From contig NZ_AP012326.1 of the NCBI RefSeq assembly GCF_001042595.1, positions 124,001-188,000 on the forward strand: a stretch of DNA of 64,000 bases, given 5' to 3'. The translations under genes were made by a program, and so were the position numbers. The number at the start of each line of letters is the position of its first letter. Position 1 is the first letter of the stretch. The DNA comes from Bifidobacterium dentium JCM 1195 = DSM 20436 (GTDB lineage: Bacteria; Actinomycetota; Actinomycetes; Actinomycetales; Bifidobacteriaceae). The notes under the pieces were generated by a model, which did not search any database, was not told where the DNA came from, and saw only the letters and a list, made by a program, of their open reading frames with translations. This document shows, one piece after another, positions 1 to 64,000 of the stretch.

Positions 1-974
1 CGGCGGATATGGGTGTGACCGGTTCGGGCGCGGCCGATCCATGCTCCTCTCATCTCGCCAACGCATTGGTTGGCAATCCCACGGATGTTCCTGTTCTGGA
101 AATCACCGGCGGAGGAGTGCGTTTTACAGCACACGGCGATATGGTCGTGGCCGTGGCCGGTGCTCCCGCACCAATCACCATCATCGGCAAAGCCACATGG
201 AACAGTGGCTTGGGTGCGCAACGTAATGCGGGAAACCAGTCGCATGCATCCGAACGTACCGTCGTGATTCGGCAGGAGGCCATGCTGTTGCGTGACGGCG
301 AAGTCATCGAAATCGGCGTTCCGACCAGCGGATTGCGCGACTATCTGGCGGTACGCGGCGGATTCGACGTGGCCCGCTCGCTCGGCTCCGCTGCGACCGA
401 CACCATGAGCGGCATCGGACCCAAGCCGGTCGCGGCTGGGCAGCTCCTACCGGTGCTTTCGCCGATCGGACGCCATCCATCAACGATGCGTGGCCCGCGC
501 CCAAACGGCGGGCACGGAAACAGCATAGGTCTACCGGAACCATGGCCCGAGCATCTACCGAAATCCGACGACATTACGGAGCTGCATGTGCGTTTGGGGC
601 CGCGCGACGACTGGTTCACTGCGACGGGAATCAGCGACTTTTTCGACCAGATTTGGACGGTCACCGCGCAATCGAACCGTGTAGGGCTGCGCTTGCAGGG
701 CGAACGTTCGCTGGAACGGCGTGATGCTACGGAATTGGCGAGCGAGGCAACGTTGCCGGGCTCCATCGAGGTGCCGACGAGCGGTCAACCGGTCATTTTC
801 CTGCGCGACCAACCCGTGACCGGAGGCTATCCGGTCATTGCCGTGCTGACGTCTGAATCGCTGATTCTAGCCGGGCAACTACCGCCGGGCGCCAAAATTC
901 GCTTCCGAATGTCCGATTCTCCAGAATCAGACAAACAGAACACACAATCACAAGAGCATAGGGAGGCCCGGTAA
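1..974 (+). CDS. pxpC: 5-oxoprolinase subunit C-like / biotin-dependent carboxyltransferase (PxpC/KipA family), 5' end outside window
   Basis: The reading frame is already open at base 3, and the visible protein begins within the conserved N-terminal block (ADMGVTGSGAADP, then LANALVGNP and LEITGGGVRF). The true start therefore lies upstream, and it may be fused to a PxpB/KipI part. PxpC works with PxpA and PxpB to cleave 5-oxoproline to glutamate with ATP. The stop overlaps the ATG of the biotin carboxylase gene by one base, so the two are translationally coupled. The last ~20 residues follow an in-frame palindromic repeat (SDSPESD) and look like a non-family C-terminal tail. The family call is firm; the exact substrate is inferred from the family. 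Confidence 0.85.
   Translation, partial: ADMGVTGSGAADPCSSHLANALVGNPTDVPVLEITGGGVRFTAHGDMVVAVAGAPAPITIIGKATWNSGLGAQRNAGNQSHASERTVVIRQEAMLLRDGEVIEIGVPTSGLRDYLAVRGGFDVARSLGSAATDTMSGIGPKPVAAGQLLPVLSPIGRHPSTMRGPRPNGGHGNSIGLPEPWPEHLPKSDDITELHVRLGPRDDWFTATGISDFFDQIWTVTAQSNRVGLRLQGERSLERRDATELASEATLPGSIEVPTSGQPVIFLRDQPVTGGYPVIAVLTSESLILAGQLPPGAKIRFRMSDSPESDKQNTQSQEHREAR
910..933 (+). repeat. 24-bp palindromic element, single copy, in frame in pxpC
   Basis: Left arm TGTCCGATTCT, centre CC, right arm AGAATCAGACA (one mismatch to the usual right arm). It is read in frame as SDSPESD near the C-terminus of the PxpC-like protein, ~20 codons before the stop. Confidence 0.9.
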
Positions 975-2794
975 TGCCCAGACTGCAGCGAATCCTGATC
1001 GCCAACCGCGGCGAGATCGCGGTGCGCATCATCCACGCGTGCCATGACACCGGTCGTACGGCCATTGCAGCTTACGCCGATCCGGATGCCGACGCGCTGT
1101 TCGTACACTTGGCCGACGAGGCCTATGCACTGCATGGGGTGGATGCAAAAAGCACGTATCTCAACATTGACGCGATTATAGAGACCGCCAAAAAAGCGCA
1201 TGCCGACGCCATACATCCCGGCTACGGGTTTCTTGCCGAAAACGCGGACTTTGCCGAAGCGGTGGCCGCCGCCGGCATGGCATGGATCGGGCCGGGAGCC
1301 GACACCATCCGCATGCTCGGCTCCAAAGTCGAAGCCCGGCGTATCGCGGCCGAAGTGGGCGCACCCATGGCCCCTGGCACCACCGAACCCGTACGCGATC
1401 CGTCCGAGGTCGTGGCATTCGCTGAGCGACATGGCCTTCCGCTGGCCATCAAAGCCGTGTATGGCGGCGGCGGGCGAGGCTTGAAGGTCGTGCACCGGCT
1501 GGAAGATGTGCGCGAGGCGTTCATGTCAGCCACGCATGAGGCCGAGCTTGCGTTCGGCAACGGGGATTGCTTCATCGAACGTTTTCTGGCACGTCCCCGT
1601 CATGTGGAGGTGCAGGTGCTGGGCGACCGAACCGGCAGCGTTGTCGCAGTCGGCACACGTGACTGTTCGCTGCAGCGTCGCAATCAGAAGCTTATCGAGG
1701 AGGCGCCGGCTCCGTTCCTGCCGGATGAGATCACGCGGCGGCTTGAATCGGCGGCCGTCGCCATCTGTAAGAAGGCGTGCTACGAGAGTGCCGGAACGGT
1801 GGAGTTTCTCGTTGATCCGGACGGCACCATGTCGTTCATGGAGGTTAACACGCGTATTCAGGTGGAACATCCTGTTACGGAGGCGGTGACAGGCGTCGAT
1901 CTGGTCGCGGCGCAGCTTGCGATTGCCGAAGGCGCGAGGATTCGCGAGATTCCCGGCCTGGAAGACGGCTGCACGCCTGCCGTGCATGGTCACGCCATCG
2001 AATTCCGTATTAACGCGGAGGATCCGGCGTTGGGTTTCGTTCCTTTTCCCGGCACCGTTGACGGATTGCGGGTGCCGACCGGCATCGGTGTTCGTTTTGA
2101 TTCCGGTGTCGAAGCCGGCGGTACGATTCCCGGTCAATTCGATTCAATGCTGGCCAAGCTGGTGATTGCCGCGCCTTCGCGCGAAGTTTGCCTGGCCCGC
2201 GCCCGCCGCGCATTGGCTGAGATTGCGGTTGCCGGCATTCCGACGGTTGTTCCGTTTGACAGGGCGGTGCTTGAGCAGCCCGCTTTTGTTGCGGAAGATG
2301 GCGACTTCGGCGTGTACACCCGTTGGATTGAGGAGGAGTTCCTGCCATCGGTTGATGTTGCGGCGTTGTCGGGAGGAGCCTGCGGTAGACGGGCCGCGCC
2401 GACGGATCCCGTTGAAAGCTGGATTGAGATTGATGGGCGGCGCGTACGTCTCGGCTTGCCTGCAGGGCTTGCCTCGCTCGCCTCCTTAGCTGCAGGTTTG
2501 TCCGATTCTGGTGAATCGGACATGCAGAGTGCGTTTCTTGCCCCGCGAATGTCCGATTCTGGTGAATCGGACAACCATGGCGGAGGTACGCCTCTTGAAT
2601 CCACGATCACTGGCACCTTGGTCCGTTGGCTGGCTGATGACGGCGCGCAGGTATGCGAGGGAGATTCGATCGTGGTGCTTGAGGCCATGAAGATGGAGAC
2701 CGAAATCGCGGCGTCCGCGTCGGGTACGCTGCATCGGTCCGCGAAGGTCGGCGATTTCGCCCAATATGGCGAGAATCTGGGATTCATCGAATAG
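974..2794 (+). CDS. Biotin carboxylase with C-terminal biotin carboxyl carrier domain
   Basis: The 606-residue protein has an N-terminal biotin carboxylase unit (ANRGEIAVRI; GYGFLAENADF; the glycine loop AVYGGGGRGLKVV; EVNTRIQVEHPVTE) and a C-terminal BCCP domain with the biotinylation motif EAMKMET, the modified lysine being about residue 573. It would carboxylate biotin with ATP and bicarbonate. Biotin carboxylase/BCCP genes are often found beside pxpBC, which suggests a role in the oxoproline complex rather than fatty acid synthesis; that is inference. The linker between the two domains (about 510-533) carries two in-frame palindromic elements coding SDSGESD. A GGGAGG ribosome site precedes the ATG. 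Confidence 0.9.
   Translation: MPRLQRILIANRGEIAVRIIHACHDTGRTAIAAYADPDADALFVHLADEAYALHGVDAKSTYLNIDAIIETAKKAHADAIHPGYGFLAENADFAEAVAAAGMAWIGPGADTIRMLGSKVEARRIAAEVGAPMAPGTTEPVRDPSEVVAFAERHGLPLAIKAVYGGGGRGLKVVHRLEDVREAFMSATHEAELAFGNGDCFIERFLARPRHVEVQVLGDRTGSVVAVGTRDCSLQRRNQKLIEEAPAPFLPDEITRRLESAAVAICKKACYESAGTVEFLVDPDGTMSFMEVNTRIQVEHPVTEAVTGVDLVAAQLAIAEGARIREIPGLEDGCTPAVHGHAIEFRINAEDPALGFVPFPGTVDGLRVPTGIGVRFDSGVEAGGTIPGQFDSMLAKLVIAAPSREVCLARARRALAEIAVAGIPTVVPFDRAVLEQPAFVAEDGDFGVYTRWIEEEFLPSVDVAALSGGACGRRAAPTDPVESWIEIDGRRVRLGLPAGLASLASLAAGLSDSGESDMQSAFLAPRMSDSGESDNHGGGTPLESTITGTLVRWLADDGAQVCEGDSIVVLEAMKMETEIAASASGTLHRSAKVGDFAQYGENLGFIE
2499..2573 (+). repeat. Palindromic element doublet (51-bp period), in frame in the biotin carboxylase linker
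   Basis: Two 24-bp copies at 2499-2522 and 2550-2573, arms TGTCCGATTCT and GAATCGGACA around GGT. The 27-bp spacer ends in CCCCGCGAA. Both read SDSGESD; together with the spacer they add exactly 25 codons to the loop joining the carboxylase and carrier domains. Confidence 0.93.
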
Positions 2795-2850
2795 TCTGCA
2801 CTTGCGTATGCGAACGTCTTGCGTATGCGAACGTCTTGGAGGAGAGGGAC

Positions 2851-3879
2851 ATGCGTACAAGCATTTTGGATTGGCGGCACTACCCGACCATTGCGAGAAT
2901 CGCGAACATGGCCGCTTGCGATGTCGGCCGCGGCTCGGAGACGTTGATGACGTATTCCCGCGGCGACCTGTTTCATGCCGCCCGTCATTTGGTTTCCGGC
3001 AGAGTAGGGCGTTCCGGTAGGAACGGTCTGCCGGCCCGGGCGCTGGTGGTTACCGGATTCTTCATTCCGAAGGCCGACCAGCCGGCCGCCGAGACGGACG
3101 GTCCGTTAGGTGCGTTGGAGGTGTGCATGGCGTTGCGTGCGATTGGCGGAGACGCATGGCTGGTCAACGACGAATGCTGCGAACCGGTGATCCGCCCGGC
3201 GGCGTTGGGATTCCTGCCGGAGGACCATGTGCTCATCGCACCTGATGTGTCCGATTCTCCAGAATCGGACAATTGGAGCATGAACAGTGCCCCGCGTTTG
3301 TCTGATTCGGGAGAATCGGACAAACGGGCACACGGCGGCACCCCGTTCGACGCCTGGCTGAATCGCGTGATCGACCTGGTGCGCGCCGAAGGCATCAGCA
3401 CCCTGATCTACATCGAGCGCGTAGGTCCTGCCCGCGACGGTAATCCGCACAACATGCGCGGCATTGACATCACTGAATGGACCGCGCCCCTCAGCCAATT
3501 GACTCTCATGGGACTGCATACCATCGGCGTGGGTGACGGCGGCAATGAAATCGGCATGGGCCGCGTCGAGGATTATGCCATCGAGGGCGTGGTGGACCAC
3601 GGTATGGATATCGCGTGCACGGTGTCGACGGACCAGCTTGTGGTGGCGGGCACGTCGAATTGGGGCGCTCATGCGTTGGTGTGCGTCATGCGCGCGTTAG
3701 GCCGCACGGAGGTGGATCCGTATATGGAGGTCGAGTGGCAGCGCGTGGTGTTGGACGTGATTGTTGCGCACGGTGGGCTTGATGGTGTGCATATGACGAA
3801 TGTTGCGACTGTGGATGGCCTTGATTCCGACCGTTATTTCGCGGAGATCATGGCGCTCGCATCCGTTGCGCGCCGGTGA
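2851..3879 (+). CDS. DUF4392 protein, D-glutamate cyclase-like
   Basis: This 342-residue protein carries signatures of the DUF4392 / D-glutamate cyclase C-terminal family: ETDGPLGALEV, VDHG-type segments and DGGNEIGMGRVED. Vertebrate DGLUCY of this family interconverts D-glutamate and 5-oxo-D-proline. That fits a gene placed directly after 5-oxoprolinase-type genes, so the operon may channel D-glutamate or oxoproline. An alternative TTG start lies at 2836, but GGAGGAGAGG sits ideally before the ATG at 2851. Two in-frame palindromic elements (residues ~134-140 SDSPESD and ~151-157 SDSGESD) form an insertion between family-conserved blocks. Confidence 0.8.
   Translation: MRTSILDWRHYPTIARIANMAACDVGRGSETLMTYSRGDLFHAARHLVSGRVGRSGRNGLPARALVVTGFFIPKADQPAAETDGPLGALEVCMALRAIGGDAWLVNDECCEPVIRPAALGFLPEDHVLIAPDVSDSPESDNWSMNSAPRLSDSGESDKRAHGGTPFDAWLNRVIDLVRAEGISTLIYIERVGPARDGNPHNMRGIDITEWTAPLSQLTLMGLHTIGVGDGGNEIGMGRVEDYAIEGVVDHGMDIACTVSTDQLVVAGTSNWGAHALVCVMRALGRTEVDPYMEVEWQRVVLDVIVAHGGLDGVHMTNVATVDGLDSDRYFAEIMALASVARR
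3248..3322 (+). repeat. Palindromic element doublet (51-bp period), in frame in the DUF4392 gene
   Basis: Copies at 3248-3271 (centre CC, peptide SDSPESD) and 3299-3322 (TGTCTGATTCG left arm, peptide SDSGESD). The 27-bp spacer ends in GCCCCGCGTT, resembling the spacer end in the biotin carboxylase doublet (GCCCCGCGAA). Confidence 0.93.
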
Positions 3880-3920
3880 CGCATCGAGCTGGTCTGACAC
3901 GCCGACGGGCTGTTCTCGAC

Positions 3921-3950
3921 TGGACAACGATGCCCGTTCGGCGGTAATAT
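3921..3950 (+). promoter_or_regulatory. Candidate sucP promoter
   Basis: TGGACA at 3921-3926, an 18-bp spacer and TAATAT at 3945-3950. The -10 box overlaps the left half of the LacI-type operator, which would let a repressor block initiation directly. Confidence 0.5.
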
Positions 3951-3967
3951 CGAACCGGTTCGATATT
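3946..3967. promoter_or_regulatory. LacI-type operator upstream of sucP
   Basis: A perfect 22-bp palindrome with core TATCGAACCGGTTCGATA, 66 bp before the sucP ATG. The same core recurs at 8104, 11535 and 11597, so one LacI-family regulator not encoded in this window probably controls this block. Confidence 0.8.
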
Positions 3968-4033
3968 CAGGGTGGACGATATCCGCCGTTGAACAATCGC
4001 AAACAATCATGATTTGGAACCGAGGGAGGTCCC

Positions 4034-5548
4034 ATGAAGAACAAAGTGCAGCTCATCACTTATGCTGACCGTTTGGGCGACGGCACCATCAAGTCGATGA
4101 CCGATATCCTGCGCACCCGCTTCGACGGTGTGTACGACGGCGTGCATATCCTGCCGTTTTTCACCCCGTTCGATGGCGCCGACGCGGGTTTTGACCCGAT
4201 CGACCACACCAAGGTCGATCCACGTCTCGGCGACTGGAACGATGTCGCCGAGCTTTCCACGACCCACGACATCATGGTCGACGCCATCGTCAACCACATG
4301 AGCTGGGAATCCGAGCAGTTCCAGGACGTGCTCGCCAACGGTGAGGAATCCGAGTACTACCCGATGTTCCTGACCATGAGCTCCGTCTTCCCGAACGGCG
4401 CCACCGAAGAGGATCTGGCCGGCATTTACCGTCCGCGTCCGGGTCTGCCGTTCACCCACTACAAGTTCGCCGGCAAGACCCGTCTGGTGTGGGTGAGCTT
4501 CACCCCGCAGCAGGTCGACATCGACACCGACTCCGACAAGGGTTGGGAATACCTCATGTCGATTTTCGACCAGATGGCAGCCTCGCATGTGAGCTACATC
4601 CGTCTCGACGCCGTCGGCTACGGCGCCAAAGAGGCCGGCACCAGCTGTTTCATGACCCCGAAGACCTTCAAGCTGATCTCCCGCCTACGCGAAGAGGGCG
4701 TCAAGCGTGGTCTTGAGATTCTCATCGAAGTGCATTCCTACTACAAGAAGCAGGTCGAGATCGCCTCGAAGGTCGATCGCGTCTACGATTTCGCCCTGCC
4801 GCCGTTGCTGCTGCACTCGCTGAATACGGGCCACGTCGAGCCGGTCGCGCACTGGACCGACATCCGTCCGAACAATGCCGTCACCGTGCTCGATACGCAC
4901 GATGGCATCGGCGTGATCGACATCGGCTCCGATCAGCTGGATCGTTCGCTCAAGGGCCTTGTGCCGGATGAGGACGTCGACAACCTCGTCAACGCCATTC
5001 ACGCCAACACCCATGGCGAGTCCCAGGCTGCGACCGGTGCCGCCGCCTCCAATCTCGACCTGTACCAGGTCAACAGCACCTACTACTCGGCATTGGGATG
5101 CAACGACCAGCACTACATCGCCGCCCGCGCCGTGCAGTTCTTCCTGCCGGGCGTCCCCCAGGTCTACTACGTCGGCGCCCTCGCCGGCAGGAACGACATG
5201 GAGCTGCTGAGGAAGACCAACAACGGCCGCGACATCAACCGCCACTACTACTCCACCGCGGAGATCGACGAGAATCTCGAACGCCCGGTCGTCAAGGCGC
5301 TGAATGCCTTGGCGAAGTTCCGCAACGAGCTCGACGCCTTCGACGGTGAATTCTCCTACGAGGCCGATGGTGACACGTCCATCAGCTTCACCTGGAAGGG
5401 CGACGCCACCTCCGCCACGCTCACCTTCGAGCCAGGCAAGGGTCTTGGCGTCGACAACACCGCTTCGGTCGCCACGCTCGCGTGGACCGATGCCGCCGGC
5501 GATCACCGTACCGACGATCTGATCGCCGAGCCGCCGGTCGTTGCCTGA
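4034..5548 (+). CDS. sucP: Sucrose phosphorylase (GH13_18)
   Basis: The 504-residue cytoplasmic enzyme splits sucrose with phosphate to alpha-glucose 1-phosphate and fructose, saving one ATP before the bifid shunt. Length and sequence match the structurally known B. adolescentis enzyme. The nucleophile Asp192 (YIRLDAVGYG), the acid/base Glu232 (EVHSYYKK) and Asp290 (LDTHDGIG) fall at the same numbers. ACCGAGGGAGGT precedes the ATG. Expression is likely repressed through the palindrome at 3946-3967. A strong hairpin follows the gene. Confidence 0.97.
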   Translation: MKNKVQLITYADRLGDGTIKSMTDILRTRFDGVYDGVHILPFFTPFDGADAGFDPIDHTKVDPRLGDWNDVAELSTTHDIMVDAIVNHMSWESEQFQDVLANGEESEYYPMFLTMSSVFPNGATEEDLAGIYRPRPGLPFTHYKFAGKTRLVWVSFTPQQVDIDTDSDKGWEYLMSIFDQMAASHVSYIRLDAVGYGAKEAGTSCFMTPKTFKLISRLREEGVKRGLEILIEVHSYYKKQVEIASKVDRVYDFALPPLLLHSLNTGHVEPVAHWTDIRPNNAVTVLDTHDGIGVIDIGSDQLDRSLKGLVPDEDVDNLVNAIHANTHGESQAATGAAASNLDLYQVNSTYYSALGCNDQHYIAARAVQFFLPGVPQVYYVGALAGRNDMELLRKTNNGRDINRHYYSTAEIDENLERPVVKALNALAKFRNELDAFDGEFSYEADGDTSISFTWKGDATSATLTFEPGKGLGVDNTASVATLAWTDAAGDHRTDDLIAEPPVVA

Positions 5549-5568
5549 CATACGGGCCTGCATCCGCC

Positions 5569-5606
5569 ATTGTCCCTCCCGTGCCGGCAGGCGTGGGAGG
5601 GACAAT
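5569..5606 (+). terminator. Hairpin after sucP
   Basis: A 12-bp perfect stem (ATTGTCCCTCCC with GGGAGGGACAAT) around a 14-base loop, 20 bp after the sucP stop. There is no U-tract, so it may be a stabilising 3' hairpin or a weak terminator before yesL. Confidence 0.6.
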
Positions 5607-5661
5607 TCGGCATTTCGGACGATGCGGCCCGTATCCGGCCCTTGCATGTAAGGTGAGCACC

Positions 5662-6318
5662 ATGCCAAAGATGTCAAAGCTCTTCGATCAGAACAACATG
5701 TTCTTCGCCATCATGGGCGTACTGTTCGACCTGATCATCCTTAACGTACTCACGCTGCTGTGCTGCATTCCGATTGTCACCGCCGGCGCCGCGTTCACGG
5801 CCATGCACAGCGTGCTGTGGCGTATGGTCCGCCATGAGGAGACGTACGTTGCACGCCAGTTTTTCGAGTCGTTCAAACGTAATTTCAGGCAGTCGCTCCT
5901 GCCTTGGCTCGGATTGCTGCTTGCCGCCGTCGTGCTTGCCGTCGATGGCATGCTCGCATGGTCGATGGCGTCCATGCGTGGCCCGCTTGTCGCCTGCGTC
6001 GCCTTTGCGGGACTGGTGGTCATCGCCATTGCGCAGTATTTTTTCCCACTGCTGTCACGCTACGAAGACCCCACTCCGGTGCATCTGCGGAACGCCGCCA
6101 AACTTGCGCTCGGCTTCTTTCCACGCACCTTGTGCATGCTGGTGATCCTCGTCGGTTTCGCCGTGCTGTATATGCAGTTCTTCGTCTATATGATTCCGCT
6201 GCTGCTGTTGATGGGCGTCACGTTGCCGCAGTATTGCTGTGCTTGGATCTACAACTGGATTTTCCGGCGTATCGACGGTGAGATTGACACGGGAGGCCGG
6301 ACGATTCCGCGATCATGA
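5662..6318 (+). CDS. YesL family (DUF624) membrane protein
   Basis: A 218-residue membrane protein with several hydrophobic segments and the YesL signature near the N-terminus (LLCCIPIVTAGAAFTAMHSVLWRMVR). YesL proteins are usually encoded beside CUT1 carbohydrate importers; their biochemical role is not established. The ATG at 5662 is chosen because AAGGTGA stands 6-7 bases before it; an upstream in-frame extension crosses the sucP terminator and is not credible. The 3' end overlaps the convergent GH13 gene by six bases. A second yesL-like gene occurs at 34885. Confidence 0.82.
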   Translation: MPKMSKLFDQNNMFFAIMGVLFDLIILNVLTLLCCIPIVTAGAAFTAMHSVLWRMVRHEETYVARQFFESFKRNFRQSLLPWLGLLLAAVVLAVDGMLAWSMASMRGPLVACVAFAGLVVIAIAQYFFPLLSRYEDPTPVHLRNAAKLALGFFPRTLCMLVILVGFAVLYMQFFVYMIPLLLLMGVTLPQYCCAWIYNWIFRRIDGEIDTGGRTIPRS

Positions 6319-7917
6319 CCGGCATCTGAAGATGGTCGCGCTACCTGCCGGTACGTGCAGCTCGCCTTCATCGACGCCGGCGACGGTTCCGATGTGAAAC
6401 AGCACGTCGTCTTCCGCTGCGCCGATTGCATCGCCATACACCGCCGATAGTGTGCAGCGTGCGTCTGAGGGCGACGGATTGATGGCCACGATGATGCGCT
6501 CGCTGGGATTCGCGTCATCGGCTTCGTCGGCCGTTCTTGCGTATGCCAGCGGGTATGCGTGGTCTTCGGCGTGCAGGAATTCGATGCCGCCGTCCGCCTG
6601 TAGCGCCGGGTGCGCCATGCGGAGGGCGTTCAGGGCGCGTACTGTGCGCAACAGCGAGTCGGAATCCGTCTCCTGTGAAGCCACGTTCGGCGCGTCTGCG
6701 GCGTCATCGATCGGCAGGTACAGGCTTTCCCGCCGCGCGGATGAGAATCCTGCGTTGGTCGAGTGGTCCCATTGCATCGGCGTACGCGAACCGGTTCGTT
6801 CGTAGCCGCCTTCCTTGGATTTGAGTCCGTGTGCGTAGCGCATGCCGATTTCGTCGCCGTAGTAGATGAACGGGCAACCCGGCATGGTCAGCAGGAACGC
6901 GAATGCAAGTTTCATTTCGGCGGGTGTCAGGGTGTCGCGCATGCGGATCATGTCATGGTTGCCCGACGGAATGCAGATGTAGCCGTCGCCTGCGGTGTCG
7001 GTGAGCATCTTTCGGTATATGTCGGCGAACGCCTTGATGTCGCCGTTCGCCGAGGCGGAGAAATACGGATTCTCCCGGAACAGGTCGAGGTAGTGTGACG
7101 GCCCGAAATGCAGCAGGAAGTCCATGTCGAAGCCGGCGTGCAGCGCCTCACGGGGATTGCCCCATTCCGAAACGAGCACCGCTTCCGGGTGCGTTTCGTC
7201 CAGGTGGGCACGCACCTGCCGCCACAGTTTCGACGTCCAACGGTGTTCCGGATCCTCTTTGACCAGACTGCCCGCCATGTCTACGCGGAAGCCGTCGCAA
7301 CCCAAGCCCAGCCAAAAGTCCATGATGTCTTGAATGAGCAGGCGTCCGGCCTGCGCTTCGGGTGAATCCGCAGCGAATTGCCAGTCTTCGGTCACGGTGC
7401 CGAAGCCGTAGTTCAGGCAGACCTGTGTGGAGAAGCAGTTGACGGCGGCCGCGTCCGGGCGTTCGGCGATGCCGCCCAGAAAGCCGCGAATCGATGCATA
7501 TGGCGAATTCAGGTCGGGGGATTGGCTCATCGGCCGCCAGATGTAGCGGTCGGTCCATGCGTTGCGTTCGTCCTTGCAGGATTCCTTGAACCAGGGGTTG
7601 TCGATGGCAGTATGACCCGGCACCAGATCGAGCAGTACGTGCATGCCGAGTTCGTGTGCATGCTCGAACACCGCTGCGAGGTCTTCGTTGCTGCCGTAGC
7701 GCGCCGCGACGGTGTAGTAGTCGCGTACGTCGTAGCCGGCGTCGTAGAACGATGAATCGAAGCAGGGATTGATCCAGATTGCATTGCAGCCGAGATTGCG
7801 GATGTATTCGAGTTTGCTGATGATGCCTCGAAAATCCCCGATACCGTCGCCGTCGGAGTCCCGAAAAGACTGCGGATAGACTTCGTAGAAAATCGCGTTA
7901 TTTAGCCAGTCTGCCAT
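6313..7917 (-). CDS. GH13 glycoside hydrolase, alpha-glucosidase-like
   Basis: 534 residues in the usual GH13 order: FYEVYPQSFRDSDGDGIGDFRGI, NPCFDSSFYDAGYDVRDYY, GFRVDMAGSL (nucleophile Asp), VSEWGNP (acid/base Glu) and SGNHDMIR (third Asp). No signal peptide, so it is cytoplasmic and should hydrolyse or transglycosylate imported alpha-gluco-oligosaccharides. Closest in style to oligo-1,6-glucosidase / alpha-glucosidase enzymes; the linkage is not decidable here. The start at 7917 is preceded on the minus strand by AAGGGAG; an in-frame extension to 8034 has no support. It is divergent from the ABC importer and probably shares its regulation. Confidence 0.87.
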   Translation of the reverse strand: MADWLNNAIFYEVYPQSFRDSDGDGIGDFRGIISKLEYIRNLGCNAIWINPCFDSSFYDAGYDVRDYYTVAARYGSNEDLAAVFEHAHELGMHVLLDLVPGHTAIDNPWFKESCKDERNAWTDRYIWRPMSQSPDLNSPYASIRGFLGGIAERPDAAAVNCFSTQVCLNYGFGTVTEDWQFAADSPEAQAGRLLIQDIMDFWLGLGCDGFRVDMAGSLVKEDPEHRWTSKLWRQVRAHLDETHPEAVLVSEWGNPREALHAGFDMDFLLHFGPSHYLDLFRENPYFSASANGDIKAFADIYRKMLTDTAGDGYICIPSGNHDMIRMRDTLTPAEMKLAFAFLLTMPGCPFIYYGDEIGMRYAHGLKSKEGGYERTGSRTPMQWDHSTNAGFSSARRESLYLPIDDAADAPNVASQETDSDSLLRTVRALNALRMAHPALQADGGIEFLHAEDHAYPLAYARTADEADDANPSERIIVAINPSPSDARCTLSAVYGDAIGAAEDDVLFHIGTVAGVDEGELHVPAGSATIFRCRS

Positions 7918-8103
7918 AAAATCTCCCTTGATTGGCTGGTTGTGATTATCGCCTTGCAGTGTGCTGTGAACTGCAGATTGATGGGGGTATCTAGTGCCAT
8001 CATAACGTGAGGCAAGGCCTTTTCTAAAGTCCAAAATGGCAGTATTTGCAACACGTCAAACCTTTGACGCGACACGCTGGTGAAAGGTTGGAAAACCGGG
8101 TTT

Positions 8104-8143
8104 TATCGAACCGGTTTGACAGTTTTGAAGCGGTTGATACACT
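8104..8143 (+). promoter_or_regulatory. Promoter with overlapping operator for the first CUT1 importer
   Basis: TATCGAACCGGTTTGACA (8104-8121) is a variant of the sucP operator and overlaps a consensus TTGACA at 8116-8121. A 16-bp spacer leads to TACACT at 8138. The remaining 332-bp divergent gap (7918-8249) holds nothing else I recognise. Confidence 0.65.
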
Positions 8144-8249
8144 TATTGCTCAGGACGGAAAATTTCCGACGGCGCGAGTCGGAGGTTCCTCCTCACACCT
8201 CATGAGGCAGTGTTGCCTGATGAACAGTGGAAATAGAAAGGGATTGGCA

Positions 8250-9539
8250 ATGAGAACACTTTTTTCGTGGAAGAAGGCCGGCGCCGCCGTCATCGCTTCG
8301 CTGATGGCCGTCGGCATGCTGGGCGCATGTGGAGGCGGATCTTCGAACTCCAGCGGCACTAAGATCACCATCTTCAACTCCAAGGTCGAGATCGAAAGCC
8401 AGATGGAGGAGATGGCCAAGAAGTACTCCAAGGAGAAGGGCGTGGACGTCGAGGTCTACTACTCCAACGACACCGTCGCCGCCCATCTTGCCACCAAGTA
8501 CGCCTCCAAGGATCCATACACCATCTCCATGGTCGACGCCAAGGACGTCTACTCTCTGGCTAAGGAACACGCCGTCGACCTGTCCGACCAGAGCTGGGTC
8601 AAAGACACCGACTACGCCATCAGCATCGACGGCAAGACCTACGGCTACCCGGTCTCCATTGAGGCTCGTGGCCTGATCTACAACGCCGATGCCATCAAGA
8701 AGATCACCGGTAAGGAGTTCAAGCCGGAGGACTACAAGACCCTTGACTCCTTCAAGGAGCTCATTCAGGAGCTCAAGGACGGCGGCATGACCTCCCCGAC
8801 CGGCGTGATGAAGGAAGACTGGTCCTTGGCGGCCCACTTCCTGCCTGAGGTCTACGAGGAGCAGGAAGATCCGAATGCATTCCTGCTCGACATGAAGGCC
8901 GGCAAGGTCGATCTCAATTCCAATGCCAAGTGGACCTCCCTGATGAACTTCTTCGACGTGATGAAGGAGAACAACTACGCCAAGTCCTCCGCCATCTCCG
9001 CTGAACGCGAGGTGACCGAGCAGAAACTGGCCGAGGGCGAGATCGCCTTCATGTTCGGCGGCAACTGGGATTGGTCCGTGATCAACCAGTATGACTACTC
9101 CAAGAACATGGGACTCATGCCGGTTCCGCAGAACATGGACGACGGCACCAATGAGAAGCTTGTCGGTGGCGGTTCCAAGTACTTCTTCGTCGACTCCTCC
9201 GACAACACCTCCGACGCGCAGCGCAAGGCCGCCAAGGAGTTTCTGACCTGGCTTGCCGAAGACAAGGACGGTCAGGAATTCATTACCAATGAAGCCGCCT
9301 TGGTCTCCCCGTTCAAGAACAACACCCTCGAGGTCGCCGACCCGCTGAGTAAGTCCGTGAAGTCCTATGCCGACAGTGGCAAGCTCATCCCGAACTACAA
9401 CTACCTGCCGGACGATCACTATTCCGTGCTGGGTGCCAAGTTCCAGAAGTGGCTTGCCGGCGAAGAGGACCGCGCAACCCTTGCCAAGGACATCCAGGAT
9501 TACTGGAAGACCGCCAAGTTCACGGGCGAATCCGCCTGA
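8250..9539 (+). CDS. CUT1 ABC importer sugar-binding lipoprotein
   Basis: 429 residues. The lipoprotein signal has an n-region MRTLFSWKK, a hydrophobic core and lipobox LGAC, followed by a Gly/Ser linker and a type-1 extracellular solute-binding fold (KITIFNSKVEIESQMEE). It delivers oligosaccharide to the two permeases downstream. The ATPase is not encoded here; bifidobacterial CUT1 systems commonly share one MsmK-type ATPase. The start at 8250 gives a proper signal peptide with AAAGGG upstream. The substrate is probably sucrose or an alpha-glucoside, inferred from sucP, GH13 and the shared operator. Confidence 0.9.
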   Translation: MRTLFSWKKAGAAVIASLMAVGMLGACGGGSSNSSGTKITIFNSKVEIESQMEEMAKKYSKEKGVDVEVYYSNDTVAAHLATKYASKDPYTISMVDAKDVYSLAKEHAVDLSDQSWVKDTDYAISIDGKTYGYPVSIEARGLIYNADAIKKITGKEFKPEDYKTLDSFKELIQELKDGGMTSPTGVMKEDWSLAAHFLPEVYEEQEDPNAFLLDMKAGKVDLNSNAKWTSLMNFFDVMKENNYAKSSAISAEREVTEQKLAEGEIAFMFGGNWDWSVINQYDYSKNMGLMPVPQNMDDGTNEKLVGGGSKYFFVDSSDNTSDAQRKAAKEFLTWLAEDKDGQEFITNEAALVSPFKNNTLEVADPLSKSVKSYADSGKLIPNYNYLPDDHYSVLGAKFQKWLAGEEDRATLAKDIQDYWKTAKFTGESA

Positions 9540-9623
9540 TTCGCCGGGTAATGCACCATGATGCGGGGGTCGTCGTCGGCACCGGCGGCGGCCCCTGCAT
9601 CGCCGGCATGGATGGGATTCATC

Positions 9624-10502
9624 ATGAAGCAGAATAAGCTTTCCTACAAAATCGGCCAGTATCTGATGTTCGGCGGCCCGGCGACGATCCTGTTCTTCGC
9701 CGTCGTGATCCTGCCGTTCTTCTATGGCCTGTACCTGACCTTCACCAGCTGGGACGGCGTTTCGGCGAAGAAGCCGTTCGTCGGTCTCGACAACTACAAG
9801 ACGGCCATCGCCGACACCGCGTACTGGCAGTCGCTCGGCCGCACCTTCGTCTACTCCGTCATTGCGGTCGTACTCGTCAACATCGTCGCCTTCCTGCTGG
9901 CCTACATGGTGACCAGCGGCATCAAGGGGCAGAACTTCTTCCGTGCGGGCTTCTTCATTCCGAACCTCATCGGCGGCATCGTGCTGGGCTACGTGTGGAA
10001 GTTCGTGTTCAACCGTGCCTTCGTCGCCATCGCCGAAGCGGCCACCCAATCCGATCACGCATCGTTGCTGTCCACGCCGAACGGCGCGATGTTCTGCCTG
10101 ATCCTCGTATCGGTCTGGCAGTACGCGGGCTACATGATGCTGATCTACGTGGCCGGCTTCATGAGCGTGGATCAGAGCCTGAAGGAAGCGGCCATGATCG
10201 ATGGCTGCAACAAGGGCAAGGCCATGTGGCACGTGGTCATCCCGCTGATGCGCGCCTCCTTCGTGCAGTGCATCTTCCTGAGCACCACCCGCTGCTTCAT
10301 GGTCTACGACCTGAACCTTTCGCTGACCAAGGGCGAGCCGTTCAATCAGTCGGTGCTCGCGGCCATGCACGTCTACAATCAGGCATTCGTTTACAAGAAC
10401 TATGGCACCGGTCAGGCGGAGGCGTTGGTCCTCTTCATCGTCTGCGCAGTGATCGGCATGCTGCAGGTGTACTTCGGCAAGAAGGGTGAGGTGGCAGCGT
10501 AA
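9624..10502 (+). CDS. CUT1 ABC importer permease, MalF/UgpA type
   Basis: A 292-residue membrane permease with six predicted helices and the EAA loop (LKEAAMIDGCNKGKAMWHVVIPL) that docks the ATPase. The ATG at 9624 is preferred over 9558, whose extra 22 residues are Ala/Pro/Ser-rich and unlike the family. Its stop overlaps the next gene by one base. Confidence 0.88.
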   Translation: MKQNKLSYKIGQYLMFGGPATILFFAVVILPFFYGLYLTFTSWDGVSAKKPFVGLDNYKTAIADTAYWQSLGRTFVYSVIAVVLVNIVAFLLAYMVTSGIKGQNFFRAGFFIPNLIGGIVLGYVWKFVFNRAFVAIAEAATQSDHASLLSTPNGAMFCLILVSVWQYAGYMMLIYVAGFMSVDQSLKEAAMIDGCNKGKAMWHVVIPLMRASFVQCIFLSTTRCFMVYDLNLSLTKGEPFNQSVLAAMHVYNQAFVYKNYGTGQAEALVLFIVCAVIGMLQVYFGKKGEVAA

Positions 10503-11359
10503 TGGAAGGTCAAGTCAGCACTCGCACCAAGGTTCTGCACGCACTGATGGTCGTCGTATTGACGATCGTGCTGCTGCTGTTCATCGCTCCGTTCATCCTC
10601 GTCGTGATCAACGTCTTCAAGACGAAGGCGGACATCAACACGGAGCCGCTCGCCCTGATCGGCAAGCACGGCTTTACCCTGGACAACTTCCCCAGGGCGA
10701 TGGAGAAGATGAACTTCCTCACCGTGTTTGGCAACTCGGCGATCATCACCATCAGCGCCACCATCCTGACTATCCTGTTCTCCGCGATGTGCGCGTACGT
10801 GATCGTGCGCAATCCTTCGTGGAGGTTCGGCGGCGCTGTCTTCGCGCTTATGGTGGCCTCCATGGTCATTCCGTTCCAGGTGCTCATGGTGCCGTTGGTC
10901 TCCGTGTATGGCGGTCTGCTCAACGTGCTGAACAGCCGCATCACGCTGATCCTCATGCATACCGGCTTCTCGGTGTCGTTGGCGGTGTTCATGTTCCACG
11001 GCGCCATCAAGACGAACATCCCGAACGAGCTTGAGGAGGCGGCCAGCATCGATGGCTGTTCCAAGTGGCGTACATTCTGGACCATCGTGTTCCCGCTGCT
11101 CAAGCCGACCGTCGCCACGGTCGCCATCATCGACGCCATGGCTTTCTGGAACGACTACCTGTTGCCGTCCCTGGTCTTGGGCCGTCGCGAACTGTACACC
11201 ATTCCGATCGCGACCCAGATCTTCTATGGCACCTACTCCAATGACATCGGCCTGATCATGGCGGCCCTGCTGCTGGCCATGCTGCCGATCCTCATCCTGT
11301 ACCTGTTCCTGCAGCGGTACATCGTCGAAGGCGTCACCTCCGGCGCGGTGAAGGGCTAA
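10502..11359 (+). CDS. CUT1 ABC importer permease, MalG/UgpE type
   Basis: A 285-residue permease with the second EAA loop (LEEAASIDGCSKWRTFWTIVFPLLKP) and a typical MalG C-terminus (YIVEGVTSGAVKG). It is coupled to the upstream permease by TAATG overlap and completes the membrane part of the importer. A rho-independent terminator follows. Confidence 0.9.
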   Translation: MEGQVSTRTKVLHALMVVVLTIVLLLFIAPFILVVINVFKTKADINTEPLALIGKHGFTLDNFPRAMEKMNFLTVFGNSAIITISATILTILFSAMCAYVIVRNPSWRFGGAVFALMVASMVIPFQVLMVPLVSVYGGLLNVLNSRITLILMHTGFSVSLAVFMFHGAIKTNIPNELEEAASIDGCSKWRTFWTIVFPLLKPTVATVAIIDAMAFWNDYLLPSLVLGRRELYTIPIATQIFYGTYSNDIGLIMAALLLAMLPILILYLFLQRYIVEGVTSGAVKG

Positions 11360-11414
11360 GTCATGATGTGCGGTCGCATATGTCCATGATGTGGCCGCAC
11401 GTCGCATGCAGACG

Positions 11415-11455
11415 GGTCCGGATGCGAATCGAGTTGCGCATCCGGGCCTTTTTCA
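11415..11455 (+). terminator. Rho-independent terminator after the first ABC importer
   Basis: The stem GGTCCGGATGCG pairs with CGCATCCGGGCC across a short loop and is followed by TTTTT. It separates the importer from the MFS genes. Confidence 0.85.
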
Positions 11456-11534
11456 TACCTGCATGCGCGGCATGACGTTGTGCGCCTTGGTAGGGAACAT
11501 CGGGGGATGGTGGATTTTCCGTAGGCGTAAAACG

Positions 11535-11553
11535 ATATCGAACCGGTTCGACA
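11535..11553. promoter_or_regulatory. LacI-type operator 1 upstream of the first MFS gene
   Basis: ATATCGAACCGGTTCGACA, the distal of two copies of the sucP-type operator. Its centre lies 62 bp (about six helical turns) from operator 2, a spacing that would suit a looped repressor. Confidence 0.75.
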
Positions 11554-11596
11554 CGCGCGGAAGAACCCAGAATTGAAATACGCTCGGTTCCGAGAT

Positions 11597-11618
11597 AGTA
11601 TCGAACCGGTTCGATACT
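11597..11618. promoter_or_regulatory. LacI-type operator 2 upstream of the first MFS gene
   Basis: A perfect palindrome with core TATCGAACCGGTTCGATA, 29 bp before the ATG at 11648 and overlapping the probable promoter/leader. Confidence 0.8.
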
Positions 11619-11647
11619 GAGGTCGGGCCATATAAAAGGGGTTTATC

Positions 11648-13210
11648 ATGGACAAGTTCGTTCGACCGGGCATTGACGACCGCCCGGATTATGACAAGAC
11701 TTTGACTCCGGAGCAAAAGGAAGCGGTCACTCGTTTGGCGGCATCGATGCCCGAACGTCGAGCCGGGGATGCCAGCCAGACCGACGCGCAGGTGCAAGCC
11801 ACCAACCTCGCCGCGGCATCCGACGCCGCAGGCTCCGGTCTCGGCGCCATCGCCGCCGTGGACACCGCCGTACCGGATCCATCCTCCGCCTTCATGGACA
11901 TGCGCGATCCGATGGTCTCCGCCGACGGTCACCGCCCGACCAAAACGGAGGTCATCCGCCTCGGCATCGGCTTCACCATCTCCGCCGTGGCCTGTGCCAT
12001 CCCGTGGGTCGCCCTGAGTTCCATCATCCTGCCGCGCGTGTTCGAATCCATCGACCCGGCCAGCAAGGAGTCCATGCTCGGTCTGGTCAACATCTTCGGA
12101 TCCGTGGTGGCGCTGCTCGCCAACATCGTCTTCGGCACCTTCTCCGATCTGACCCGTTCACGGTTCGGCAAGCGCACTCCGTGGATGGTCGCCGGCGGTC
12201 TGGTGACCGGCCTGAGCATCGGCGCCGTCTCGCTGACCCATTCCGAACCGCTCATCATCATCCTGTGGTGCTGCGCGCAGCTCGGCTACAACATGATGCT
12301 CGCCCCATACGTGGCCACCATGTCCGACCGCGTGCCCGACAAGTTCCGCGGCACCGTCTCCGGTTTCTACGGCGCGGGCATCGCCGTCGGGCAGACCCTC
12401 GGCTCCTTCGTCGGCGCACAGCTGCTCAAGCAGGGCGAGGCCGGCATCTTCGGCGGTTGGATGATGGGCATGGCCATCTTCAGCCTCACCGGCATCGTCG
12501 TGGTGCTCATCTGGCCTCGCGAGAAATCCAATCGCGACGAGGCCCGTGGCGAACTCAACGTCAAGTCCATGCTCATGAGCTTCCGTCCGCCGAAGAACGC
12601 GCCCGACTTCTACTACGCGCTCGCCGGCCGCACCATGATGATGGGCGGCTACTGGATGATCAACACCTACCAGCTGTACATTGCGCAGGATTACGTGTTC
12701 GCCGGCGATCCCGGCGCCAACGTCAAGGCGGCGGAGCTTATCGCCACCATGGCCGTCATCACGCTGGTGGTCTCCCTGATTGCCGCCGTCGCAGCAGGTC
12801 CGATCACCGACAAAATCGGCATGCGCAAAGTGCCGGTCGCCTTGGCCAGCTGCCTGTTCGCCGTCGGTGCGCTGATGCCCATGCTCTTCCGCTCCGCCAC
12901 CGGCATGCTGCTGTTCGCGGGCGTCGCCGGACTCGGCTACGGCATCTATAACGCCATCGATCAGGCGCTGAACGTCTCCGTGCTGCCGAATCCGGAGGAA
13001 GCGGGCAAGGACCTCGGCATCCTGAACCTCGCCAATACGCTCTCCACCGTGATCGGCTCAGGCATGACCTCGATTCTCGTCGTGATCGTGAAGGCCGTGA
13101 TGGGCGTCTCCAAGACCCCGGTCGTCGCCTACACCGTGGTCTTCGGCGTGGCCATCGTCATCGTGCTCATCGCCGCCTTCCTGATCATGCGCATCAAGAA
13201 TGTGAAATGA
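11648..13210 (+). CDS. MFS sugar transporter with N-terminal cytoplasmic extension
   Basis: A 520-residue protein of the MFS sugar:cation type (TRSRFGKRTPWMVAGG between helices, LAPYVATMSDRVPDKFRGTVSG). Before the first helix there is a ~100-residue polar extension starting FVRPGIDDRPDYDKTLTPEQK, repeated nearly word for word in the next gene. The protein presumably imports a mono- or disaccharide in the sucrose/alpha-glucoside regulon, judged by two operator copies upstream. The exact substrate is unknown. Confidence 0.85.
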   Translation: MDKFVRPGIDDRPDYDKTLTPEQKEAVTRLAASMPERRAGDASQTDAQVQATNLAAASDAAGSGLGAIAAVDTAVPDPSSAFMDMRDPMVSADGHRPTKTEVIRLGIGFTISAVACAIPWVALSSIILPRVFESIDPASKESMLGLVNIFGSVVALLANIVFGTFSDLTRSRFGKRTPWMVAGGLVTGLSIGAVSLTHSEPLIIILWCCAQLGYNMMLAPYVATMSDRVPDKFRGTVSGFYGAGIAVGQTLGSFVGAQLLKQGEAGIFGGWMMGMAIFSLTGIVVVLIWPREKSNRDEARGELNVKSMLMSFRPPKNAPDFYYALAGRTMMMGGYWMINTYQLYIAQDYVFAGDPGANVKAAELIATMAVITLVVSLIAAVAAGPITDKIGMRKVPVALASCLFAVGALMPMLFRSATGMLLFAGVAGLGYGIYNAIDQALNVSVLPNPEEAGKDLGILNLANTLSTVIGSGMTSILVVIVKAVMGVSKTPVVAYTVVFGVAIVIVLIAAFLIMRIKNVK

Positions 13211-13248
13211 GATTATTCTCAGCATGTTGATATAGTTTCTCTCGCAAA

Positions 13249-13289
13249 CGATCGCCCGAACGCACCGACGCAGTGTGTCCGGGCGATCG
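13249..13289 (+). terminator. Hairpin between the two MFS genes
   Basis: A 10-bp perfect stem, CGATCGCCCG with CGGGCGATCG, around a 21-base loop. There is no U-run, so it may reduce rather than stop read-through into the second MFS gene. Confidence 0.55.
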
Positions 13290-13318
13290 GCGTATATGCC
13301 CCTGAGAGAAGACTTTCC

Positions 13319-14899
13319 ATGACTGACGATAACCAGAACGAAACCATGCCCACTCCGCAGCCGTTGCCCGGTCAGGTATTCATCCGTCCCGGCATCGACG
13401 ATCGACCCGATTACGAGAAGACGCTGACCCCGGAAGCCAAGGCCGCCCTGAAGCGTCTGGCCGTGCAGCAGCGTCCACGTGTGCCGGAAGCCTCCAACGA
13501 ACGCCCGGAAGTGCAGGCCGCCCGCCTCGCGGAAGGCGGCTCACCGCTGACCGCGGCCGCGCATCTCGATGCGGCCGTGCCGAATCTGGAATCCTCCTTC
13601 CTTGATCTGCGCGACCCGATGACCGCCCCCGACGGCAGCAGGCCGAACGCATTGCAGGTCAACCGCCTCACTGCGGGCTTCGCGCTCGGCTCACTGCTGT
13701 TCGCCGCACCGATTGCCGCACTTGACGTCGTGCTCATCCCGCAGCGCATCGACCAGCTGGTCGGCGACGGGCGTGTTGCCGGCCTCGCCCTGACCATGGC
13801 GCTCGGCATGGTGCTGAGCTTCTTCATGAACGCCTGGATCGCCGTCGGCTCCGACCATACCTTCGGTCCGCTCGGCCGCCGCACCCCATGGATCATCAGC
13901 GGAGCGCTCCTGAGCGCCGCTTCACTGGCGATACTGTCGGTATGCGACCTCCTGCAGCTCGTCATCGTGTTCTGGCTGCTCATGCAAATCGGCTATGCCA
14001 TGATCGCCATGCCTCTGGCCGCGGCATTCGGCGAACGCGTGCCCGACAAGTTCCGCGACCGCGCCGATTCCTGGCATGGCATGGGGCTTGCGCTCGGCCA
14101 GTTGCTCGGCATTCTCGTGGCCGTCTACCGCACCATGCATCCCGCTGAATCCGGCTGGGATGGCACCACACGCTCGGGCATCATGCTGTTCGCCATCTGG
14201 TTCATCGTGGCCGGCATCGTCACGTTGCTCGTACTGCCGCGCGAAGGCTCCAGCACCTACATGCCGCGCGAGAGCGTGCGCAAGGGCTCGTTCTTCTCAC
14301 AGTACCGGCCTCCGAAGCATGCGCCGAAATTCGCCGTCGCCTTCATCGCACGCATGCTGGCCGTCGCCGCCACCACGCTGATTGCCGTATACCAGTGGTA
14401 TCTCGCGGCATTCGATCTCGACGCAGACGGGCTGTCCGGCTACGGCCTGACCGGTGCCGGTGCGGTCGTGGCGTTGATGGCCGTCGCCGCTTTCGTCGGT
14501 TCGCTGATGGCCGTGCTACTGCTCGGTCCGATCGCCCGTGCCTTCGAAGACGCCCGTGTTCCCGCCGTCATCTCCTGCATGCTGTTCGTGATTGGCGCCG
14601 CAGCTCCGTGCATGATGGCCGACAAACTGTTCGGCGTCGGCCTGTACGCACTGATCGCCGGTTTCGCCTATGCGATGTACGACGGTACCAGCCAAAGCCT
14701 CAATCTGGCGACTCTGCCGGATGTACGCTCCGTCGGCCGTTCCCTGGCGGCCTTCAGCGTGGCCAATACGCTCGGCTTGCTGCTTGGCGTCATCGCAGGT
14801 GCGCTTGCGATTACCGCACTTGCGGCATACCTGCCGCTGTTCGGCGTCGCCATCGGCTTCATGCTGCTGGCCGGCGTGCTGACGATGCTGCTGAAGTGA
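13319..14899 (+). CDS. Second MFS transporter, paralogue of the preceding gene
   Basis: 526 residues, with the same architecture as the upstream transporter: a polar extension with FIRPGIDDRPDYEKTLTPEAK, then the FGPLGRRTPWIISGA loop and AFGERVPDKFRDRADSWHG. Divergence in the helices suggests an old duplication with altered substrate or regulation. No operator copy precedes it, so it is probably read from the upstream promoter through the weak hairpin at 13249. Confidence 0.83.
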   Translation: MTDDNQNETMPTPQPLPGQVFIRPGIDDRPDYEKTLTPEAKAALKRLAVQQRPRVPEASNERPEVQAARLAEGGSPLTAAAHLDAAVPNLESSFLDLRDPMTAPDGSRPNALQVNRLTAGFALGSLLFAAPIAALDVVLIPQRIDQLVGDGRVAGLALTMALGMVLSFFMNAWIAVGSDHTFGPLGRRTPWIISGALLSAASLAILSVCDLLQLVIVFWLLMQIGYAMIAMPLAAAFGERVPDKFRDRADSWHGMGLALGQLLGILVAVYRTMHPAESGWDGTTRSGIMLFAIWFIVAGIVTLLVLPREGSSTYMPRESVRKGSFFSQYRPPKHAPKFAVAFIARMLAVAATTLIAVYQWYLAAFDLDADGLSGYGLTGAGAVVALMAVAAFVGSLMAVLLLGPIARAFEDARVPAVISCMLFVIGAAAPCMMADKLFGVGLYALIAGFAYAMYDGTSQSLNLATLPDVRSVGRSLAAFSVANTLGLLLGVIAGALAITALAAYLPLFGVAIGFMLLAGVLTMLLK

Positions 14900-14910
14900 T
14901 TGTACGCGTC

Positions 14911-14920
14911 CACATAGTGA
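14911..14920. promoter_or_regulatory. Motif CACATAGTGA shared with the ilvC1 upstream region
   Basis: CACATAGTGA occurs here, ~100 bp before the leader peptide, and its exact reverse complement occurs at 16697-16706 before ilvC1. A shared regulator is possible, but two copies of a 10-mer are weak evidence. Confidence 0.3.
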
Positions 14921-15018
14921 ACCTTTGGTGGAGAGGGCGAGTGGGCGCGCTTATGTTTACCGCTTAGTTCGAGCGAAGCGCTCGCCGAACGTCAAGACTT
15001 TGCGAAAGGAGGTCCGCC

Positions 15019-15090
15019 ATGATGAACGGAATGGTTGCACGCGTACTGCTGTCCGCACGAATTATTATTCCGCTTTCGTTGGCGGACTGA
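15019..15090 (+). CDS. Candidate attenuation leader peptide rich in Ile/Leu/Val
   Basis: A 23-codon ORF behind a very strong ribosome site (AAAGGAGGT, 15005-15013). Its core is VARVLLSARIIIPLSLA: three consecutive Ile codons, four Leu codons and two Val codons. A hairpin (15104-15140) and a terminator (15158-15184) follow before the transporter gene, the classical layout of amino acid attenuation. Ilv-type leader peptides of this kind are known in actinobacteria. The peptide itself would have no function beyond sensing charged tRNA. Confidence 0.75.
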   Translation: MMNGMVARVLLSARIIIPLSLAD

Positions 15091-15103
15091 TTCGAGCAAT
15101 ACA

Positions 15104-15185
15104 GCTTCAATCCCTCGCCAACGGAGGCAGGGTTTGAAGCGCGCGAAACACACGTTGAAGGCCCTGCATGAAGCGGGGCCTTTTG
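15104..15185 (+). promoter_or_regulatory. Attenuator with alternative hairpins upstream of the MHS transporter
   Basis: Hairpin 1 pairs GCTTCAATCCCT (15104-15115) with AGGGTTTGAAGC (15129-15140). The terminator pairs AAGGCCC (15158-15164) with GGGCCTT (15176-15182) and runs into TTTT. GCAGGG (15127-15132) can also pair with CCCTGC (15162-15167), which would break the terminator, so mutually exclusive folds exist. Ribosome stalling at the Ile/Leu codons would be expected to change which fold wins. Confidence 0.7.
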
Positions 15186-15302
15186 CGTTGCCGCCCACAA
15201 GGCGTGAAGGCAACGGAGTGGATTGAAGCCGGCAACAGAACGAGCAGCGTTATCGGCGCAAGTTGGGAGTCGGTAACGCGTGAGACGTACAGGAGTACAT
15301 CA

Positions 15303-16652
15303 ATGAGTGCAGTCGAGACAGCTGCCGGCAAAGCACAGGCGATGGTGCGCGATTCGGTCAAGACCGTAATCGCCGCCTCCATGGTCGGTACCGCCATCGA
15401 GTTCTACGACTTCTACGCATACGGCACCGCCGCTGCAAACTATTTTCCGAGGGTCTTCTTCGGAGACACCGCCAACCCGACCGTGGCGTTGCTGGCCAGC
15501 CTGCTGACTTTCGCCATCGCGTTCATCGCCCGCCCGCTGGGCTCGCTGGTGTTCGGCCATTTCGGTGACCGTATGGGCCGTAAGACCACGTTGGTGGTCT
15601 CTCTGCTCACCATGGGCATTGCAACCTTTCTGATCGGATGCCTGCCGACGTACGACCAGTGGGGCGTCGTTGCGGTGGCCGTGCTGTGTCTGTGCCGCTT
15701 CGTACAGGGCATCGGTCTGGGCGGCGAATGGTCCGGAGCGGCTCTGGTCGCCACCGAGAACGCTCCGGAAGACAAGCGCGCACTCTACGGCTCCTTCCCG
15801 GAGTTGGGCGCCCCGATCGGCTTCTTCCTGTCGAACGGCACCTACTTCCTGCTGGAAACCTTCAATGATGACCAGGCCATGCTCTCTTGGGGCTGGCGTG
15901 TGCCGTTCCTGCTGTCGGCAGTGCTGGTGATCGTCGGCCTGGTCGTGCGCGTGCAGATGGAGGAGACTCCGATCTTCCGCATGGCGCAGGAGCAGAAGAA
16001 GGTCGTCAAGTCGCCGCTTGCCGAAGTCTTCAGGAAGAGCTGGAAGCAGGTCATCCAGGCCACGTTCCTGGTGGCCGTCACCTATACGCTGTTCTACACG
16101 CTGGCGACCTGGTCGCTCGCATGGGGCACCAAGAGCGTGGAAGACGGCGGTGGCGACCTCGGCTTCACCAATCAGGAATATCTGTTCATGCTGATGGTGG
16201 CCGTGTGCGTATTCGCCGCATTCATCATGATCTCCTGCGTGAACGCCGACAGGTTCGGCCGCAGGCGCGTGATCGTCATCTCGTCCTGCTGCCTCGTGGC
16301 CTTCGCGCTGCTGTTCCCGTTCCTGCTTGATTCCGCGGTCGTCGGACAGCGCAACTTCGTGGCCAACCTCGCCTTCCTGTGCATCGGCTTCGCGCTGATG
16401 GGCACGGCATTCGGTCCGATCGGCGCCTTCCTGCCCGAGCTGTTCGACGCCAATGTGCGTTACTCCGGCTCTGGCATCGGCTACAATCTGGCCGCCATCG
16501 TCGGCGCGGCGTTCGTGCCGACCATCGCCACCTGGCTGTCCCACCACTGGGGCGTGCACTCCGTGGGCCTGTACCTTGGCGTGATGGCCTTGTGCTGCCT
16601 CGTCGCCGTGTTGAGCTGCAGGGAGACGAAGGACGTCGATTTCACCAAGTAA
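15303..16652 (+). CDS. MHS-family (metabolite:H+ symporter) MFS transporter
   Basis: 449 residues with MHS landmarks: IEFYDFYAYGTAAANYFPR in helix 1, the loop FGHFGDRMGRKTTLVVSLL, and LCRFVQGIGLGGEWSGAAL in helix 4. Relatives (ShiA, ProP, KgtP) import organic acids or zwitterions by proton symport. The position after a BCAA-type attenuator and before two ilvC genes suggests a branched-chain amino acid or precursor as substrate; that is inference. The ATG at 15303 has AGGAG seven bases upstream; the longer frame to 15168 starts inside the attenuator terminator and is rejected. Confidence 0.85.
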   Translation: MSAVETAAGKAQAMVRDSVKTVIAASMVGTAIEFYDFYAYGTAAANYFPRVFFGDTANPTVALLASLLTFAIAFIARPLGSLVFGHFGDRMGRKTTLVVSLLTMGIATFLIGCLPTYDQWGVVAVAVLCLCRFVQGIGLGGEWSGAALVATENAPEDKRALYGSFPELGAPIGFFLSNGTYFLLETFNDDQAMLSWGWRVPFLLSAVLVIVGLVVRVQMEETPIFRMAQEQKKVVKSPLAEVFRKSWKQVIQATFLVAVTYTLFYTLATWSLAWGTKSVEDGGGDLGFTNQEYLFMLMVAVCVFAAFIMISCVNADRFGRRRVIVISSCCLVAFALLFPFLLDSAVVGQRNFVANLAFLCIGFALMGTAFGPIGAFLPELFDANVRYSGSGIGYNLAAIVGAAFVPTIATWLSHHWGVHSVGLYLGVMALCCLVAVLSCRETKDVDFTK

Positions 16653-16696
16653 GGGTGCCGATACCACCGTGAAAAACCGTTCGACAAAAAACATAG

Positions 16697-16706
16697 TCAC
16701 TATGTG
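16697..16706. promoter_or_regulatory. TCACTATGTG motif inside a palindrome upstream of ilvC1
   Basis: CATAGTCACTATG (16692-16704) is a 13-bp palindrome, and TCACTATGTG is the exact reverse complement of the motif at 14911. It lies 204 bp before ilvC1. The rest of the 257-bp gap shows no feature I recognise. Confidence 0.3.
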
Positions 16707-16909
16707 AACGCCGACAACCACCATAAAGAAAGCGGGACTAGAACGGTTCCGCAGGAGAGGCGGGGCGAGTTCCGCGGACACAATCCGGGGGGAGCAACAT
16801 CCTAGGAATCGCGAGCCGCCGCAACAACCGAACAACAGAAGAACATCGCGAACAATCCGGGAAGACTTTCCATCCCGCAATCACGAAAAACATAAAAGGA
16901 GCGCCAATC

Positions 16910-17962
16910 ATGGCAGCAACTATCTGGTACGAAAAGGACGCCGATCTGTCCGTGTTCGATGGCAAGAAGGTGGCCGTTATCGGTTACGGTTCCCAGGGCC
17001 ACGCCCATGCGCTGAACCTGCGTGACTCCGGTGTCGACGTGGTCGTCGGCCTGCGTCCGACCTCCAAGTCCGTGGAATACGCCAAGGAGCAGGGCCTGGA
17101 GGTCCAGTCCGTGGCCGACGCCACCGCCGAAGCGGATGTGGTGATGATCCTGCTGCCTGACCAGTATCAGGCCGCCGTCTACAAGTCCGAGATCGAGCCG
17201 AATCTGAAGCCGGGCGCCGCTCTGGCCTTCGCCCACGGCTTCAACATCCACTATGGCTACATCAAGCCGAGCGAGGATCACCCGGTGTTCATGGTCGCGC
17301 CGAAGGGCCCGGGCCACATCGTGCGCCGTGAGTATGCCGCCGGCCGTGGCGTCCCGGTCGTGGTGGCCGTCGAGCAGGATCCGGATGGCAAGACCTGGGA
17401 TCTGTGCCTCGCCTATGCCAAGGCCCTCGGTGCCCTGCGCGCCGGCGCCATCAAGACCACCTTCACCGAGGAGACCGAGACCGATCTGTTCGGCGAGCAG
17501 GATGTGCTCATGGGTGGCATCAACCACCTGTGCGACATGGGCTTCGACGTGCTGACCGAGGCCGGCTATCAGCCGGAGATCGCCTACTTCGAGGTGTTCC
17601 ACGAGCTTAAGATGCTGATCGATCTGGCCAACGAGGGTGGCCTGAACAAGGCCCGTTGGTCCTGCTCCGACACCGCCCAGTACGGCGACTACACCTCCAC
17701 CGTGATTACCGAGGAGACCAAGAAGCGCATGCAGTATCAGCTCAAGCGCATTCAGGACGGCTCCTTCGCCAAGGAGTTCATGGATGACCAGGCCGCCGGC
17801 GCGCCGAAGTTCAAGCAGCTGCAGGAGGAGTACAGCCACCCGCATCTGGAGACCGTCGGCCCGAAGCTGCGCGCCATGTTCTCCTGGAACAACCAGGTGG
17901 ACGCCGATGCCGATATGGCCGAGTCCTTCAACGGTAAGATCGCCCGCACCCAGGTGCAGTGA
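16910..17962 (+). CDS. ilvC1: Ketol-acid reductoisomerase 1
   Basis: A 350-residue class I enzyme converting acetolactate or acetohydroxybutyrate to the dihydroxy acid of valine/isoleucine synthesis with NAD(P)H and Mg2+. The Rossmann loop [17 protein letters not shown] is followed by [26 protein letters not shown] and the knotted C-terminal domain with [10 protein letters not shown] metal ligands. AAAAGGAG precedes the ATG. A terminator follows, so ilvC1 and ilvC2 are separate units. Tandem ilvC paralogues are known in Bifidobacterium. Confidence 0.97.
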
Positions 17963-18027
17963 GCCGTCGCGCCGCTTGACGCAAGTTGATCGCTGACTGG
18001 TTCTCAGCCTGATTCGGCTGAGATACG

Positions 18028-18064
18028 AAACCGCCATCCGTTCCGATACGGGTGGCGGTTTTTC
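18028..18064 (+). terminator. Rho-independent terminator after ilvC1
   Basis: AAACCGCCATCCG pairs with CGGGTGGCGGTTT across a short loop and is followed by TTTT. Clear intrinsic terminator. Confidence 0.9.
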
Positions 18065-18272
18065 GATTTTCGGCTCTTGACTCGGTGATTTTTCGGTGCT
18101 ATGGCTCACCTTTTGGACTGAGTGGCGGTTTAGGAGTGCGCTCGGGTAGGATAGACCCCAGTTTGCAGGACAAAATCCATGCACGAAAACACGAATTTCA
18201 TATCTGCGAATGGTAGAAACCCGAACGCTTTGGTGGCGTTCACCCCACTACGATAAAAGGAGTGCCAATACA

Positions 18273-19322
18273 ATGGCTGCACAAATCTGGTACGAGAACG
18301 ACGGCGATCTCTCCGTCCTCGATGGCAAGAAGGTTGCCATCATCGGTTACGGTTCCCAGGGCCACGCCCATGCGCTGAACCTGCGTGACTCCGGTGTCGA
18401 CGTGGTCGTCGGCCTGCGTCCGACCTCCAAGTCCGTCGAGCAGGCCAAGGAGCAGGGCCTGGAAGTCAAGTCCGTTCCGGAAGCCGCCGCTGAGGCCGAC
18501 ATCATCATGATCCTGGCTCCGGATCAGTACCAGCGCACCATCTGGGCCAACGACATCGAGCCGAACATCAAGCCGGGCGCGGCCATCGCCTTCGCCCACG
18601 GCTTCAACATCCACTACGGCTACATCAAGCCGAGCGAGGATCACCCGGTCTTCATGGTCGCCCCGAAGGGCCCGGGCCACATCGTGCGCCGTGAGTACGC
18701 CAACGGCCGTGGCGTCCCGGTCGTGGTGGCCGTCGAGCAGGATCCGCGCGGCGACGCTTGGGACATCACCCTGGCCTACGCCAAGGCCCTCGGTGCCCTG
18801 CGCGCCGGCGCCATCAAGACCACCTTCAAGGAAGAGACCGAGACCGATCTGTTCGGCGAGCAGAACGTGCTCATGGGTGGCGTGAACAAGCTTGTCGAAA
18901 TGGGCTTCGAGGTCCTCACCGACGCCGGCTATCAGCCGGAGATCGCCTACTTCGAGGTCTGCCACGAGCTCAAGATGCTCGTCGACCTCATGAACGAGGG
19001 TGGCCTGAACAAGGCCCGTTGGTCCTGCTCCGACACCGCCCAGTACGGCGATTACACCAACACCGTCATCAACGAGGACTGCCGCAAGCGCATGCAGTAC
19101 CACCTGGGCCGCATCCAGGACGGCTCCTTCGCCAAGGAGTTCATCGACGATCAGGATGCCGGCGCTCCGAAGTTCAAGGAACTGCAGGAGGAGTACGGCA
19201 ACGTTCGCATCGAGACCGTCGGCCCGAAGCTGCGCGCCATGTTCTCCTGGAACAACGGCCAGGACGACGACGCCGATATGGCTACCTTCACCGGCAAGAT
19301 CGCCCGTTCTCAGGTGCAGTGA
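18273..19322 (+). CDS. ilvC2: Ketol-acid reductoisomerase 2
   Basis: A 349-residue paralogue of ilvC1, identical over long stretches (the Rossmann loop, [20 protein letters not shown], the metal-binding domain), with differences concentrated at [11 protein letters not shown] and the C-terminus. Both copies keep all catalytic motifs, so both should be active; differing regulation or cofactor/substrate balance may explain their retention. The ATG at 18273 has AAAAGGAG upstream; the extension to 18210 lacks a ribosome site. Its own terminator is split by the IS3 element. Confidence 0.96.
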
Positions 19323-19368
19323 GCATCCGCGGATCGGCTGACTGAAACCGGCTGACCGGCAATCGATG

Positions 19369-19387
19369 AAAGGCGACCACCCCCACT
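19369..19387 (+). terminator. Left half of ilvC2 terminator, interrupted by IS3
   Basis: AAAGGCGACCAC followed by CCCCACT. Joined to bases 20867-20887 (one ACT removed) it makes a stem GGCGACCAC/GTGGTCGCC with a TTTTT tail. The element sits in the loop, so an intact IS leaves the arms ~1.5 kb apart. Confidence 0.85.
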
Positions 19388-19411
19388 TGAACCGCACCCC
19401 GATTATTGGAC
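19388..19411 (+). repeat. IS3 left terminal inverted repeat
   Basis: 24 bp matching the right end with three mismatches; the ACT target copy abuts it on the left. Confidence 0.9.
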
Positions 19412-19454
19412 TGAAGAAATTCGGATTCGATGATTGGAGGTGTGGTTCTTTCGT

Positions 19455-20015
19455 ATGCGTGAGGATCGGAGGAAGCACTATGACGACGGGTTCCGGCGCG
19501 AGGCGCTGAGGCTCATTGAGGCCGGCGTGGGCAAACGCTCCCTCGCCCGTCGGTTTGCGATGCCCGTGCAGACTGCGGAAAAATGGATCATGCTGTACAG
19601 ATCCAACGGCGGGGAGGCGGTCATGGGAACCACCGGCAACAGGCGTTATGACTGGGAGACGAAGGTCGCGGCGGCGCGGGACCACGTCGAGAACGGCTTG
19701 AGCGTGGCCGAGGTCATGGCCAGGTACGGGATAGCGAGCATCGCCCCGCTGCAGCGTTGGTGCCGCGAATACCGTGCCGGTGGCGCGGAGGCGTTGAGGC
19801 CGAAGCCCAAGGGCAGGCCTAAAGGCGCGAAATCCAAGCCAAGGCCGAAACCCACGCGGGAGCAGGAGCTGACCGAGGAGGTCGCCTACCTGAAGGCGAA
19901 GGTCGCGTACCTGGAAAAACTCCGGGCCCTGCGGGCGCAGAAGTCACGAAGCGCGAGCGAAGCGCCGTCGTCCGACTGCTCGCAGGGCAGGGGCACCGGC
20001 TCGACCACCTGCTGA
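19455..20015 (+). CDS. IS3 transposase OrfA
   Basis: A 186-codon frame with two N-terminal helix-turn-helix segments (FRREALRLIEAGVGKRSLAR; ENGLSVAEVMARYGI), a basic Pro/Lys linker (KPKGRPKGAKSKPRPKP) and a leucine-zipper-like helix (LTEEVAYLKAKVAYLEKL). These are the DNA-binding and multimerisation parts of the IS3 transposase. The A5 run at 19915-19919 near the end of the zipper is the likely site of -1 frameshifting to make OrfAB; residues beyond it are not family-like. The ATG at 19455 is chosen; 19434 TTG is an alternative. Confidence 0.9.
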   Translation: MREDRRKHYDDGFRREALRLIEAGVGKRSLARRFAMPVQTAEKWIMLYRSNGGEAVMGTTGNRRYDWETKVAAARDHVENGLSVAEVMARYGIASIAPLQRWCREYRAGGAEALRPKPKGRPKGAKSKPRPKPTREQELTEEVAYLKAKVAYLEKLRALRAQKSRSASEAPSSDCSQGRGTGSTTC

Positions 20016-20026
20016 AGATCAGCGGG

Positions 20027-20821
20027 TTGGCGAGATCCACGTATTTCCACCATCTGTCGCATCCGGCGCATGAGACGCGCCCCGACCTCGATCCCATGGT
20101 CGCAGAGATCTGGGAAAGGACGGCCAACGGGTGCGGCCACCGGCAGATCCATATGTGCCTGGTCCACGAGTTCGGACAGAAGGTGTCGGCCAAGAGCGTC
20201 CTGAGGGTCATGCGCCGCATGGGACTCAGATGCCCGATCCGCGCCAGGAATCCATGGAGAGGCTACAGCTCGTACAGGGGCGACGCTGGCGGAGGGGTGC
20301 CGAACCTGCTCAAACGCGACTTCACCGCCGGCAAGCCGTTCGAAAAACTCGGCACCGACGTCACCGAATTCAAGGTCGCGGGCGGCAAGGCCTACCTCGC
20401 GCCCGTGTACGACATGGCCAGCAAGGAAATCGTCGCCTGGGACGTGAGCCGGCACCCCGGCATGGGGCAGCAGCGGCGTCTGCTCGCCATGCTCGAAGCC
20501 AGGCTGCCCGGGGGCGCGAACCCGATCCTGCACTCGGACATGGGATGGCAGTACCAGCACCCGTGGTGGCGCGGGGAGCTCGAACGGCTGGGCATCCGCC
20601 AGTCCATGAGCCGCAAGGGCAACTGCCTGGACAACGCCGCCACCGAACAGGTCTTCGGACACCTCAAGGACGAGTTCTACCGGGGGCGCGAATTCGACTC
20701 GTACGAGCAATTCAAACGAGAACTTGACGCGTACGTCATCCACTGGAACACCAGACGACGCCAGATACGACTCGAGGGACACACCCCGGAGGAATTCCGA
20801 AGCGTGTCCCTCGCAGCCTAG
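20027..20821 (+). CDS. IS3 transposase OrfB (DDE catalytic part)
   Basis: The integrase core is complete: first Asp in KLGTDVTEFKV, second Asp in LHSDMGWQYQ, and Glu in CLDNAATEQVFGHLKDEF, spaced as in DD(35)E enzymes. The listed start is a TTG; the frame is open upstream to before the A5 run at 19915, and its sequence there (LLAGQGHRLDHLLKISGLARSTYF) is family-like, so the natural product is probably an OrfAB fusion. Confidence 0.92.
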   Translation: MARSTYFHHLSHPAHETRPDLDPMVAEIWERTANGCGHRQIHMCLVHEFGQKVSAKSVLRVMRRMGLRCPIRARNPWRGYSSYRGDAGGGVPNLLKRDFTAGKPFEKLGTDVTEFKVAGGKAYLAPVYDMASKEIVAWDVSRHPGMGQQRRLLAMLEARLPGGANPILHSDMGWQYQHPWWRGELERLGIRQSMSRKGNCLDNAATEQVFGHLKDEFYRGREFDSYEQFKRELDAYVIHWNTRRRQIRLEGHTPEEFRSVSLAA

Positions 20822-20842
20822 ACCTGTATCCTATTTAACAAC

Positions 20843-20866
20843 GTCCAACAATCGGGGCGCAGTTCA
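20843..20866 (-). repeat. IS3 right terminal inverted repeat
   Basis: 24 bp, reverse-complementary to the left end with three mismatches; followed by the second ACT target copy. Confidence 0.9.
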
Positions 20867-20887
20867 ACTCGGAGTGGTCGCCTTTTT
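20867..20887 (+). terminator. Right half of ilvC2 terminator with U-tract
   Basis: ACTCGGAGTGGTCGCC followed by TTTTT; complementary to 19369-19380. See the IS3 entry. Confidence 0.85.
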
Positions 20888-21105
20888 GCATGGCATCCCA
20901 ACCCTATGCCAATGGAAGCAGACGCAGGAGGGGCGGCATAACGTTGTGCCGCGTACGATTCGGTGGCGTGCACGCGGTCACTTCGAGGGGATGATAGGTG
21001 GTAACGCCGCGTTGGCAGGACACTCGCCAGATGATTGATTGCCGGATTTTTTATGAGTTTTCGCCTACGATTTGTGCATAGGACGATTCGATAGGAAGAG
21101 AAGCT

Positions 21106-22908
21106 ATGGTTACAGCGACTGGTCCCGCACCCGGTTCCGACATGATGACCTCGGCTGAGCCGGCGGAAAACCGTACCGCATCCGGAGTGCTGTACGTCGC
21201 TCCGATTTTCGCCTCGCACATGGTGTTGCAACGCAATAAGCCGATCGTGGTGTTCGGCGCGTTGAATGCCGATTGTGCCGGCCTTGAGGTTACGGCAGCG
21301 ATCTGTACGCCTGACGGTTCCCCTGTGGCTCAGGCGCACGCCTACGCTTCGATGGAGGTCAGGCATGGCTTCTCCTACTGGCGCATCATGCTGCCGGCCC
21401 AGTCCGAAGGCGGCCCGTACACACTGCGTGTGACCGCGGGCAACGACTCAATCGAATTCCATGATGTGCTTATCGGCGAGGTCTGGCTGGCCGGAGGCCA
21501 AAGCAATATGGAACTTGAGTTGCGCAACAGCGATGATGCCGATGCGGAGCTCGAGGACTGCACCGATCCGCTGCTGCGCTTCTATAATGTGCCGAAAACC
21601 GGTGTGATCGACCGCAATGCCGAGAATGCCTCCGGCTGGCAGGAGTCCTCTCCGGAAAACAGTGGTGTGATGAGTGCCGTCGCCTACTATTTCGCACGCA
21701 AGCTGCGCGACGAGCTTGATCCCGATCTGCCGATCGGCATCATCGACTGCTATATCGGCGGTACGTCGATCAGCTGTTGGATGAGCGAAGACGCCCTGCG
21801 ATCCAGTGAAGCGGGGCAGGGCTATCTCACCCGATTCGACGAAGCGATCGCGGGCAAGACGCAGGCGCAGTTCGATCTGGAGACTTCCGCCTGGCAGGAA
21901 CGTTTCGACACTTGGAACGCTTCGATCGCAGCTGCGCGCGAAGCGGACCCGGATGTCACTTGGGATACGTTGAACCAACGATATGGCGAATGCCCATGGC
22001 CGCCGCCGGTCACGCCGACCTCGCAGTGGCGTCCGACGGGTCCGTTCCATGCCATGCTCGAACGCGTCGTGCCGTATTCGCTGGCGGGATTCCTGTGGTA
22101 TCAGGGCGAGGAGGATGAACCGTACTGCGAATCCTACCGTGAGTTGCTTGGCATGATGATCGGTGAATGGCGCGCGTTGTGGAGCGAGAATCTACCGTTC
22201 CTCATCGTGCAACTGCCGCAGTGGATCGATAAGGGCCATGCCGACGCGGGCACCGATCCGATGCTCTGGCCGGTGTTGCGCGAGGCCCAGTGGGATGCGG
22301 CGCAGACCATCGACAATGTGTACGCCATCTGCACCATTGACTGCGGAGAATTCGACAACGTGCATCCGACCGACAAACGCACGCCGGGCGAACGCCTGGC
22401 GGAGTGCGCGTTGCGGCAAATCTACGGCCTTGACGACGTGCCGGTGTACGGTCCCACGGTGTTGGGATTCCGTTGCGGTGAGAACGGCCATGTCTGCCTG
22501 TTCTTCCGGTATGCGCACGGTCTGCATTTCGAGGGCGTCACACCGGATGATACCGATGATGATTTCGTCGACCAATTGCCTTCCCTGGTGCGCAATGCCG
22601 AGCGTTCCGGTTTTGAGTTGGCCGGTGTCGACGGTGTGTTCCATCCGGCGACGGCGGCGATTTTCGTGGATTGCGATATCGAAGATCTGGTCAATGCGAA
22701 GATCAACGTGGTCGACTACAACGCTACGGAATTCGGCATCCCGATCAACAGCCGCAGCATCGGTACGATCACGTTGGCAACTTCCGAGGTCCCCAAGCCG
22801 GTGGCGTTGCGGTACGCCTGGCACAGTTGGGGACCGGCGCCGCTGTTCAACAGCGACAATCTGCCCGCCCAGCCGTTCCGTTTGGATCTCACCGACCGCG
22901 AGGACTGA
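21106..22908 (+). CDS. Sialate O-acetylesterase-type SGNH carbohydrate esterase
   Basis: A 600-residue cytoplasmic protein (no signal peptide). GEVWLAGGQSNMELE contains the nucleophile Ser; GGTSISCW, WYQGEEDE and NVHPTDKRTPGERLA (Asp/His) complete the SASA-family pattern. These enzymes remove O-acetyl groups from sugars; although named for sialic acid, some act on plant polysaccharide oligomers. No sialidase or sialic acid catabolic gene is near, while a CE2 esterase, beta-mannosidase and alpha-galactosidase are, so acetylated mannan or xyloglucan oligomers are the more likely substrate (inference). Confidence 0.83.
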   Translation: MVTATGPAPGSDMMTSAEPAENRTASGVLYVAPIFASHMVLQRNKPIVVFGALNADCAGLEVTAAICTPDGSPVAQAHAYASMEVRHGFSYWRIMLPAQSEGGPYTLRVTAGNDSIEFHDVLIGEVWLAGGQSNMELELRNSDDADAELEDCTDPLLRFYNVPKTGVIDRNAENASGWQESSPENSGVMSAVAYYFARKLRDELDPDLPIGIIDCYIGGTSISCWMSEDALRSSEAGQGYLTRFDEAIAGKTQAQFDLETSAWQERFDTWNASIAAAREADPDVTWDTLNQRYGECPWPPPVTPTSQWRPTGPFHAMLERVVPYSLAGFLWYQGEEDEPYCESYRELLGMMIGEWRALWSENLPFLIVQLPQWIDKGHADAGTDPMLWPVLREAQWDAAQTIDNVYAICTIDCGEFDNVHPTDKRTPGERLAECALRQIYGLDDVPVYGPTVLGFRCGENGHVCLFFRYAHGLHFEGVTPDDTDDDFVDQLPSLVRNAERSGFELAGVDGVFHPATAAIFVDCDIEDLVNAKINVVDYNATEFGIPINSRSIGTITLATSEVPKPVALRYAWHSWGPAPLFNSDNLPAQPFRLDLTDRED

Positions 22909-22971
22909 AGGTAGGGCGGTAGCCGATCGCCCGATTGCTGCCGGAATCGCATCGGTGTTCGGTCCCGCACG

Positions 22972-24033
22972 TCACTCCCATACATCCGGGCCGAAGGACT
23001 CTAGGTAGGCGACCAGCTCGCCGGCCATCTCCTCGTCCTCGGGGATGCGTGGATGGCCGTGGGTGCCGGAGGCGTTGCGGGAGTAAAGGAAATGCTCTAC
23101 GCGGATGTCGCCTTCGGAACGTACCGTCTCGCATACTTCGTCAATCGCACGGTCCCATGCCGGGTCGTGCACCAGAATCGTGGTGGCGAGCACAATCAGC
23201 GCCTTCGGATACCTCGCACGTAGGGCATGTATGAAATCGACGTAGCGCGTACGCCAGTGCCGGGCCGCTTCACCCGCGTAATCCGACGCCATGAAATCAT
23301 GCGGATGCGCATCGTTCTGCCCTAATGCCACGAGCACGACATGCGGCGTATACCGTGTGAAATCCCAAGGCTTCGTCTCACCCAGCGCCGGATTGTATGC
23401 AATGCGGTCCCACATGCTTTCCATGCCCAGATAGTGCGGTGCATTGAACCAGCCGATGCCGTCGAGCAGGGGAGCGCCGCCCTGCGATATGTCGTGCAGT
23501 TCCGCGCCGAGCATCCGCGCGGCAATCGCCGCATACGAATGCCAGCTGTCGGAATACCCGCTCAGATCGACTTCCGGATCGGCCTGACCTACGTAGCGTA
23601 TGGCCTCGTTGCGTTCGCCGCAGGAGACGGAATCGCCATACACCTCCATACGACGTGGCGGTCGCGCATCGGCCGGCGGCAGGATGGTCGCGCCGTCATC
23701 CAGTTCGATGCCGAGCATCTCAAGATGACACATGCCGCCGTCCTGACGCTTGAAGATCGTCACTTCATGCTCGATATCCGGCAGATGCTCGGCTAGGGTG
23801 ATGGTCGTGGCGTCGATTGGCACCGGCACTTTCACTTCCAGTCCGTCGATGATGGCTCCGAGAAAGATGTCGCCGTAATTCCAGTGGTTGCGTAGCTTTA
23901 CGCGTATGTGGGAGCCGGTGCAGCGGAACGAGACCTGCGTATATGGGAACACCCAGATCGGTGCTTTCGGATTATCGTCATCGATGCGTCCCATGAATCG
24001 CAGTGCCGGATCGTCAAATGTGATTGTATGCAT
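22972..24033 (-). CDS. CE2-type acetyl esterase (SGNH hydrolase)
   Basis: 353 residues: an N-terminal beta-sandwich (~1-125) followed by an SGNH domain with VYGDSVSCGERNEA (nucleophile Ser), LGQNDAHPHDF and a C-terminal HGHPRIPEDEEMA (His). This is the CE2 plan, whose members deacetylate xylo- and manno-oligosaccharides, often at O-6. No signal peptide, so it acts on imported oligomers. It is divergent from the GH1 gene with a 173-bp shared promoter region and convergent with the other esterase. In Roseburia mannan loci a CE2 is likewise paired with another mannan acetylesterase. Confidence 0.82.
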   Translation of the reverse strand: MHTITFDDPALRFMGRIDDDNPKAPIWVFPYTQVSFRCTGSHIRVKLRNHWNYGDIFLGAIIDGLEVKVPVPIDATTITLAEHLPDIEHEVTIFKRQDGGMCHLEMLGIELDDGATILPPADARPPRRMEVYGDSVSCGERNEAIRYVGQADPEVDLSGYSDSWHSYAAIAARMLGAELHDISQGGAPLLDGIGWFNAPHYLGMESMWDRIAYNPALGETKPWDFTRYTPHVVLVALGQNDAHPHDFMASDYAGEAARHWRTRYVDFIHALRARYPKALIVLATTILVHDPAWDRAIDEVCETVRSEGDIRVEHFLYSRNASGTHGHPRIPEDEEMAGELVAYLESFGPDVWE

Positions 24034-24178
24034 GGCAAGCTTCCTTACCTTCTGATTCGCATCTTTGAGGCAATCATAGAGATATCCGTTACCTCGCGCG
24101 CATTCCAGGTGATGATGATGGCACCCCTTTCGTGCGCGTTGCCGAGGGCGGTACTTTAGAATAAAAGACCAAACACTA

Positions 24179-24192
24179 TCTTAACCGCTTCA
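24179..24192. promoter_or_regulatory. Candidate operator in the CE2/GH1 divergent region
   Basis: TCTTAACCGCTTCA resembles the ACTTAAGCGCTTAA operator of this block with three to four changes; it lies 15 bp before the GH1 start. Weaker than the other copies. Confidence 0.4.
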
Positions 24193-24206
24193 GGAAAGGA
24201 CGTGCA

Positions 24207-25574
24207 ATGGAGAACACATTCCCGAAGGATTTCGTTTTTGGCACGGCTACGGCAGCCTATCAGATCGAAGGCGCGGTGAACGAGGACGGTCGCTGCCCCT
24301 CGATCTGGGATACTTTCAGCCATACTCCGGGAGCCACCTTCGCAGGCGATACCGGCGACGTAGCCACGGATTCATACCATCGTTGGCGGGAGGATCTGGC
24401 GCTGCTCAACGATTTGGGCGTGGATGCCTACCGTTTCTCGATCGCCATGCCGCGCATCATGCCCACGCCGAACGGCATCCCGAATGCGAAGGGTCTCGAC
24501 TTCTACGAGCGCATCGTCGATACCCTGCTCGAGTACGGCATCAAGCCGGTCGTGACGCTCTACCACTGGGATTTGCCGCAGTATCTGGAGGATGCGGGCG
24601 GCTGGCTCAATCGTGTGACCTCCTATGCGTTGGGCGACTATGCGGCCGTCGTCGCCAAACGGCTTGGCGACCGCGTCGACACATGGACCACGCTGAACGA
24701 ACCGTGGTGCGCCTCATATCTGAGCTATGGTGCGAAGGAGCAGGCTCCGGGGCTGGGACTCGGTCCGGGCGCATTTCCGGCGGTGAATCATCTGAATCTC
24801 GCCCACGGCCTGATGGTGCAGGCGGTGCGCGACATCGTCGGCGACAAGTCGAAGTATTCGGTCACGCTGAACATGCCGTTCAATCGCGGTGATGCCGATG
24901 CCTGCCATCGTCTCGACCTGATCGCCAATCGTGCCTTCCTTGATCCGATGCTGCGTGGCCGCTACCCTGACGAACTGTTCGCCATCACCAAGGGCATCTG
25001 TGACTGGAGCTTCATACAGCCGGGTGACCTGGAGAACGCGCACCAGCCGATCGATGTGCTGGGCGTCAACTATTACTCCACCAATCGTGTGGCCATGAGC
25101 GACCGTCCGCAGTTCCCGCAGGAGACCGGCCCGTCCACCTGCCCCGGCGCCTCCGACATCGATTGGCTGCCGACCGACGGTCCGCACACCGACATGGGAT
25201 GGAACATCGACCCGCAGGGCCTGTACGACACGTTGATGCGTGTGCATGACCGCTATCCGGAGGTCGATCTGGTCATCACCGAAAATGGCATGGCCTGCAG
25301 GGACCAGCTGGTCGTGAACGAGGACGGTACCAAGGCGGTGCATGACGCCGATCGCATCGATTATCTTGAGCGACATTTCGCCGCCGCGAAGCGTGCATTG
25401 GACGATGGCGTGCCGCTGAGCGGTTATTTCGTGTGGTCGCTGCTCGACAATTTCGAGTGGTATTTCGGCTATGCCAAGCGATTCGGCATCACCTACGTCG
25501 ATTACGCCACCCAGGAGCGCACGAAGAAGGACAGCTTCCTGTGGTACCGAGACTTCATCGCCTCGCGTGGCTGA
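24207..25574 (+). CDS. GH1 beta-glucosidase
   Basis: A 455-residue cytoplasmic (beta/alpha)8 enzyme: FVFGTATAAYQIEGA at the N-terminus, the acid/base Glu165 in TTLNEPW, the nucleophile in LVITENGMA and the substrate-pocket segment SLLDNFEWYFGYAKRFG. It releases terminal glucose (or another beta-linked sugar) from imported oligosaccharides. In a mannan setting it could remove glucose from glucomannan oligomers. The usual FSIxWPRI motif reads FSIAMPRI here, a W-to-M change near the active site that may alter specificity. CAGGAAAGG precedes the start. Confidence 0.93.
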   Translation: MENTFPKDFVFGTATAAYQIEGAVNEDGRCPSIWDTFSHTPGATFAGDTGDVATDSYHRWREDLALLNDLGVDAYRFSIAMPRIMPTPNGIPNAKGLDFYERIVDTLLEYGIKPVVTLYHWDLPQYLEDAGGWLNRVTSYALGDYAAVVAKRLGDRVDTWTTLNEPWCASYLSYGAKEQAPGLGLGPGAFPAVNHLNLAHGLMVQAVRDIVGDKSKYSVTLNMPFNRGDADACHRLDLIANRAFLDPMLRGRYPDELFAITKGICDWSFIQPGDLENAHQPIDVLGVNYYSTNRVAMSDRPQFPQETGPSTCPGASDIDWLPTDGPHTDMGWNIDPQGLYDTLMRVHDRYPEVDLVITENGMACRDQLVVNEDGTKAVHDADRIDYLERHFAAAKRALDDGVPLSGYFVWSLLDNFEWYFGYAKRFGITYVDYATQERTKKDSFLWYRDFIASRG

Positions 25575-25739
25575 GGGGTCGATGACATCCGTGATCCGCA
25601 CCATGACTGAGGTGGGTGGATGGGTGTGGCCGTCGCGCATTCCGTTCGTGCTTAAGTCTGCCGACGCGTCACACCTCCGATTGGCGCAATGCGCCGATTT
25701 CCAGTGTGACTACGGCATGGCGACGGGTAAACAAAGGGT

Positions 25740-25753
25740 ACTTAAGCGCTTAA
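25740..25753. promoter_or_regulatory. LacI-type operator ACTTAAGCGCTTAA
   Basis: Palindromic core TTAAGCGCTTAA, one of several in this block (25931, 32475, 32559, 36381). It lies ~190 bp upstream of the second copy in the 516-bp gap before the ABC importer. The gap also has a GTTAACGCCATTAATGTTAAC palindrome-like stretch near 25776; otherwise nothing is recognised. Confidence 0.75.
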
Positions 25754-25930
25754 CGACACTCGGGTAAAGAAATTAACGTTAACGCCATTAATGTTAACTT
25801 ACTGAATGCTTGCCGGTATTCCGATAGGATGCCGAAATAGCTGATTTTCCAACGTTTAAAGAAAATTGAGAAAATGCTGAGAATGTGCGATTGGTTGAAG
25901 AATCGCACGGCTGTGGCGCGACACGACACA

Positions 25931-25969
25931 ACTTAAGCGCTTGACAAACTTAAGGGGTTCACTTATCGT
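25931..25969 (+). promoter_or_regulatory. Promoter with overlapping operator for the second CUT1 importer
   Basis: ACTTAAGCGCTTGA (25931-25944) overlaps a consensus TTGACA at 25941-25946; 17 bp later TATCGT (25964-25969) is a plausible -10. Repressor binding would cover the -35 box. The start codon follows at 26091. Confidence 0.7.
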
Positions 25970-26090
25970 AATAATCACCACTTCATCAAAGGCAGGCAGA
26001 GAGGCCTGAGATGAGAGGCATCACCAACGAAGAATCGGTGCCGAGTCTTCAACGGTGATGAACAAGTGATTCATAAGGAAGGATCAGAAG

Positions 26091-27467
26091 ATGAATCTCA
26101 AGAAGATCGTCGCAGCCGGTGTCGCGGCCGTCTGCGCGGTGAGCATGGCAGCTTGCGGTGGCAGCAACGACTCCAGTGGCGTGACGGACCTGACCTACGA
26201 CAAGATCAAGCTCGGCGAGACCGGCAAGGACATTACGGCCAGCATCAAGTTCTACAACGGCCGTACCGACATGGGCCTGGATTCCTATCCGGGCAAGAAC
26301 TGGAAGTCCTACATCGCCGACTTCAACAAGATCTATCCGAACATCAAGGTCGAGGCCCAGACCGACACCAACTACGCGGATAACGCGCTGACCCGCCTGC
26401 AGGGCGGCGACTGGGGCGACATCATGATGATTCCGTCTGTCGACAAGTCCGAACTGGAGAACTACTTCATCTCCTACGGCTCCCTCGATACCATGCAGAA
26501 GCAGGTCAAGCTCGCCTCCGAGAAGGCCTACGACGGCAAGTCCTACGGCGTCGCCACCGACGGCCAGACCTCCGGCGTCGTCTACAACAAGGCCGTCTTC
26601 AAGAAGGCCGGCATCACCGAGTTGCCGACCACTCCGGAAGAGTTCATCGCCGACCTCAAGCTCATCAAGGAAAAGACCGACGCCATCCCGCTGTACACCA
26701 ACTACGCGGCCGGCTTCACCATGGGCGCCTGGGATGCCTACATCGGCACCACCGCAACCGGTGACACCAAGTACATGAACCAGAAGCTGGTTCACACCAA
26801 GGCCCCGTTCAAGGATCCGGGTGACGGCACCCACGCCTACAACGTCTACAAGATTCTTTACGATGCCGTTGCCGACGGTCTGACCGAAGAAGACTACTCC
26901 ACCACCGATTGGGAGTCCTCCAAGAGCATGATCAACAACGGCCAGATCGCCACCATGGTGCTGGGCGCCTGGGCCGTGACCCAGATGCAGCAGGCCGGCG
27001 ACAACGCCGACGACATCGGCTACATGCCGTTCCCGATCTCCATCAAGGGCAAGCAGTACGCCTCCATGGGCGGCAACTACTCCATGGGCATCAACAAGAA
27101 GTCCTCCAAGGACAACCAGGAAGCCGCCATGATCTTCGTCAAGTGGCTCACCGAGGAATCCGGCTACGCCATGAACGAAGGCGGCATCCCGATCAAGTAC
27201 GGCGAGACCGACCTGCCGTCCATCTACGAGGACTTCAAGGACGTCACCATGGAGCCTGACGCAGACTCCCTCGAAGGCGAAGAGGATCTGTTCACCGAGG
27301 TCAACTCCGACTCCGAGCTGGGCATCAACTCCAACGGCAACAAGCGCGTTCAGGCCATTGTCGAGCACGCCGCCAACAAGGACAAGTCCTTCGACGACAT
27401 CATGAAGGACTGGAACGACGCCTGGTACAAGGCGATGCAGGACGACGACGCGGAAGCCAAGTACTGA
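26091..27467 (+). CDS. CUT1 ABC importer sugar-binding lipoprotein, second system
   Basis: 458 residues, with signal peptide MNLKKIVAAGVAAVCAVSMA and lipobox AAC, then a family-1 solute-binding fold (INNGQIATMVLGAWAVTQM; EAAMIFVKWLTEESG). Lys/Gly-rich surfaces and Trp-rich segments suit oligosaccharide binding. It is the first gene of an importer followed by GH2 and regulated by the TTAAGCGCTTAA operator. The likely ligand is a beta-manno- or galactomanno-oligosaccharide, inferred from neighbouring enzymes. AAGGA precedes the ATG. Confidence 0.9.
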   Translation: MNLKKIVAAGVAAVCAVSMAACGGSNDSSGVTDLTYDKIKLGETGKDITASIKFYNGRTDMGLDSYPGKNWKSYIADFNKIYPNIKVEAQTDTNYADNALTRLQGGDWGDIMMIPSVDKSELENYFISYGSLDTMQKQVKLASEKAYDGKSYGVATDGQTSGVVYNKAVFKKAGITELPTTPEEFIADLKLIKEKTDAIPLYTNYAAGFTMGAWDAYIGTTATGDTKYMNQKLVHTKAPFKDPGDGTHAYNVYKILYDAVADGLTEEDYSTTDWESSKSMINNGQIATMVLGAWAVTQMQQAGDNADDIGYMPFPISIKGKQYASMGGNYSMGINKKSSKDNQEAAMIFVKWLTEESGYAMNEGGIPIKYGETDLPSIYEDFKDVTMEPDADSLEGEEDLFTEVNSDSELGINSNGNKRVQAIVEHAANKDKSFDDIMKDWNDAWYKAMQDDDAEAKY

Positions 27468-27520
27468 TCGTCGCAGGCCGGCCTAGGCCAGCCAAGACTT
27501 CTCCTCCATCCCTTTCTCCT

Positions 27521-27560
27521 GCCGGCGACCGCTCCCAACCGGTTGCGGCCGCCGGCTTTT
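27521..27560 (+). terminator. Hairpin between binding-protein and permease genes
   Basis: GCCGGCGACCGC pairs with GCGGCCGCCGGC and is followed by TTTT. Inside the operon it probably works as a partial terminator, leaving more binding protein than permease. Confidence 0.7.
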
Positions 27561-27594
27561 CATATCACTGGTACGTCAACGAAAAGAGAGAATC

Positions 27595-28656
27595 ATGACT
27601 ACCGCGATTGCGGGTGCCACGGCCACCTCCGTGGATGACATCCCTTTCAATCCCCATAAGCGCGACTACAAGAAGGCCGGCATCATCGTCGCCTTCTGCG
27701 TCATCCCGGTCACACTGCTCGTGGTGTTCACCTACTGGCCGTTCATCCAGATGTGTGGATACTCCTTCTACAAGATGAAGTACATCGGAACCCCGCGCTT
27801 CATCGGCATGAAGAACTACATCGACATCTTCACCCGACCGGAGTTGCTTGCCACCCTGAAGCTCAGCCTCTACTACATGGCCGGCGCACTCATTCAGGTG
27901 GCCCTGGCCCTGTATCTGGCGACCGTGCTGGCGTTCCACGTCCGTGGCGGCTCGTTCTTCAAGGGCGCGATGTTCTTCCCCTACCTGATCAACGGCATCG
28001 CAGTCGGCTTCATCTTCAAGTTCTTCTACACCCGTGGCTACGTGCTCGACACCGTGCTTCAGTGGTGCGGTTTCACCCAGGACACGCTGCCGTACTGGCT
28101 GAGGGACCAGTCCATCAACAACTGGTCGCTGGTGGCCTCCTCCATCTGGCGCTACCTCGGCTCAACCCTGATCCTGTTCATCGGCGCGATCATGTCCATC
28201 GACTCCTCGCTGTACGAAGCGGCCGAAATCGACGGCGCCAACAAATGGCAGCAGTTCAAGCACATCATCCTGCCGGGCATCCAGACCATCCTGGTGCTGA
28301 ACATCATCCTGTCCATCACCGGCTCGCTCTCCGCCTTCGAAGGCCCGTACGTCATCACCTCCGGCGCCAACGGCACCGGCACCTACATGGTGCAGATGGA
28401 CAAGATCGCACACACCGACCAGAAGGTGGGCCTGGCATCCGCCATGGCCGTGATCCTGCTGATCATCATCATCATCTGCACCCTGCTGCAGAAGATCGTC
28501 ATGGGCTTCCTGTTCAGGGATGCCGACGACGGTACCGCAAAGGCCCGCAAGCAGGCCAAGAAGGCCGACAAGGCCCGCAGGCGCGCCATGAAGGCCGCCA
28601 ACAAGGTCCAGGCCGGCAAAGCTCCATTGTTCAAGAACGGAAAGGTGAGTGCGTGA
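27595..28656 (+). CDS. CUT1 ABC importer permease, MalF/UgpA type, second system
   Basis: A 353-residue permease: six predicted helices, the EAA loop (LYEAAEIDGANKWQQFKHIILPG) and a long basic C-terminal tail (ARKQAKKADKARRRAMKAANK). Its stop overlaps the next permease by one base (TGATG). It pairs with the 28656 gene in the membrane. Confidence 0.9.
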   Translation: MTTAIAGATATSVDDIPFNPHKRDYKKAGIIVAFCVIPVTLLVVFTYWPFIQMCGYSFYKMKYIGTPRFIGMKNYIDIFTRPELLATLKLSLYYMAGALIQVALALYLATVLAFHVRGGSFFKGAMFFPYLINGIAVGFIFKFFYTRGYVLDTVLQWCGFTQDTLPYWLRDQSINNWSLVASSIWRYLGSTLILFIGAIMSIDSSLYEAAEIDGANKWQQFKHIILPGIQTILVLNIILSITGSLSAFEGPYVITSGANGTGTYMVQMDKIAHTDQKVGLASAMAVILLIIIIICTLLQKIVMGFLFRDADDGTAKARKQAKKADKARRRAMKAANKVQAGKAPLFKNGKVSA

Positions 28657-29546
28657 TGACTACTGCAACCGTCGCACCGCAGGCCGAGGTACAGAAGGTA
28701 AGCTTCGGCTATCATCTCAAGCTGTGGGTTCTGAGCTTCCTCAAGTATTTCAGCCTGGTGTTCATCACCTTCTGGATTCTGCTACCGCTGGTCACCTGCT
28801 TCTTCACCGCGGCCAAGGGCACCGACGAGTGGCGTTCCACCTCCGTGATGACCTTCCCGAAGAACATCTTCAACTTCGAGAACTATGCCGAGGCCTTCAA
28901 GTTGTCGAACATGGGCATCGCCTTCCGCAACTCGGTGATCGTGCTCGTGTGCGTCTGCTTCCTGACCACCATCATCGGCACCCAGCTGGCCTATGTGCTG
29001 TCCCGCTTCCAGTTCCCGGGCAACGCCCTGATCCGTACCGCGTTCATGATGGCGGCCCTGCTGCCCGGCATCGCCATGCAAGTCGCGGTCTACAAGATCA
29101 TGGGCACCTTCCACCTGATCAACTCGCTGTGGGGCTACATCATCATGTCGATGGGCACCGACGTGATCTCGATCTACATCTTCATCCAGTATTTCGAGAA
29201 TCTGTCGATCTCCCTCGATGAGGCCGCGCTGATGGATGGCGCAAGCTACTTCACCATCTACAGCCGCATCCTCCTGCCGCTGCTGAAGCCGGCAATCGTG
29301 ACCTGCCTGATCCTGAAGGGCGTCGGCATCTACAACGAGTACTACTCAGCCAACCTATATCTGCAGGACAAGCAGAAACTCGGCACGGTGGCCATCTCGC
29401 TGTACGCCTTCACCGGCCCGCAGGGCTCCAAGTACAACCTGATCTGCGCAGGCGTGATCATCACCCTGCTGCCGGCCCTGATCGCCTTCCTGATCTTCCA
29501 GAAGCAGATCTACAACGGCGTTGCGGCAGGTGCCGTGAAGGAATAA
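28656..29546 (+). CDS. CUT1 ABC importer permease, MalG/UgpE type, second system
   Basis: 296 residues with the EAA loop LDEAALMDGASYFTIYSRILLPLLKP and the MalG-like C-terminus IYNGVAAGAVKE. The start is the ATG at 28656 that overlaps the upstream stop; the frame extends further back but that part is the shadow of the preceding gene. A hairpin follows before the beta-mannosidase. Confidence 0.9.
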   Translation: MTTATVAPQAEVQKVSFGYHLKLWVLSFLKYFSLVFITFWILLPLVTCFFTAAKGTDEWRSTSVMTFPKNIFNFENYAEAFKLSNMGIAFRNSVIVLVCVCFLTTIIGTQLAYVLSRFQFPGNALIRTAFMMAALLPGIAMQVAVYKIMGTFHLINSLWGYIIMSMGTDVISIYIFIQYFENLSISLDEAALMDGASYFTIYSRILLPLLKPAIVTCLILKGVGIYNEYYSANLYLQDKQKLGTVAISLYAFTGPQGSKYNLICAGVIITLLPALIAFLIFQKQIYNGVAAGAVKE

Positions 29547-29585
29547 TCCTTCGCACATATAACTGAAGACTCTCTTTTCATCATC

Positions 29586-29623
29586 CAAGGCCGTGCCAAG
29601 ATCTATCATCGCCGGTACGGCCT
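29586..29623 (+). terminator. Hairpin between permease and beta-mannosidase genes
   Basis: AAGGCCGTGCC pairs with GGTACGGCCTT, followed by ACCCCTCTTTTC. Probably a partial terminator within the operon. Confidence 0.6.
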
Positions 29624-29654
29624 TACCCCTCTTTTCTTACAAAGGATTCCTCGC

Positions 29655-32366
29655 ATGACTCACACTCCTAGCACGTTCGCCCCGCTTGCGGACGGATGGA
29701 CGCTGACGGCCGTCAACATTGAAGCCGCCCCTGAATCGCTACGCGAAGCGCTCGCCGCTGGCATTCCGGCTACCGTGCCGGGAGAGGCCACGCTGGACCT
29801 GCTGAACGCGGGACTCATCGCCGATCCGTTCGATGGCGCCAACGAGAACGACCAGCAGTGGATCGGCGACGTTGACTGGCGCTTCACCTGCCGCTTCGAT
29901 TGGCATGACAATGGCGCCGACCGGCATGATCTGGTCGCCTACGGCCTCGACACCATCGCCGATGTCGCGCTGAACGGCCGTCCGGTCGCCTCCACCCGCA
30001 ACTTCCACCGCTCCTACCGTTGGGACGTGCGTGACCTGCTTCGCGAGGGCTCCAACGAACTGACCGTCACCTTCACTTCGCCGGTACGCGAATCCGATCG
30101 TATGGAGCAGGCCCGCGGCTACTATCCGCATACCGAGCATCATGCATTCAACCAGATTCGCAAGCCGAGCTACTCCTTCGGTTGGGATTGGGGCATCGAC
30201 GTGGCCAACGCCGGCATCTGGCGCGAGATCGGCATCGACTCCTGGTCCGGGGTGTGCATCGCCTCCGTGCGTCCGCTGGTCGACGTCGCCGCCGACGGCA
30301 CCGGCCTGCTCAACGTGCATGTCGAGATCGAACGTGCTGGCAAGGGCCGCATCATGTCCCCATACGAGTGCCATTCCGTGCGTGCCGCGGTGCCGGTACA
30401 TGTCGGCTTGTCCGGCTTCGGTGCCGATGTCGCCGCCGACGGCGTGGTCGCCGAAGGCCGCAATGAAACCGTGCTGACGCTCGCCGTACCGGAAGCGAAG
30501 CTGTGGTGGCCGATCGGTTACGGCGATCAGCCACTGTATGATGTTGCCGTCGCTGCCGGCGATTCCGCCGAAGCGGCTTGGAACGGACATGTCGGCTTCC
30601 GTACCGTGCATGTCGACACCCGTGCCGACAACGTCGGTCGTCCATTCCAGATCTACGTCAACGACGTGCCTGTGCACGCGCACGGCTACAACTGGATTCC
30701 GGACGATGCCTTCATCGCCCGCGTGGCTGAGCGCGACTACGAACGCGGCATCCGTGATCTGGTGGAGTCCAACTCCAACATGGTGCGTGCCTGGGGCGGC
30801 GGCATCTACGAATCCGACGAATTCTACGATCTGTGCGACCGCAACGGCATCATGGTCTGGCAGGACTTCATGCTTGCCTGCGCCGCCTATCCGGAAGACG
30901 CCGAAACCAAGGCCGAAGTCGAAGCCGAAGCCCGTGAGCATATCACCCGTCTGTCCGAGCACGCCAGCCTGATCGTGTGGAACGGATCCAACGAGAACTA
31001 CGTGGCCTACTCCGAATGGGGCGGCTACAAGCAGGCCTTGCGCGACGACGATCTGCCGGCCAACGAGTACGGTTACGGCGAGAAGCCGTGGGGCGACTAC
31101 TACTATGCCGAGCTGTTCCCGGCCCTGTTGGCCGAGCTCGATCCGGGCCGTTCCGCCTACCTGCCGAGCTCGCCGATGAGCTTCACCAAGTTCGTGGGCG
31201 CCAATTTCGACACCGACGGCACCATGCACATCTGGGACGCTTGGAACCGCGCCGACTACACCGTGTATGCGCAGTACACCCCGCGCTTCGCCGACGAGTT
31301 TGGCTACCAGGCACCGCCGGCGTGGAGCACGCTCACCGGTGCCGTGCACGATGACGAGTTGGAGCCGTTCGGCAAGCAGATGCTGGTGCACCAGAAGGCC
31401 TCCGGCGGCAACTATAAGCTGGCCCGAGGCATGCGTTCGCACATCACTCCCGGCCATCTCGACGACGTGAGCTTCGGTGGCGTGGTCAACGGCAAACCGT
31501 CCGACGGCGAGCACAGCTGGCTCATTCCGACCGACAACTGGGCCGATATCGAGGATTGGCACTGGGCATGCCAGTTGCAGCAGGCGCAGGCCATGCGTTT
31601 CGGCGTGGAGCACATGCGCTCCCTTGAGCCGGTCAATGCCGGTGCGCTGATCTGGCAGCTCAATGACGACTGGCCGGTCGTCTCCTGGGCGGCAGTGGAT
31701 TTCAACGGTCAGCGCAAGCCGCTATGGTACGCCTCCCGTGACTTCTTCGCACCGCGTCTGGCTACCATCCAGCCGCGCGTCTCCGAGGAATATCGCGAAA
31801 CCCACAGCTGGGAAGGCGTCAGGACGGCCAACGACCACTATGAGCTGATTGTGCTCAACGACACCCGCGAGGCCTGGAAGGGCTCTTGGAAGGTGGAACG
31901 CATGACCTTGGCCGGTGAAGTGCTTGCCTCCCAGACCTTCGATGTCGAGCTTGACGCGGTTTCGCATGTGGGTCTGCCATTGGCCGAGGAGATCGTGGAC
32001 TACGCCGACGCCGGCAACGAGCTTGTCGTGGCCACTGCGTCCGACGGCGCCTTCGCCCGCGTGATCTTCAACCCGGCCGAAGTCATCGGGCAGAAGCTTG
32101 CCGCACCGGCTGAAGCGTTTGGGACCGTGGCATCTCGCGTCGACGGCGGGGTGGAGCTCAAGGTCACCGCCACGAGCTACGTGCGCGACCTGTTCTGCAT
32201 GGCCGACAAGATTGACGCCAAGGCCAGCGTCGATGCCGGCATGGTCTCGTTGCTGCCGGGCGAGAGCGTCACGTTGCGCATCGACACCGGTTCCGACGAC
32301 GATCCGCAGTCTTTCGCCGCGGCCAACGTGTTGCGTAGCGCCAATGATCTGAAGCGCGAGTGGTAG
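29655..32366 (+). CDS. GH2 beta-mannosidase
   Basis: A 903-residue cytoplasmic GH2 enzyme: an N-terminal jelly-roll (WIGDVDWRFTCRF; HRSYRWDVRDLL), immunoglobulin-like domains, then the catalytic barrel with NSNMVRAWGGGIYE, the acid/base Glu in WNGSNENYVAY and the probable nucleophile Glu in FADEFGYQAPPAW. It follows the mannosidase line of GH2 rather than beta-galactosidase. It would remove terminal beta-mannose from imported manno-oligosaccharides or N-glycan cores. It lies at the end of the importer operon, which ties the importer to beta-mannosides. Confidence 0.92.
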   Translation: MTHTPSTFAPLADGWTLTAVNIEAAPESLREALAAGIPATVPGEATLDLLNAGLIADPFDGANENDQQWIGDVDWRFTCRFDWHDNGADRHDLVAYGLDTIADVALNGRPVASTRNFHRSYRWDVRDLLREGSNELTVTFTSPVRESDRMEQARGYYPHTEHHAFNQIRKPSYSFGWDWGIDVANAGIWREIGIDSWSGVCIASVRPLVDVAADGTGLLNVHVEIERAGKGRIMSPYECHSVRAAVPVHVGLSGFGADVAADGVVAEGRNETVLTLAVPEAKLWWPIGYGDQPLYDVAVAAGDSAEAAWNGHVGFRTVHVDTRADNVGRPFQIYVNDVPVHAHGYNWIPDDAFIARVAERDYERGIRDLVESNSNMVRAWGGGIYESDEFYDLCDRNGIMVWQDFMLACAAYPEDAETKAEVEAEAREHITRLSEHASLIVWNGSNENYVAYSEWGGYKQALRDDDLPANEYGYGEKPWGDYYYAELFPALLAELDPGRSAYLPSSPMSFTKFVGANFDTDGTMHIWDAWNRADYTVYAQYTPRFADEFGYQAPPAWSTLTGAVHDDELEPFGKQMLVHQKASGGNYKLARGMRSHITPGHLDDVSFGGVVNGKPSDGEHSWLIPTDNWADIEDWHWACQLQQAQAMRFGVEHMRSLEPVNAGALIWQLNDDWPVVSWAAVDFNGQRKPLWYASRDFFAPRLATIQPRVSEEYRETHSWEGVRTANDHYELIVLNDTREAWKGSWKVERMTLAGEVLASQTFDVELDAVSHVGLPLAEEIVDYADAGNELVVATASDGAFARVIFNPAEVIGQKLAAPAEAFGTVASRVDGGVELKVTATSYVRDLFCMADKIDAKASVDAGMVSLLPGESVTLRIDTGSDDDPQSFAAANVLRSANDLKREW

Positions 32367-32474
32367 TCGAGCGCCCATCGGCCGAGATGACGTGAGGATT
32401 CACCGGGTGATGATTCACTGAACGTTCAGTTGATGGCGCTTGTTAAGCCGAAGCATAAGTGAAAGCGTTGCCGA

Positions 32475-32490
32475 CCTTAAGCGATTAAAG
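32475..32490. promoter_or_regulatory. Operator-like site 1 upstream of lacI
   Basis: CCTTAAGCGATTAAAG, a one-base variant of the TTAAGCGCTTAA core, 109 bp before the LacI gene. Confidence 0.6.
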
Positions 32491-32534
32491 TGTTGCAAAC
32501 ACTTAGATTCGTAGGTCTGGCGGCGCTTTTGCTG

Positions 32535-32573
32535 TATAATAACTAAAGAACAGTTTAAGTAATCGCTTAAGTT
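32535..32573 (+). promoter_or_regulatory. lacI -10 box and operator 2
   Basis: TATAAT at 32535-32540 is a consensus -10. GTAATCGCTTAAGTT (32559-32573) lies just downstream, 26 bp before the lacI ATG, and suggests autoregulation. Confidence 0.6.
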
Positions 32574-32598
32574 CAAAGATGAAGAAGGATGCATCAGC

Positions 32599-33633
32599 AT
32601 GGCCGTGCAGAAAAGTAAGGTGACGATTTTTGATGTCGCCAAGGCTTCCGGAGTCTCCAGCAGTGCGGTCTCGTATGCATTGAACGGCAAATCCGGGGTT
32701 TCCGAGGACACCCGTGCCAAAGTGCTGAAAATCGCCCATGAACTGGGCTGGAAGCCCAATGGGGCGGCGCAGGCGCTGGCCAAATCCAAAACCCAGCGCA
32801 TCGGTCTGGTGCTCGGCTACGATCCGAAACTGCTTGCGGTGGAATCCTACATGATGGAGCTCATCTCCGGTCTTGGCGCCGAGCTTGAAAAGCATGACTA
32901 CTCGCTGCTGGTGCGCATGGCCGTGGGCGAGCACGCCAAACTATCCATCATCAAGGACTGGATCGCCACAGGCAATGTGGACGCCATGCTGCTGGTCAAC
33001 ATCGAATTGGGCGACCCATGCGTGACCTTGCTCGAGGAGCACACCGAGATGCCGGTGCTTGCCATCGCGGACGCATCCGTATCCGGCAATCTACCGACGC
33101 TGTCGAGCGCCGACGCCGACGCCGTTCGTCAGGCGGTACAGTATCTGTACGACCTTGGCCACCGGCATATCGCACGCGTGGCCGGCCCGGAAATGCTCGC
33201 ACACTCCTACATCCGTGATTCCGCTTTCTCCGACGTGGCCACCGAGTTGGGCATGCGATACCGTTGCCTGCACACCGACTACACGCCGGAAACCGGTTCC
33301 GAGGCCACCAAGAGGCTGCTGTCGTTCCCGGAACATCCCACGGCCATCATCTACGACAACGACGTGATGGCGCTGTCCGGCCTCGGTGTGGCGACGGCCG
33401 AAGGCATTACGGTGCCCGATGACCTGTCGATCATGTCCTGGGATGATTCCTTCATGTGCACCGCCGCCTATCCGAATCTCACCGCCATGGGCCGTGATGT
33501 GGTGGGCACCGGTACGAAGGCCGCCGAGCTGTTGCTCAAGCTCATCGACGGTGAGCGCGTTGGCAACGTCATGGAAGAGCCGTATGAGTTGCGGCAGCGC
33601 GGCACCACCGGCCCGGTTCCCGCTGAACGATGA
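32599..33633 (+). CDS. LacI-family regulator of the mannan-type block
   Basis: A 344-residue repressor: HTH (VTIFDVAKASGVSSSAVSYALNGKSGVSEDT), hinge, and a periplasmic-binding-like sensor domain ending LYDLGHRHIARVAGP and SIMSWDDSFMCTAAYP. Its own upstream region, the importer promoter (25931), the GH1 downstream site (25740) and the GH36 promoter (36381) share the TTAAGCGCTTAA operator, so it most likely controls all of them and responds to an imported oligosaccharide or breakdown product. Confidence 0.9.
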   Translation: MAVQKSKVTIFDVAKASGVSSSAVSYALNGKSGVSEDTRAKVLKIAHELGWKPNGAAQALAKSKTQRIGLVLGYDPKLLAVESYMMELISGLGAELEKHDYSLLVRMAVGEHAKLSIIKDWIATGNVDAMLLVNIELGDPCVTLLEEHTEMPVLAIADASVSGNLPTLSSADADAVRQAVQYLYDLGHRHIARVAGPEMLAHSYIRDSAFSDVATELGMRYRCLHTDYTPETGSEATKRLLSFPEHPTAIIYDNDVMALSGLGVATAEGITVPDDLSIMSWDDSFMCTAAYPNLTAMGRDVVGTGTKAAELLLKLIDGERVGNVMEEPYELRQRGTTGPVPAER

Positions 33634-33648
33634 CGGTGTCCGTTCGGT

Positions 33649-33789
33649 CTACCTTCCGGTGGATTCGCGTCGGACGAGCCGGAAATCGGCTGTGAGCTTT
33701 TCGGGCTTGAAATCCGTGCCGTCCTCGTCGATGCGCTTGCGCAGCAGGTTGACGGCTTTGGCCGCCAAATCGTTCAGATCAGTGCTGAC
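33649..33789 (-). pseudogene. Remnant of the C-terminus of a LacI-family regulator
   Basis: On the minus strand 46 codons read STDLNDLAAKAVNLLRKRI ... PEKLTADFRLVRREST, a typical LacI-family C-terminal tail. The frame upstream of it is not LacI-like and there is no HTH, so the 5' part of the gene has been lost, apparently at the junction with the GH43 gene. It is convergent with the intact lacI, 15 bp away. Confidence 0.75.
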
Positions 33790-33881
33790 GGTGTGGGATC
33801 GTCCGTCCCGTCTCAACCCGGCCGCTCCTGACTGACGCATCGGTGTGAATTGACGCGAATAGTTTGAAAGAAGAGGTTGCA

Positions 33882-34898
33882 ATGACTGAAATCGATGCCC
33901 CCGTTTGTGCTGTGGAAACGTCCGCTCGAACCATCGATCGGCATGATCTGCCGTGTCGCGTGAACAACGTCGCACTGGCCACCAATCCACTGCATCGCTA
34001 TTGTGCCGACCCGAATCTGGCAATTTTCGACGGCCGATACTTTCTGTACTGCACCGACGACGGCGTCGATGACTGGGGTTCCACTGCGTTCAGCGTGTAC
34101 GTTTCCGACAATCTGATGGATTGGGAGCGTTACCCGGCGCTCGACCTGCGCGACGTACCATGGTGGACGGGTTCGGATGGCGCGTGGGCGCCGTCTATAG
34201 TGCGTAACGCCGACGGACGATATGTGTTGTTGTTCGTGGCTGATTCGCAGATCGGCACCGCCGTGGCCAACACTCCATATGGGCCTTTCATCCCTACTGT
34301 CGAACCGATTGTGCGCAAGGGGACCTTCGGCTGCCACACCATCGATCCGGGCGTATTCATCGACGATGACGGCACCCGCTATTTTTTGTGGGGCAATGGC
34401 AAGGCGTGGATCGCGCCGTTTTCCGACGACTGCCTGAGCTTCGACGAATCCAAGGCGATCGGCTGGATTCCGGGTGACTTTCGAGAGGCGATCTGGGTAC
34501 ACAGGCATGATGGTCTGTATTACGCGAGCTGGTCGGAAAACGACACCAGGGACCCGGCATACTGCGTGAAGTACGCGGTAGCCGAATCGTTGGCGGGGCC
34601 GTGGAGCGAACCCCGCGTGCTGGTCGAGCAGAATCCCAGGCTTCACTTATACGGCACCGGTCACCATAACATCGTGAACATTCCCGGCACTGACGAATGG
34701 ATTATCGCCTATCATCGTTTCGCCTACCATCCGTCCGGTCGATGGGCCGGCGGAGATGGATGCCATCGTGAGACGGTGTTCGCCCCGCTCAATCATCTGC
34801 CCGACGGCTCGCTTGAGCAGGTGCGCCCTCAGGTCGGTTCCTATGTGCGTCCGTTGGGCATTCGGCCCGCCGGCTCGGTTCCGGCTATTCCAGCTTGA
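33882..34898 (+). CDS. GH43-type glycoside hydrolase
   Basis: A 338-residue five-bladed propeller enzyme without signal peptide. The base Asp lies in RYCADPNLAIFDGRYFLY, the pKa-modulating Asp in TIDPGVFIDDDGTRYFLWG and the acid Glu in FREAIWVHRHDGLYYASWS. GH43 enzymes release arabinose, xylose or galactose side units; the subfamily cannot be fixed here. The ATG at 33882 has AAGAAGAGG upstream; the TTG at 33864 is less likely. Its 3' end overlaps the convergent yesL-type gene by 14 bases. It may be a later arrival, since a broken lacI lies directly before it. Confidence 0.83.
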   Translation: MTEIDAPVCAVETSARTIDRHDLPCRVNNVALATNPLHRYCADPNLAIFDGRYFLYCTDDGVDDWGSTAFSVYVSDNLMDWERYPALDLRDVPWWTGSDGAWAPSIVRNADGRYVLLFVADSQIGTAVANTPYGPFIPTVEPIVRKGTFGCHTIDPGVFIDDDGTRYFLWGNGKAWIAPFSDDCLSFDESKAIGWIPGDFREAIWVHRHDGLYYASWSENDTRDPAYCVKYAVAESLAGPWSEPRVLVEQNPRLHLYGTGHHNIVNIPGTDEWIIAYHRFAYHPSGRWAGGDGCHRETVFAPLNHLPDGSLEQVRPQVGSYVRPLGIRPAGSVPAIPA

Positions 34899-35508
34899 AG
34901 GCCTTGCGAATCATCAGTATCTGTAGCCAGAATGAGCCGCCGCTCGCCACGATAATCCACAGCAGCGGCACCCATATGATGGCGCCCGGCACGGTGGCCA
35001 GCAGTACGATCGGCAGAATGTCAAGCGCGAACACGGCGATGGCGACGAGCGGCTTGAGCACGGCCAGTTTGAACGATTGTCTGATCTGTTCGGTCACGCT
35101 TAGCTTGCTGCGACCGGAAAGCGGCAGTACGAACGCCAGCATCACGCCGAGAATCGCAAACACCGCGACGGTGACGCCGTAGACGAGCGAGATGGTGTCA
35201 CCGCCGCGTTGCATCGACAGGAACCTCAAGTCGAAGGCGGCCAGCGCCCATACTGCGGCGATGATTAGCGACAGTGCGAAATTCGTGCCGATGCGTCGTC
35301 TGAACGCGGCGATATAGCCGCGAAAGATGCCGTGATCGCGTGCCTCCTGCATGGTGCGCGCCACCTCGCATGCGGCGGAGGTGGAGATGCCGATGGTGAC
35401 GATCGGAATCGATCCGACGAACCAGGCGACCGACAGCATCGCCAGATCGCCGATGGTGCTCATCACCACATTGTACGGGTTGTCTTCGCGAAAGAAATTC
35501 GATGCCAT
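34885..35508 (-). CDS. YesL family (DUF624) membrane protein, second copy
   Basis: 207 residues, with about five hydrophobic segments and the YesL pattern LAMLSVAWFVGSIPIVTIGISTSAACEVARTM. It shares gene neighbourhood (CUT1 importer plus glycosidases) with the yesL-type gene at 5662. It is the second gene of a two-gene minus-strand unit behind the accessory membrane protein at 35575. Function is not established for the family. Confidence 0.8.
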   Translation of the reverse strand: MASNFFREDNPYNVVMSTIGDLAMLSVAWFVGSIPIVTIGISTSAACEVARTMQEARDHGIFRGYIAAFRRRIGTNFALSLIIAAVWALAAFDLRFLSMQRGGDTISLVYGVTVAVFAILGVMLAFVLPLSGRSKLSVTEQIRQSFKLAVLKPLVAIAVFALDILPIVLLATVPGAIIWVPLLWIIVASGGSFWLQILMIRKAFKLE

Positions 35509-35574
35509 GTCAGTCCTTCGGTTGCTGCTGTTGCGTTATGTACGGCGTCATGCGACCGCGATGCGGTCGACTGC

Positions 35575-36300
35575 CTATCGGTATAGCCAGTCGATGAATC
35601 GCTGCGCGGTGCCGGTGTTCTTGGTGCCGGTTGCGATGCCGATGAGCGCGCTGTGGTCGCTGTCTGCGATGCTCGTCCAACCTGCCGCGTCGGAAAGCTT
35701 CAATCCGTAGGATTTCGACGCGCCTTTGCCGGTGCCGGACGAGTCGATCCCGTCGTCGTCTGCATCGCTGAAGCCCTTAAGTTGTACAGTTGCGTCATCG
35801 AGCTTGATATTGTCCGACTTGCTGACGGTCGATTCGAGATTGGTGAGGTATCCGTAGCCGGCCAGCTGCTTGAAAATCTTATGCGGGGCGATGATTACGT
35901 CGATTTGCTTGCTGGAAAGCATGGTCTGCAGCTTGGTCAGGCCGTCTTTGTCCATATCGAAATAGTCGTCGATGATCACGCTGACGCCGAGCTTGTCTTC
36001 CAGCTCGTTTTGCAGATTCGTGGCTTCGCTGGTGGTCAGTGCGTCGTCGACGACGGCCGCGTACAATGCGGGGCGTGCGTCAGGGGAGATAAAGCGCACC
36101 GCGAGGAACGTCACCAATGCGATGATGATCGCAGCCGCTGCGACGGGTATCAGAAAATGCTCGCGAAAGTATTCCAGCTTCTTGCGCCAAGGCAGCTGGC
36201 GGAAGATGGAGAGTTTGGATTCGTTGGCGTATGCCGGAGCCGAGGCCAGTGTGTTGATGGCCTCCTGCTGTTCCTCGGTAAGCTGCGTGCTCAATGCCAT
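35575..36300 (-). CDS. Uncharacterised single-pass membrane protein next to yesL
   Basis: 241 residues: a ~45-residue cytoplasmic part, the lead-in WRKKLEYFREHFLI, one transmembrane helix (PVAAAAIIIALVTFLAVRFI) and a ~170-residue extracellular domain (LYAAVVDDALTTSEATNLQ; IDVIIAPHKIFKQLAGYGYL) that resembles a small solute-binding fold. I do not recognise a named family; similar YesL-adjacent proteins exist in Firmicutes. AAAGGGGTGA precedes the ATG at 36300. It may act as a partner or sensor for the sugar importer, which is only inference. Confidence 0.7.
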   Translation of the reverse strand: MALSTQLTEEQQEAINTLASAPAYANESKLSIFRQLPWRKKLEYFREHFLIPVAAAAIIIALVTFLAVRFISPDARPALYAAVVDDALTTSEATNLQNELEDKLGVSVIIDDYFDMDKDGLTKLQTMLSSKQIDVIIAPHKIFKQLAGYGYLTNLESTVSKSDNIKLDDATVQLKGFSDADDDGIDSSGTGKGASKSYGLKLSDAAGWTSIADSDHSALIGIATGTKNTGTAQRFIDWLYR

Positions 36301-36380
36301 GCCGATCACCCCTTTAGCGCCAATGCTATCGTGCGTTGCGTGCAATATGCGTTGTGGGGCGCCATGCCGCCACTTGCTCT

Positions 36381-36394
36381 ACTTAAGCGCTTAA
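36381..36394. promoter_or_regulatory. LacI-type operator between the membrane accessory gene and GH36
   Basis: ACTTAAGCGCTTAA, identical to the copy at 25740, in the 188-bp divergent region. It could control both the alpha-galactosidase and the minus-strand accessory/yesL pair. Confidence 0.8.
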
Positions 36395-36488
36395 TATATA
36401 CTGGTTTTCCGTAAAAGTCAATTATGCTCATTGCAAGGGTTGACGTCCTTGCCGTGGAAACCACGTGAAACAGCCCAAGGAGACAACG

Positions 36489-38681
36489 ATGTTTGATCAG
36501 GGACCACATGTTGTGCTGCGTCGTGACGGCGTATGCCTCGTGCTCAAGACCCCGGAAGGCGAAATGCCGCAGGTCGAGTATTGGGGAGGGGATTTCGGCA
36601 TTACGTCCGATGAATCCGCGCTCAACCAGCTTGACGCGATGACGCTGAAGGTCACTCCGCCACAGGAGAAGCCGGATGCCGCGCTGCGCCCGTCACTGCT
36701 GCCGCAAGGTGCCGAGGCCTTCGCCGGCCGCCCGGGCCTGGAGGCCTATCGTGGCGGCAAGCCGGTATTCGTGCGTTGGACCTCCGTCACTGCCTCTCCG
36801 ATCGCTGCCGGTGGCGAAACCGAAGCCAACACGCTGAACATCGTGGCCGAAGACGCCGTCAACGCCGTCAAACTGGAACTGAAGCTCTCCATCAAGAAGG
36901 GTGGTCTGGTGCTGGTCGAACAGACCATCACCAACATCGACGCAACCGACAATCCGGATGCCGCCGCACTGACCGTCAACTGGCTGGAATCCACCCTGCC
37001 GATGCCGCGTCGGGCCGACACCCTTACCCAGTTCACCGGTCGTTGGCCTCTTGAGAAGCAGCCTCGTACCGCCGTGATGCCGTCCGGTTCCGTGACCCGT
37101 GAATGCCGCCACGGCAAGACCAGCCATGAAAGCCCGTGGATGTTCATCGCTTCCGATGGTGAGCCGAAGTGGTCGGAAGGCGAAGTCTGGGCCTGCCATC
37201 TCGCATGGAGCGGCAACCAAACCTACCGCATCGACAACATGCCGCCGCACGAGCCGCTCATCGGCGCTGGCGAACTGCTCGGACCGGGTGAGATTCAGTT
37301 GGCCGCCGGCGAATCCTATACGGCTCCGCAAGTGTGCTTCTCTTACTCCGCAAACGGCCTTGACGGTATGGCCTCCCGTTTCCATACGTGGCTGCGCTCC
37401 CTGCCGAAGCATGTGTCGAGTCCGCGTCCGTTCACGCTCAACACGTGGGAGGCCGTGTACTTTAACCACGACGAATCCACGCTGAAAAAGCTTGCCGACC
37501 GCGCCGCAGCCGTGGGCGTGGAACGCTTCGTGCTCGACGACGGCTGGTTCCATGAGCGCCGTGACGACACCAAGGGCCTGGGCGACTGGGTGGTCGATCC
37601 GGAGGTCTGGCCGAATGGTCTCGACGGCATCGCCCAGCATGTGCACGACCTCGGCATGCAATTCGGCCTGTGGTTCGAGCCGGAAATGGTGAACCTCGAC
37701 TCCGATTGCGCCCGCGAGCATCCCGATTGGATTCTCGCCGCCCCGGAGGCCGTGCCATACCGCGAAGACGTCTCCTACCGCACCCAGTATGTACTCGATC
37801 TGGCCAATCCGGACGCCTACCGACATGTGCACGACCAGATGGCAGCGCTCGTCGAACAGCTCGGTATCGACTACATCAAGTGGGATCACAATCGTGATGT
37901 CACCGAACCGGTGCATGACGGCCGCTACGGTCTGCACGAGCAGACCCTCGCCTGCTATCGATTGTTCGACGATCTCAAGAAGGAATTCCCGAAGCTGGAA
38001 ATCGAAAGCTGCTCTTCCGGCGGTGCGCGTACCGACGCGGGCATTCTGCAGCATGCCGACCGCATCTGGGGCTCCGATTCCAATGACCCGCGCGACCGCG
38101 TGGACATCCAGCGCTACACCGAGCTCGTCGTGCCGCCGGAAATGATCGGCGCGCATGTAGGCCCGTCGCCGGCGCACTCCACATGGCGCGCCACCGAGCT
38201 GAGTTACCGTGCGGCCATCTCGCTTGAAGGCTGCTCCGGTTTTGAATGGAACATTCTCGAATGCTCCGACGAAGAGGTCGAACAGCTCAAGGCGTTCGTG
38301 AGCCTGTATAAGGAACTGCGTGGCGTGCTGCATCGTGGTACCGTGATGCACGCCGACTTCAAGGATTCGGCGCTGCGTGGTCGTGGCGTGGTTTCGGATG
38401 ACGGCAAGCATGCCGTGTGGGTGGTGGCCACCGTCACCAATCTGCGTGACGTGCTCACCGAGCGTCTGCGCATGAAGGGCCTCGATCCGAAACGTACGTA
38501 CGGCGTACGTCTGCGTGATGAGGTCGGCGAAGTGCGCTGGGGCTGGAATACCCCGCAGTGGATCACCGCTGCGCAGATGGGCGGCTTCAGGGTCTCGGGC
38601 CAGCTGCTTGAGCAGGTCGGTTTGCAGCTGCCGCCGCTGTGGCCGCTTGAGGCGATCGTGCTTGAGGTGGAGGCGCTGTAG
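36489..38681 (+). CDS. GH36 alpha-galactosidase
   Basis: A 730-residue cytoplasmic enzyme with a large beta-sandwich N-terminal domain, the barrel starting FVLDDGWFHERRDDTKGLGDW, WFEPEMVNLDSD, the nucleophile Asp in YIKWDHNRD and the probable acid/base Asp in IWGSDSNDPRDR. It removes alpha-1,6-galactose from raffinose-type sugars or galactomannan oligomers. The operator shared with the mannosidase/importer operon favours the latter. The start at 36489 follows AAGGAG; the in-frame ATG at 36465 lacks a site. A long hairpin follows. Confidence 0.95.
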   Translation: MFDQGPHVVLRRDGVCLVLKTPEGEMPQVEYWGGDFGITSDESALNQLDAMTLKVTPPQEKPDAALRPSLLPQGAEAFAGRPGLEAYRGGKPVFVRWTSVTASPIAAGGETEANTLNIVAEDAVNAVKLELKLSIKKGGLVLVEQTITNIDATDNPDAAALTVNWLESTLPMPRRADTLTQFTGRWPLEKQPRTAVMPSGSVTRECRHGKTSHESPWMFIASDGEPKWSEGEVWACHLAWSGNQTYRIDNMPPHEPLIGAGELLGPGEIQLAAGESYTAPQVCFSYSANGLDGMASRFHTWLRSLPKHVSSPRPFTLNTWEAVYFNHDESTLKKLADRAAAVGVERFVLDDGWFHERRDDTKGLGDWVVDPEVWPNGLDGIAQHVHDLGMQFGLWFEPEMVNLDSDCAREHPDWILAAPEAVPYREDVSYRTQYVLDLANPDAYRHVHDQMAALVEQLGIDYIKWDHNRDVTEPVHDGRYGLHEQTLACYRLFDDLKKEFPKLEIESCSSGGARTDAGILQHADRIWGSDSNDPRDRVDIQRYTELVVPPEMIGAHVGPSPAHSTWRATELSYRAAISLEGCSGFEWNILECSDEEVEQLKAFVSLYKELRGVLHRGTVMHADFKDSALRGRGVVSDDGKHAVWVVATVTNLRDVLTERLRMKGLDPKRTYGVRLRDEVGEVRWGWNTPQWITAAQMGGFRVSGQLLEQVGLQLPPLWPLEAIVLEVEAL

Positions 38682-38709
38682 TCTGGCGATGCCGTCCCGT
38701 TGAACCCAA

Positions 38710-38776
38710 TGGTGGCGTGAAACTCATGAATCCCTCCCGTGTAATCCAGGGGGGATTCATGAGTTTCGCGCCACCA
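38710..38776. terminator. Long hairpin between GH36 and the amino acid permease, likely bidirectional terminator
   Basis: A 24-bp stem with one mismatch: TGGTGGCGTGAAACTCATGA... pairs with ...TCATGAGTTTCGCGCCACCA around a 19-base loop. It lies between two convergent genes. There is no clear U-tract. Confidence 0.65.
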
Positions 38777-38790
38777 TCGAAAAGGGCGTC

Positions 38791-38810
38791 GGATTCATGA
38801 GTTTCACGCC
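38791..38810. repeat. Third copy of the hairpin arm at the permease 3' end
   Basis: GGATTCATGAGTTTCACGCC matches the right arm at 38753-38772 with one change. It contains the permease stop codon, so the hairpin arms may derive from duplication of that gene's 3' end. Confidence 0.75.
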
Positions 38811-40300
38811 ATGATTCCATCCCCGGCGGTGCCACCCCGCACCTGTGTGAGCTGGTAGGCGGCGAACAGCACGATCAGCCAGATGATGCCGGCGTACACG
38901 GCGATGCGATAGCTGGCGGAGAAGCACATCAGCACCACGACCAGCGCCATGAACGCAATTACCACATACGGTGTCACGCGGGCGAGCGGCAGTTTGAACA
39001 CGATCTTGTCGAGCGCCTCCTGGCCCTTCAGACCCTTGAGTTCGGCCGGGCCGTCGCCGGCAGCCACTACGCGGCGGAACTTCAGCTCGGTGATCATGAT
39101 CATCGTCCAGTTGATGGCGGCCGCGATGGTGGCGATCGACATCAGATAGTTGAATGCGAATTCCGGCCATACGAACACCACCACCACGGCGATGGCGATG
39201 ATGATGGCGGAGGTGATCACGCCGCCGACCGGCACGCCACGTTTGCTGAGCTTGCCGAGATATGCCGGCGCGTTGCCTTGCCTCGCCAGCGAGTAGAGCA
39301 TGCGGGAATTGGCGTACAGACCTGAGTTGTACACGCTCATTACGGCGGTCAGGCATACGAAGTTGAGGATTCCGGCGGCCGCGTGCACGCCCACGGAATC
39401 GAAGATCTGCACGAACGGGCTGGAGTCGCCGTCGATCTTGCTCCACGGCACCACGGCCATGATCACACCGAGCGCCACGATGTAAAACACGAGGATTCGC
39501 CAGATGATGCCGTTCGTGGCCCTCGGGATGGTGGTGCGCGGATTCTCGGTCTCGCCCGCGGTGATGCCGATTAGCTCGGTGCCGCCGAAACTGAACATCA
39601 CCACGACCAGCGCCATCATCAGGCCGGTCCAAGTGCCGTCGGCGTTACGGCTCATCAACCCGTGCGGGAGGAAGCCACCGTCGATGGTGAACCAGTTGGC
39701 GAATGATGCACGGATGCCCGATGCGGTCGGCACGTTCGCAATGATGACGTACAGGCCGCCGAGGATCATGGCGATCACGGCCACGATTTTGATGATGGCG
39801 AACCAGAACTCGAATTCGCCGAACTTGTTTACGCCCATCAGGTTCAGTGCGGCGATGGCCACGAGGAACACGACCGCCGAGACCCATTTCGGGATGTTTG
39901 GGAACCAGTAGTTCACGAACGAACCGACTACGGAAAGTTCCACCATGGCCACGAGTACGTAGTTGAACCAGTAGTTCCAGCCGGAGATGAATCCGGCGCG
40001 CTTCGACCAGTAGCGGGTGGCGTAGTAGCTGAATGCGCCTGCTTTCGGATCTTCTACCGCCATCTCGCTCAGCGCACGCACGATCAGGAAGATCGCGAGG
40101 CCGCCGATCAGGTAGGCGAGCAGAATGGACGGGCCGGCGAGTCCGATGGATTCGCTGGAACCGTAGAATAGGCCGGTGCCGATTGCACCGCCCAATGCGA
40201 TCAGTTGGATGTGACGATTTTTCAGTGACTTGCGTAGCGTCGGCGGAACCGGCACGTCGTCGGTTTCGCGCGGCTTATTCACGGCATTGACGTCGCTCAT
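38804..40300 (-). CDS. APC-superfamily amino acid permease (AAT family)
   Basis: 498 residues with 12 predicted helices; IQLIALGGAIGTGLFYGSSESI at helix 1 and GAFSYYATRYWSKRAGFISGWNYW are AAT signatures. It imports a neutral, aromatic or cationic amino acid by proton symport; the substrate is not decidable. The start at 40300 is chosen because upstream codons to 40372 have no ribosome site. A paralogue lies at 57775. Confidence 0.87.
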   Translation of the reverse strand: MSDVNAVNKPRETDDVPVPPTLRKSLKNRHIQLIALGGAIGTGLFYGSSESIGLAGPSILLAYLIGGLAIFLIVRALSEMAVEDPKAGAFSYYATRYWSKRAGFISGWNYWFNYVLVAMVELSVVGSFVNYWFPNIPKWVSAVVFLVAIAALNLMGVNKFGEFEFWFAIIKIVAVIAMILGGLYVIIANVPTASGIRASFANWFTIDGGFLPHGLMSRNADGTWTGLMMALVVVMFSFGGTELIGITAGETENPRTTIPRATNGIIWRILVFYIVALGVIMAVVPWSKIDGDSSPFVQIFDSVGVHAAAGILNFVCLTAVMSVYNSGLYANSRMLYSLARQGNAPAYLGKLSKRGVPVGGVITSAIIIAIAVVVVFVWPEFAFNYLMSIATIAAAINWTMIMITELKFRRVVAAGDGPAELKGLKGQEALDKIVFKLPLARVTPYVVIAFMALVVVLMCFSASYRIAVYAGIIWLIVLFAAYQLTQVRGGTAGDGIMA

Positions 40301-40547
40301 GAATGGCCTCTTCTTCTCTTGGCTTTGGAACACCACTGATTGTATCCAAGCGCACACATATCCGTACGTCACCGTTCACGGCGAACCAGGGTTCTTGTCT
40401 GCGGGGCCTGACGGATGCGGGGGGAGAAGATGGAGTTCGTGGCGCCATGTGGGTGTTGTGGGTGCCCTATGCCTACAGCGAACGGCAGGATGATGGCCGT
40501 GGTGTCAGACGGTCATGACGATGGCGAGCATTGTGGATCCGAAACGC

Positions 40548-40561
40548 TGGAATCGTTTCCA
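40548..40561. promoter_or_regulatory. LacI-type operator upstream of the second lacI
   Basis: TGGAATCGTTTCCA, nearly palindromic. The 424-bp gap 40301-40724 otherwise holds no convincing gene; this site suggests autoregulation. Confidence 0.55.
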
Positions 40562-40724
40562 AAAGCATGTCCTATGATGGTAGGACCGGTATGCGGTTGC
40601 CGGCGGTACTGCTATGGACTCGATGCATGAAACGTTCAGGTAAGGGAATTTACGATGGGGTGGTTCCGGTGGCTTCGGGCGAGGCGGCAGGGCGTATAAG
40701 GCCAACGAGAGGTGGGCAGCGATC

Positions 40725-41738
40725 ATGGAACAGCAGGAAGGCAAGACCGTCGTCACCATACGTGATGTGGCGCAGCGCGCCGGCGTCGCCGTTTCGACCG
40801 CGTCTCGTGCCCTGAGTGGCGGCTCGGCGTCCGAAGCGACCCGGCGGAAGGTTCAGGAGGCTGCCGAGGCGCTGCATTTCGTGCCGAATCCTGCGGCGAG
40901 ACGTCTGACCGGTGGGCATAGCAACGTAGTGGCATTGGTGGTGGACGAGCCCACGGACTTCCTGTTCCGTGATGACTTCCTGGCCGGCATTCTCGGCCAG
41001 TTGAGTATGTCGCTCGCTCGGGAGAACCTGCTGCCGTTCCTGATTCTGGCCGAGCCCGATAACGCCAAGGGGTTCGAGCAGCTGCTACATCGCTCCGGCG
41101 CTGAAGGCGTGGTGGTGGCGAGTTTTCATGAAGGCCGTAAGTTCGCCGATATGCTCAAACGGTTCGATAAGCCCACCGTGTTCATCGGCAGTCCGCCGAA
41201 GGGCTTCAAATGCCCATATGTGGATGTCGACAATTACGACGGTGGTTATCAGGCCGGCAAATTGCTGGTGGAACGCGGCTGCAGGCACATTGCCCTTATC
41301 GAGGGGCCGCGCGATATGCCCACGCCGAAGGAACGTACGGCCGGATTCCGTGCCGCGTTGAAGGAGCAGGGGCTTGAGCCGATCGCTTCGTATGCGGGTA
41401 GTTATGAGATGGATAACGGTCTCAAATCCATGGAGCGGATTATTGCCGAGTATCCGCAGGTGGATGGTGTTTTCGCGCATTCCGACAAGATTGCGGCTGG
41501 CGCGTTGCATGTGCTTGACCGGTTCGACAAGCAGGTGCCGCAGGATGTCGCCGTCGTAGGATTCGACGATCTGCAGGCCGCACGTCTGCTCAATCCGCAG
41601 TTGACGACGCTCGCCCAACCGCTGGATGATATGGCGGAGGCGGCTACGCGCATGCTTGCGCATCGTTTGGAAAACGGTACGTGGCGCGTTTCGTTCCAGC
41701 GTTTTCCAGTGCGTCTGGTCCGTCGCGAATCCGCCTGA
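40725..41738 (+). CDS. LacI-family regulator of the third CUT1 importer
   Basis: A 337-residue repressor with HTH VTIRDVAQRAGVAVSTASRALSGGSASEAT and a sensor domain (NYDGGYQAGKLLVERGCRHIALIEGP; VAVVGFDDLQAARLLNPQLTTLAQP). It is followed after 477 bp by the importer genes, whose upstream region holds TTGGAACCGCTTGCAA and GATGGAAACGGTTCCATC, likely its operators. Confidence 0.88.
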   Translation: MEQQEGKTVVTIRDVAQRAGVAVSTASRALSGGSASEATRRKVQEAAEALHFVPNPAARRLTGGHSNVVALVVDEPTDFLFRDDFLAGILGQLSMSLARENLLPFLILAEPDNAKGFEQLLHRSGAEGVVVASFHEGRKFADMLKRFDKPTVFIGSPPKGFKCPYVDVDNYDGGYQAGKLLVERGCRHIALIEGPRDMPTPKERTAGFRAALKEQGLEPIASYAGSYEMDNGLKSMERIIAEYPQVDGVFAHSDKIAAGALHVLDRFDKQVPQDVAVVGFDDLQAARLLNPQLTTLAQPLDDMAEAATRMLAHRLENGTWRVSFQRFPVRLVRRESA

Positions 41739-41888
41739 CGGAAGTGTTTTTCCTGTCGTCGTACGTGCCGTCTTCATGTTACGGGAACGGCGCTGCTGTT
41801 GTTGCATTTCCTGCAGGGATGAGATTCTCACATCGGTGGCTGAGGTGCTTGCAATGCGTGAGATTGTATGGCGCATGTCAAACGTTTT

Positions 41889-41904
41889 TTGGAACCGCTT
41901 GCAA
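41889..41904. promoter_or_regulatory. Candidate LacI operator 1 for the third importer
   Basis: TTGGAACCGCTTGCAA, two outward TTG half-sites, 327 bp before the binding-protein ATG. Confidence 0.5.
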
Positions 41905-42088
41905 AATAGTTTAGTGAGTTGACGATATTCGTTAGTCGACGAAACTATATCAGGGGGCAAGATAGAGTGGCGGTCAACATGGTCGAATATGTCTAAAAGC
42001 ATTGGAATATCAGCGATTTGTATCGGCATGTGCAACACGCCGAGATGATGGCGTTACCCCTTGAAAGGGTGTATCTTTGGAGTCACTT

Positions 42089-42106
42089 GATGGAAACGGT
42101 TCCATC
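42089..42106. promoter_or_regulatory. Candidate LacI operator 2 for the third importer
   Basis: GATGGAAACGGTTCCATC, palindromic apart from the A/C at its centre, 110 bp before the binding-protein ATG. The rest of the 477-bp gap shows no other recognised feature. Confidence 0.6.
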
Positions 42107-42215
42107 AAACGTGAGAAAACATCGAGGTTTTCTCACAAGATCGTTGCACACGGCAGTGCGACGAACAAGGGAGAGTGACGTACATCGCAGTGCGTTGCAA
42201 GGAAAAGAGGACGAG

Positions 42216-43525
42216 ATGAACAAGTTCAAGCCGGCACTGGCATCCGTCACGCCCTGGCCATGATCGTTGGCCTAGGTGCCTGTGGAAGTTCCAATAGTTC
42301 CAGTGACAGTTCAAGTGCGGACGGCAAGATCACCATCAAGGTGCAGACCTTCAACAATCCGGGTTTCGGCAAGCCGACTTCGGAACGCCCGGGTGCAGAC
42401 CTCTGGGCCAAGTATGAGAAGGCCCATCCGAACGTCAAGATCGAAGAGACCGCGGTCGCGTCTTCCGATGATGCGCGTGCAGCCTTCAACACCGCAATTT
42501 CCACCGGTTCCAACGCCTATGACGTATACGTGGCCGAAGTTGACTGGATGCCCTCATTGCTCGCCATGCCCGACAAGTTCGTTGATCTGAGCTCCTACAC
42601 CAAAGACAACGACTGGGTGGCGTGGAAGTCCGAAAGCGCTACCGTCGACGGCAAGTTGATCGGTGCGGGTACCGACATCGGCCCTGAAGGCATCTGCTAC
42701 CGTGCGGACCTGCTCGAGAAGGCGGGTTTCCCGTCCGACCGTGAATCCGTGGCCGAATGGCTCGGCGGCGATGATGCCACTTGGGACTCCTTCTTCAAGG
42801 CGGGCAAGGAATACACCGAGAAGACCGGCTTGCCATGGTATGACTCCATGGCCAGTAATTGGCAGTCCATGATCAATCAGGTCGAGGAATCCTACGTATC
42901 CAAGGACGACAAGATTATTGCCGCCGACAATGCCAAGATCAAGGATCTGTACGACCAGCTGACCGCCACCAAGGATATGTCCGCCCATCTGACCCAGTGG
43001 AGCGACGACTGGAACGCGGCCTTCAAGTCCGACACGGGCTTCGCCACTATCCAATGCCCGGCATGGCTGATCAACAACATCAAGGGCAACACCGGTGAGG
43101 ATTTCCAAGGCTGGGATATCGCCGACGTCTTCCCGGGTGGTGGCGGTAATTGGGGCGGCTCCTATCTGGTCGTTCCGGAATCCTCCCCGGTTAAGGACGA
43201 GGCCGCCAAGCTCGTGGCATGGCTGACCGAAGCCGATCAGCAGGTCTCCGTGTTCACCACTGCCAACAACTATCCGAGCTCCGAAGGTGCGCAGGCCTCC
43301 TCCGATGTGTCCAGCAAGACCGACGCCTACCTGAACGATGCTCCGACCGGTAAGATCTTCGCCAACCGAGCGAAGGCCTACGACATCGTCCCGTACAAGG
43401 GCAGCCAGTACTTCGACATTCAGACCAAGATGGTCGACGCCCTGAATCGCGTCGATGCGACCCAGGAACAAACTCCTGACCAAGCTTGGAAGCAGTGGTT
43501 GGAAGACGTGAAGGCCCTAAGCTGA
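42216..43525 (+). pseudogene. CUT1 sugar-binding lipoprotein with a -1 frameshift in the signal peptide
   Basis: An ATG at 42216 with AAGGAAAAGAGGACG upstream reads MNKFKPALASVT and then stops at 42261-42263. From 42260 the next frame continues ALAMIVGLGACGSSN and the full binding-protein body. Restoring one base near 42250 (ACGCC to ACCGCC) rebuilds a perfect lipoprotein signal, so a one-base deletion is the simplest reading. The second frame starts with ATG overlapping the stop as ATGA, so reinitiation could still make the body, but without a positively charged n-region. A sequencing error is possible. Confidence 0.75.
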
Positions 43526-43538
43526 CAGACACCCTGTG

Positions 43539-43590
43539 AAGGACCCGGTCCCGGCCGAACCCATCATCCATAGGCCGGGTCGGGTCCTTT
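43539..43590 (+). terminator. Hairpin between the third binding-protein and permease genes
   Basis: AAGGACCCG and CCGGCC pair with GGCCGG and CGGGTCCTT; TTC follows. Same position as the hairpin at 27521 in the second importer, probably a partial terminator. Confidence 0.7.
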
Positions 43591-43660
43591 CTTCTGAGCG
43601 AATCGCGCTCAACGCAACCGGCATCCTCTGCAATCACAACGACGTGAACTAGGAGCAATC

Positions 43661-44785
43661 ATGTCACGATCAACCAAGCAGCCGACCCCATGGCGCACCC
43701 GGCTAGGACAGTTCGAATGGAAGGCGTCTCCATACCTTTATATCGCGCCGTTCTTCCTGCTGTTCGCAGTGGTGGGCCTGTTCCCGCTGCTGTTCACCGT
43801 ATATATCGCAACGCGCCAATACAACACCCTGACCGGCGATGGCGGCGTAGCCATCTGCGGCGCAACCTGCAATAGCGACGAGCCCAGCATCTGGGCCAAC
43901 TTCAACCGGGTACTGCACCAGCAATCCTTCTGGGACGCGCTGCGCAATTCCTTCTCCATCTTCATTCTCAGCTCGGTTCCGCAAATCATTCTGGCGCTGT
44001 TCCTGGCATGGATCCTCAACGCGAATCTCAAAGCGAAAACCTTCTGGCGCATGGGAGTGCTGTTGCCATACATCGTGGCACCGAGCGCGGCCGGCATCAT
44101 CTTCTCGCAGATCTTCTCCGACAAGATGGGTGCCATCAACGTGTTGCTGACCGATATCGGACTGAACCCCATCATGTGGCATGGCAACGCCTTCTGGTCG
44201 CATGTGGCCATCGCCACCATCGTGAACTTCCGCTGGACCGGCTATAACACGCTGATCTTCCTCGCTGCCATGCAGGCCATCCCGAACGACGTACTCGAGG
44301 CGGCCGTAGTCGATGGCGCCGGCAAATGGCGCACCTTCCGTTCGGTGGTATTGCCGATGCTGCGACCCACATTGATCTTCGTGATCATCACCTCCACCAT
44401 CGGCGGACTGCAGATCTTCGACGAGCCACAGATGTTCCACAACGGCACTTCCGGGTACGGCGGACCGAACCGGCAGTACCTCACGCTCTCGCTGTACCTG
44501 TGGGATATGGGCTTCAACAAGGTCACGATCGGGCAGCCGAACTTAGGTCGCGCGGCGGCCGTGGCGTGGATCCTGTTCCTGATCATCGTGCTGTTGGCCG
44601 TGCTGAACTTCTGGCTGACGCAACGACTCGCCTCGGGCGGACAGCCGAAGATCGACAAAATCAAACTGGCCGAACTCAACGCACGGCAGGAAGCCGAATA
44701 TGAGCTGGCAAAGCGATCGGGAGTCGAGGCCCGTCGTGCAGCCTCGGCAACGGCCGCTTCGACCGACGCCGCCGAAAGGAAGTGA
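43661..44785 (+). CDS. CUT1 ABC importer permease, MalF/UgpA type, third system
   Basis: 374 residues: PYLYIAPFFLLFAVVGLFPLL at helix 1, an extracellular loop with a CGATC cysteine pair, the EAA loop (VLEAAVVDGAGKWRTFRSVVLPM) and a long charged C-terminal tail. TAGGAG precedes the start. It partners the next gene, six bases downstream. Confidence 0.9.
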   Translation: MSRSTKQPTPWRTRLGQFEWKASPYLYIAPFFLLFAVVGLFPLLFTVYIATRQYNTLTGDGGVAICGATCNSDEPSIWANFNRVLHQQSFWDALRNSFSIFILSSVPQIILALFLAWILNANLKAKTFWRMGVLLPYIVAPSAAGIIFSQIFSDKMGAINVLLTDIGLNPIMWHGNAFWSHVAIATIVNFRWTGYNTLIFLAAMQAIPNDVLEAAVVDGAGKWRTFRSVVLPMLRPTLIFVIITSTIGGLQIFDEPQMFHNGTSGYGGPNRQYLTLSLYLWDMGFNKVTIGQPNLGRAAAVAWILFLIIVLLAVLNFWLTQRLASGGQPKIDKIKLAELNARQEAEYELAKRSGVEARRAASATAASTDAAERK

Positions 44786-44791
44786 CCCAAG

Positions 44792-45742
44792 ATGACCGAT
44801 ATCACCAACGAAGGCAACAAGCGCGATCTGGGCACTCCGGCACTTGAGCAGATGTACGGCAAGGGCGTGGCCCGTTCCGCAGCGAAACAACGCCGTCGTA
44901 AGACGTTGGAAGTGACCAGCGAAGGACGCCGCGCAGGGTGGGGCACGTATGCGATTCTCGTCGTGACGATCCTGATTTTCGTGTTCCCGCTGTATGTGGC
45001 GCTTTCGATTGCGTCGCAAAACAGCTCCAGCACGCAGTACGGCGTGCAGGCGCTGATTTTCGGCAGCGGACTGATCAAGAACATCTCGCGCGCATTCGGC
45101 GCCATGAAATTCTGGCAGGCGTTGAGCGGCACCCTGTTCGTGGCAATCGTCACGTCGGTATCGACGGTGTTCTTCTCCACGCTGGCAGGCTACTCATTCT
45201 CCAAACTGCGGTTCCGCGGCCGCGGCGTGCTGTTCACCATCGTGATCGGTACCATGACCATCCCGCAGCAGTTGAGCATCGTACCGCTGTACATCATGGC
45301 CAACAAGGCCGGATTGTTCGGTTCGATCTGGGCCGTGATCATTCCGGGTCTGGTCAGCGCGTTCGGCGTGTTCTGGATGACGCAATACCTGCAGGACGCC
45401 CTGCCTTACGAGCTGATCGAAGCGGCGCGCGTGGACGGCTGTTCCATGTTCCGCACCTTCATCTCCGTGGCGGTGCCCGCAGCCCGGCCGGCGGCCGCGA
45501 TGCTGTTCCTGTTCACGTTCATCGCGCAGTGGACCAACTACTTCTGGCCCATGCTTATTCTCGGCCCGAACAAGAACAGCATGCTCACCGTTGCCGCGGC
45601 AACCCTGAAGGGCGCGTACTTCACCGACTACACCATCGTGATGGCCGGCGTGGTGCTCACCACCTTCCCGCTCATCCTTCTCTTCGCCGTCGCCGGCAAG
45701 CAACTGGTTTCCGGCATCATGGCCGGTGCGGTGAAGGGCTGA
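44792..45742 (+). CDS. CUT1 ABC importer permease, MalG/UgpE type, third system
   Basis: 316 residues; an N-terminal polar extension (~45 residues), six helices, the EAA loop (LIEAARVDGCSMFRTFISVAVPAARP) and the C-terminus LVSGIMAGAVKG. No glycosidase is linked, so the substrate of the third importer cannot be inferred beyond a carbohydrate. Confidence 0.9.
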   Translation: MTDITNEGNKRDLGTPALEQMYGKGVARSAAKQRRRKTLEVTSEGRRAGWGTYAILVVTILIFVFPLYVALSIASQNSSSTQYGVQALIFGSGLIKNISRAFGAMKFWQALSGTLFVAIVTSVSTVFFSTLAGYSFSKLRFRGRGVLFTIVIGTMTIPQQLSIVPLYIMANKAGLFGSIWAVIIPGLVSAFGVFWMTQYLQDALPYELIEAARVDGCSMFRTFISVAVPAARPAAAMLFLFTFIAQWTNYFWPMLILGPNKNSMLTVAAATLKGAYFTDYTIVMAGVVLTTFPLILLFAVAGKQLVSGIMAGAVKG

Positions 45743-45803
45743 TGCGGATTTGGCCTCCGCCGTCGGGCCATATACATGTACCCTTGTGACGAGGGTGCCG
45801 GCT

Positions 45804-45840
45804 ACAGGGGTTGCGCTCGCTCTGGCGCAACCCCTGTTTC
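45804..45840 (+). terminator. Rho-independent terminator after the third importer
   Basis: ACAGGGGTTGCGC pairs with GCGCAACCCCTGT across an 8-base loop, then TTTC. Confidence 0.85.
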
Positions 45841-45938
45841 ATGCGTGTTGATGCGTGTCACAGACATATGTTCTCCAGTTTCGTAGTGTTCAATAAGAAG
45901 TAGGTTTTTCTTAAGGGGCACGCGTCTGGAGGAGCACA

Positions 45939-48911
45939 ATGGCGTTCGTCAAAGACATGATTCGCATGTGGCTGCGATCGTGGAAGCGATTCGTCTCGAT
46001 CGCCATGATTACCCTGCTCGGCGTGGCCGTACTCACCGGCATCTACGCGGGATGTCGCGATGCGTTCCTCGCGTCGGACCGGTTCTTCGACGCCCAGGGC
46101 ATGCATGATATTCAGGTGTTATCGACGGCTGGGCTGAGCGATGCCGATGTCACCGCGCTGCGACGGGTCACTGGCGTACGGAAGGTGCAGGCCGAGCGCT
46201 CGCAAAGCGTAACCATCGATGTGGGCGGCGACAAGTCCGTAACCATGCAGGAAATCGGCACGAACGGCATCGACCAGCCATACCTGCAGGAAGGTCGCAT
46301 GCCGACCAAATCCGGTGAGGTCGCAGTTACCAAGCAATTCATCAAGGATTCCGGCCATACGATCGGCGACCGCATCACCGTCACACCTGAAGCATCCCAA
46401 GTGTCCGATTCTGGAGAATCGGACACTTCAGCGGTGTCGGATGAACAGTCGCCGGAATTCCCGACGGAGCTGCGAATCGTGGGCGTGGTGCTTGATCCTC
46501 AGAACCTGAGCAATCCTGACGGATATTCGGCCATGACCTCATTCCGTTCGACTGCGACGAGCGATTACACGTTTTTCGCGCCATCCGATGGCGTGACCGG
46601 CACCACCTATACGTCGGTCACTCTGCTGGTCGACGGTGCGGCAGACGAAAGCACGTTCGACGAATCCTACGAAACCATCGTCGGCAAAGTCATGAACCGC
46701 ATCAAAGGCAAAACGAAAACCAATCGTCAGAAAGCACGACGGCAGGAACTCATCGATGCGGGACAGAAGAAAATCGACGAAGCGCGAGACAAAGCCAATC
46801 GGCAATTCGCGGATGCGCAGAAACAGATAGACGAGAATCGCAGTCAATTCAATCAACAGATCGATCAGATTGTGGCACAGCAAAGCGCAATGCTGGGCAC
46901 AGGTGCGACCATGGACGAATCCACCCGTGAAACCATGCGTGAAACAGTGATCTCCAGCAGTCCGCAGCTCCAGGAAGCCAAGGCGCAATTGGACGCGGCG
47001 CAATCGCAATTGGACGAGCAGAGGAACAGTGCCGAACAAACCTTCCAGGATAAGGAAGATGAGCTCGAAAGCAGCGTGCCGAACGTGCGCTGGTACGTGC
47101 AGGATCGTTCATCCCTCGGCGGATACAGTGCGCTCAAATCCGACCTGAGTTCGATCCGATCCATCGGCAACGCATTCCCGGTCGTGTTTCTACTGGTCGC
47201 GGTGATGATGAGCCTGACCGCCATGGCGCGCATGGTCGAAGAGGACCGTGGCCTTATCGGCACCTACATCGGCCTCGGTTACGGACGATTGCAGGTCGCC
47301 GCGCGCTACATGCTGTTCGCACTGCTTGCCTGCCTGATTGGCGGCGGCCTTGGGCTATTGCTTGGATTCCTTGGCATTCCAGCGTTTTTGCTGATTGTGA
47401 TACAAGGCATGTATGTGCTGCCGGGCGTGCGATTCGAGTATGACTGGCTGTATGGATCGCTTGGTATCGCGCTGTTCGTGGTCGGCGTACTCGGTGCGAC
47501 GATCTACGCGTGCGTCGAAGAGATGCGGCAGACGCCCGCCGGCTTGATGCGTCCGAAAGCCCCGCGCGCAGGTTCGCGCATTCTATTGGAGCGGATTACG
47601 CCGATTTGGAGTCGTTTGGGATTCCTAAGCAAGGTTACTGCGCGCAATATCTTCCGTTTCAAGTCGCGCCTGGTCATGACGGTCGGAGGCGTTGCCGGAT
47701 GCACGGCGTTGATCATATGCGGGCTTGCGATCAACGACACCGTGGCGGAACTTGGCGTCAAACAGTATCGCGATATCTACCGATACGATGTGATGGTCGT
47801 TGCGAACGATACCGATGCGGATGCAATGCGGGCGAAGTTGCGAGCGGACGGGCGTACGACTTCGACCATGGACATACGTGTCGAATCCGGTGATCTGGCG
47901 AACGATGAGGGAAGCGAGGGCATCCAACTTGTGGTGGTGCCCGAGGAGCATCTGGATGAACTGGGTGAGATGGTTACGCTCAAGCCGGTCGCGTCCGGAT
48001 GGGATGGTGTGCGCAAGTTCTTCGGACTGTCCGATTCTGGAGAATCGGACAGTAAAGCAGTCGAAACCACGTTGCGAATGTCCGATTCTGGAGAATCGGA
48101 CAAACGGAGTGGCTCGAAGGCGGTGTTGGGCGACAGTGGGGTGATCGTGTCGCAGTCGGCGGCCAACGCTCTGGGCGTTAAGACCGGCGATACGGTGAAT
48201 CTCACCAACGGCGATGGCATTCAGGCCAAGGCCAAGGTGAGCGAGGTGACGCGTAACCTCATAGGTTCCGACATCTACGTGAGTGAATCGTATTATGGCA
48301 AGCTGTTCGGTTCAGGGTCCGGAATGTCCGATTCTCCAGAATCGGACAAATCGGATTCCGGCGGCTCCCTGACCTGGAACGCCGTATACGCCAAGCTCAC
48401 CGGATCCGACGATGCGCAGATCGCATACGCCAACACCCTCGAAAAGGATGATTCGGTGATGAAGACGGTGTGCTGCGCGGACATGGCCGCCAGCTTCAAA
48501 TTTGACCTCATGGGCGCGGTGGTCGCCCTGATCGTTGCGCTTGCGGGCGGTCTGGCGCTTGTGGTGCTGTTCACGCTTGCCAATACGAATGTGTCGGAAC
48601 GCGTGCGCGAGATGGCCACGTTAAAAGTGCTGGGATTCTTCGATCGCGAAGTGCATCGGTATGTGAATCGAGAGATGATGATTCTGACGGCCATGGGAGT
48701 GGTGATCGGTTTGCCGATAGGTCGATGGGTCGGTGGTCTGCTCACGGCTGCGCTGAATATGCCGGCATTGTATTTCGAGGTGGAGGTCAAGCCGATGAGT
48801 TACGTGATTGCGGCGGCGGCGACCATGGCGTTTGCGCTGTTGGTGCAACTGTTCGTGAATCCGGTGCTTGACCGGATCGAGCCGGTCAGTTCGTTGAAGT
48901 CGGTGGAGTAA
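45939..48911 (+). CDS. Large FtsX/MacB-type ABC permease without a linked ATPase
   Basis: 990 residues: an N-terminal helix (FVSIAMITLLGVAVLTGIYAG), an extracellular domain, a Gln/Glu/Lys-rich coiled coil (~270-385), one FtsX domain with four helices (~405-540), a second extracellular domain (~600-830) and a final FtsX domain (MATLKVLGFFDREVHRYV). Such permeases drive lipoprotein, peptide or envelope processes with a partner ATPase, which is absent from both flanks. Four in-frame palindromic elements add SDS[G/P]ESD peptides at ~156, ~698, ~715 and ~797, all in the predicted extracellular parts. Confidence 0.85.
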   Translation: MAFVKDMIRMWLRSWKRFVSIAMITLLGVAVLTGIYAGCRDAFLASDRFFDAQGMHDIQVLSTAGLSDADVTALRRVTGVRKVQAERSQSVTIDVGGDKSVTMQEIGTNGIDQPYLQEGRMPTKSGEVAVTKQFIKDSGHTIGDRITVTPEASQVSDSGESDTSAVSDEQSPEFPTELRIVGVVLDPQNLSNPDGYSAMTSFRSTATSDYTFFAPSDGVTGTTYTSVTLLVDGAADESTFDESYETIVGKVMNRIKGKTKTNRQKARRQELIDAGQKKIDEARDKANRQFADAQKQIDENRSQFNQQIDQIVAQQSAMLGTGATMDESTRETMRETVISSSPQLQEAKAQLDAAQSQLDEQRNSAEQTFQDKEDELESSVPNVRWYVQDRSSLGGYSALKSDLSSIRSIGNAFPVVFLLVAVMMSLTAMARMVEEDRGLIGTYIGLGYGRLQVAARYMLFALLACLIGGGLGLLLGFLGIPAFLLIVIQGMYVLPGVRFEYDWLYGSLGIALFVVGVLGATIYACVEEMRQTPAGLMRPKAPRAGSRILLERITPIWSRLGFLSKVTARNIFRFKSRLVMTVGGVAGCTALIICGLAINDTVAELGVKQYRDIYRYDVMVVANDTDADAMRAKLRADGRTTSTMDIRVESGDLANDEGSEGIQLVVVPEEHLDELGEMVTLKPVASGWDGVRKFFGLSDSGESDSKAVETTLRMSDSGESDKRSGSKAVLGDSGVIVSQSAANALGVKTGDTVNLTNGDGIQAKAKVSEVTRNLIGSDIYVSESYYGKLFGSGSGMSDSPESDKSDSGGSLTWNAVYAKLTGSDDAQIAYANTLEKDDSVMKTVCCADMAASFKFDLMGAVVALIVALAGGLALVVLFTLANTNVSERVREMATLKVLGFFDREVHRYVNREMMILTAMGVVIGLPIGRWVGGLLTAALNMPALYFEVEVKPMSYVIAAAATMAFALLVQLFVNPVLDRIEPVSSLKSVE
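46402..46425 (+). repeat. Palindromic element, single copy, in the FtsX-type gene
   Basis: Perfect 11-bp arms around GG; reads VSDSGESDT in the first extracellular domain. Confidence 0.93.
48028..48102 (+). repeat. Palindromic element doublet (51-bp period) in the FtsX-type gene
   Basis: Copies at 48028-48051 and 48079-48102, both perfect palindromic arms around GG; read SDSGESD twice with spacer peptide SKAVETTLRM between them. Confidence 0.93.
48325..48348 (+). repeat. Palindromic element, single copy, in the FtsX-type gene
   Basis: Perfect arms around CC; reads MSDSPESDK in the second extracellular domain. Followed by an SDSGGS codon run. Confidence 0.93.
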
Positions 48912-49183
48912 TACGACTCAGGGGAGTATACCCCGCCATTTTCCTCCTTTCCCAGGCGTATCACGTGTTGTGTGGCTCATGAAACCATTGAAGATACGGG
49001 GGTGTATGGAGCGTGTGCTTGGCGTGAGGCCGCACGCTTCGGTTGGCGTGTCTTGACCGTTGTGTCCGAGTGTTGCGGGTTTCAGCCGTGTGACTCGTTT
49101 TTCGCGGGGTTTGCCCGCATTGATTCGTTCCGCTGTAAGCAAGGTGCGGTGCCGTGAATGTTGAGAGCGGCGAGAATATTATG

Positions 49184-49195
49184 CGGGGGTTATAG
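49184..49195. promoter_or_regulatory. Motif CGGGGGTTATAG shared by the two HTH genes
   Basis: The same 12-mer occurs at 56813-56824. Each lies ~190 bp before an HTH-paralogue start, suggesting a common promoter element or binding site. The rest of the 469-bp gap 48912-49380 is G-rich and holds the G-tract described separately. Confidence 0.45.
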
Positions 49196-49262
49196 GGAGG
49201 GTATCGGAACAAATCCCCCCGATACGATTCGGCGTATCGCAGTTATATGAGGGGGTCGCCAT

Positions 49263-49343
49263 ATGAAAATACTTTCGCTGGGGGGGGGGGCTTCTTTTCT
49301 GCCCACATGCAATTTACAGGCGATCTTGCAGGGCTTGCGATGA
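49263..49343 (+). CDS. Small leader ORF carrying the G-tract
   Basis: An ATG at 49263 has a good ribosome site (GAGGGGG, 7-base spacing) and reads MKILSLGGG through the G-run, stopping after 26 codons at 49341 when the run is 11 Gs. With 12 or 9 Gs the frame runs to a TGA that overlaps the HTH ATG as ATGA. With 10 Gs it fuses in frame to the HTH protein. The likely role is a length-dependent translation switch rather than a functional peptide. Confidence 0.5.
   Translation: MKILSLGGGASFLPTCNLQAILQGLR
49280..49290 (+). repeat. Homopolymeric tract of 11 Gs
   Basis: The longest homopolymer I see in the window, placed inside the leader ORF ~90 bp before the first HTH gene of the pilus locus. 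G-tracts of this kind mediate phase variation of sortase pili in some bifidobacteria. Confidence 0.9.
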
Positions 49344-49380
49344 TGCCGGGTCGTACGATGACGCTCGAGCAGGGGCGGCA

Positions 49381-49866
49381 ATGATGATCGACGGTAAGTT
49401 CACTGCCAAGGAACGCTCCTATCTGGCCAGTCTGCCCGCGGTCAAAAGCGTCAGTGCGTCCCATATTCGCTATACCGACCAATTCCGTGTCGAATGCATG
49501 TGCCGTTACCGTGCGGGGGAGTCGCCTGCGGCTATCTTCCGTGAGGCAGGTCTTGATCCGAAACTTATCGGGTACAAGCGCGTGGAACGTTGCATCGCCA
49601 GATGGAAACGTCGGCAAGATAAGGAGGCGAAGTCCGGTAAGCGGACGAGTCCGTATGCGCTCGATGCCGATGATTTGCGGATATTGGAACACGGCAATCT
49701 TACGCAATCGGAATGGGGGTCGCCGAATGCCGGCGATTCCGAGGAGGGGCTGTCGCAGCTGGCGAGGGCTCAGCTGGCCATCAATGAGCGTGATCTGCTG
49801 ATTGCGCGGCAGGCGTTGCGCATCGACGAACTGGAGCGTGTATTGCGGCAGTTCGTCGAAAGGTAG
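49381..49866 (+). CDS. HTH protein 1 at the pilus locus (transposase-OrfA-like fold)
   Basis: A 161-residue basic protein with the motif IRYTDQFRVECMCRYRAGES, then IFREAGLDPKLIGYKRVERCIARWKRR, an IS3-OrfA-like HTH, and a C-terminal coiled coil (ARQALRIDELERVLRQFVER). It is paralogous to the protein at 57007, and the two flank the sortase/pilin genes. There is no IS context, so it is likely a domesticated DNA-binding regulator of the pilus genes; that is inference. AGGGGCGG precedes tandem ATGs at 49381 and 49384. Confidence 0.75.
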   Translation: MMIDGKFTAKERSYLASLPAVKSVSASHIRYTDQFRVECMCRYRAGESPAAIFREAGLDPKLIGYKRVERCIARWKRRQDKEAKSGKRTSPYALDADDLRILEHGNLTQSEWGSPNAGDSEEGLSQLARAQLAINERDLLIARQALRIDELERVLRQFVER

Positions 49867-49932
49867 CGGGATTGCCGAAATGCTGCAGTCAACAGCGTTC
49901 GGGCTGAATTTGGCGGGATCGGAGAGTCGCTA

Positions 49933-50982
49933 ATGCGGGAGTCGCGGTGCGAAACGGTGCGTGCTGAGGATTTGATGGAATCGGAAACGGTGGGAATGGG
50001 CTGGCGGCAGCCTGCGTTTGATGAGGTGATCGACGTTGCCGATGAGATGCGTGAACGCCGCAGGAATCGCCGTAGTATGCGCATGATGTATGCGATTGGT
50101 GCATTGCTGATCGTCGCCGCAATCTGCATTGGTGGGTTTCCGGCGGCATTGCAGTACCGTGCCGCAGTGGAGTTGTCGCGTACGTCGGCGCAATCCGCAC
50201 GAACGATTGCGGGCTGGCCGTATCCGCAGGCGGATGATGCGTTCGCTGCCGCGAAATCATACAACGAACGTCTTGCGGTTTCGGGGCAACCGATTTTGGG
50301 TGAGGCGAAGGATCCGTTCGCTGCGGTTCAGGGCGGTTCGCGGGCCAGCGAGACGGATGATGACGATGGCAGTGCGAGTTCCAAAGACGAGGAATATCAG
50401 GGATTGTTGGATTCCGGTGGCGGAGTGATGGGCACCATTCGCATTCCTAAGATTTCGGTGAACCTGCCAATCTACCACGGCACGTCGCAGTCGGCGCTGG
50501 CCTCCGGCGCGGGGCATCTGTACGGCAGCAGCCTGCCGGTCGGTGGCAAGAACACGCATGCCGTGATCACCGGGCATCGCGGATTGGTGAACGCCACCAT
50601 GTTCACGCGGCTCGACGAGATGCGTGTTGGCGACTACTTCTATCTTGACGTGATGGGTCATACGCTCGGCTATCAGGTGGACCGCATTTCCGTGATCGAA
50701 CCGAACGATACGTCAAAGCTGAAGATCGTGCCCGGCGAGGATCGCGTGACGCTGATGACATGCACGCCATACGGCGTGAACACCCACCGTCTGCTGGTTT
50801 CCGCGGTACGCTCGTCGATTCCCGACGTGATTCCCGACGAATCGGACGCGGCGAAGGATGCGCGGTTGATTGCGATCGTGGCCGCTGTAATCACACTGCT
50901 GCTCGGATTGGTTCTGTTGTGGTTGCGCAGAAAGCCGTGGCATATCCGCAGGCATGCGGCCAAATGGCCAAAAAGGGGATAG
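49933..50982 (+). CDS. srtC: Class C (pilin-polymerising) sortase
   Basis: 349 residues: an N-terminal cytoplasmic part, a helix (MMYAIGALLIVAAICIGGF), the sortase barrel with conserved His in HAVITGHRGL, catalytic Cys in TLMTCTPYGVNTHRLLVSA and Arg, and a C-terminal helix (LIAIVAAVITLLLGLVLLWL). This two-helix plan and the TCTPYGVNTHRL motif mark class C. It joins LPxTG pilins into covalent fibres on the cell surface. It is 66 bp after the HTH gene and 221 bp before the tip pilin; that gap has a small GCGCCGCAAGGCGC hairpin at 51175-51188. Confidence 0.95.
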   Translation: MRESRCETVRAEDLMESETVGMGWRQPAFDEVIDVADEMRERRRNRRSMRMMYAIGALLIVAAICIGGFPAALQYRAAVELSRTSAQSARTIAGWPYPQADDAFAAAKSYNERLAVSGQPILGEAKDPFAAVQGGSRASETDDDDGSASSKDEEYQGLLDSGGGVMGTIRIPKISVNLPIYHGTSQSALASGAGHLYGSSLPVGGKNTHAVITGHRGLVNATMFTRLDEMRVGDYFYLDVMGHTLGYQVDRISVIEPNDTSKLKIVPGEDRVTLMTCTPYGVNTHRLLVSAVRSSIPDVIPDESDAAKDARLIAIVAAVITLLLGLVLLWLRRKPWHIRRHAAKWPKRG

Positions 50983-51203
50983 ATTTCTGTTTCGAAAATC
51001 GGGTGCCGAAAACAACCTTCATGCGTTGCAGCCAGTAGGTTTTGCCGTGAGTCTTTCCCCTCGACTTTCCCGCCGTTAGGGTGTATGTGTGCTTGGGTGA
51101 ATTCCCCTACGTTTCAGGGTTGGAGCGGTGTCGAACGACTGCAAGGTCGTCGAAGCCGTATGAAGACAACCTAGCGCCGCAAGGCGCTGCGTAAGGGGAC
51201 AAT

Positions 51204-54200
51204 ATGAAACGTGCATGCGACGAATGGCAGGCAGTGCGCAAAGGGGGACTTGCTAAGCGAGTCATCACGGCGCTTGTTGCTGTGGCCATGCTCGGTGGTC
51301 TTGGATATGCCACTGCCAGCACCGCTGTTGCGCAGGATGATACGACGCAGCAGCAGGCGCAGCAGACGGAACAGTCTGCGAAGACCACAAGCGAATCGCA
51401 GGATGAGAAGACTTCCGATTCCGAAGCAACCAGCAAGAAGGCCGCTACGGATGAGACCTCTGCGGATGGTTCCGCTGAGGATACGAATACAACGGATGCC
51501 GATGCTGGTGTTGAAGCGCAGAATGGCGCTGATGAAACGGCAGTGCAAGCGGCTAATGAGCCGGCCGCGACTTCGGTGGCGGACGGTGGTTCGCCGGAAA
51601 GCGGTTCGTTGCTGCTGGATGAATCGTTCAAGAACAGCACCTTCGGAGACGCAAACTGGACAACTGCAGACAGCGCTTGCCTGACGGCCGCGACCAGTGG
51701 TTCGTTGAAGTGCGAGAACACGCAGGATAGCAGTGATATCCAAGGGGAGAACGGCAAGGGTTACCTGCAGTTGACAGATAACAGCGAGAACCAAAAAGCC
51801 GCAGTACTGTACAATCAGCCGGTCATCAGCAAGAGCGGCCTGCATGTTACGTTCGACTATTACATGTATCAGACGTCCGGCGCGGGCAAGTATACAACAC
51901 CAGCGGACGGCATCAGCTTCTTCCTGACGGATGGCGCGGCCACGCTGAGCAAGGCAGGCACCTCAGGCGCGGCACTCGGTTACGCGACTAGTGACGATGA
52001 TGGCATCGGCGACAGCAGCAAGCGAGGAGAGGGTGTCGCCCAAGGTGTGCTCGGCATCGGCTTTGACCGTTTCGGCAACTTCAGCACACAGCACGCAGCT
52101 GGAACCACTGCACGTGTCACCGGTGGCGATGATTGTACGCAAAGTGGAACGAACGCTGGTAATTCCGTCACTGTGCGCGGCGCAGGAAAGATCGACGTCG
52201 ACGGTAAATGGAATAACGGCTACTGCATTGTGGCATCCGAGAACGTTGCGGCCGGACTTGACAGTGGCAAGGCGACCAAGAGCGAAAACGATACCAATGG
52301 CGAATCCGTTGACATCACCATCGCTCCTGTTATCGATGACAGCGCCACGACGCAGCATCTGACGGTGAAGATCGCAGGTGAGACCGTTCTCGAAAAGGAT
52401 ATCGACCGTCTTCCGGATTCGGTGAAGTTCGGCTTCAGCGCATCCACAGGCGCTGACCATCAGGTGCAGTTGATTCGCGGACTGAAGGTTTACTCGGTAA
52501 ACAAGCTGAGCCAGCTTGATCTGGTGAAGTCCATGAACAAAGACACATATCCAGATGCGGATTCCCACACGTTCAATGTGGGCGATGAGGTTCCGTACAC
52601 GTTCGTAGTGCGTAACAGCGGCACCACCACGTTGAACAATGTTGCGGTGAATGATCCCAACATCACGAATGTTTCCTGCGGAACCGATACTCTTGCCGCA
52701 AACCAGCAGACGACGTGCTCCGGAACGTTGACCCTTACCGAAGACATGGTGGACAGCGAAGGCCACTTCACGAACACCGCCACGGCTTCGGGCACGGACG
52801 ACGAGGGTAATGCGGTGAATTCTCCTCAAGCCAGTGTGACGATTAAGGCGATTAAGCCGCTCGGCGCACCGGAAAAGCATAAGAGGATCAAGAAGAACAG
52901 CGACAACACCTACACGGTGAACGTCGATGTGACCGGTGCCGCGAACAGTTCCACAATCACCACTACTCAGTCGGTTGACTTCACGCTCGTGCTTGATGTG
53001 TCCAGTTCGATGAGTGACGAGATGGACAGCGACCAAGGTTCTATCAAGAAAATGACAGCATTGAAGTCCGCTGTAAACAACTTCTTGGGTGAGGCTGCGG
53101 AAATTAATGAGCAATCCGGTTCTGAGCTAATTCGTGTCGGCTTGGTGAAGTTTGCCGGTAAGGAATCGAGCAAAGTGGGGAATGAGACATATACGGAGGG
53201 AAGGTTTGTTTACAACTACTCCCAGATTGTAAGCCCCCTAACCGCTGATATGAGCGACTTGAAGAATAAAGTGTCAGCGCTTAGGCACAACGGTGCCACT
53301 CGGGCTGATCTTGGATTCAAGCATGCGTCCACTGTAATGAGCGGTGCTCGAACTGACGCAAAGCGCGTTGTCATCTTCTTTACGGATGGCACTCCTACAA
53401 AGGTGAGCGACTTTGATAAGGATGTAGCCAATAGCGCCGTTACCTATGCCAAGAGTTTGAAAGATAGTGGCGCTACCGTGTATTCCATTGGCGTTTTTGA
53501 CGGTGCGAATCCATCTTCAATAGAAGAAAACCAAAAGAATCAGTTCATGAACGCTGTATCCAGCAATTACCCACATGCGACGGCGTATGACAAACTTGGC
53601 ACGGGGAGTAACGCCGGATACTACAAGGTTGTTTCCAACGTCTCGGATCTGAAGTCCATCTTTGAGAAAATCCAGACGAATGAGACTACTGACGGTTTCA
53701 CCAACGTGAGCATCGAAGATACGCTTTCCAAATACGTCGAACTCTCCGGCAAGAACTATACGGTGACGGCGAAGGATGCCAATGGCAACGAGGTCACTCT
53801 CAAAGAGAATAGTGACTACACGCTGACCTATGACGAATCCGCCAAGAAGTTCACGGTCGTATTCCAGAACATGTTGCAAGATGGTGTTACCTACACGCTC
53901 TCCTACAACGTAAAGCCGACCCAGGAGGCGTATGACGAGTATGCGGCCAACGGCTATGGCGGCACTGTGGGTGATGCAGATACCGATCTCGACGGCAGCA
54001 CCACATCGTCCGGCCAGCTTGGCTTCCACTCGAATGAGTCCGCTTGCCTGGCCTACACGGCCAACGGTAAGAGACACGTTTGCTCCGACAATCCATACCT
54101 GCATCCTGTGATTCAGGTGGTCTCCTCCACCCTGCATATCGAGAAGCAGTGGAGCGGCGACGGTGAAAAGCCGGCAAGCATCAATGTGACTATCAAACAA

Positions 54201-54974
54201 GGCAATAGCGACTACAAGACGGTCACGCTGACACCCGACGACAACGGCAACTGGTCAACTGACGTGATCATTCCGGCGGGCGAGTCGAAGACCTACACCG
54301 TTACGGAAAACGATCCCGGCAACCAATGGAACGTATCCTATCAGCACAAAGTCGGCGACGGAAATCTCGCTGATGGCAATGCAGTGACAGTTCCGCAATC
54401 CGCGACATCACAGACCGCGACGGTAATCGTCACCAATAAGCAAGCTTTGGTGACGTTGCCAGCAGATTCCATCACCGTGAATAAGAAAGTTGTCGGAACC
54501 AATACGGGGCATGATTTCAACTTCACCATGATTGCGACTGGTGATAATGCGGGCAAGGTCACTTGGCCCAGAACGGACCAATCCAAGTCCAAAGTGACCA
54601 TCAGCCAGGTTTCCCAGACCCAGGTAAAGTCCGCCACATTCGGCGATGAGCTCACGTTCCCCGCCGCCAACGCGACGTACACCTTCCAAGTGACGGAAGA
54701 CAAGCCAACCGACACTACTGGCTGGAAGTACGACGATTCTGAGCAGACGGTAACGGTAACGGTGAGCTACGACGAAACGCAGAAGAAGTGGACCGCCGTA
54801 GCTTCCCCGGCGGAGGTCACCTTCACCAACCGCTACATCGCGGTGGCTTCGTTGCCGCTGACCGGTGGCACGACGGATCGTCAGTGGCTGATGATCGGTG
54901 GCGGAATCGCCGGAATGGCGATGCTGATGATCGGCGCGGCCGGAATCTGGCGCGGCAGGAAGCGTCTCGTCTGA
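51204..54974 (+). CDS. Large pilus adhesin: L-type lectin and VWA domains, LPLTG anchor
   Basis: 1256 residues. Signal peptide (helix LAKRVITALVAVAMLGGLGYA), a low-complexity Thr/Ser/Glu stretch, a bacterial L-type lectin domain (~130-430; GISFFLTDG, GIGFDRFGNFS), a DUF11-like repeat (~445-545), a von Willebrand A domain (~590-830) with MIDAS start LVLDVSSSMSD and IFFTDGTPT, Cna_B/SpaA-like domains and the sorting signal LPLTGG, helix, RGRKR. This is a tip or minor pilin that should bind host or mucin glycans (lectin) or matrix proteins (VWA). AAGGGGAC precedes the ATG. Confidence 0.9.
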   Translation: MKRACDEWQAVRKGGLAKRVITALVAVAMLGGLGYATASTAVAQDDTTQQQAQQTEQSAKTTSESQDEKTSDSEATSKKAATDETSADGSAEDTNTTDADAGVEAQNGADETAVQAANEPAATSVADGGSPESGSLLLDESFKNSTFGDANWTTADSACLTAATSGSLKCENTQDSSDIQGENGKGYLQLTDNSENQKAAVLYNQPVISKSGLHVTFDYYMYQTSGAGKYTTPADGISFFLTDGAATLSKAGTSGAALGYATSDDDGIGDSSKRGEGVAQGVLGIGFDRFGNFSTQHAAGTTARVTGGDDCTQSGTNAGNSVTVRGAGKIDVDGKWNNGYCIVASENVAAGLDSGKATKSENDTNGESVDITIAPVIDDSATTQHLTVKIAGETVLEKDIDRLPDSVKFGFSASTGADHQVQLIRGLKVYSVNKLSQLDLVKSMNKDTYPDADSHTFNVGDEVPYTFVVRNSGTTTLNNVAVNDPNITNVSCGTDTLAANQQTTCSGTLTLTEDMVDSEGHFTNTATASGTDDEGNAVNSPQASVTIKAIKPLGAPEKHKRIKKNSDNTYTVNVDVTGAANSSTITTTQSVDFTLVLDVSSSMSDEMDSDQGSIKKMTALKSAVNNFLGEAAEINEQSGSELIRVGLVKFAGKESSKVGNETYTEGRFVYNYSQIVSPLTADMSDLKNKVSALRHNGATRADLGFKHASTVMSGARTDAKRVVIFFTDGTPTKVSDFDKDVANSAVTYAKSLKDSGATVYSIGVFDGANPSSIEENQKNQFMNAVSSNYPHATAYDKLGTGSNAGYYKVVSNVSDLKSIFEKIQTNETTDGFTNVSIEDTLSKYVELSGKNYTVTAKDANGNEVTLKENSDYTLTYDESAKKFTVVFQNMLQDGVTYTLSYNVKPTQEAYDEYAANGYGGTVGDADTDLDGSTTSSGQLGFHSNESACLAYTANGKRHVCSDNPYLHPVIQVVSSTLHIEKQWSGDGEKPASINVTIKQGNSDYKTVTLTPDDNGNWSTDVIIPAGESKTYTVTENDPGNQWNVSYQHKVGDGNLADGNAVTVPQSATSQTATVIVTNKQALVTLPADSITVNKKVVGTNTGHDFNFTMIATGDNAGKVTWPRTDQSKSKVTISQVSQTQVKSATFGDELTFPAANATYTFQVTEDKPTDTTGWKYDDSEQTVTVTVSYDETQKKWTAVASPAEVTFTNRYIAVASLPLTGGTTDRQWLMIGGGIAGMAMLMIGAAGIWRGRKRLV

Positions 54975-55042
54975 GATGTCATACGGCTGGGCCGCTCGCC
55001 AACATTCCGGGCGGCCCGGTAATCATCAATCAGGATTTGCGG

Positions 55043-55078
55043 ATCGCGGGAGCATGTCAAGTTTCCGCCTCCCGCGAT
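55043..55078 (+). terminator. Hairpin between tip-pilin and major-pilin genes
   Basis: ATCGCGGGAG pairs with CTCCCGCGAT around a 16-base loop; the 5' side also has GGGCCGC/GGCGGCCC pairing at ~54988. No U-tract; may stabilise the downstream major-pilin mRNA. Confidence 0.55.
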
Positions 55079-55120
55079 TGCAGAAAACAGTAGTTAAAAC
55101 ATAAGGAAGAGGGAATTCTC

Positions 55121-56680
55121 ATGAAGTTGAGGAAACTTTTCGCCGGCATCGCCGCCGCGGCGACGCTGCTGGGTGGCATGGCCCTAGGCGCTACCAGTGC
55201 TCAGGCGGCACGGCTCGCGGATGCGACGTTTACTTTCACGGCTGAAACCGCCGAGCAGCTGACACACGCCAACCTGACGGCGTACAGGATCGGTGATTAC
55301 TATCAATTATCTACGGACTGCTACGGCGTCATCACGAATAATGACAATAAGAATGCGGTTGACTCCGCTTTGGCGAGTGCTCTCGGCACAGACGCGGTAA
55401 AGACGGATCAGGATAATCTGGCTGCCGCCCTGAGCACCGGTGCTTTGGACATTTCCGCCACTCGCCCGTGGACCACGACCGCTGACGGTGCGGCCAGTGC
55501 CACTCGTGCATTTGCCAATACGCTTGAGTCTGAAGGTAAGTTGACGAATGGCCAGCAGGTCACGCTTACCACTCCGACCGGTTCCGACGAGAACGGCTGG
55601 TCCGCCACCGTGGACCTTTTCCCAGGTATCTACGTGTTCGTGGATAATGCGACTGAGGGAACCGTCACCAAGGCCGTTCCGATGATCGTTGCTTCCGGTA
55701 CCGTCGATGCGGAGAAGAAGCAGTTGGTCGATCCGAATCATGGTGACAATACCGTCAACATGAAGAACACCAAGAACATCGAGAAGAACAAGACCGTCGA
55801 CAAGGCTTACGCCGCTATTGGTGACACTCTGACCTACACCCTGACCGGTACTGTTGCCAACCCGGCTCCGGCTGCCTTCGCATTCACCGATACCCCGGGC
55901 GTTGGCCTGACCGTCAAGGCTGGAACCTACGAGTTCTACACGGTCGGAGCCGATGGAGACATCGAGGATCCATCCACCGATTTCACTTTCCCTAAAGCGG
56001 ATGTGACCGGTGATGGTGAGACTTCCTTCGATATCACCGTGAACGATCCGTCCAAGTACGCTGGCCGGACCATCAAGGTCGTGTTCCAGGCTCTGGTGAA
56101 TGACGAAGCCGTTGTTGAAGATGGTGTTGTGAACGATCTCGACAACTATGGCACCCCTATTGAGGTCACCACCAAGTTCGTCGGCTTCGACTTCAAGAAG
56201 ATTGATTCCGACAACAAGGGCATCGAAGGTGCCGAATTCCAGATTCTGGATGGACGCGTTGCGCTGTACTTCGTCAAGCAGGATGACGGCTTCTACAAGA
56301 AGGCCGCTTCCGAGGACACCGAAGGTGCCACTGATACCCTCGTGTCTGCGGCTGATGGCACCGTGAAGGTTACCGGTCTTGACGCAACGAAGGCCTACAC
56401 CGTGAGCGAAACCAAGGTCGCCACCGGACAGTATCTGGACCTCAAGCCGTCGTTCACCGTCAACTTCAACAATGATCACGAGGCTGTTCTGAGCAGGACC
56501 ATCGATCCGTGGGGCCTGGTCAACACCGCCGACAAGACCGTGAAGAACGTGAAGTCCGTCGATCAGCTGCCGCTCACCGGTGCTGCCGGAACCATCCTGT
56601 TCACCGTCATGGCCCTGCTGCTGGCCGGTGCCGGCGCGACCGTGGTGCTCAAGGCTCGTTCCAAGAACGCCAAGGCTTGA
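55121..56680 (+). CDS. Major fimbrial subunit, LPLTG anchored
   Basis: 519 residues: signal peptide (KLRKLFAGIAAAATLLGGMA, cleavage after AQA), an N-terminal domain, isopeptide-forming pilin domains (IGDTLTYTLTGTVANPA; FDFKKIDSDNKGIEGAEFQI; E-box YTVSETKVATGQY) and the C-terminal sorting signal LPLTG with helix and basic tail. Lysines in KNIEKNKTVDKAY are candidate polymerisation residues. Size, order and sortase neighbour identify the backbone pilin. A strong terminator follows. Confidence 0.92.
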   Translation: MKLRKLFAGIAAAATLLGGMALGATSAQAARLADATFTFTAETAEQLTHANLTAYRIGDYYQLSTDCYGVITNNDNKNAVDSALASALGTDAVKTDQDNLAAALSTGALDISATRPWTTTADGAASATRAFANTLESEGKLTNGQQVTLTTPTGSDENGWSATVDLFPGIYVFVDNATEGTVTKAVPMIVASGTVDAEKKQLVDPNHGDNTVNMKNTKNIEKNKTVDKAYAAIGDTLTYTLTGTVANPAPAAFAFTDTPGVGLTVKAGTYEFYTVGADGDIEDPSTDFTFPKADVTGDGETSFDITVNDPSKYAGRTIKVVFQALVNDEAVVEDGVVNDLDNYGTPIEVTTKFVGFDFKKIDSDNKGIEGAEFQILDGRVALYFVKQDDGFYKKAASEDTEGATDTLVSAADGTVKVTGLDATKAYTVSETKVATGQYLDLKPSFTVNFNNDHEAVLSRTIDPWGLVNTADKTVKNVKSVDQLPLTGAAGTILFTVMALLLAGAGATVVLKARSKNAKA

Positions 56681-56713
56681 TTCTCATCAGACTGAATCGA
56701 TAGGCTGAACCCT

Positions 56714-56753
56714 CGAAGGGTGACTGCGAGAACATCATCGCAGTCACCCTTCG
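56714..56753 (+). terminator. Terminator after the major pilin
   Basis: CGAAGGGTGACTGCG pairs perfectly with CGCAGTCACCCTTCG around a 10-base loop, followed by TTTGTTG. Confidence 0.85.
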
Positions 56754-56812
56754 TTTGTTGGGATAAGAAGGGTTTTGAGATGCGAAAGCCTCTCATGGGC
56801 GATGCTCTTTTT

Positions 56813-56824
56813 CGGGGGTTATAG
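56813..56824. promoter_or_regulatory. Second copy of CGGGGGTTATAG, before HTH protein 2
   Basis: Identical to 49184-49195, 183 bp before the start at 57007. The 326-bp gap is otherwise G-rich without a homopolymer longer than five. Confidence 0.45.
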
Positions 56825-57006
56825 AGTGCGATCTACGGGGGCTCGGGTCGGTGAAATGGCGAGGGTATGCGGAAGGAAGGTTTTACGGGGGTTGACGGGG
56901 AGGGGAGGAAAACGAGGGTATTGTGCGGAAAGCGAGCCATACAATCGCTAGCGAATTCACCAAACAGATATGTGAAGGGCAATGCAGCGAGAAAGGCGGA
57001 ACGACG

Positions 57007-57579
57007 ATGGCACGGGGCGGCGGATCGTTCAGTAGCGAGGAAATCCAACTATTGCGAGGATTGCCGGCGGTCGCCAACGTCACGCAGGATCGCATCACCT
57101 ACTCCGATACCTTCAAACAGGTATGCACCATTCGTTACCTGGCGGGGGAGTCGCCGACTAAAATCTTTCGAGAAGCGGGCCTGCCACCGGACCTCGTCGG
57201 CTACAAGCGCATCGAACGCAGCGTGGCGCGCTGGAAGGCGGCCGCCATCAAATCCGTGAACGGCAGCGACAGCATGAGCGATGGTGAGATCATCGCTCAG
57301 CTCGTTGATCGGTACAGGCGTGCGCTGGTAACACGGAAGAATCTTGACAGCATTGCGGAGAACATCATCGGCATGGAATCCGATGCGAGCATGGCCGCCA
57401 CCAATGCCGAAGCCTCCTTGAAAGCCATGCAGCCATCCAGTCCACAGACTGCCGATACGGGGACGGACGCGATCGATGCCGAGACGGCCAGCATCATCAT
57501 CAAACAGCAAGCCAGGCGCATCGACGAATTGGAGAGAGCCAATGAAGCGCTCCGCGAACAGGCTGCGCACGTCGCCTAA
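57007..57579 (+). CDS. HTH protein 2 at the pilus locus, paralogue of the 49381 gene
   Basis: 190 residues; ITYSDTFKQVCTIRYLAGES, then IFREAGLPPDLVGYKRIERSVARWK, corresponds segment by segment to HTH protein 1, and the C-terminal helix ARRIDELERANEALREQ matches its coiled coil. The middle region is longer. The start at 57007 has GAAAGGCGG upstream; the in-frame ATG at 56923 lies in the leader and lacks support. Probably a DNA-binding regulator of the pilus locus, by position only. A 16-bp copy of its 3' end is repeated directly after it. Confidence 0.72.
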   Translation: MARGGGSFSSEEIQLLRGLPAVANVTQDRITYSDTFKQVCTIRYLAGESPTKIFREAGLPPDLVGYKRIERSVARWKAAAIKSVNGSDSMSDGEIIAQLVDRYRRALVTRKNLDSIAENIIGMESDASMAATNAEASLKAMQPSSPQTADTGTDAIDAETASIIIKQQARRIDELERANEALREQAAHVA

Positions 57580-57603
57580 GTCTTGGTTGCGCACGTCGCC
57601 TAA
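57564..57603 (+). repeat. Short direct repeat at the end of HTH gene 2
   Basis: TGCGCACGTCGCCTAA occurs at 57564-57579 (covering the stop) and again at 57588-57603, separated by eight bases. Confidence 0.8.
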
Positions 57604-57774
57604 ATTCGCGAGTGTACGCGAGTGCAGTCGGTGGAATGCGTAACGGAACCCGAAACGCATGAATCTCACGCCCCGAGCGAACCAGGCATGCGATCAGTAA
57701 GCAGTGGGCAGAATTCGGCAGCCCGCCTAATTGCGGGACGGATGTGCGATGCGCGGGGTAGGGTGGAAATCATT

Positions 57775-59343
57775 ATGACTTACGAGAATCCGAACTCCGC
57801 CGGCCAGGGCGGTATGCAATCCGAAACCTCGCCTGCCGACATGCGAGCCGCCCAGGCCGCGACGCCGGCAACCGCCGAACCCGTCGAGTCGCTCGATAAA
57901 GGCAACGAAATGGCCCGAGGCCTCAACAATCGCCATGTGCAGTTCATCGCCATCGGCGGCACCATCGGCACAGGGCTGTTCCTCGGTTCCGGCAAGTCGA
58001 TCGCACTGACCGGTCCGAGCATCATCTTCGTGTACATCGGCGTCGGCCTGATCATGTTCCTGCTGATGCGCGCCATCGGCGAAATGATGTACCGCGACCC
58101 CAGCCAGCACACCTTCATCAACTTCATCACCCGCTATCTCGGCCGCGGATGGGGCAAATTCGCCGGCTGGACGTACTGGATCGTGCTCATCCTGACCGGC
58201 ATGACCGAAATCACAGCCGTCAGCACGTATTTCGTCACGTTCTTCGGCATGTTCGACATCAATCTCAAAGCATGGAAATGGCTGATCGAACTGTGCTTCC
58301 TCGTGGCGCTCACATGCGTCAACCTGATTGCCGTGAAAGTGTTCGGCGAAGCGGAATTCTGGTTCTCCATGATCAAGATCACGCTGATTGTGGGCCTGAT
58401 CGCCACCGCCGTGGTGATGCTCGTCATCGGCTTCCACTACCCGGCCACGCACATCGAGGGCGTTGACGGCACCATTGCGGGCGCGACGGTGAGTCTGCGC
58501 AATCTGGTCAACGGCTTCCAGATCGCGCCAAACGGTTGGATGAGCTTCTTCATGAGCTTCCAAATGGTGTTCTTCGCCTACCTGCTCATCGAATTCGTGG
58601 GCGTTACGGTGTCGGAAACGCAGAATCCGCGCAAGGTGCTGCCGAAAGCCGTGAACGAAATCATCATGCGCATTCTGATCTTCTACGTGGGCGCGTTGGT
58701 GGCCATCATGTGCATTGTGCCGTGGCGTAATTTCCATCAGAACGCCGACGGCTCGTTCGGCTCGCCGTTCATCATGGTGTTCAAGTATGCCGGCCTTGAC
58801 TGGGCCGCTGCGCTCGTGTTCTTCGTGGTGATCACCGCGGCCGCCTCGTCGTTGAATTCGCTGCTGTATTCGGCCGGTCGTCACCTGTATCAGCTGGCGC
58901 AAGATTCCGACTCGCCTGCGATGTCGCGCTTGGCGGAAGTGTCGGACCGCAAGGTGCCCGCGAAGGCGATCGTGGTGTCCGGCTGTATGATCCTGTTGTC
59001 ACCGATCATCAACGCGCTGCCCGGCATCTCCAGCGCATTCGTGCTGTTCTCATCGGCCGCCAGCGCCGTGGTGATCTTCATCTACGTGCTGACGATGTTT
59101 GCGCACCGCGGCTACCGGAAGAGCGCCGACTTTCTTGCCGACGGCTTCCTGATGCCGGCTTGGAAGGTGACGGATTGGATTGCGATCGCGTTCTTCGTGT
59201 TCGTATACGGCACGTTGTTCCTGTCGGCCGACACCATCGGCTCCGCGATTGCCGGTGTGGTCTGGTTGGTGGCGTTCGGCGGTTACTGTCTGTTGCATGA
59301 ACGCTACCAGAACCGTGATCTGAAGGACTCGTTGCGTAAATGA
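57775..59343 (+). CDS. APC-superfamily amino acid permease (AAT family), second copy
   Basis: 522 residues, ~55-residue polar N-terminus then 12 helices; VQFIAIGGTIGTGLFLGSGKSI at helix 1 and PSQHTFINFITRYLGRGWGKFAGW are typical of the CycA-like D-serine/D-alanine/glycine symporter branch. The specific substrate is inferred only. The ATG at 57775 has TAGGGTGG upstream; the longer frame from 57622 overlaps a repeat and is rejected. It ends at a bidirectional terminator shared with the thi operon. Confidence 0.87.
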   Translation: MTYENPNSAGQGGMQSETSPADMRAAQAATPATAEPVESLDKGNEMARGLNNRHVQFIAIGGTIGTGLFLGSGKSIALTGPSIIFVYIGVGLIMFLLMRAIGEMMYRDPSQHTFINFITRYLGRGWGKFAGWTYWIVLILTGMTEITAVSTYFVTFFGMFDINLKAWKWLIELCFLVALTCVNLIAVKVFGEAEFWFSMIKITLIVGLIATAVVMLVIGFHYPATHIEGVDGTIAGATVSLRNLVNGFQIAPNGWMSFFMSFQMVFFAYLLIEFVGVTVSETQNPRKVLPKAVNEIIMRILIFYVGALVAIMCIVPWRNFHQNADGSFGSPFIMVFKYAGLDWAAALVFFVVITAAASSLNSLLYSAGRHLYQLAQDSDSPAMSRLAEVSDRKVPAKAIVVSGCMILLSPIINALPGISSAFVLFSSAASAVVIFIYVLTMFAHRGYRKSADFLADGFLMPAWKVTDWIAIAFFVFVYGTLFLSADTIGSAIAGVVWLVAFGGYCLLHERYQNRDLKDSLRK

Positions 59344-59396
59344 AGATGCGGTGGGCGGAAACCGGCTGAAATGCACAGAAACCGGTCTAAATACAC

Positions 59397-59445
59397 GAAA
59401 ACCGGCTGATTTTCCACACTATATGCTGGGAATCAGCCGGTTTTT
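59397..59445. terminator. Bidirectional terminator between permease and thiG
   Basis: AAAACCGGCTGATT pairs with AATCAGCCGGTTTT; runs of A on the left and T on the right serve both strands. The repeated ACCGG motifs just upstream (59360-59385) could form weaker alternatives. Confidence 0.85.
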
Positions 59446-59491
59446 GCTAGATATATGGGACTATGCGACGGTTATATGACGGTTATGCGCG

Positions 59492-60406
59492 TCAGCCGAT
59501 ATAGTCGGCTTCGTTCGTCGGGCTGGACGGCACGGCGTGGTCTTCCGTAACCTTGCCCAAGCCGGACAGATATGCCTCACGGCCGGCTTCAATCGCCTTC
59601 TTGAAGGCGCGGGCCATCAGCGGAATGTTGCCGGCGGAGGCGATCGCAGTGTACGCCATCACCGCGTCGGCGCCCATTTCCATGGCTTCCGCGGCCTGAC
59701 TCGGCCGGCCGATGCCGGCGTCGATAATCACCGGAACATTGGCATTCCTGATAATCACTTCGATGAAGTCGCGTGCACGCAGGCCCTTGTTCGAGCCGAT
59801 CATCGCGCCGAGCGGCATCACACAGGCGGCACCGGCATCTTCGAGGCGCTTGGCTGCGATCGGATCGGGGAACATGTACGGCATGACCACGAAACCTTCC
59901 TTGGCGAGCATCGCCGTGGCCTTGATGGTCTCCTCGTTATCGGGCAGCAGATACTTCGCCTCGTGTTCGATCTCCACCTTCACGAAGTCCGTCTGGCATA
60001 CCTCGCGCGCCAAGCGGGCGATGCGCACCGCCTCCTCGGCATTGCGCGCGCCCGACGTGTTCGGCAGCATGGTGATCCCTTTGGGAATGTAGTCGAGCAG
60101 GTTGTTTTCGGTGGTGCGGCAACGGCGCAACGCCATGGTGACGATCTGCGTGCCGGCGTTCTCGATCGTGGCCTTGATGAGGTTCAGATCGTAACGGCCG
60201 GAGCCGAGAATGAATCGGCTGGTGAACTCATGTCCGCCGAGAATCAGAGGGTCTGCGCTGCCGGTGGCAATTTCGTCGTATGCGTGCGCATCCGGTTCCG
60301 GCAGAATCGCGGTATTCGTGGTGGTGCCGACCAGCTCGTCGAGCGTGGCGTTCGGCGCGGTCGCAAAATCCTTTTCGGCTGTGGTTACGGTGTTTTCGGT
60401 ACTCAT
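59492..60406 (-). CDS. thiG: Thiazole synthase
   Basis: 304 residues; [22 protein letters not shown], the Schiff-base Lys region [17 protein letters not shown] and [21 protein letters not shown] are ThiG hallmarks. It condenses 1-deoxyxylulose phosphate, an imine and ThiS thiocarboxylate to the thiazole of thiamine. It is longer than usual (~255) by an N-terminal extension of ~45 residues, which may not be translated from the first ATG. Last gene of the riboswitch-controlled operon. Confidence 0.96.
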
Positions 60407-60436
60407 CGTCGGGTCCTTTCGGTTGATTGAGTTTGC

Positions 60437-61150
60437 TTAGGCGTCTTCTTCGCCGAGAATCAGGCGGGTGATCATATTCGCTTCATGGCAGGCGACCACG
60501 CCCACGCGCGGAGCCATCAGGCCGGCACCCGGTACCGGGGCGGTTTCGCCGTCGCCGCAGAAATAGAAATTCTTTGAGACGCGTCGTGTGCTCACCAGAT
60601 TGGAACTGCGGAATCCGGCCATGCCGGAGGCGCTCACGAGCTTCTTGCTTGGCAGGTTCTCCAGTACCGCGTTGACCAGCATGGTTTTGTTCTCCGGCAC
60701 GTCAAACGCCTCGCAGATGATGTCTTCGTGTTCGAAGAGCGTCGGCACGTTCTCATCGGTCACCTTGACGGTGTCGACGGTGATGTCGATGAACGGATTG
60801 ATCTGGCGCAGGTTGCTGCGCAGCGCCTCAGTTTTGTACTGGCCGAGATCCTTAAGGAAATACTGCTGGCGATTGAGGTTCGTCATGTCTACGCGGTCGA
60901 AGTCAATCAGATGCAGGTGGCCGACGCCGATGCGGGTGAGCGCCACGGCGATCGTCGAGCCGAGGCCGCCGCAACCGCAGATGGCCACGCGTGCGGCATC
61001 CAGTTTATCTTGGGTGGCCGCGGTATGGCGGTCGAGTAGGGCGGCGCGGATCTCCTCGCGACTTACGAGCGTTGCCGGATCGGGGAGGCCGTTGAATGCG
61101 GTTTGGCGTGCTTGGATTTGCTCGGGGGTTGCGGATGGTTCAAAGGTCAT
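60437..61150 (-). CDS. thiF: ThiS adenylyltransferase
   Basis: A 237-residue E1-like enzyme: the nucleotide loop VAICGCGGLGSTIAVAL, LIDFDRVDMTNLNRQQY and RSNLRQINPFI. It activates the ThiS C-terminus as an adenylate for sulfur transfer. There is no C-terminal rhodanese or CXXC zinc motif pair, consistent with the shorter ThiF form. It lies 30 bp before thiG and 248 bp after thiS. Confidence 0.93.
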   Translation of the reverse strand: MTFEPSATPEQIQARQTAFNGLPDPATLVSREEIRAALLDRHTAATQDKLDAARVAICGCGGLGSTIAVALTRIGVGHLHLIDFDRVDMTNLNRQQYFLKDLGQYKTEALRSNLRQINPFIDITVDTVKVTDENVPTLFEHEDIICEAFDVPENKTMLVNAVLENLPSKKLVSASGMAGFRSSNLVSTRRVSKNFYFCGDGETAPVPGAGLMAPRVGVVACHEANMITRLILGEEDA

Positions 61151-61224
61151 GGTCGTGTCTTGTTTCCGTTCGTTTGCGTGTGATTGGGTGCGGGCGTGCG
61201 CGGCCCGGCATGTACCGTGTCCGC

Positions 61225-61305
61225 CGCGTACAGGCGGCTTCCGTCTCCCCGCCTGGCCTCACATTCGTGGCCAGCCAGTATCCGTCGCGTACAGGCGGCT
61301 TCCGT
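61225..61305. repeat. 20-bp direct repeats in the thiS-thiF gap
   Basis: CGCGTACAGGCGGCTTCCGT occurs at 61225-61244 and 61286-61305, period 61 bp. Each copy with its upstream bases can fold (the first as CCGCC/GGCGG). No ORF is supported in the 248-bp gap. Confidence 0.8.
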
Positions 61306-61398
61306 GGAACGTTCGCGGCGGTCCCGGTTCTCCGGTGTGATTGGCCGAGCCTCACGTTTGACTCAGGCGCGCCTGTTCGCGACTCGCTTGGTGTGGGT

Positions 61399-61593
61399 TC
61401 AGCCGCCCTGTACGAAGGTGACGATTTCCAAGGTGTCGGTGCCTTTGAGCTGAGTCTGTGCACGCAGTGTGCGCGGCACGATTTCGCCATTGAGTTCGAC
61501 GGCCACACGTTCGGCACGCAGTCCGCGTTGCTCAATCAGTTCGGCCACGGTGATCGGCGTGGCGATGTGCTCTTCCTTGCCATTGATGATCAT
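61399..61593 (-). CDS. thiS: Sulfur carrier protein ThiS
   Basis: A 64-residue ubiquitin-like protein starting MIINGKEEH and ending with the essential Gly-Gly (TFVQGG), the site of thiocarboxylate formation by ThiF. The reading frame is open far upstream, but only this last part is ThiS-like, and AGAAGGG stands 5-11 bases before the ATG at 61593. First gene of the operon; a 229-bp leader with two palindromic elements separates it from the riboswitch terminator. Confidence 0.93.
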   Translation of the reverse strand: MIINGKEEHIATPITVAELIEQRGLRAERVAVELNGEIVPRTLRAQTQLKGTDTLEIVTFVQGG

Positions 61594-61678
61594 GTTCGAT
61601 CCCTTCTGTTGTGCGATTCGGAACCGTTGGCATGCAACGGAATCCACCGCCGTGCCGCAACCTTGCCATTCGCGTGGA

Positions 61679-61753
61679 TGTCCGATTCTGGTGAATCGGA
61701 CACTCGTGGCGCCCGTAGATTGTCCGGAATGTCTGATTCTGACGAATCGGACA
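61679..61753. repeat. Palindromic element doublet (51-bp period) in the thiS leader
   Basis: Copies at 61679-61702 and 61730-61753 (second with TGTCTGATTCT left arm and a GACG centre). They are the only copies outside a supported gene; they lie between the riboswitch terminator and thiS, so they are transcribed as two hairpins in the 5' leader. Confidence 0.9.
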
Positions 61754-61822
61754 TCCACGAAACCTGCAGGCTGTACCGGCGGGCGGCGCGTTGATGGGAT
61801 TCCGTACCGAGGTTCCGATACG

Positions 61823-61852
61823 AAAAAAGGGTCTCCGAAGGAACCGTACCCT
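61823..61852 (-). terminator. Riboswitch expression-platform terminator
   Basis: On the minus strand AGGGT ... CC, loop, GG ... ACCCT is followed by TTTTTT. It lies 86 bp after the TPP aptamer and fits transcription termination when TPP is bound. Confidence 0.75.
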
Positions 61853-61937
61853 GTGAGGTGGTGCGCCCCTCCGTGACCCTGATTCACGCGATATTCGGTT
61901 ATCGCGAACGGAAGATTGAGATGCGCCTTGCAGCGCG

Positions 61938-62030
61938 AACAACCCGTCTCCTTACGGCGGCATTACCCGCATCAAGTCCTCGGTCGAAGTCTTGCGACTC
62001 CCTCTCAGCCTTTCGGCTCCCGTTCGGTTG
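61938..62030 (-). promoter_or_regulatory. TPP riboswitch controlling thiSFG
   Basis: Read on the minus strand the conserved aptamer parts appear in order: ACGGGAGC, GGCTGAGAGGGAG, GACCGAGGACTTGATGCGGG and TAATGCCGCCGTAAGGAGA. These are the thi-box P2/P3 bulge and the P4/P5 pyrophosphate sensor. It represses the operon when thiamine pyrophosphate is plentiful. Confidence 0.95.
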
Positions 62031-62113
62031 TGCCCCTATCTTCCCTCAGCCGCCCGACAAGATCGTCGGAATCAGGTGATGGATTGGCGTACTACCTGAA
62101 GATTCGCCTCTGA

Positions 62114-62335
62114 GTTGCGAGAGTCGGCCTGTTGCTCGACGGTGGCGTCCTTAAGTCCGTGTGGCTCGGGTTCTGGACTGCGAGAATCGGCCTGTTGCCC
62201 AACGACGGCAGCCTCAAATCGGTCTGGGAACGGCTCTTACCGTTGAGGAACGGGGCGATTCTCGCGGTTTGCAGCCCCAAACACACGGGCTCGAGGCCGT
62301 CACCGTCGAGCAACAGGCCGATTCTCGCGGCGTAT
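62114..62335. repeat. Array of ~60-bp modules in both orientations forming large imperfect inverted repeats
   Basis: The 17-mer CGAGAATCGGCCTGTTG occurs at 62181 on the plus strand; a one-base variant (CGAGAGTCGGCCTGTTG) lies at 62118, and the reverse complement (CAACAGGCCGATTCTCG) at 62311. A fourth, diverged module ends in CGATTCTCGCGG near 62256. The outer pair continues into GCTCGACGGT/ACCGTCGAGC. The array lies between the divergent riboswitch and the aldo/keto reductase; it has no supported ORF. Confidence 0.8.
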
Positions 62336-62409
62336 GCCCCATGACTGCTGCCCTAAGGATTCCCGAGCCAGTCAGTGGGTATGTGAGAATGAAATCAGGG
62401 TACGAGAAG

Positions 62410-63483
62410 GAGATGGCGTTGAAGGATTCAGCAACGGACGCAGTGCCAGGTGCAGTGATGGGCGAACTGGCAGGATTTACGATTCCTCGGCTTGGCATGG
62501 GAACGATGGCGCTGGCGATCGAGGGCCGGCCGGATCGTGACACGGCAATCCGCGCGATTCATGCCGGTCTGAATGCCGGCGTGCGATATCTGGATACCGC
62601 ATGGTCGTACTATCTGCCGAGCCGGCCCGGTACCGGAACCCCGGAGGATCTGGGCTATGGCGAGAAACTGGTGCGTGATGCGTTGGCGACCTGGGATGGT
62701 CCGCGCGATGAGGTGCTTGTCGCCACGAAGACCGGTTACCGTCGCACGATGGAGCCTGCCGTGCGAGTGTCCGATTCACCAGAATCGGACACTGACGATC
62801 CAGCAGCCCCGTGTGCATATTCCGCGGCACGCGATGACGATTCCGTAACACCTGCTATGCGGTCCGACCGATCTGCGGAACGTCAGCATCTGCAGGCCGT
62901 TGGCAGTCGATACGGTTGGATGGCGGATTCGCGGCCCGAAACGATGATTCGCGATGCGAAGGAGTCGGCCATGCGCCTCGGTGTGGAGGCGCTCGATTTG
63001 CTGTATTCGCATGGTCCGGATCCTGCGGTGGATTATGCGGATCAGATCGGTGCGCTCAAGCGACTGCTTGACGAAGGGGTGATCAGGAACGCCGGCATTT
63101 CGCGCGTGAACAACGAGCAGATTGACCTCGCCCGTGAGATTTTGGGAGATGGCTTGGTTGCCGTGCAGAATCAGTTCTCACCGTCATACCCCGACCCCGA
63201 ACATACGCTGGAACACTGTGAGAAGCTAGGTCTTGCGTTCGTCTGTTGGTCGCCATTGGGGGGATTCCTCGATGCGTTCGACCAACGCGCGTACGATGCG
63301 TTCCGCGTGATTGCCGATAAGCGTGGATGCTCCTACCAGCGTGTGGTATTGGCTTGGGAGTTGAGTCGCTACGACCGGCTGTTCACCATCCCGAGTGCCC
63401 GCAATCCGCATGAGATTCAGGATTCGTTCGCCGCTACCGAACTTACGCTTGCCGATGAGGAGCTTGGATTCCTGAATAGCTAG
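62410..63483 (+). CDS. Aldo/keto reductase family oxidoreductase
   Basis: ~357 residues with family motifs: FTIPRLGMGTMAL, GVRYLDTAWSYY (catalytic Tyr region), VLVATKTGYRRT, LDLLYSHGPDP and GVIRNAGISRVNNEQ. It reduces carbonyls with NADPH; the substrate is unknown. An insertion of ~55 residues follows the catalytic-Lys strand and contains one palindromic element (SDSPESD). The start is uncertain: 62341, 62389, 62410 and 62458 are all possible, and the conserved core begins only at the last. The open frame back to 62161 runs through the repeat array and is rejected. Confidence 0.82.
   Translation, partial: EMALKDSATDAVPGAVMGELAGFTIPRLGMGTMALAIEGRPDRDTAIRAIHAGLNAGVRYLDTAWSYYLPSRPGTGTPEDLGYGEKLVRDALATWDGPRDEVLVATKTGYRRTMEPAVRVSDSPESDTDDPAAPCAYSAARDDDSVTPAMRSDRSAERQHLQAVGSRYGWMADSRPETMIRDAKESAMRLGVEALDLLYSHGPDPAVDYADQIGALKRLLDEGVIRNAGISRVNNEQIDLAREILGDGLVAVQNQFSPSYPDPEHTLEHCEKLGLAFVCWSPLGGFLDAFDQRAYDAFRVIADKRGCSYQRVVLAWELSRYDRLFTIPSARNPHEIQDSFAATELTLADEELGFLNS
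62768..62791 (+). repeat. Palindromic element, single copy, in the aldo/keto reductase gene
   Basis: Left arm TGTCCGATTCA, centre CC, right arm AGAATCGGACA; reads VSDSPESDT. Placed in a loop insertion not typical of the family. Confidence 0.92.
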
Positions 63484-63646
63484 TCTCCAACGGACCGCGC
63501 GCTGTCACCTTACGTGGGGAGATTCAACGGTTCGCGGTGAGCGAGGGCGGATTGCGCTGTGTGCGGCACGCGTAGCGTGATCAGGAGATAAACAGTTTGC
63601 AGTGTAAGATAAAATATCGGTTGATCATACGGGAAGGAGGGTACGC

Positions 63647-64000
63647 GTGGGCTATGAACAGGAGGCGTTCCGCAAGTTGATGTCGAATATCTGGGGCAAG
63701 AAATCCCGGATGCAGGAGGAGATGTCAAAAGGCGCGAAAGGTGAGCCGTTCATCGTGCAGGAGCTCTCGCGGAAAGGTCCGCAGACGCCGACGCAGCTGG
63801 CCGCGGCGATGCGTGCCACTACCGGCAGGGTCTCCACGTTGCTGTCCGCGTTGGAAAAGAAGGGGCAGATTACGCGCGAAATCGACCCGAATGATCGCAG
63901 AATCGTGCATGTGAGTCTTACCGAAGCAGGCGAACGGCGTGCCGAAAAGCAGCGTGAGGACATGCGGGAGGCGGTCTGCTGGATCTTTTCGCAGATGGGT
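63647..64000 (+). CDS. MarR-family transcriptional regulator, 3' end outside window
   Basis: A GTG start behind GGAAGGAGGG opens a frame still running at the window end (118 codons). FIVQELSRKGPQTPTQLAAA and AMRATTGRVSTLLSALEKKG form the winged HTH, and IDPNDRRIVHVSLTEAGERR is the MarR wing signature. MarR repressors commonly control a downstream exporter or stress gene; none is visible yet. An A/T-rich stretch (63604-63618) upstream may be its promoter. Confidence 0.85.
   Translation, partial: MGYEQEAFRKLMSNIWGKKSRMQEEMSKGAKGEPFIVQELSRKGPQTPTQLAAAMRATTGRVSTLLSALEKKGQITREIDPNDRRIVHVSLTEAGERRAEKQREDMREAVCWIFSQMG

Follow-up and report, generated by a model that had tools for sequence, protein, structure and literature searches.

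The short palindromes scattered over one part of the Bifidobacterium dentium chromosome are probably the binding sites of a sequence-specific protein, laid out in helically phased arrays. Their likeliest binder is a 294-aa hypothetical protein encoded among them, which models as an AbiEi-type antitoxin fused to a nuclease fold of the Vsr-like kind. The palindromes were first described in the window, a stretch of 64 kb (C1:124001-188000) of the 2,635,669-bp B. dentium source genome (G000), as 24-bp units lying in frame in unrelated genes. Two explanations were then offered, a mobile or actively copied element and a DNA-binding site tolerated through its coding phase. The results given here favour the second.

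Palindromes in the window

All 12 copies listed in the preliminary description hold the palindrome at no more than 3 mismatches, and none was obtained in 100 dinucleotide shuffles. As had been claimed, ten of them lie in five genes and share one codon phase; the gene caller places the other two between genes (Table 1). The gene identities proposed at that time agree with Pfam for the genes checked, namely CT_A_B (PxpC-like), biotin carboxylase with a biotin-lipoyl domain, FtsX-like permease and aldo/keto reductase, and the further copy-bearing gene encodes a D-glutamate-cyclase-like protein. Four pairs in the window are separated by exactly 51 bp, a feature absent from the preliminary description. 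The 24-bp unit stands as a palindrome but not in its size, since conservation extends to about ±18 bp from the centre, with YCYG at -18 to -15. Its location in genes holds for the ten window copies, whereas overall the palindromes are mostly intergenic: according to a home-made gene caller, which makes such counts approximate, 49 of the 72 matches kept in the first 400 kb of G000 are intergenic, though 85% of that DNA is called coding.

Table 1. Palindromes in the window (positions from its first base) and their counterparts in B. moukalabense
Positions	Strand	Copy starts	Feature	Location	B. moukalabense
910..933	.	910	single palindrome, read SDSPESD	near 3' end of CT_A_B (PxpC-like) gene	
2499..2573	.	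2499, 2550	two palindromes, 51 bp apart	linker preceding biotin-lipoyl domain, biotin carboxylase gene	also two
3248..3322	.	3248, 3299	two palindromes, 51 bp apart	D-glutamate-cyclase-like gene	also two
46402..46425	.	46402	single palindrome	FtsX-like permease gene	two here
48028..48102	.	48028, 48079	two palindromes, 51 bp apart	same FtsX-like gene as 46402 copy	one here
48325..48348	.	48325	single palindrome	same FtsX-like gene as 46402 copy	one
61679..61753	.	61679, 61730	pair, 51 bp apart	intergenic	none at matching place
62768..62791	.	62768	single palindrome	aldo/keto reductase gene	none at matching place

The window also contains a 28-bp direct repeat (61217-61305; 93% identity, 61 bp apart), which lies within a few hundred bases of the intergenic pair of palindromes, and two long direct repeats (16910-17487 and 18273-18850; 271 bp at 85% and 300 bp at 90%), 1,363 bp apart, which are probably tandem paralogous genes.

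Array layout in the B. dentium chromosome

G000 carries 75 copies at no more than 3 mismatches, the reversed-pattern control giving none, and 70 of them are clustered at 10.6-391 kb. The five outlying copies are located at 1806935, 1806986, 2176503, 2189719 and 2189770. The 72 matches kept in the first 400 kb form 31 clusters of one to five. When each neighbour pair was counted once over G000, 20 purA-region loci and 44 named loci, the spacing was exactly 51 bp in 249 of 267 pairs and 48-50, 52, 102, 103 or 152 bp in the others; G000 alone gave 51 bp in 35 of 39. Such a period would correspond to about five helical turns. The G000 spacers are unrelated to each other except in the only clear copied pair, the intergenic two-site arrays at G000:C1:12266-12340 and 18163-18237 (L063), where 24 of 27 spacer bases are identical. 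In the purA region (L085-L104), all 12 fetched genomes with sites have a CLC-type channel gene (G000 107864) placed between arrays; it was not found in that region of the 8 fetched genomes without sites.

Membership in the ParB/parS system was considered and discarded. The palindrome is unlike parS, and ParB_N matches in G000 are limited to one protein, adjoining parS-like sites at 2.63 Mb; canonical ParB, with parS-like sites, is found apart from the palindromes, near the replication origin. A phage or plasmid origin was likewise rejected, as viral contigs contained no stretch with the fuller pattern (one with a looser pattern) and one 281-base array region had no plasmid match.

Repeats of 24 bp separated by spacers of 27 bp recall CRISPR arrays, and the available part of Briner and others 2015 (PMC4521832) tabulates the palindrome as an 'Undetermined' CRISPR repeat for B. 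dentium LMG 11045 and B. ruminantium LMG 21811, with no cas genes recorded there alongside these repeats. That they are cas-less or relict CRISPR arrays is, however, extremely improbable: instead of one or a few long arrays there are small clusters dispersed over 400 kb, copies lie in frame within genes, and the spacers have conserved edges, correspond between species and drift by substitution. A literature search, with subscription journals mostly outside its scope, found no description of the arrays as protein sites.

Coding phase

The 23 genic copies among the 72 kept in G000 are distributed in 9 genes, and 23 of 23 are in the SDS[GPA]ESD phase. In relatives (12 loci of the purA region and 44 named loci; coding share by the gene caller, 74%), 350 distinct copies comprise 276 intergenic and 74 genic ones, and again 74 of 74 are in that phase; coding copies in random phases, which would have told against the preliminary description, were not seen. 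The palindrome is open in all three frames and the frame used is the hydrophilic one. The SDS phase would be favoured because it is the one of the three open frames that yields a short linker, acidic and hydrophilic. In LivF and CrcB1 alignments the copies fall in variable N-terminal or linker stretches.

Comparison with B. moukalabense

Eleven array pairs were compared between G000 and B. moukalabense (G051), two of them with unequal counts and used only in part. The arms differ at 18 of 620 positions (2.9%), against 206 of 459 (45%) in equal-length spacers and 34% in intergenic flanks, and spacer length is kept in 17 of 20. Many arrays occupy orthologous positions in the two species. When the 31 G000 clusters were sought in B. 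moukalabense, five could not be placed; copy number at matching places is often off by about 51 bp (4 vs 1; 1 vs 3), and some places are empty. No target duplication was evident in seven aligned filled/empty or changed sites, the difference consisting of blocks. Relatives differ in the sites that they carry, and the same peptide at the same sites across orthologues, which would have meant ordinary ancestral sequence, was not seen.

Orthologous array positions, copy-number changes of about 51 bp and the lack of target duplication in those seven alignments speak against the first option of the preliminary description, a mobile or actively copied element like that of Rickettsia. Rickettsia palindromic elements do occur as in-frame copies in unrelated genes; the palindromes described here differ from them in being mostly intergenic and in phased arrays, with no insertion signature seen. 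A mobile palindromic element, akin to those of Rickettsia or to MITEs and kept harmless to proteins by selection, would account for the in-frame copies in unrelated genes and for the shared spacer bases of the arrays at 12266 and 18163. It is very improbable nevertheless, because no fixed ends were evident in the seven alignments either, many array positions are conserved between species, and the strict 51-bp spacing is combined with unrelated spacers.

Among 71 sites both arms are perfect in 38, one is changed in 30 and two are changed in 3 (4.6 expected), and none bears an identical change in both arms. The changed arms point to the array inside (19 of 49 vs 6 of 61, p=0.0005). Since arms vary without compensation and changed arms face the inside of the array, the pattern suits protein half-sites, not a hairpin. 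A hairpin or RNA function was accordingly ruled out by the uncompensated arms, and no Rfam match was found in the window. At the level of sequence, the invariable phase, the much higher conservation of arms than of spacers and the uncompensated arms support the option of a DNA-binding site tolerated through its coding phase. The 4-bp palindrome centre was compared at 31 matched sites of G000 and B. moukalabense: 12 have the same centre, 3 an inverted one and 16 some other change; small inversions within the palindromes are possible.

Distribution and half-site types in the genus

The G000 pattern was matched in 20 of 112 genomes of the genus. A generic pattern (YGTNCKWTTC half-sites, one mismatch) had at least five matches in 21 of 189 family genomes, all from the same genus, and 0-2 in the remainder. 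G015 and G043 have five generic matches each, located in the clcB-crcB neighbourhood in G015 and in the matching 20 kb in G043 (L093, L094). Since CrcB1 of both resembles that of G040, their sites are read as imported; the two genomes were left out of the carrier comparison, which leaves 19 motif genomes. A second half-site type, CGTACTTTTC, is present in G024, G031, G054 and G073, with 7-19 matches each, and two further genomes have it once; secondary half-sites vary by species. In the purA region of G018 (L104:6509-6640), three GAGAATNATTCTC-like palindromic repeats, 52 bp apart, lie just before a gene.

The AbiEi-Vsr protein as candidate binder

The gene of the 294-aa protein (G000 102341-103222) is located about 21 kb to the left of the window, in the 20-kb intervals where arrays are densest in G000 and in B. 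moukalabense (about 294 aa). It is one of six genes, among 289, with 24 or more sites within 10 kb, so that five others have as many. In G000 its neighbours are an EamA transporter gene and what we take to be an aldolase gene. Its predicted structure displays the winged helix and antitoxin domain of the AbiEi fold, followed in the C-terminal half by a putative EDxHD or Vsr-like catalytic-domain fold, which models as the catalytic domain of the homing endonuclease I-Bth0305I. The protein reached no curated Pfam cut-off, Foldseek alone gave nothing at E 0.001 or better, 6Y8Q aligns at rmsd 7.3, and a PDB sequence search returned one weak, irrelevant match. Acidic and lysine residues in the nuclease half do not vary among 24 homologues, which is only suggestive of an active site and of cleavage.

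Orthologues scoring at least 285 bits were present, among the matches listed, in 11 of 112 genomes, that is in 11 of the 19 motif genomes and in 0 of the other 93, a Fisher association inflated by shared ancestry. Arrays stand on both flanks of the gene in all 11 carriers found; common descent and conserved synteny confound both this arrangement and the carrier association. With a lax generic motif, two or more sites were counted within 1.2 kb on each side of the gene in ten carriers, where sites lie 257-433 bp upstream of the gene start; the eleventh, G024, has four palindrome-like units per side at 52, 41 and 52 bp, with a different half-site. The flanking half-sites are CGTACTTTTC-like in G073 and CGTCCGWTYC in G072, and the predicted recognition helix reads DRRAxQRR in the eight TGTCC carriers and differs in the other three. 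Spacings of 40-41, 71-72 and 51 bp are whole helical turns, and a few (87, 91 bp) fit less well.

A similar architecture was found at other loci. The 1.2 kb upstream and the 1.2 kb downstream of the gene were compared at 15 AbiEi-Vsr loci, three of them orthologue carriers, with 27-32 control intervals each. The repeat shared by both flanks scored above every control interval in 13 of the 15, L188 being marginal (28.4 vs a control maximum of 26.9). The test failed at L178, where the gene is close to the end of a contig and 28 of 31 controls scored as high, and by the control rule at L171 (6 of 32 as high), whose own repeat is strong. The flank repeats vary from one locus to the next. The second G000 paralogue (1996859) has CGTCGGTAGATTG half-sites on both sides, mostly at 51 bp, and the third (1808018) has GGTTTGTTCGGACGAAAT half-sites on both sides; copies of the GGTTTGTTCGGACGAAAT module also occur in relatives, some of them away from any AbiEi-like gene among the matches listed. 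The repeat distance is 82 bp at G111 (L176) and G050 (L184). Near-identical flank modules are found at L172 (94% over 214 bp), L177 (98% over 128 bp) and L186 (100% over 75 bp).

Two other candidates were discarded. A TetR-family gene beside ftsY (230683-231420) has a four-site array just upstream (G000:C1:230683-231657), and sites are present there in nine of nine site-bearing genomes in a set of 30. Its helix-turn-helix is near-identical in all 30 genomes, 21 of which lack such arrays there, so that TetR specificity cannot explain the palindrome. An isolated autoregulatory locus outside the cluster was rejected because the outlying sites are in or near unrelated genes; the outlying pair 1806935/1806986 lies about 1 kb from an AbiEi-Vsr paralogue.

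Arm constraint with and without the gene

The ratio of arm to flank divergence ranges from 0.12 to 0.24 where both species carry the gene: 0.17 for G000-G051 (reverse 0.14), 0.20 for G069-G037, 0.12 for G037-G000, 0.23 for G029-G059 (reverse 0.24) and 0.21 for G006-G045. Pairs with neither species carrying it gave 0.41 for G019-G020 (reverse 0.62), 0.54 for G040-G019, 0.27 for G060-G019, 0.78 for G019-G001 and 0.40 for G054-G031 (reverse 0.53). Mixed pairs gave 0.24 for G069-G019 (reverse 0.51), 0.55 for G054-G073 and 0.41 for G031-G073, and G069-G001 had only two usable sites. Many sites were unalignable (29 of 71 for G000-G051), and the gene-less pairs are few and mostly close. Pooled values were 0.18 for the five carrier pairs and 0.64 for G019-G020 plus G019-G001 (z 5.4), a pool of our own choosing. 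Done on a smaller scale, the test yielded 0.31 for G006-G045, both carriers, and 0.84 for G040-G001, with too few sites elsewhere. In the gene-less pair G019-G020 the arms are still more conserved than the flanks (8 of 279 vs 34 of 492, p=0.02). Hence the arms are strongly conserved where both species have the gene and more weakly where it is missing, without the constraint being wholly gone.

These data bear on whether the sites belong to another DNA-binding protein, a nucleoid organiser or a global regulator, with the AbiEi-Vsr gene as a mere neighbour. Such a protein would explain the eight motif genomes with no orthologue among the matches listed (G001, G019, G020, G031, G040, G054, G060 and G071), several of which have 44-55 generic matches, and the CGTAC arrays far from AbiEi-like genes, none of which was found in 20 fetched 20-kb regions with CGTAC-type sites. 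We consider this unlikely, given the arrays with lineage-specific half-sites on both flanks in 11 of 11 carriers, a constraint that weakens in the absence of the gene, and the same arrangement, built from other repeats, at further AbiEi-Vsr loci. The AbiEi-Vsr protein is preferred as candidate because of its flank arrays in 11 carriers, half-sites that diverge along with the protein, weaker arms without the gene and own repeats at most of the other loci.

Discussion

Comparison with AbiEi operators suggests how the arrays may be read. According to the available part of PMC7319586, S. agalactiae AbiEi binds as monomers to two inverted repeats of 23 bp with 3 bp between them, and the AbiEi operators (S. 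agalactiae abiE; M. tuberculosis Rv2827c) are repeats at the protein's own promoter, with a unit of about 49 bp and up to four tandem repeats. The modelled AbiEi-like fold, the inverted repeats and the unit size (about 49 bp there, 51 bp here) are common to both, whereas here arrays flank the gene on both sides and recur at tens of other positions, and a Vsr-like half is added to the protein. The AbiEi-Vsr protein would bind the palindrome with its N-terminal winged helix reading one half-site per monomer, two inverted monomers would cover one 51-bp unit by analogy with the streptococcal protein, and the upstream array might autoregulate the gene.

The other arrays could assemble into phased nucleoprotein complexes that influence the chromosome around them, which is the role that we favour, with considerable doubt. 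Protein-bound palindromes that occupy only a part of the chromosome are exemplified by parS, Noc sites, matS and SlmA sites, and the G000 palindromes are similarly concentrated in one chromosome part; phased arrays set them apart. REP palindromes with RAYT genes provide another parallel, since there too a chromosomal gene is flanked by palindromes that are also dispersed and persist where the gene is absent. Unlike in REP/RAYT, the protein here models as AbiEi plus Vsr-like, and the sites are phased at 51 bp and also located in genes.

The main rival to a regional DNA-binding role is a selfish, homing-like cassette, in which the nuclease recognises the module, the gene sits between two target copies, and the arrays elsewhere are vacant targets or remnants whose likeness is maintained through conversion driven by the nuclease. 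The modelled likeness of the C-terminal half to the catalytic domain of I-Bth0305I, whose long palindromic or dimeric target is nearly 60 bp according to the available part of PMC3943268, would fit such a cassette, as would the near-identical flank modules at L172, L177 and L186, the invariant acidic and lysine residues of the nuclease half and the species-typed half-site variants. Unlike I-Bth0305I, however, the present protein has an AbiEi-like N-terminal half and a chromosomal bacterial gene with no intron, and many sites are uninterrupted. Moreover, individual old sites display a purifying pattern, spacers are not homogenised, no empty-versus-filled insertion of the gene was demonstrated, and a single active nuclease facing 75 sites in the genome would be a danger; we consider the cassette unlikely. 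Each reading leaves an oddity, the selection on each site if the arrays are just selfish targets and the nuclease half if they organise the chromosome.

A broader proposal, to which we give not quite an even chance, is that solitary AbiEi-Vsr genes constitute a new gene-plus-site class. Each gene would have its own module on both flanks, in some lineages amplified to tens of phased arrays over hundreds of kb, also inside genes, acting as a regional nucleoprotein domain or a homing-like drive, with the constraint lost along with the gene. If true, this would explain a repeat printed as cas-less CRISPR, provide a DNA target for the solitary AbiEi-type proteins found in bifidobacteria, and contribute a system of gene plus dispersed palindromes based on a protein with a nuclease fold. 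The strict codon phase would be a clean case of protein sequence yielding to a DNA site. Moreover, since flank repeats differ among most of the AbiEi-Vsr loci tested, the genus would offer a ready-made set for decoding the AbiEi recognition helix.
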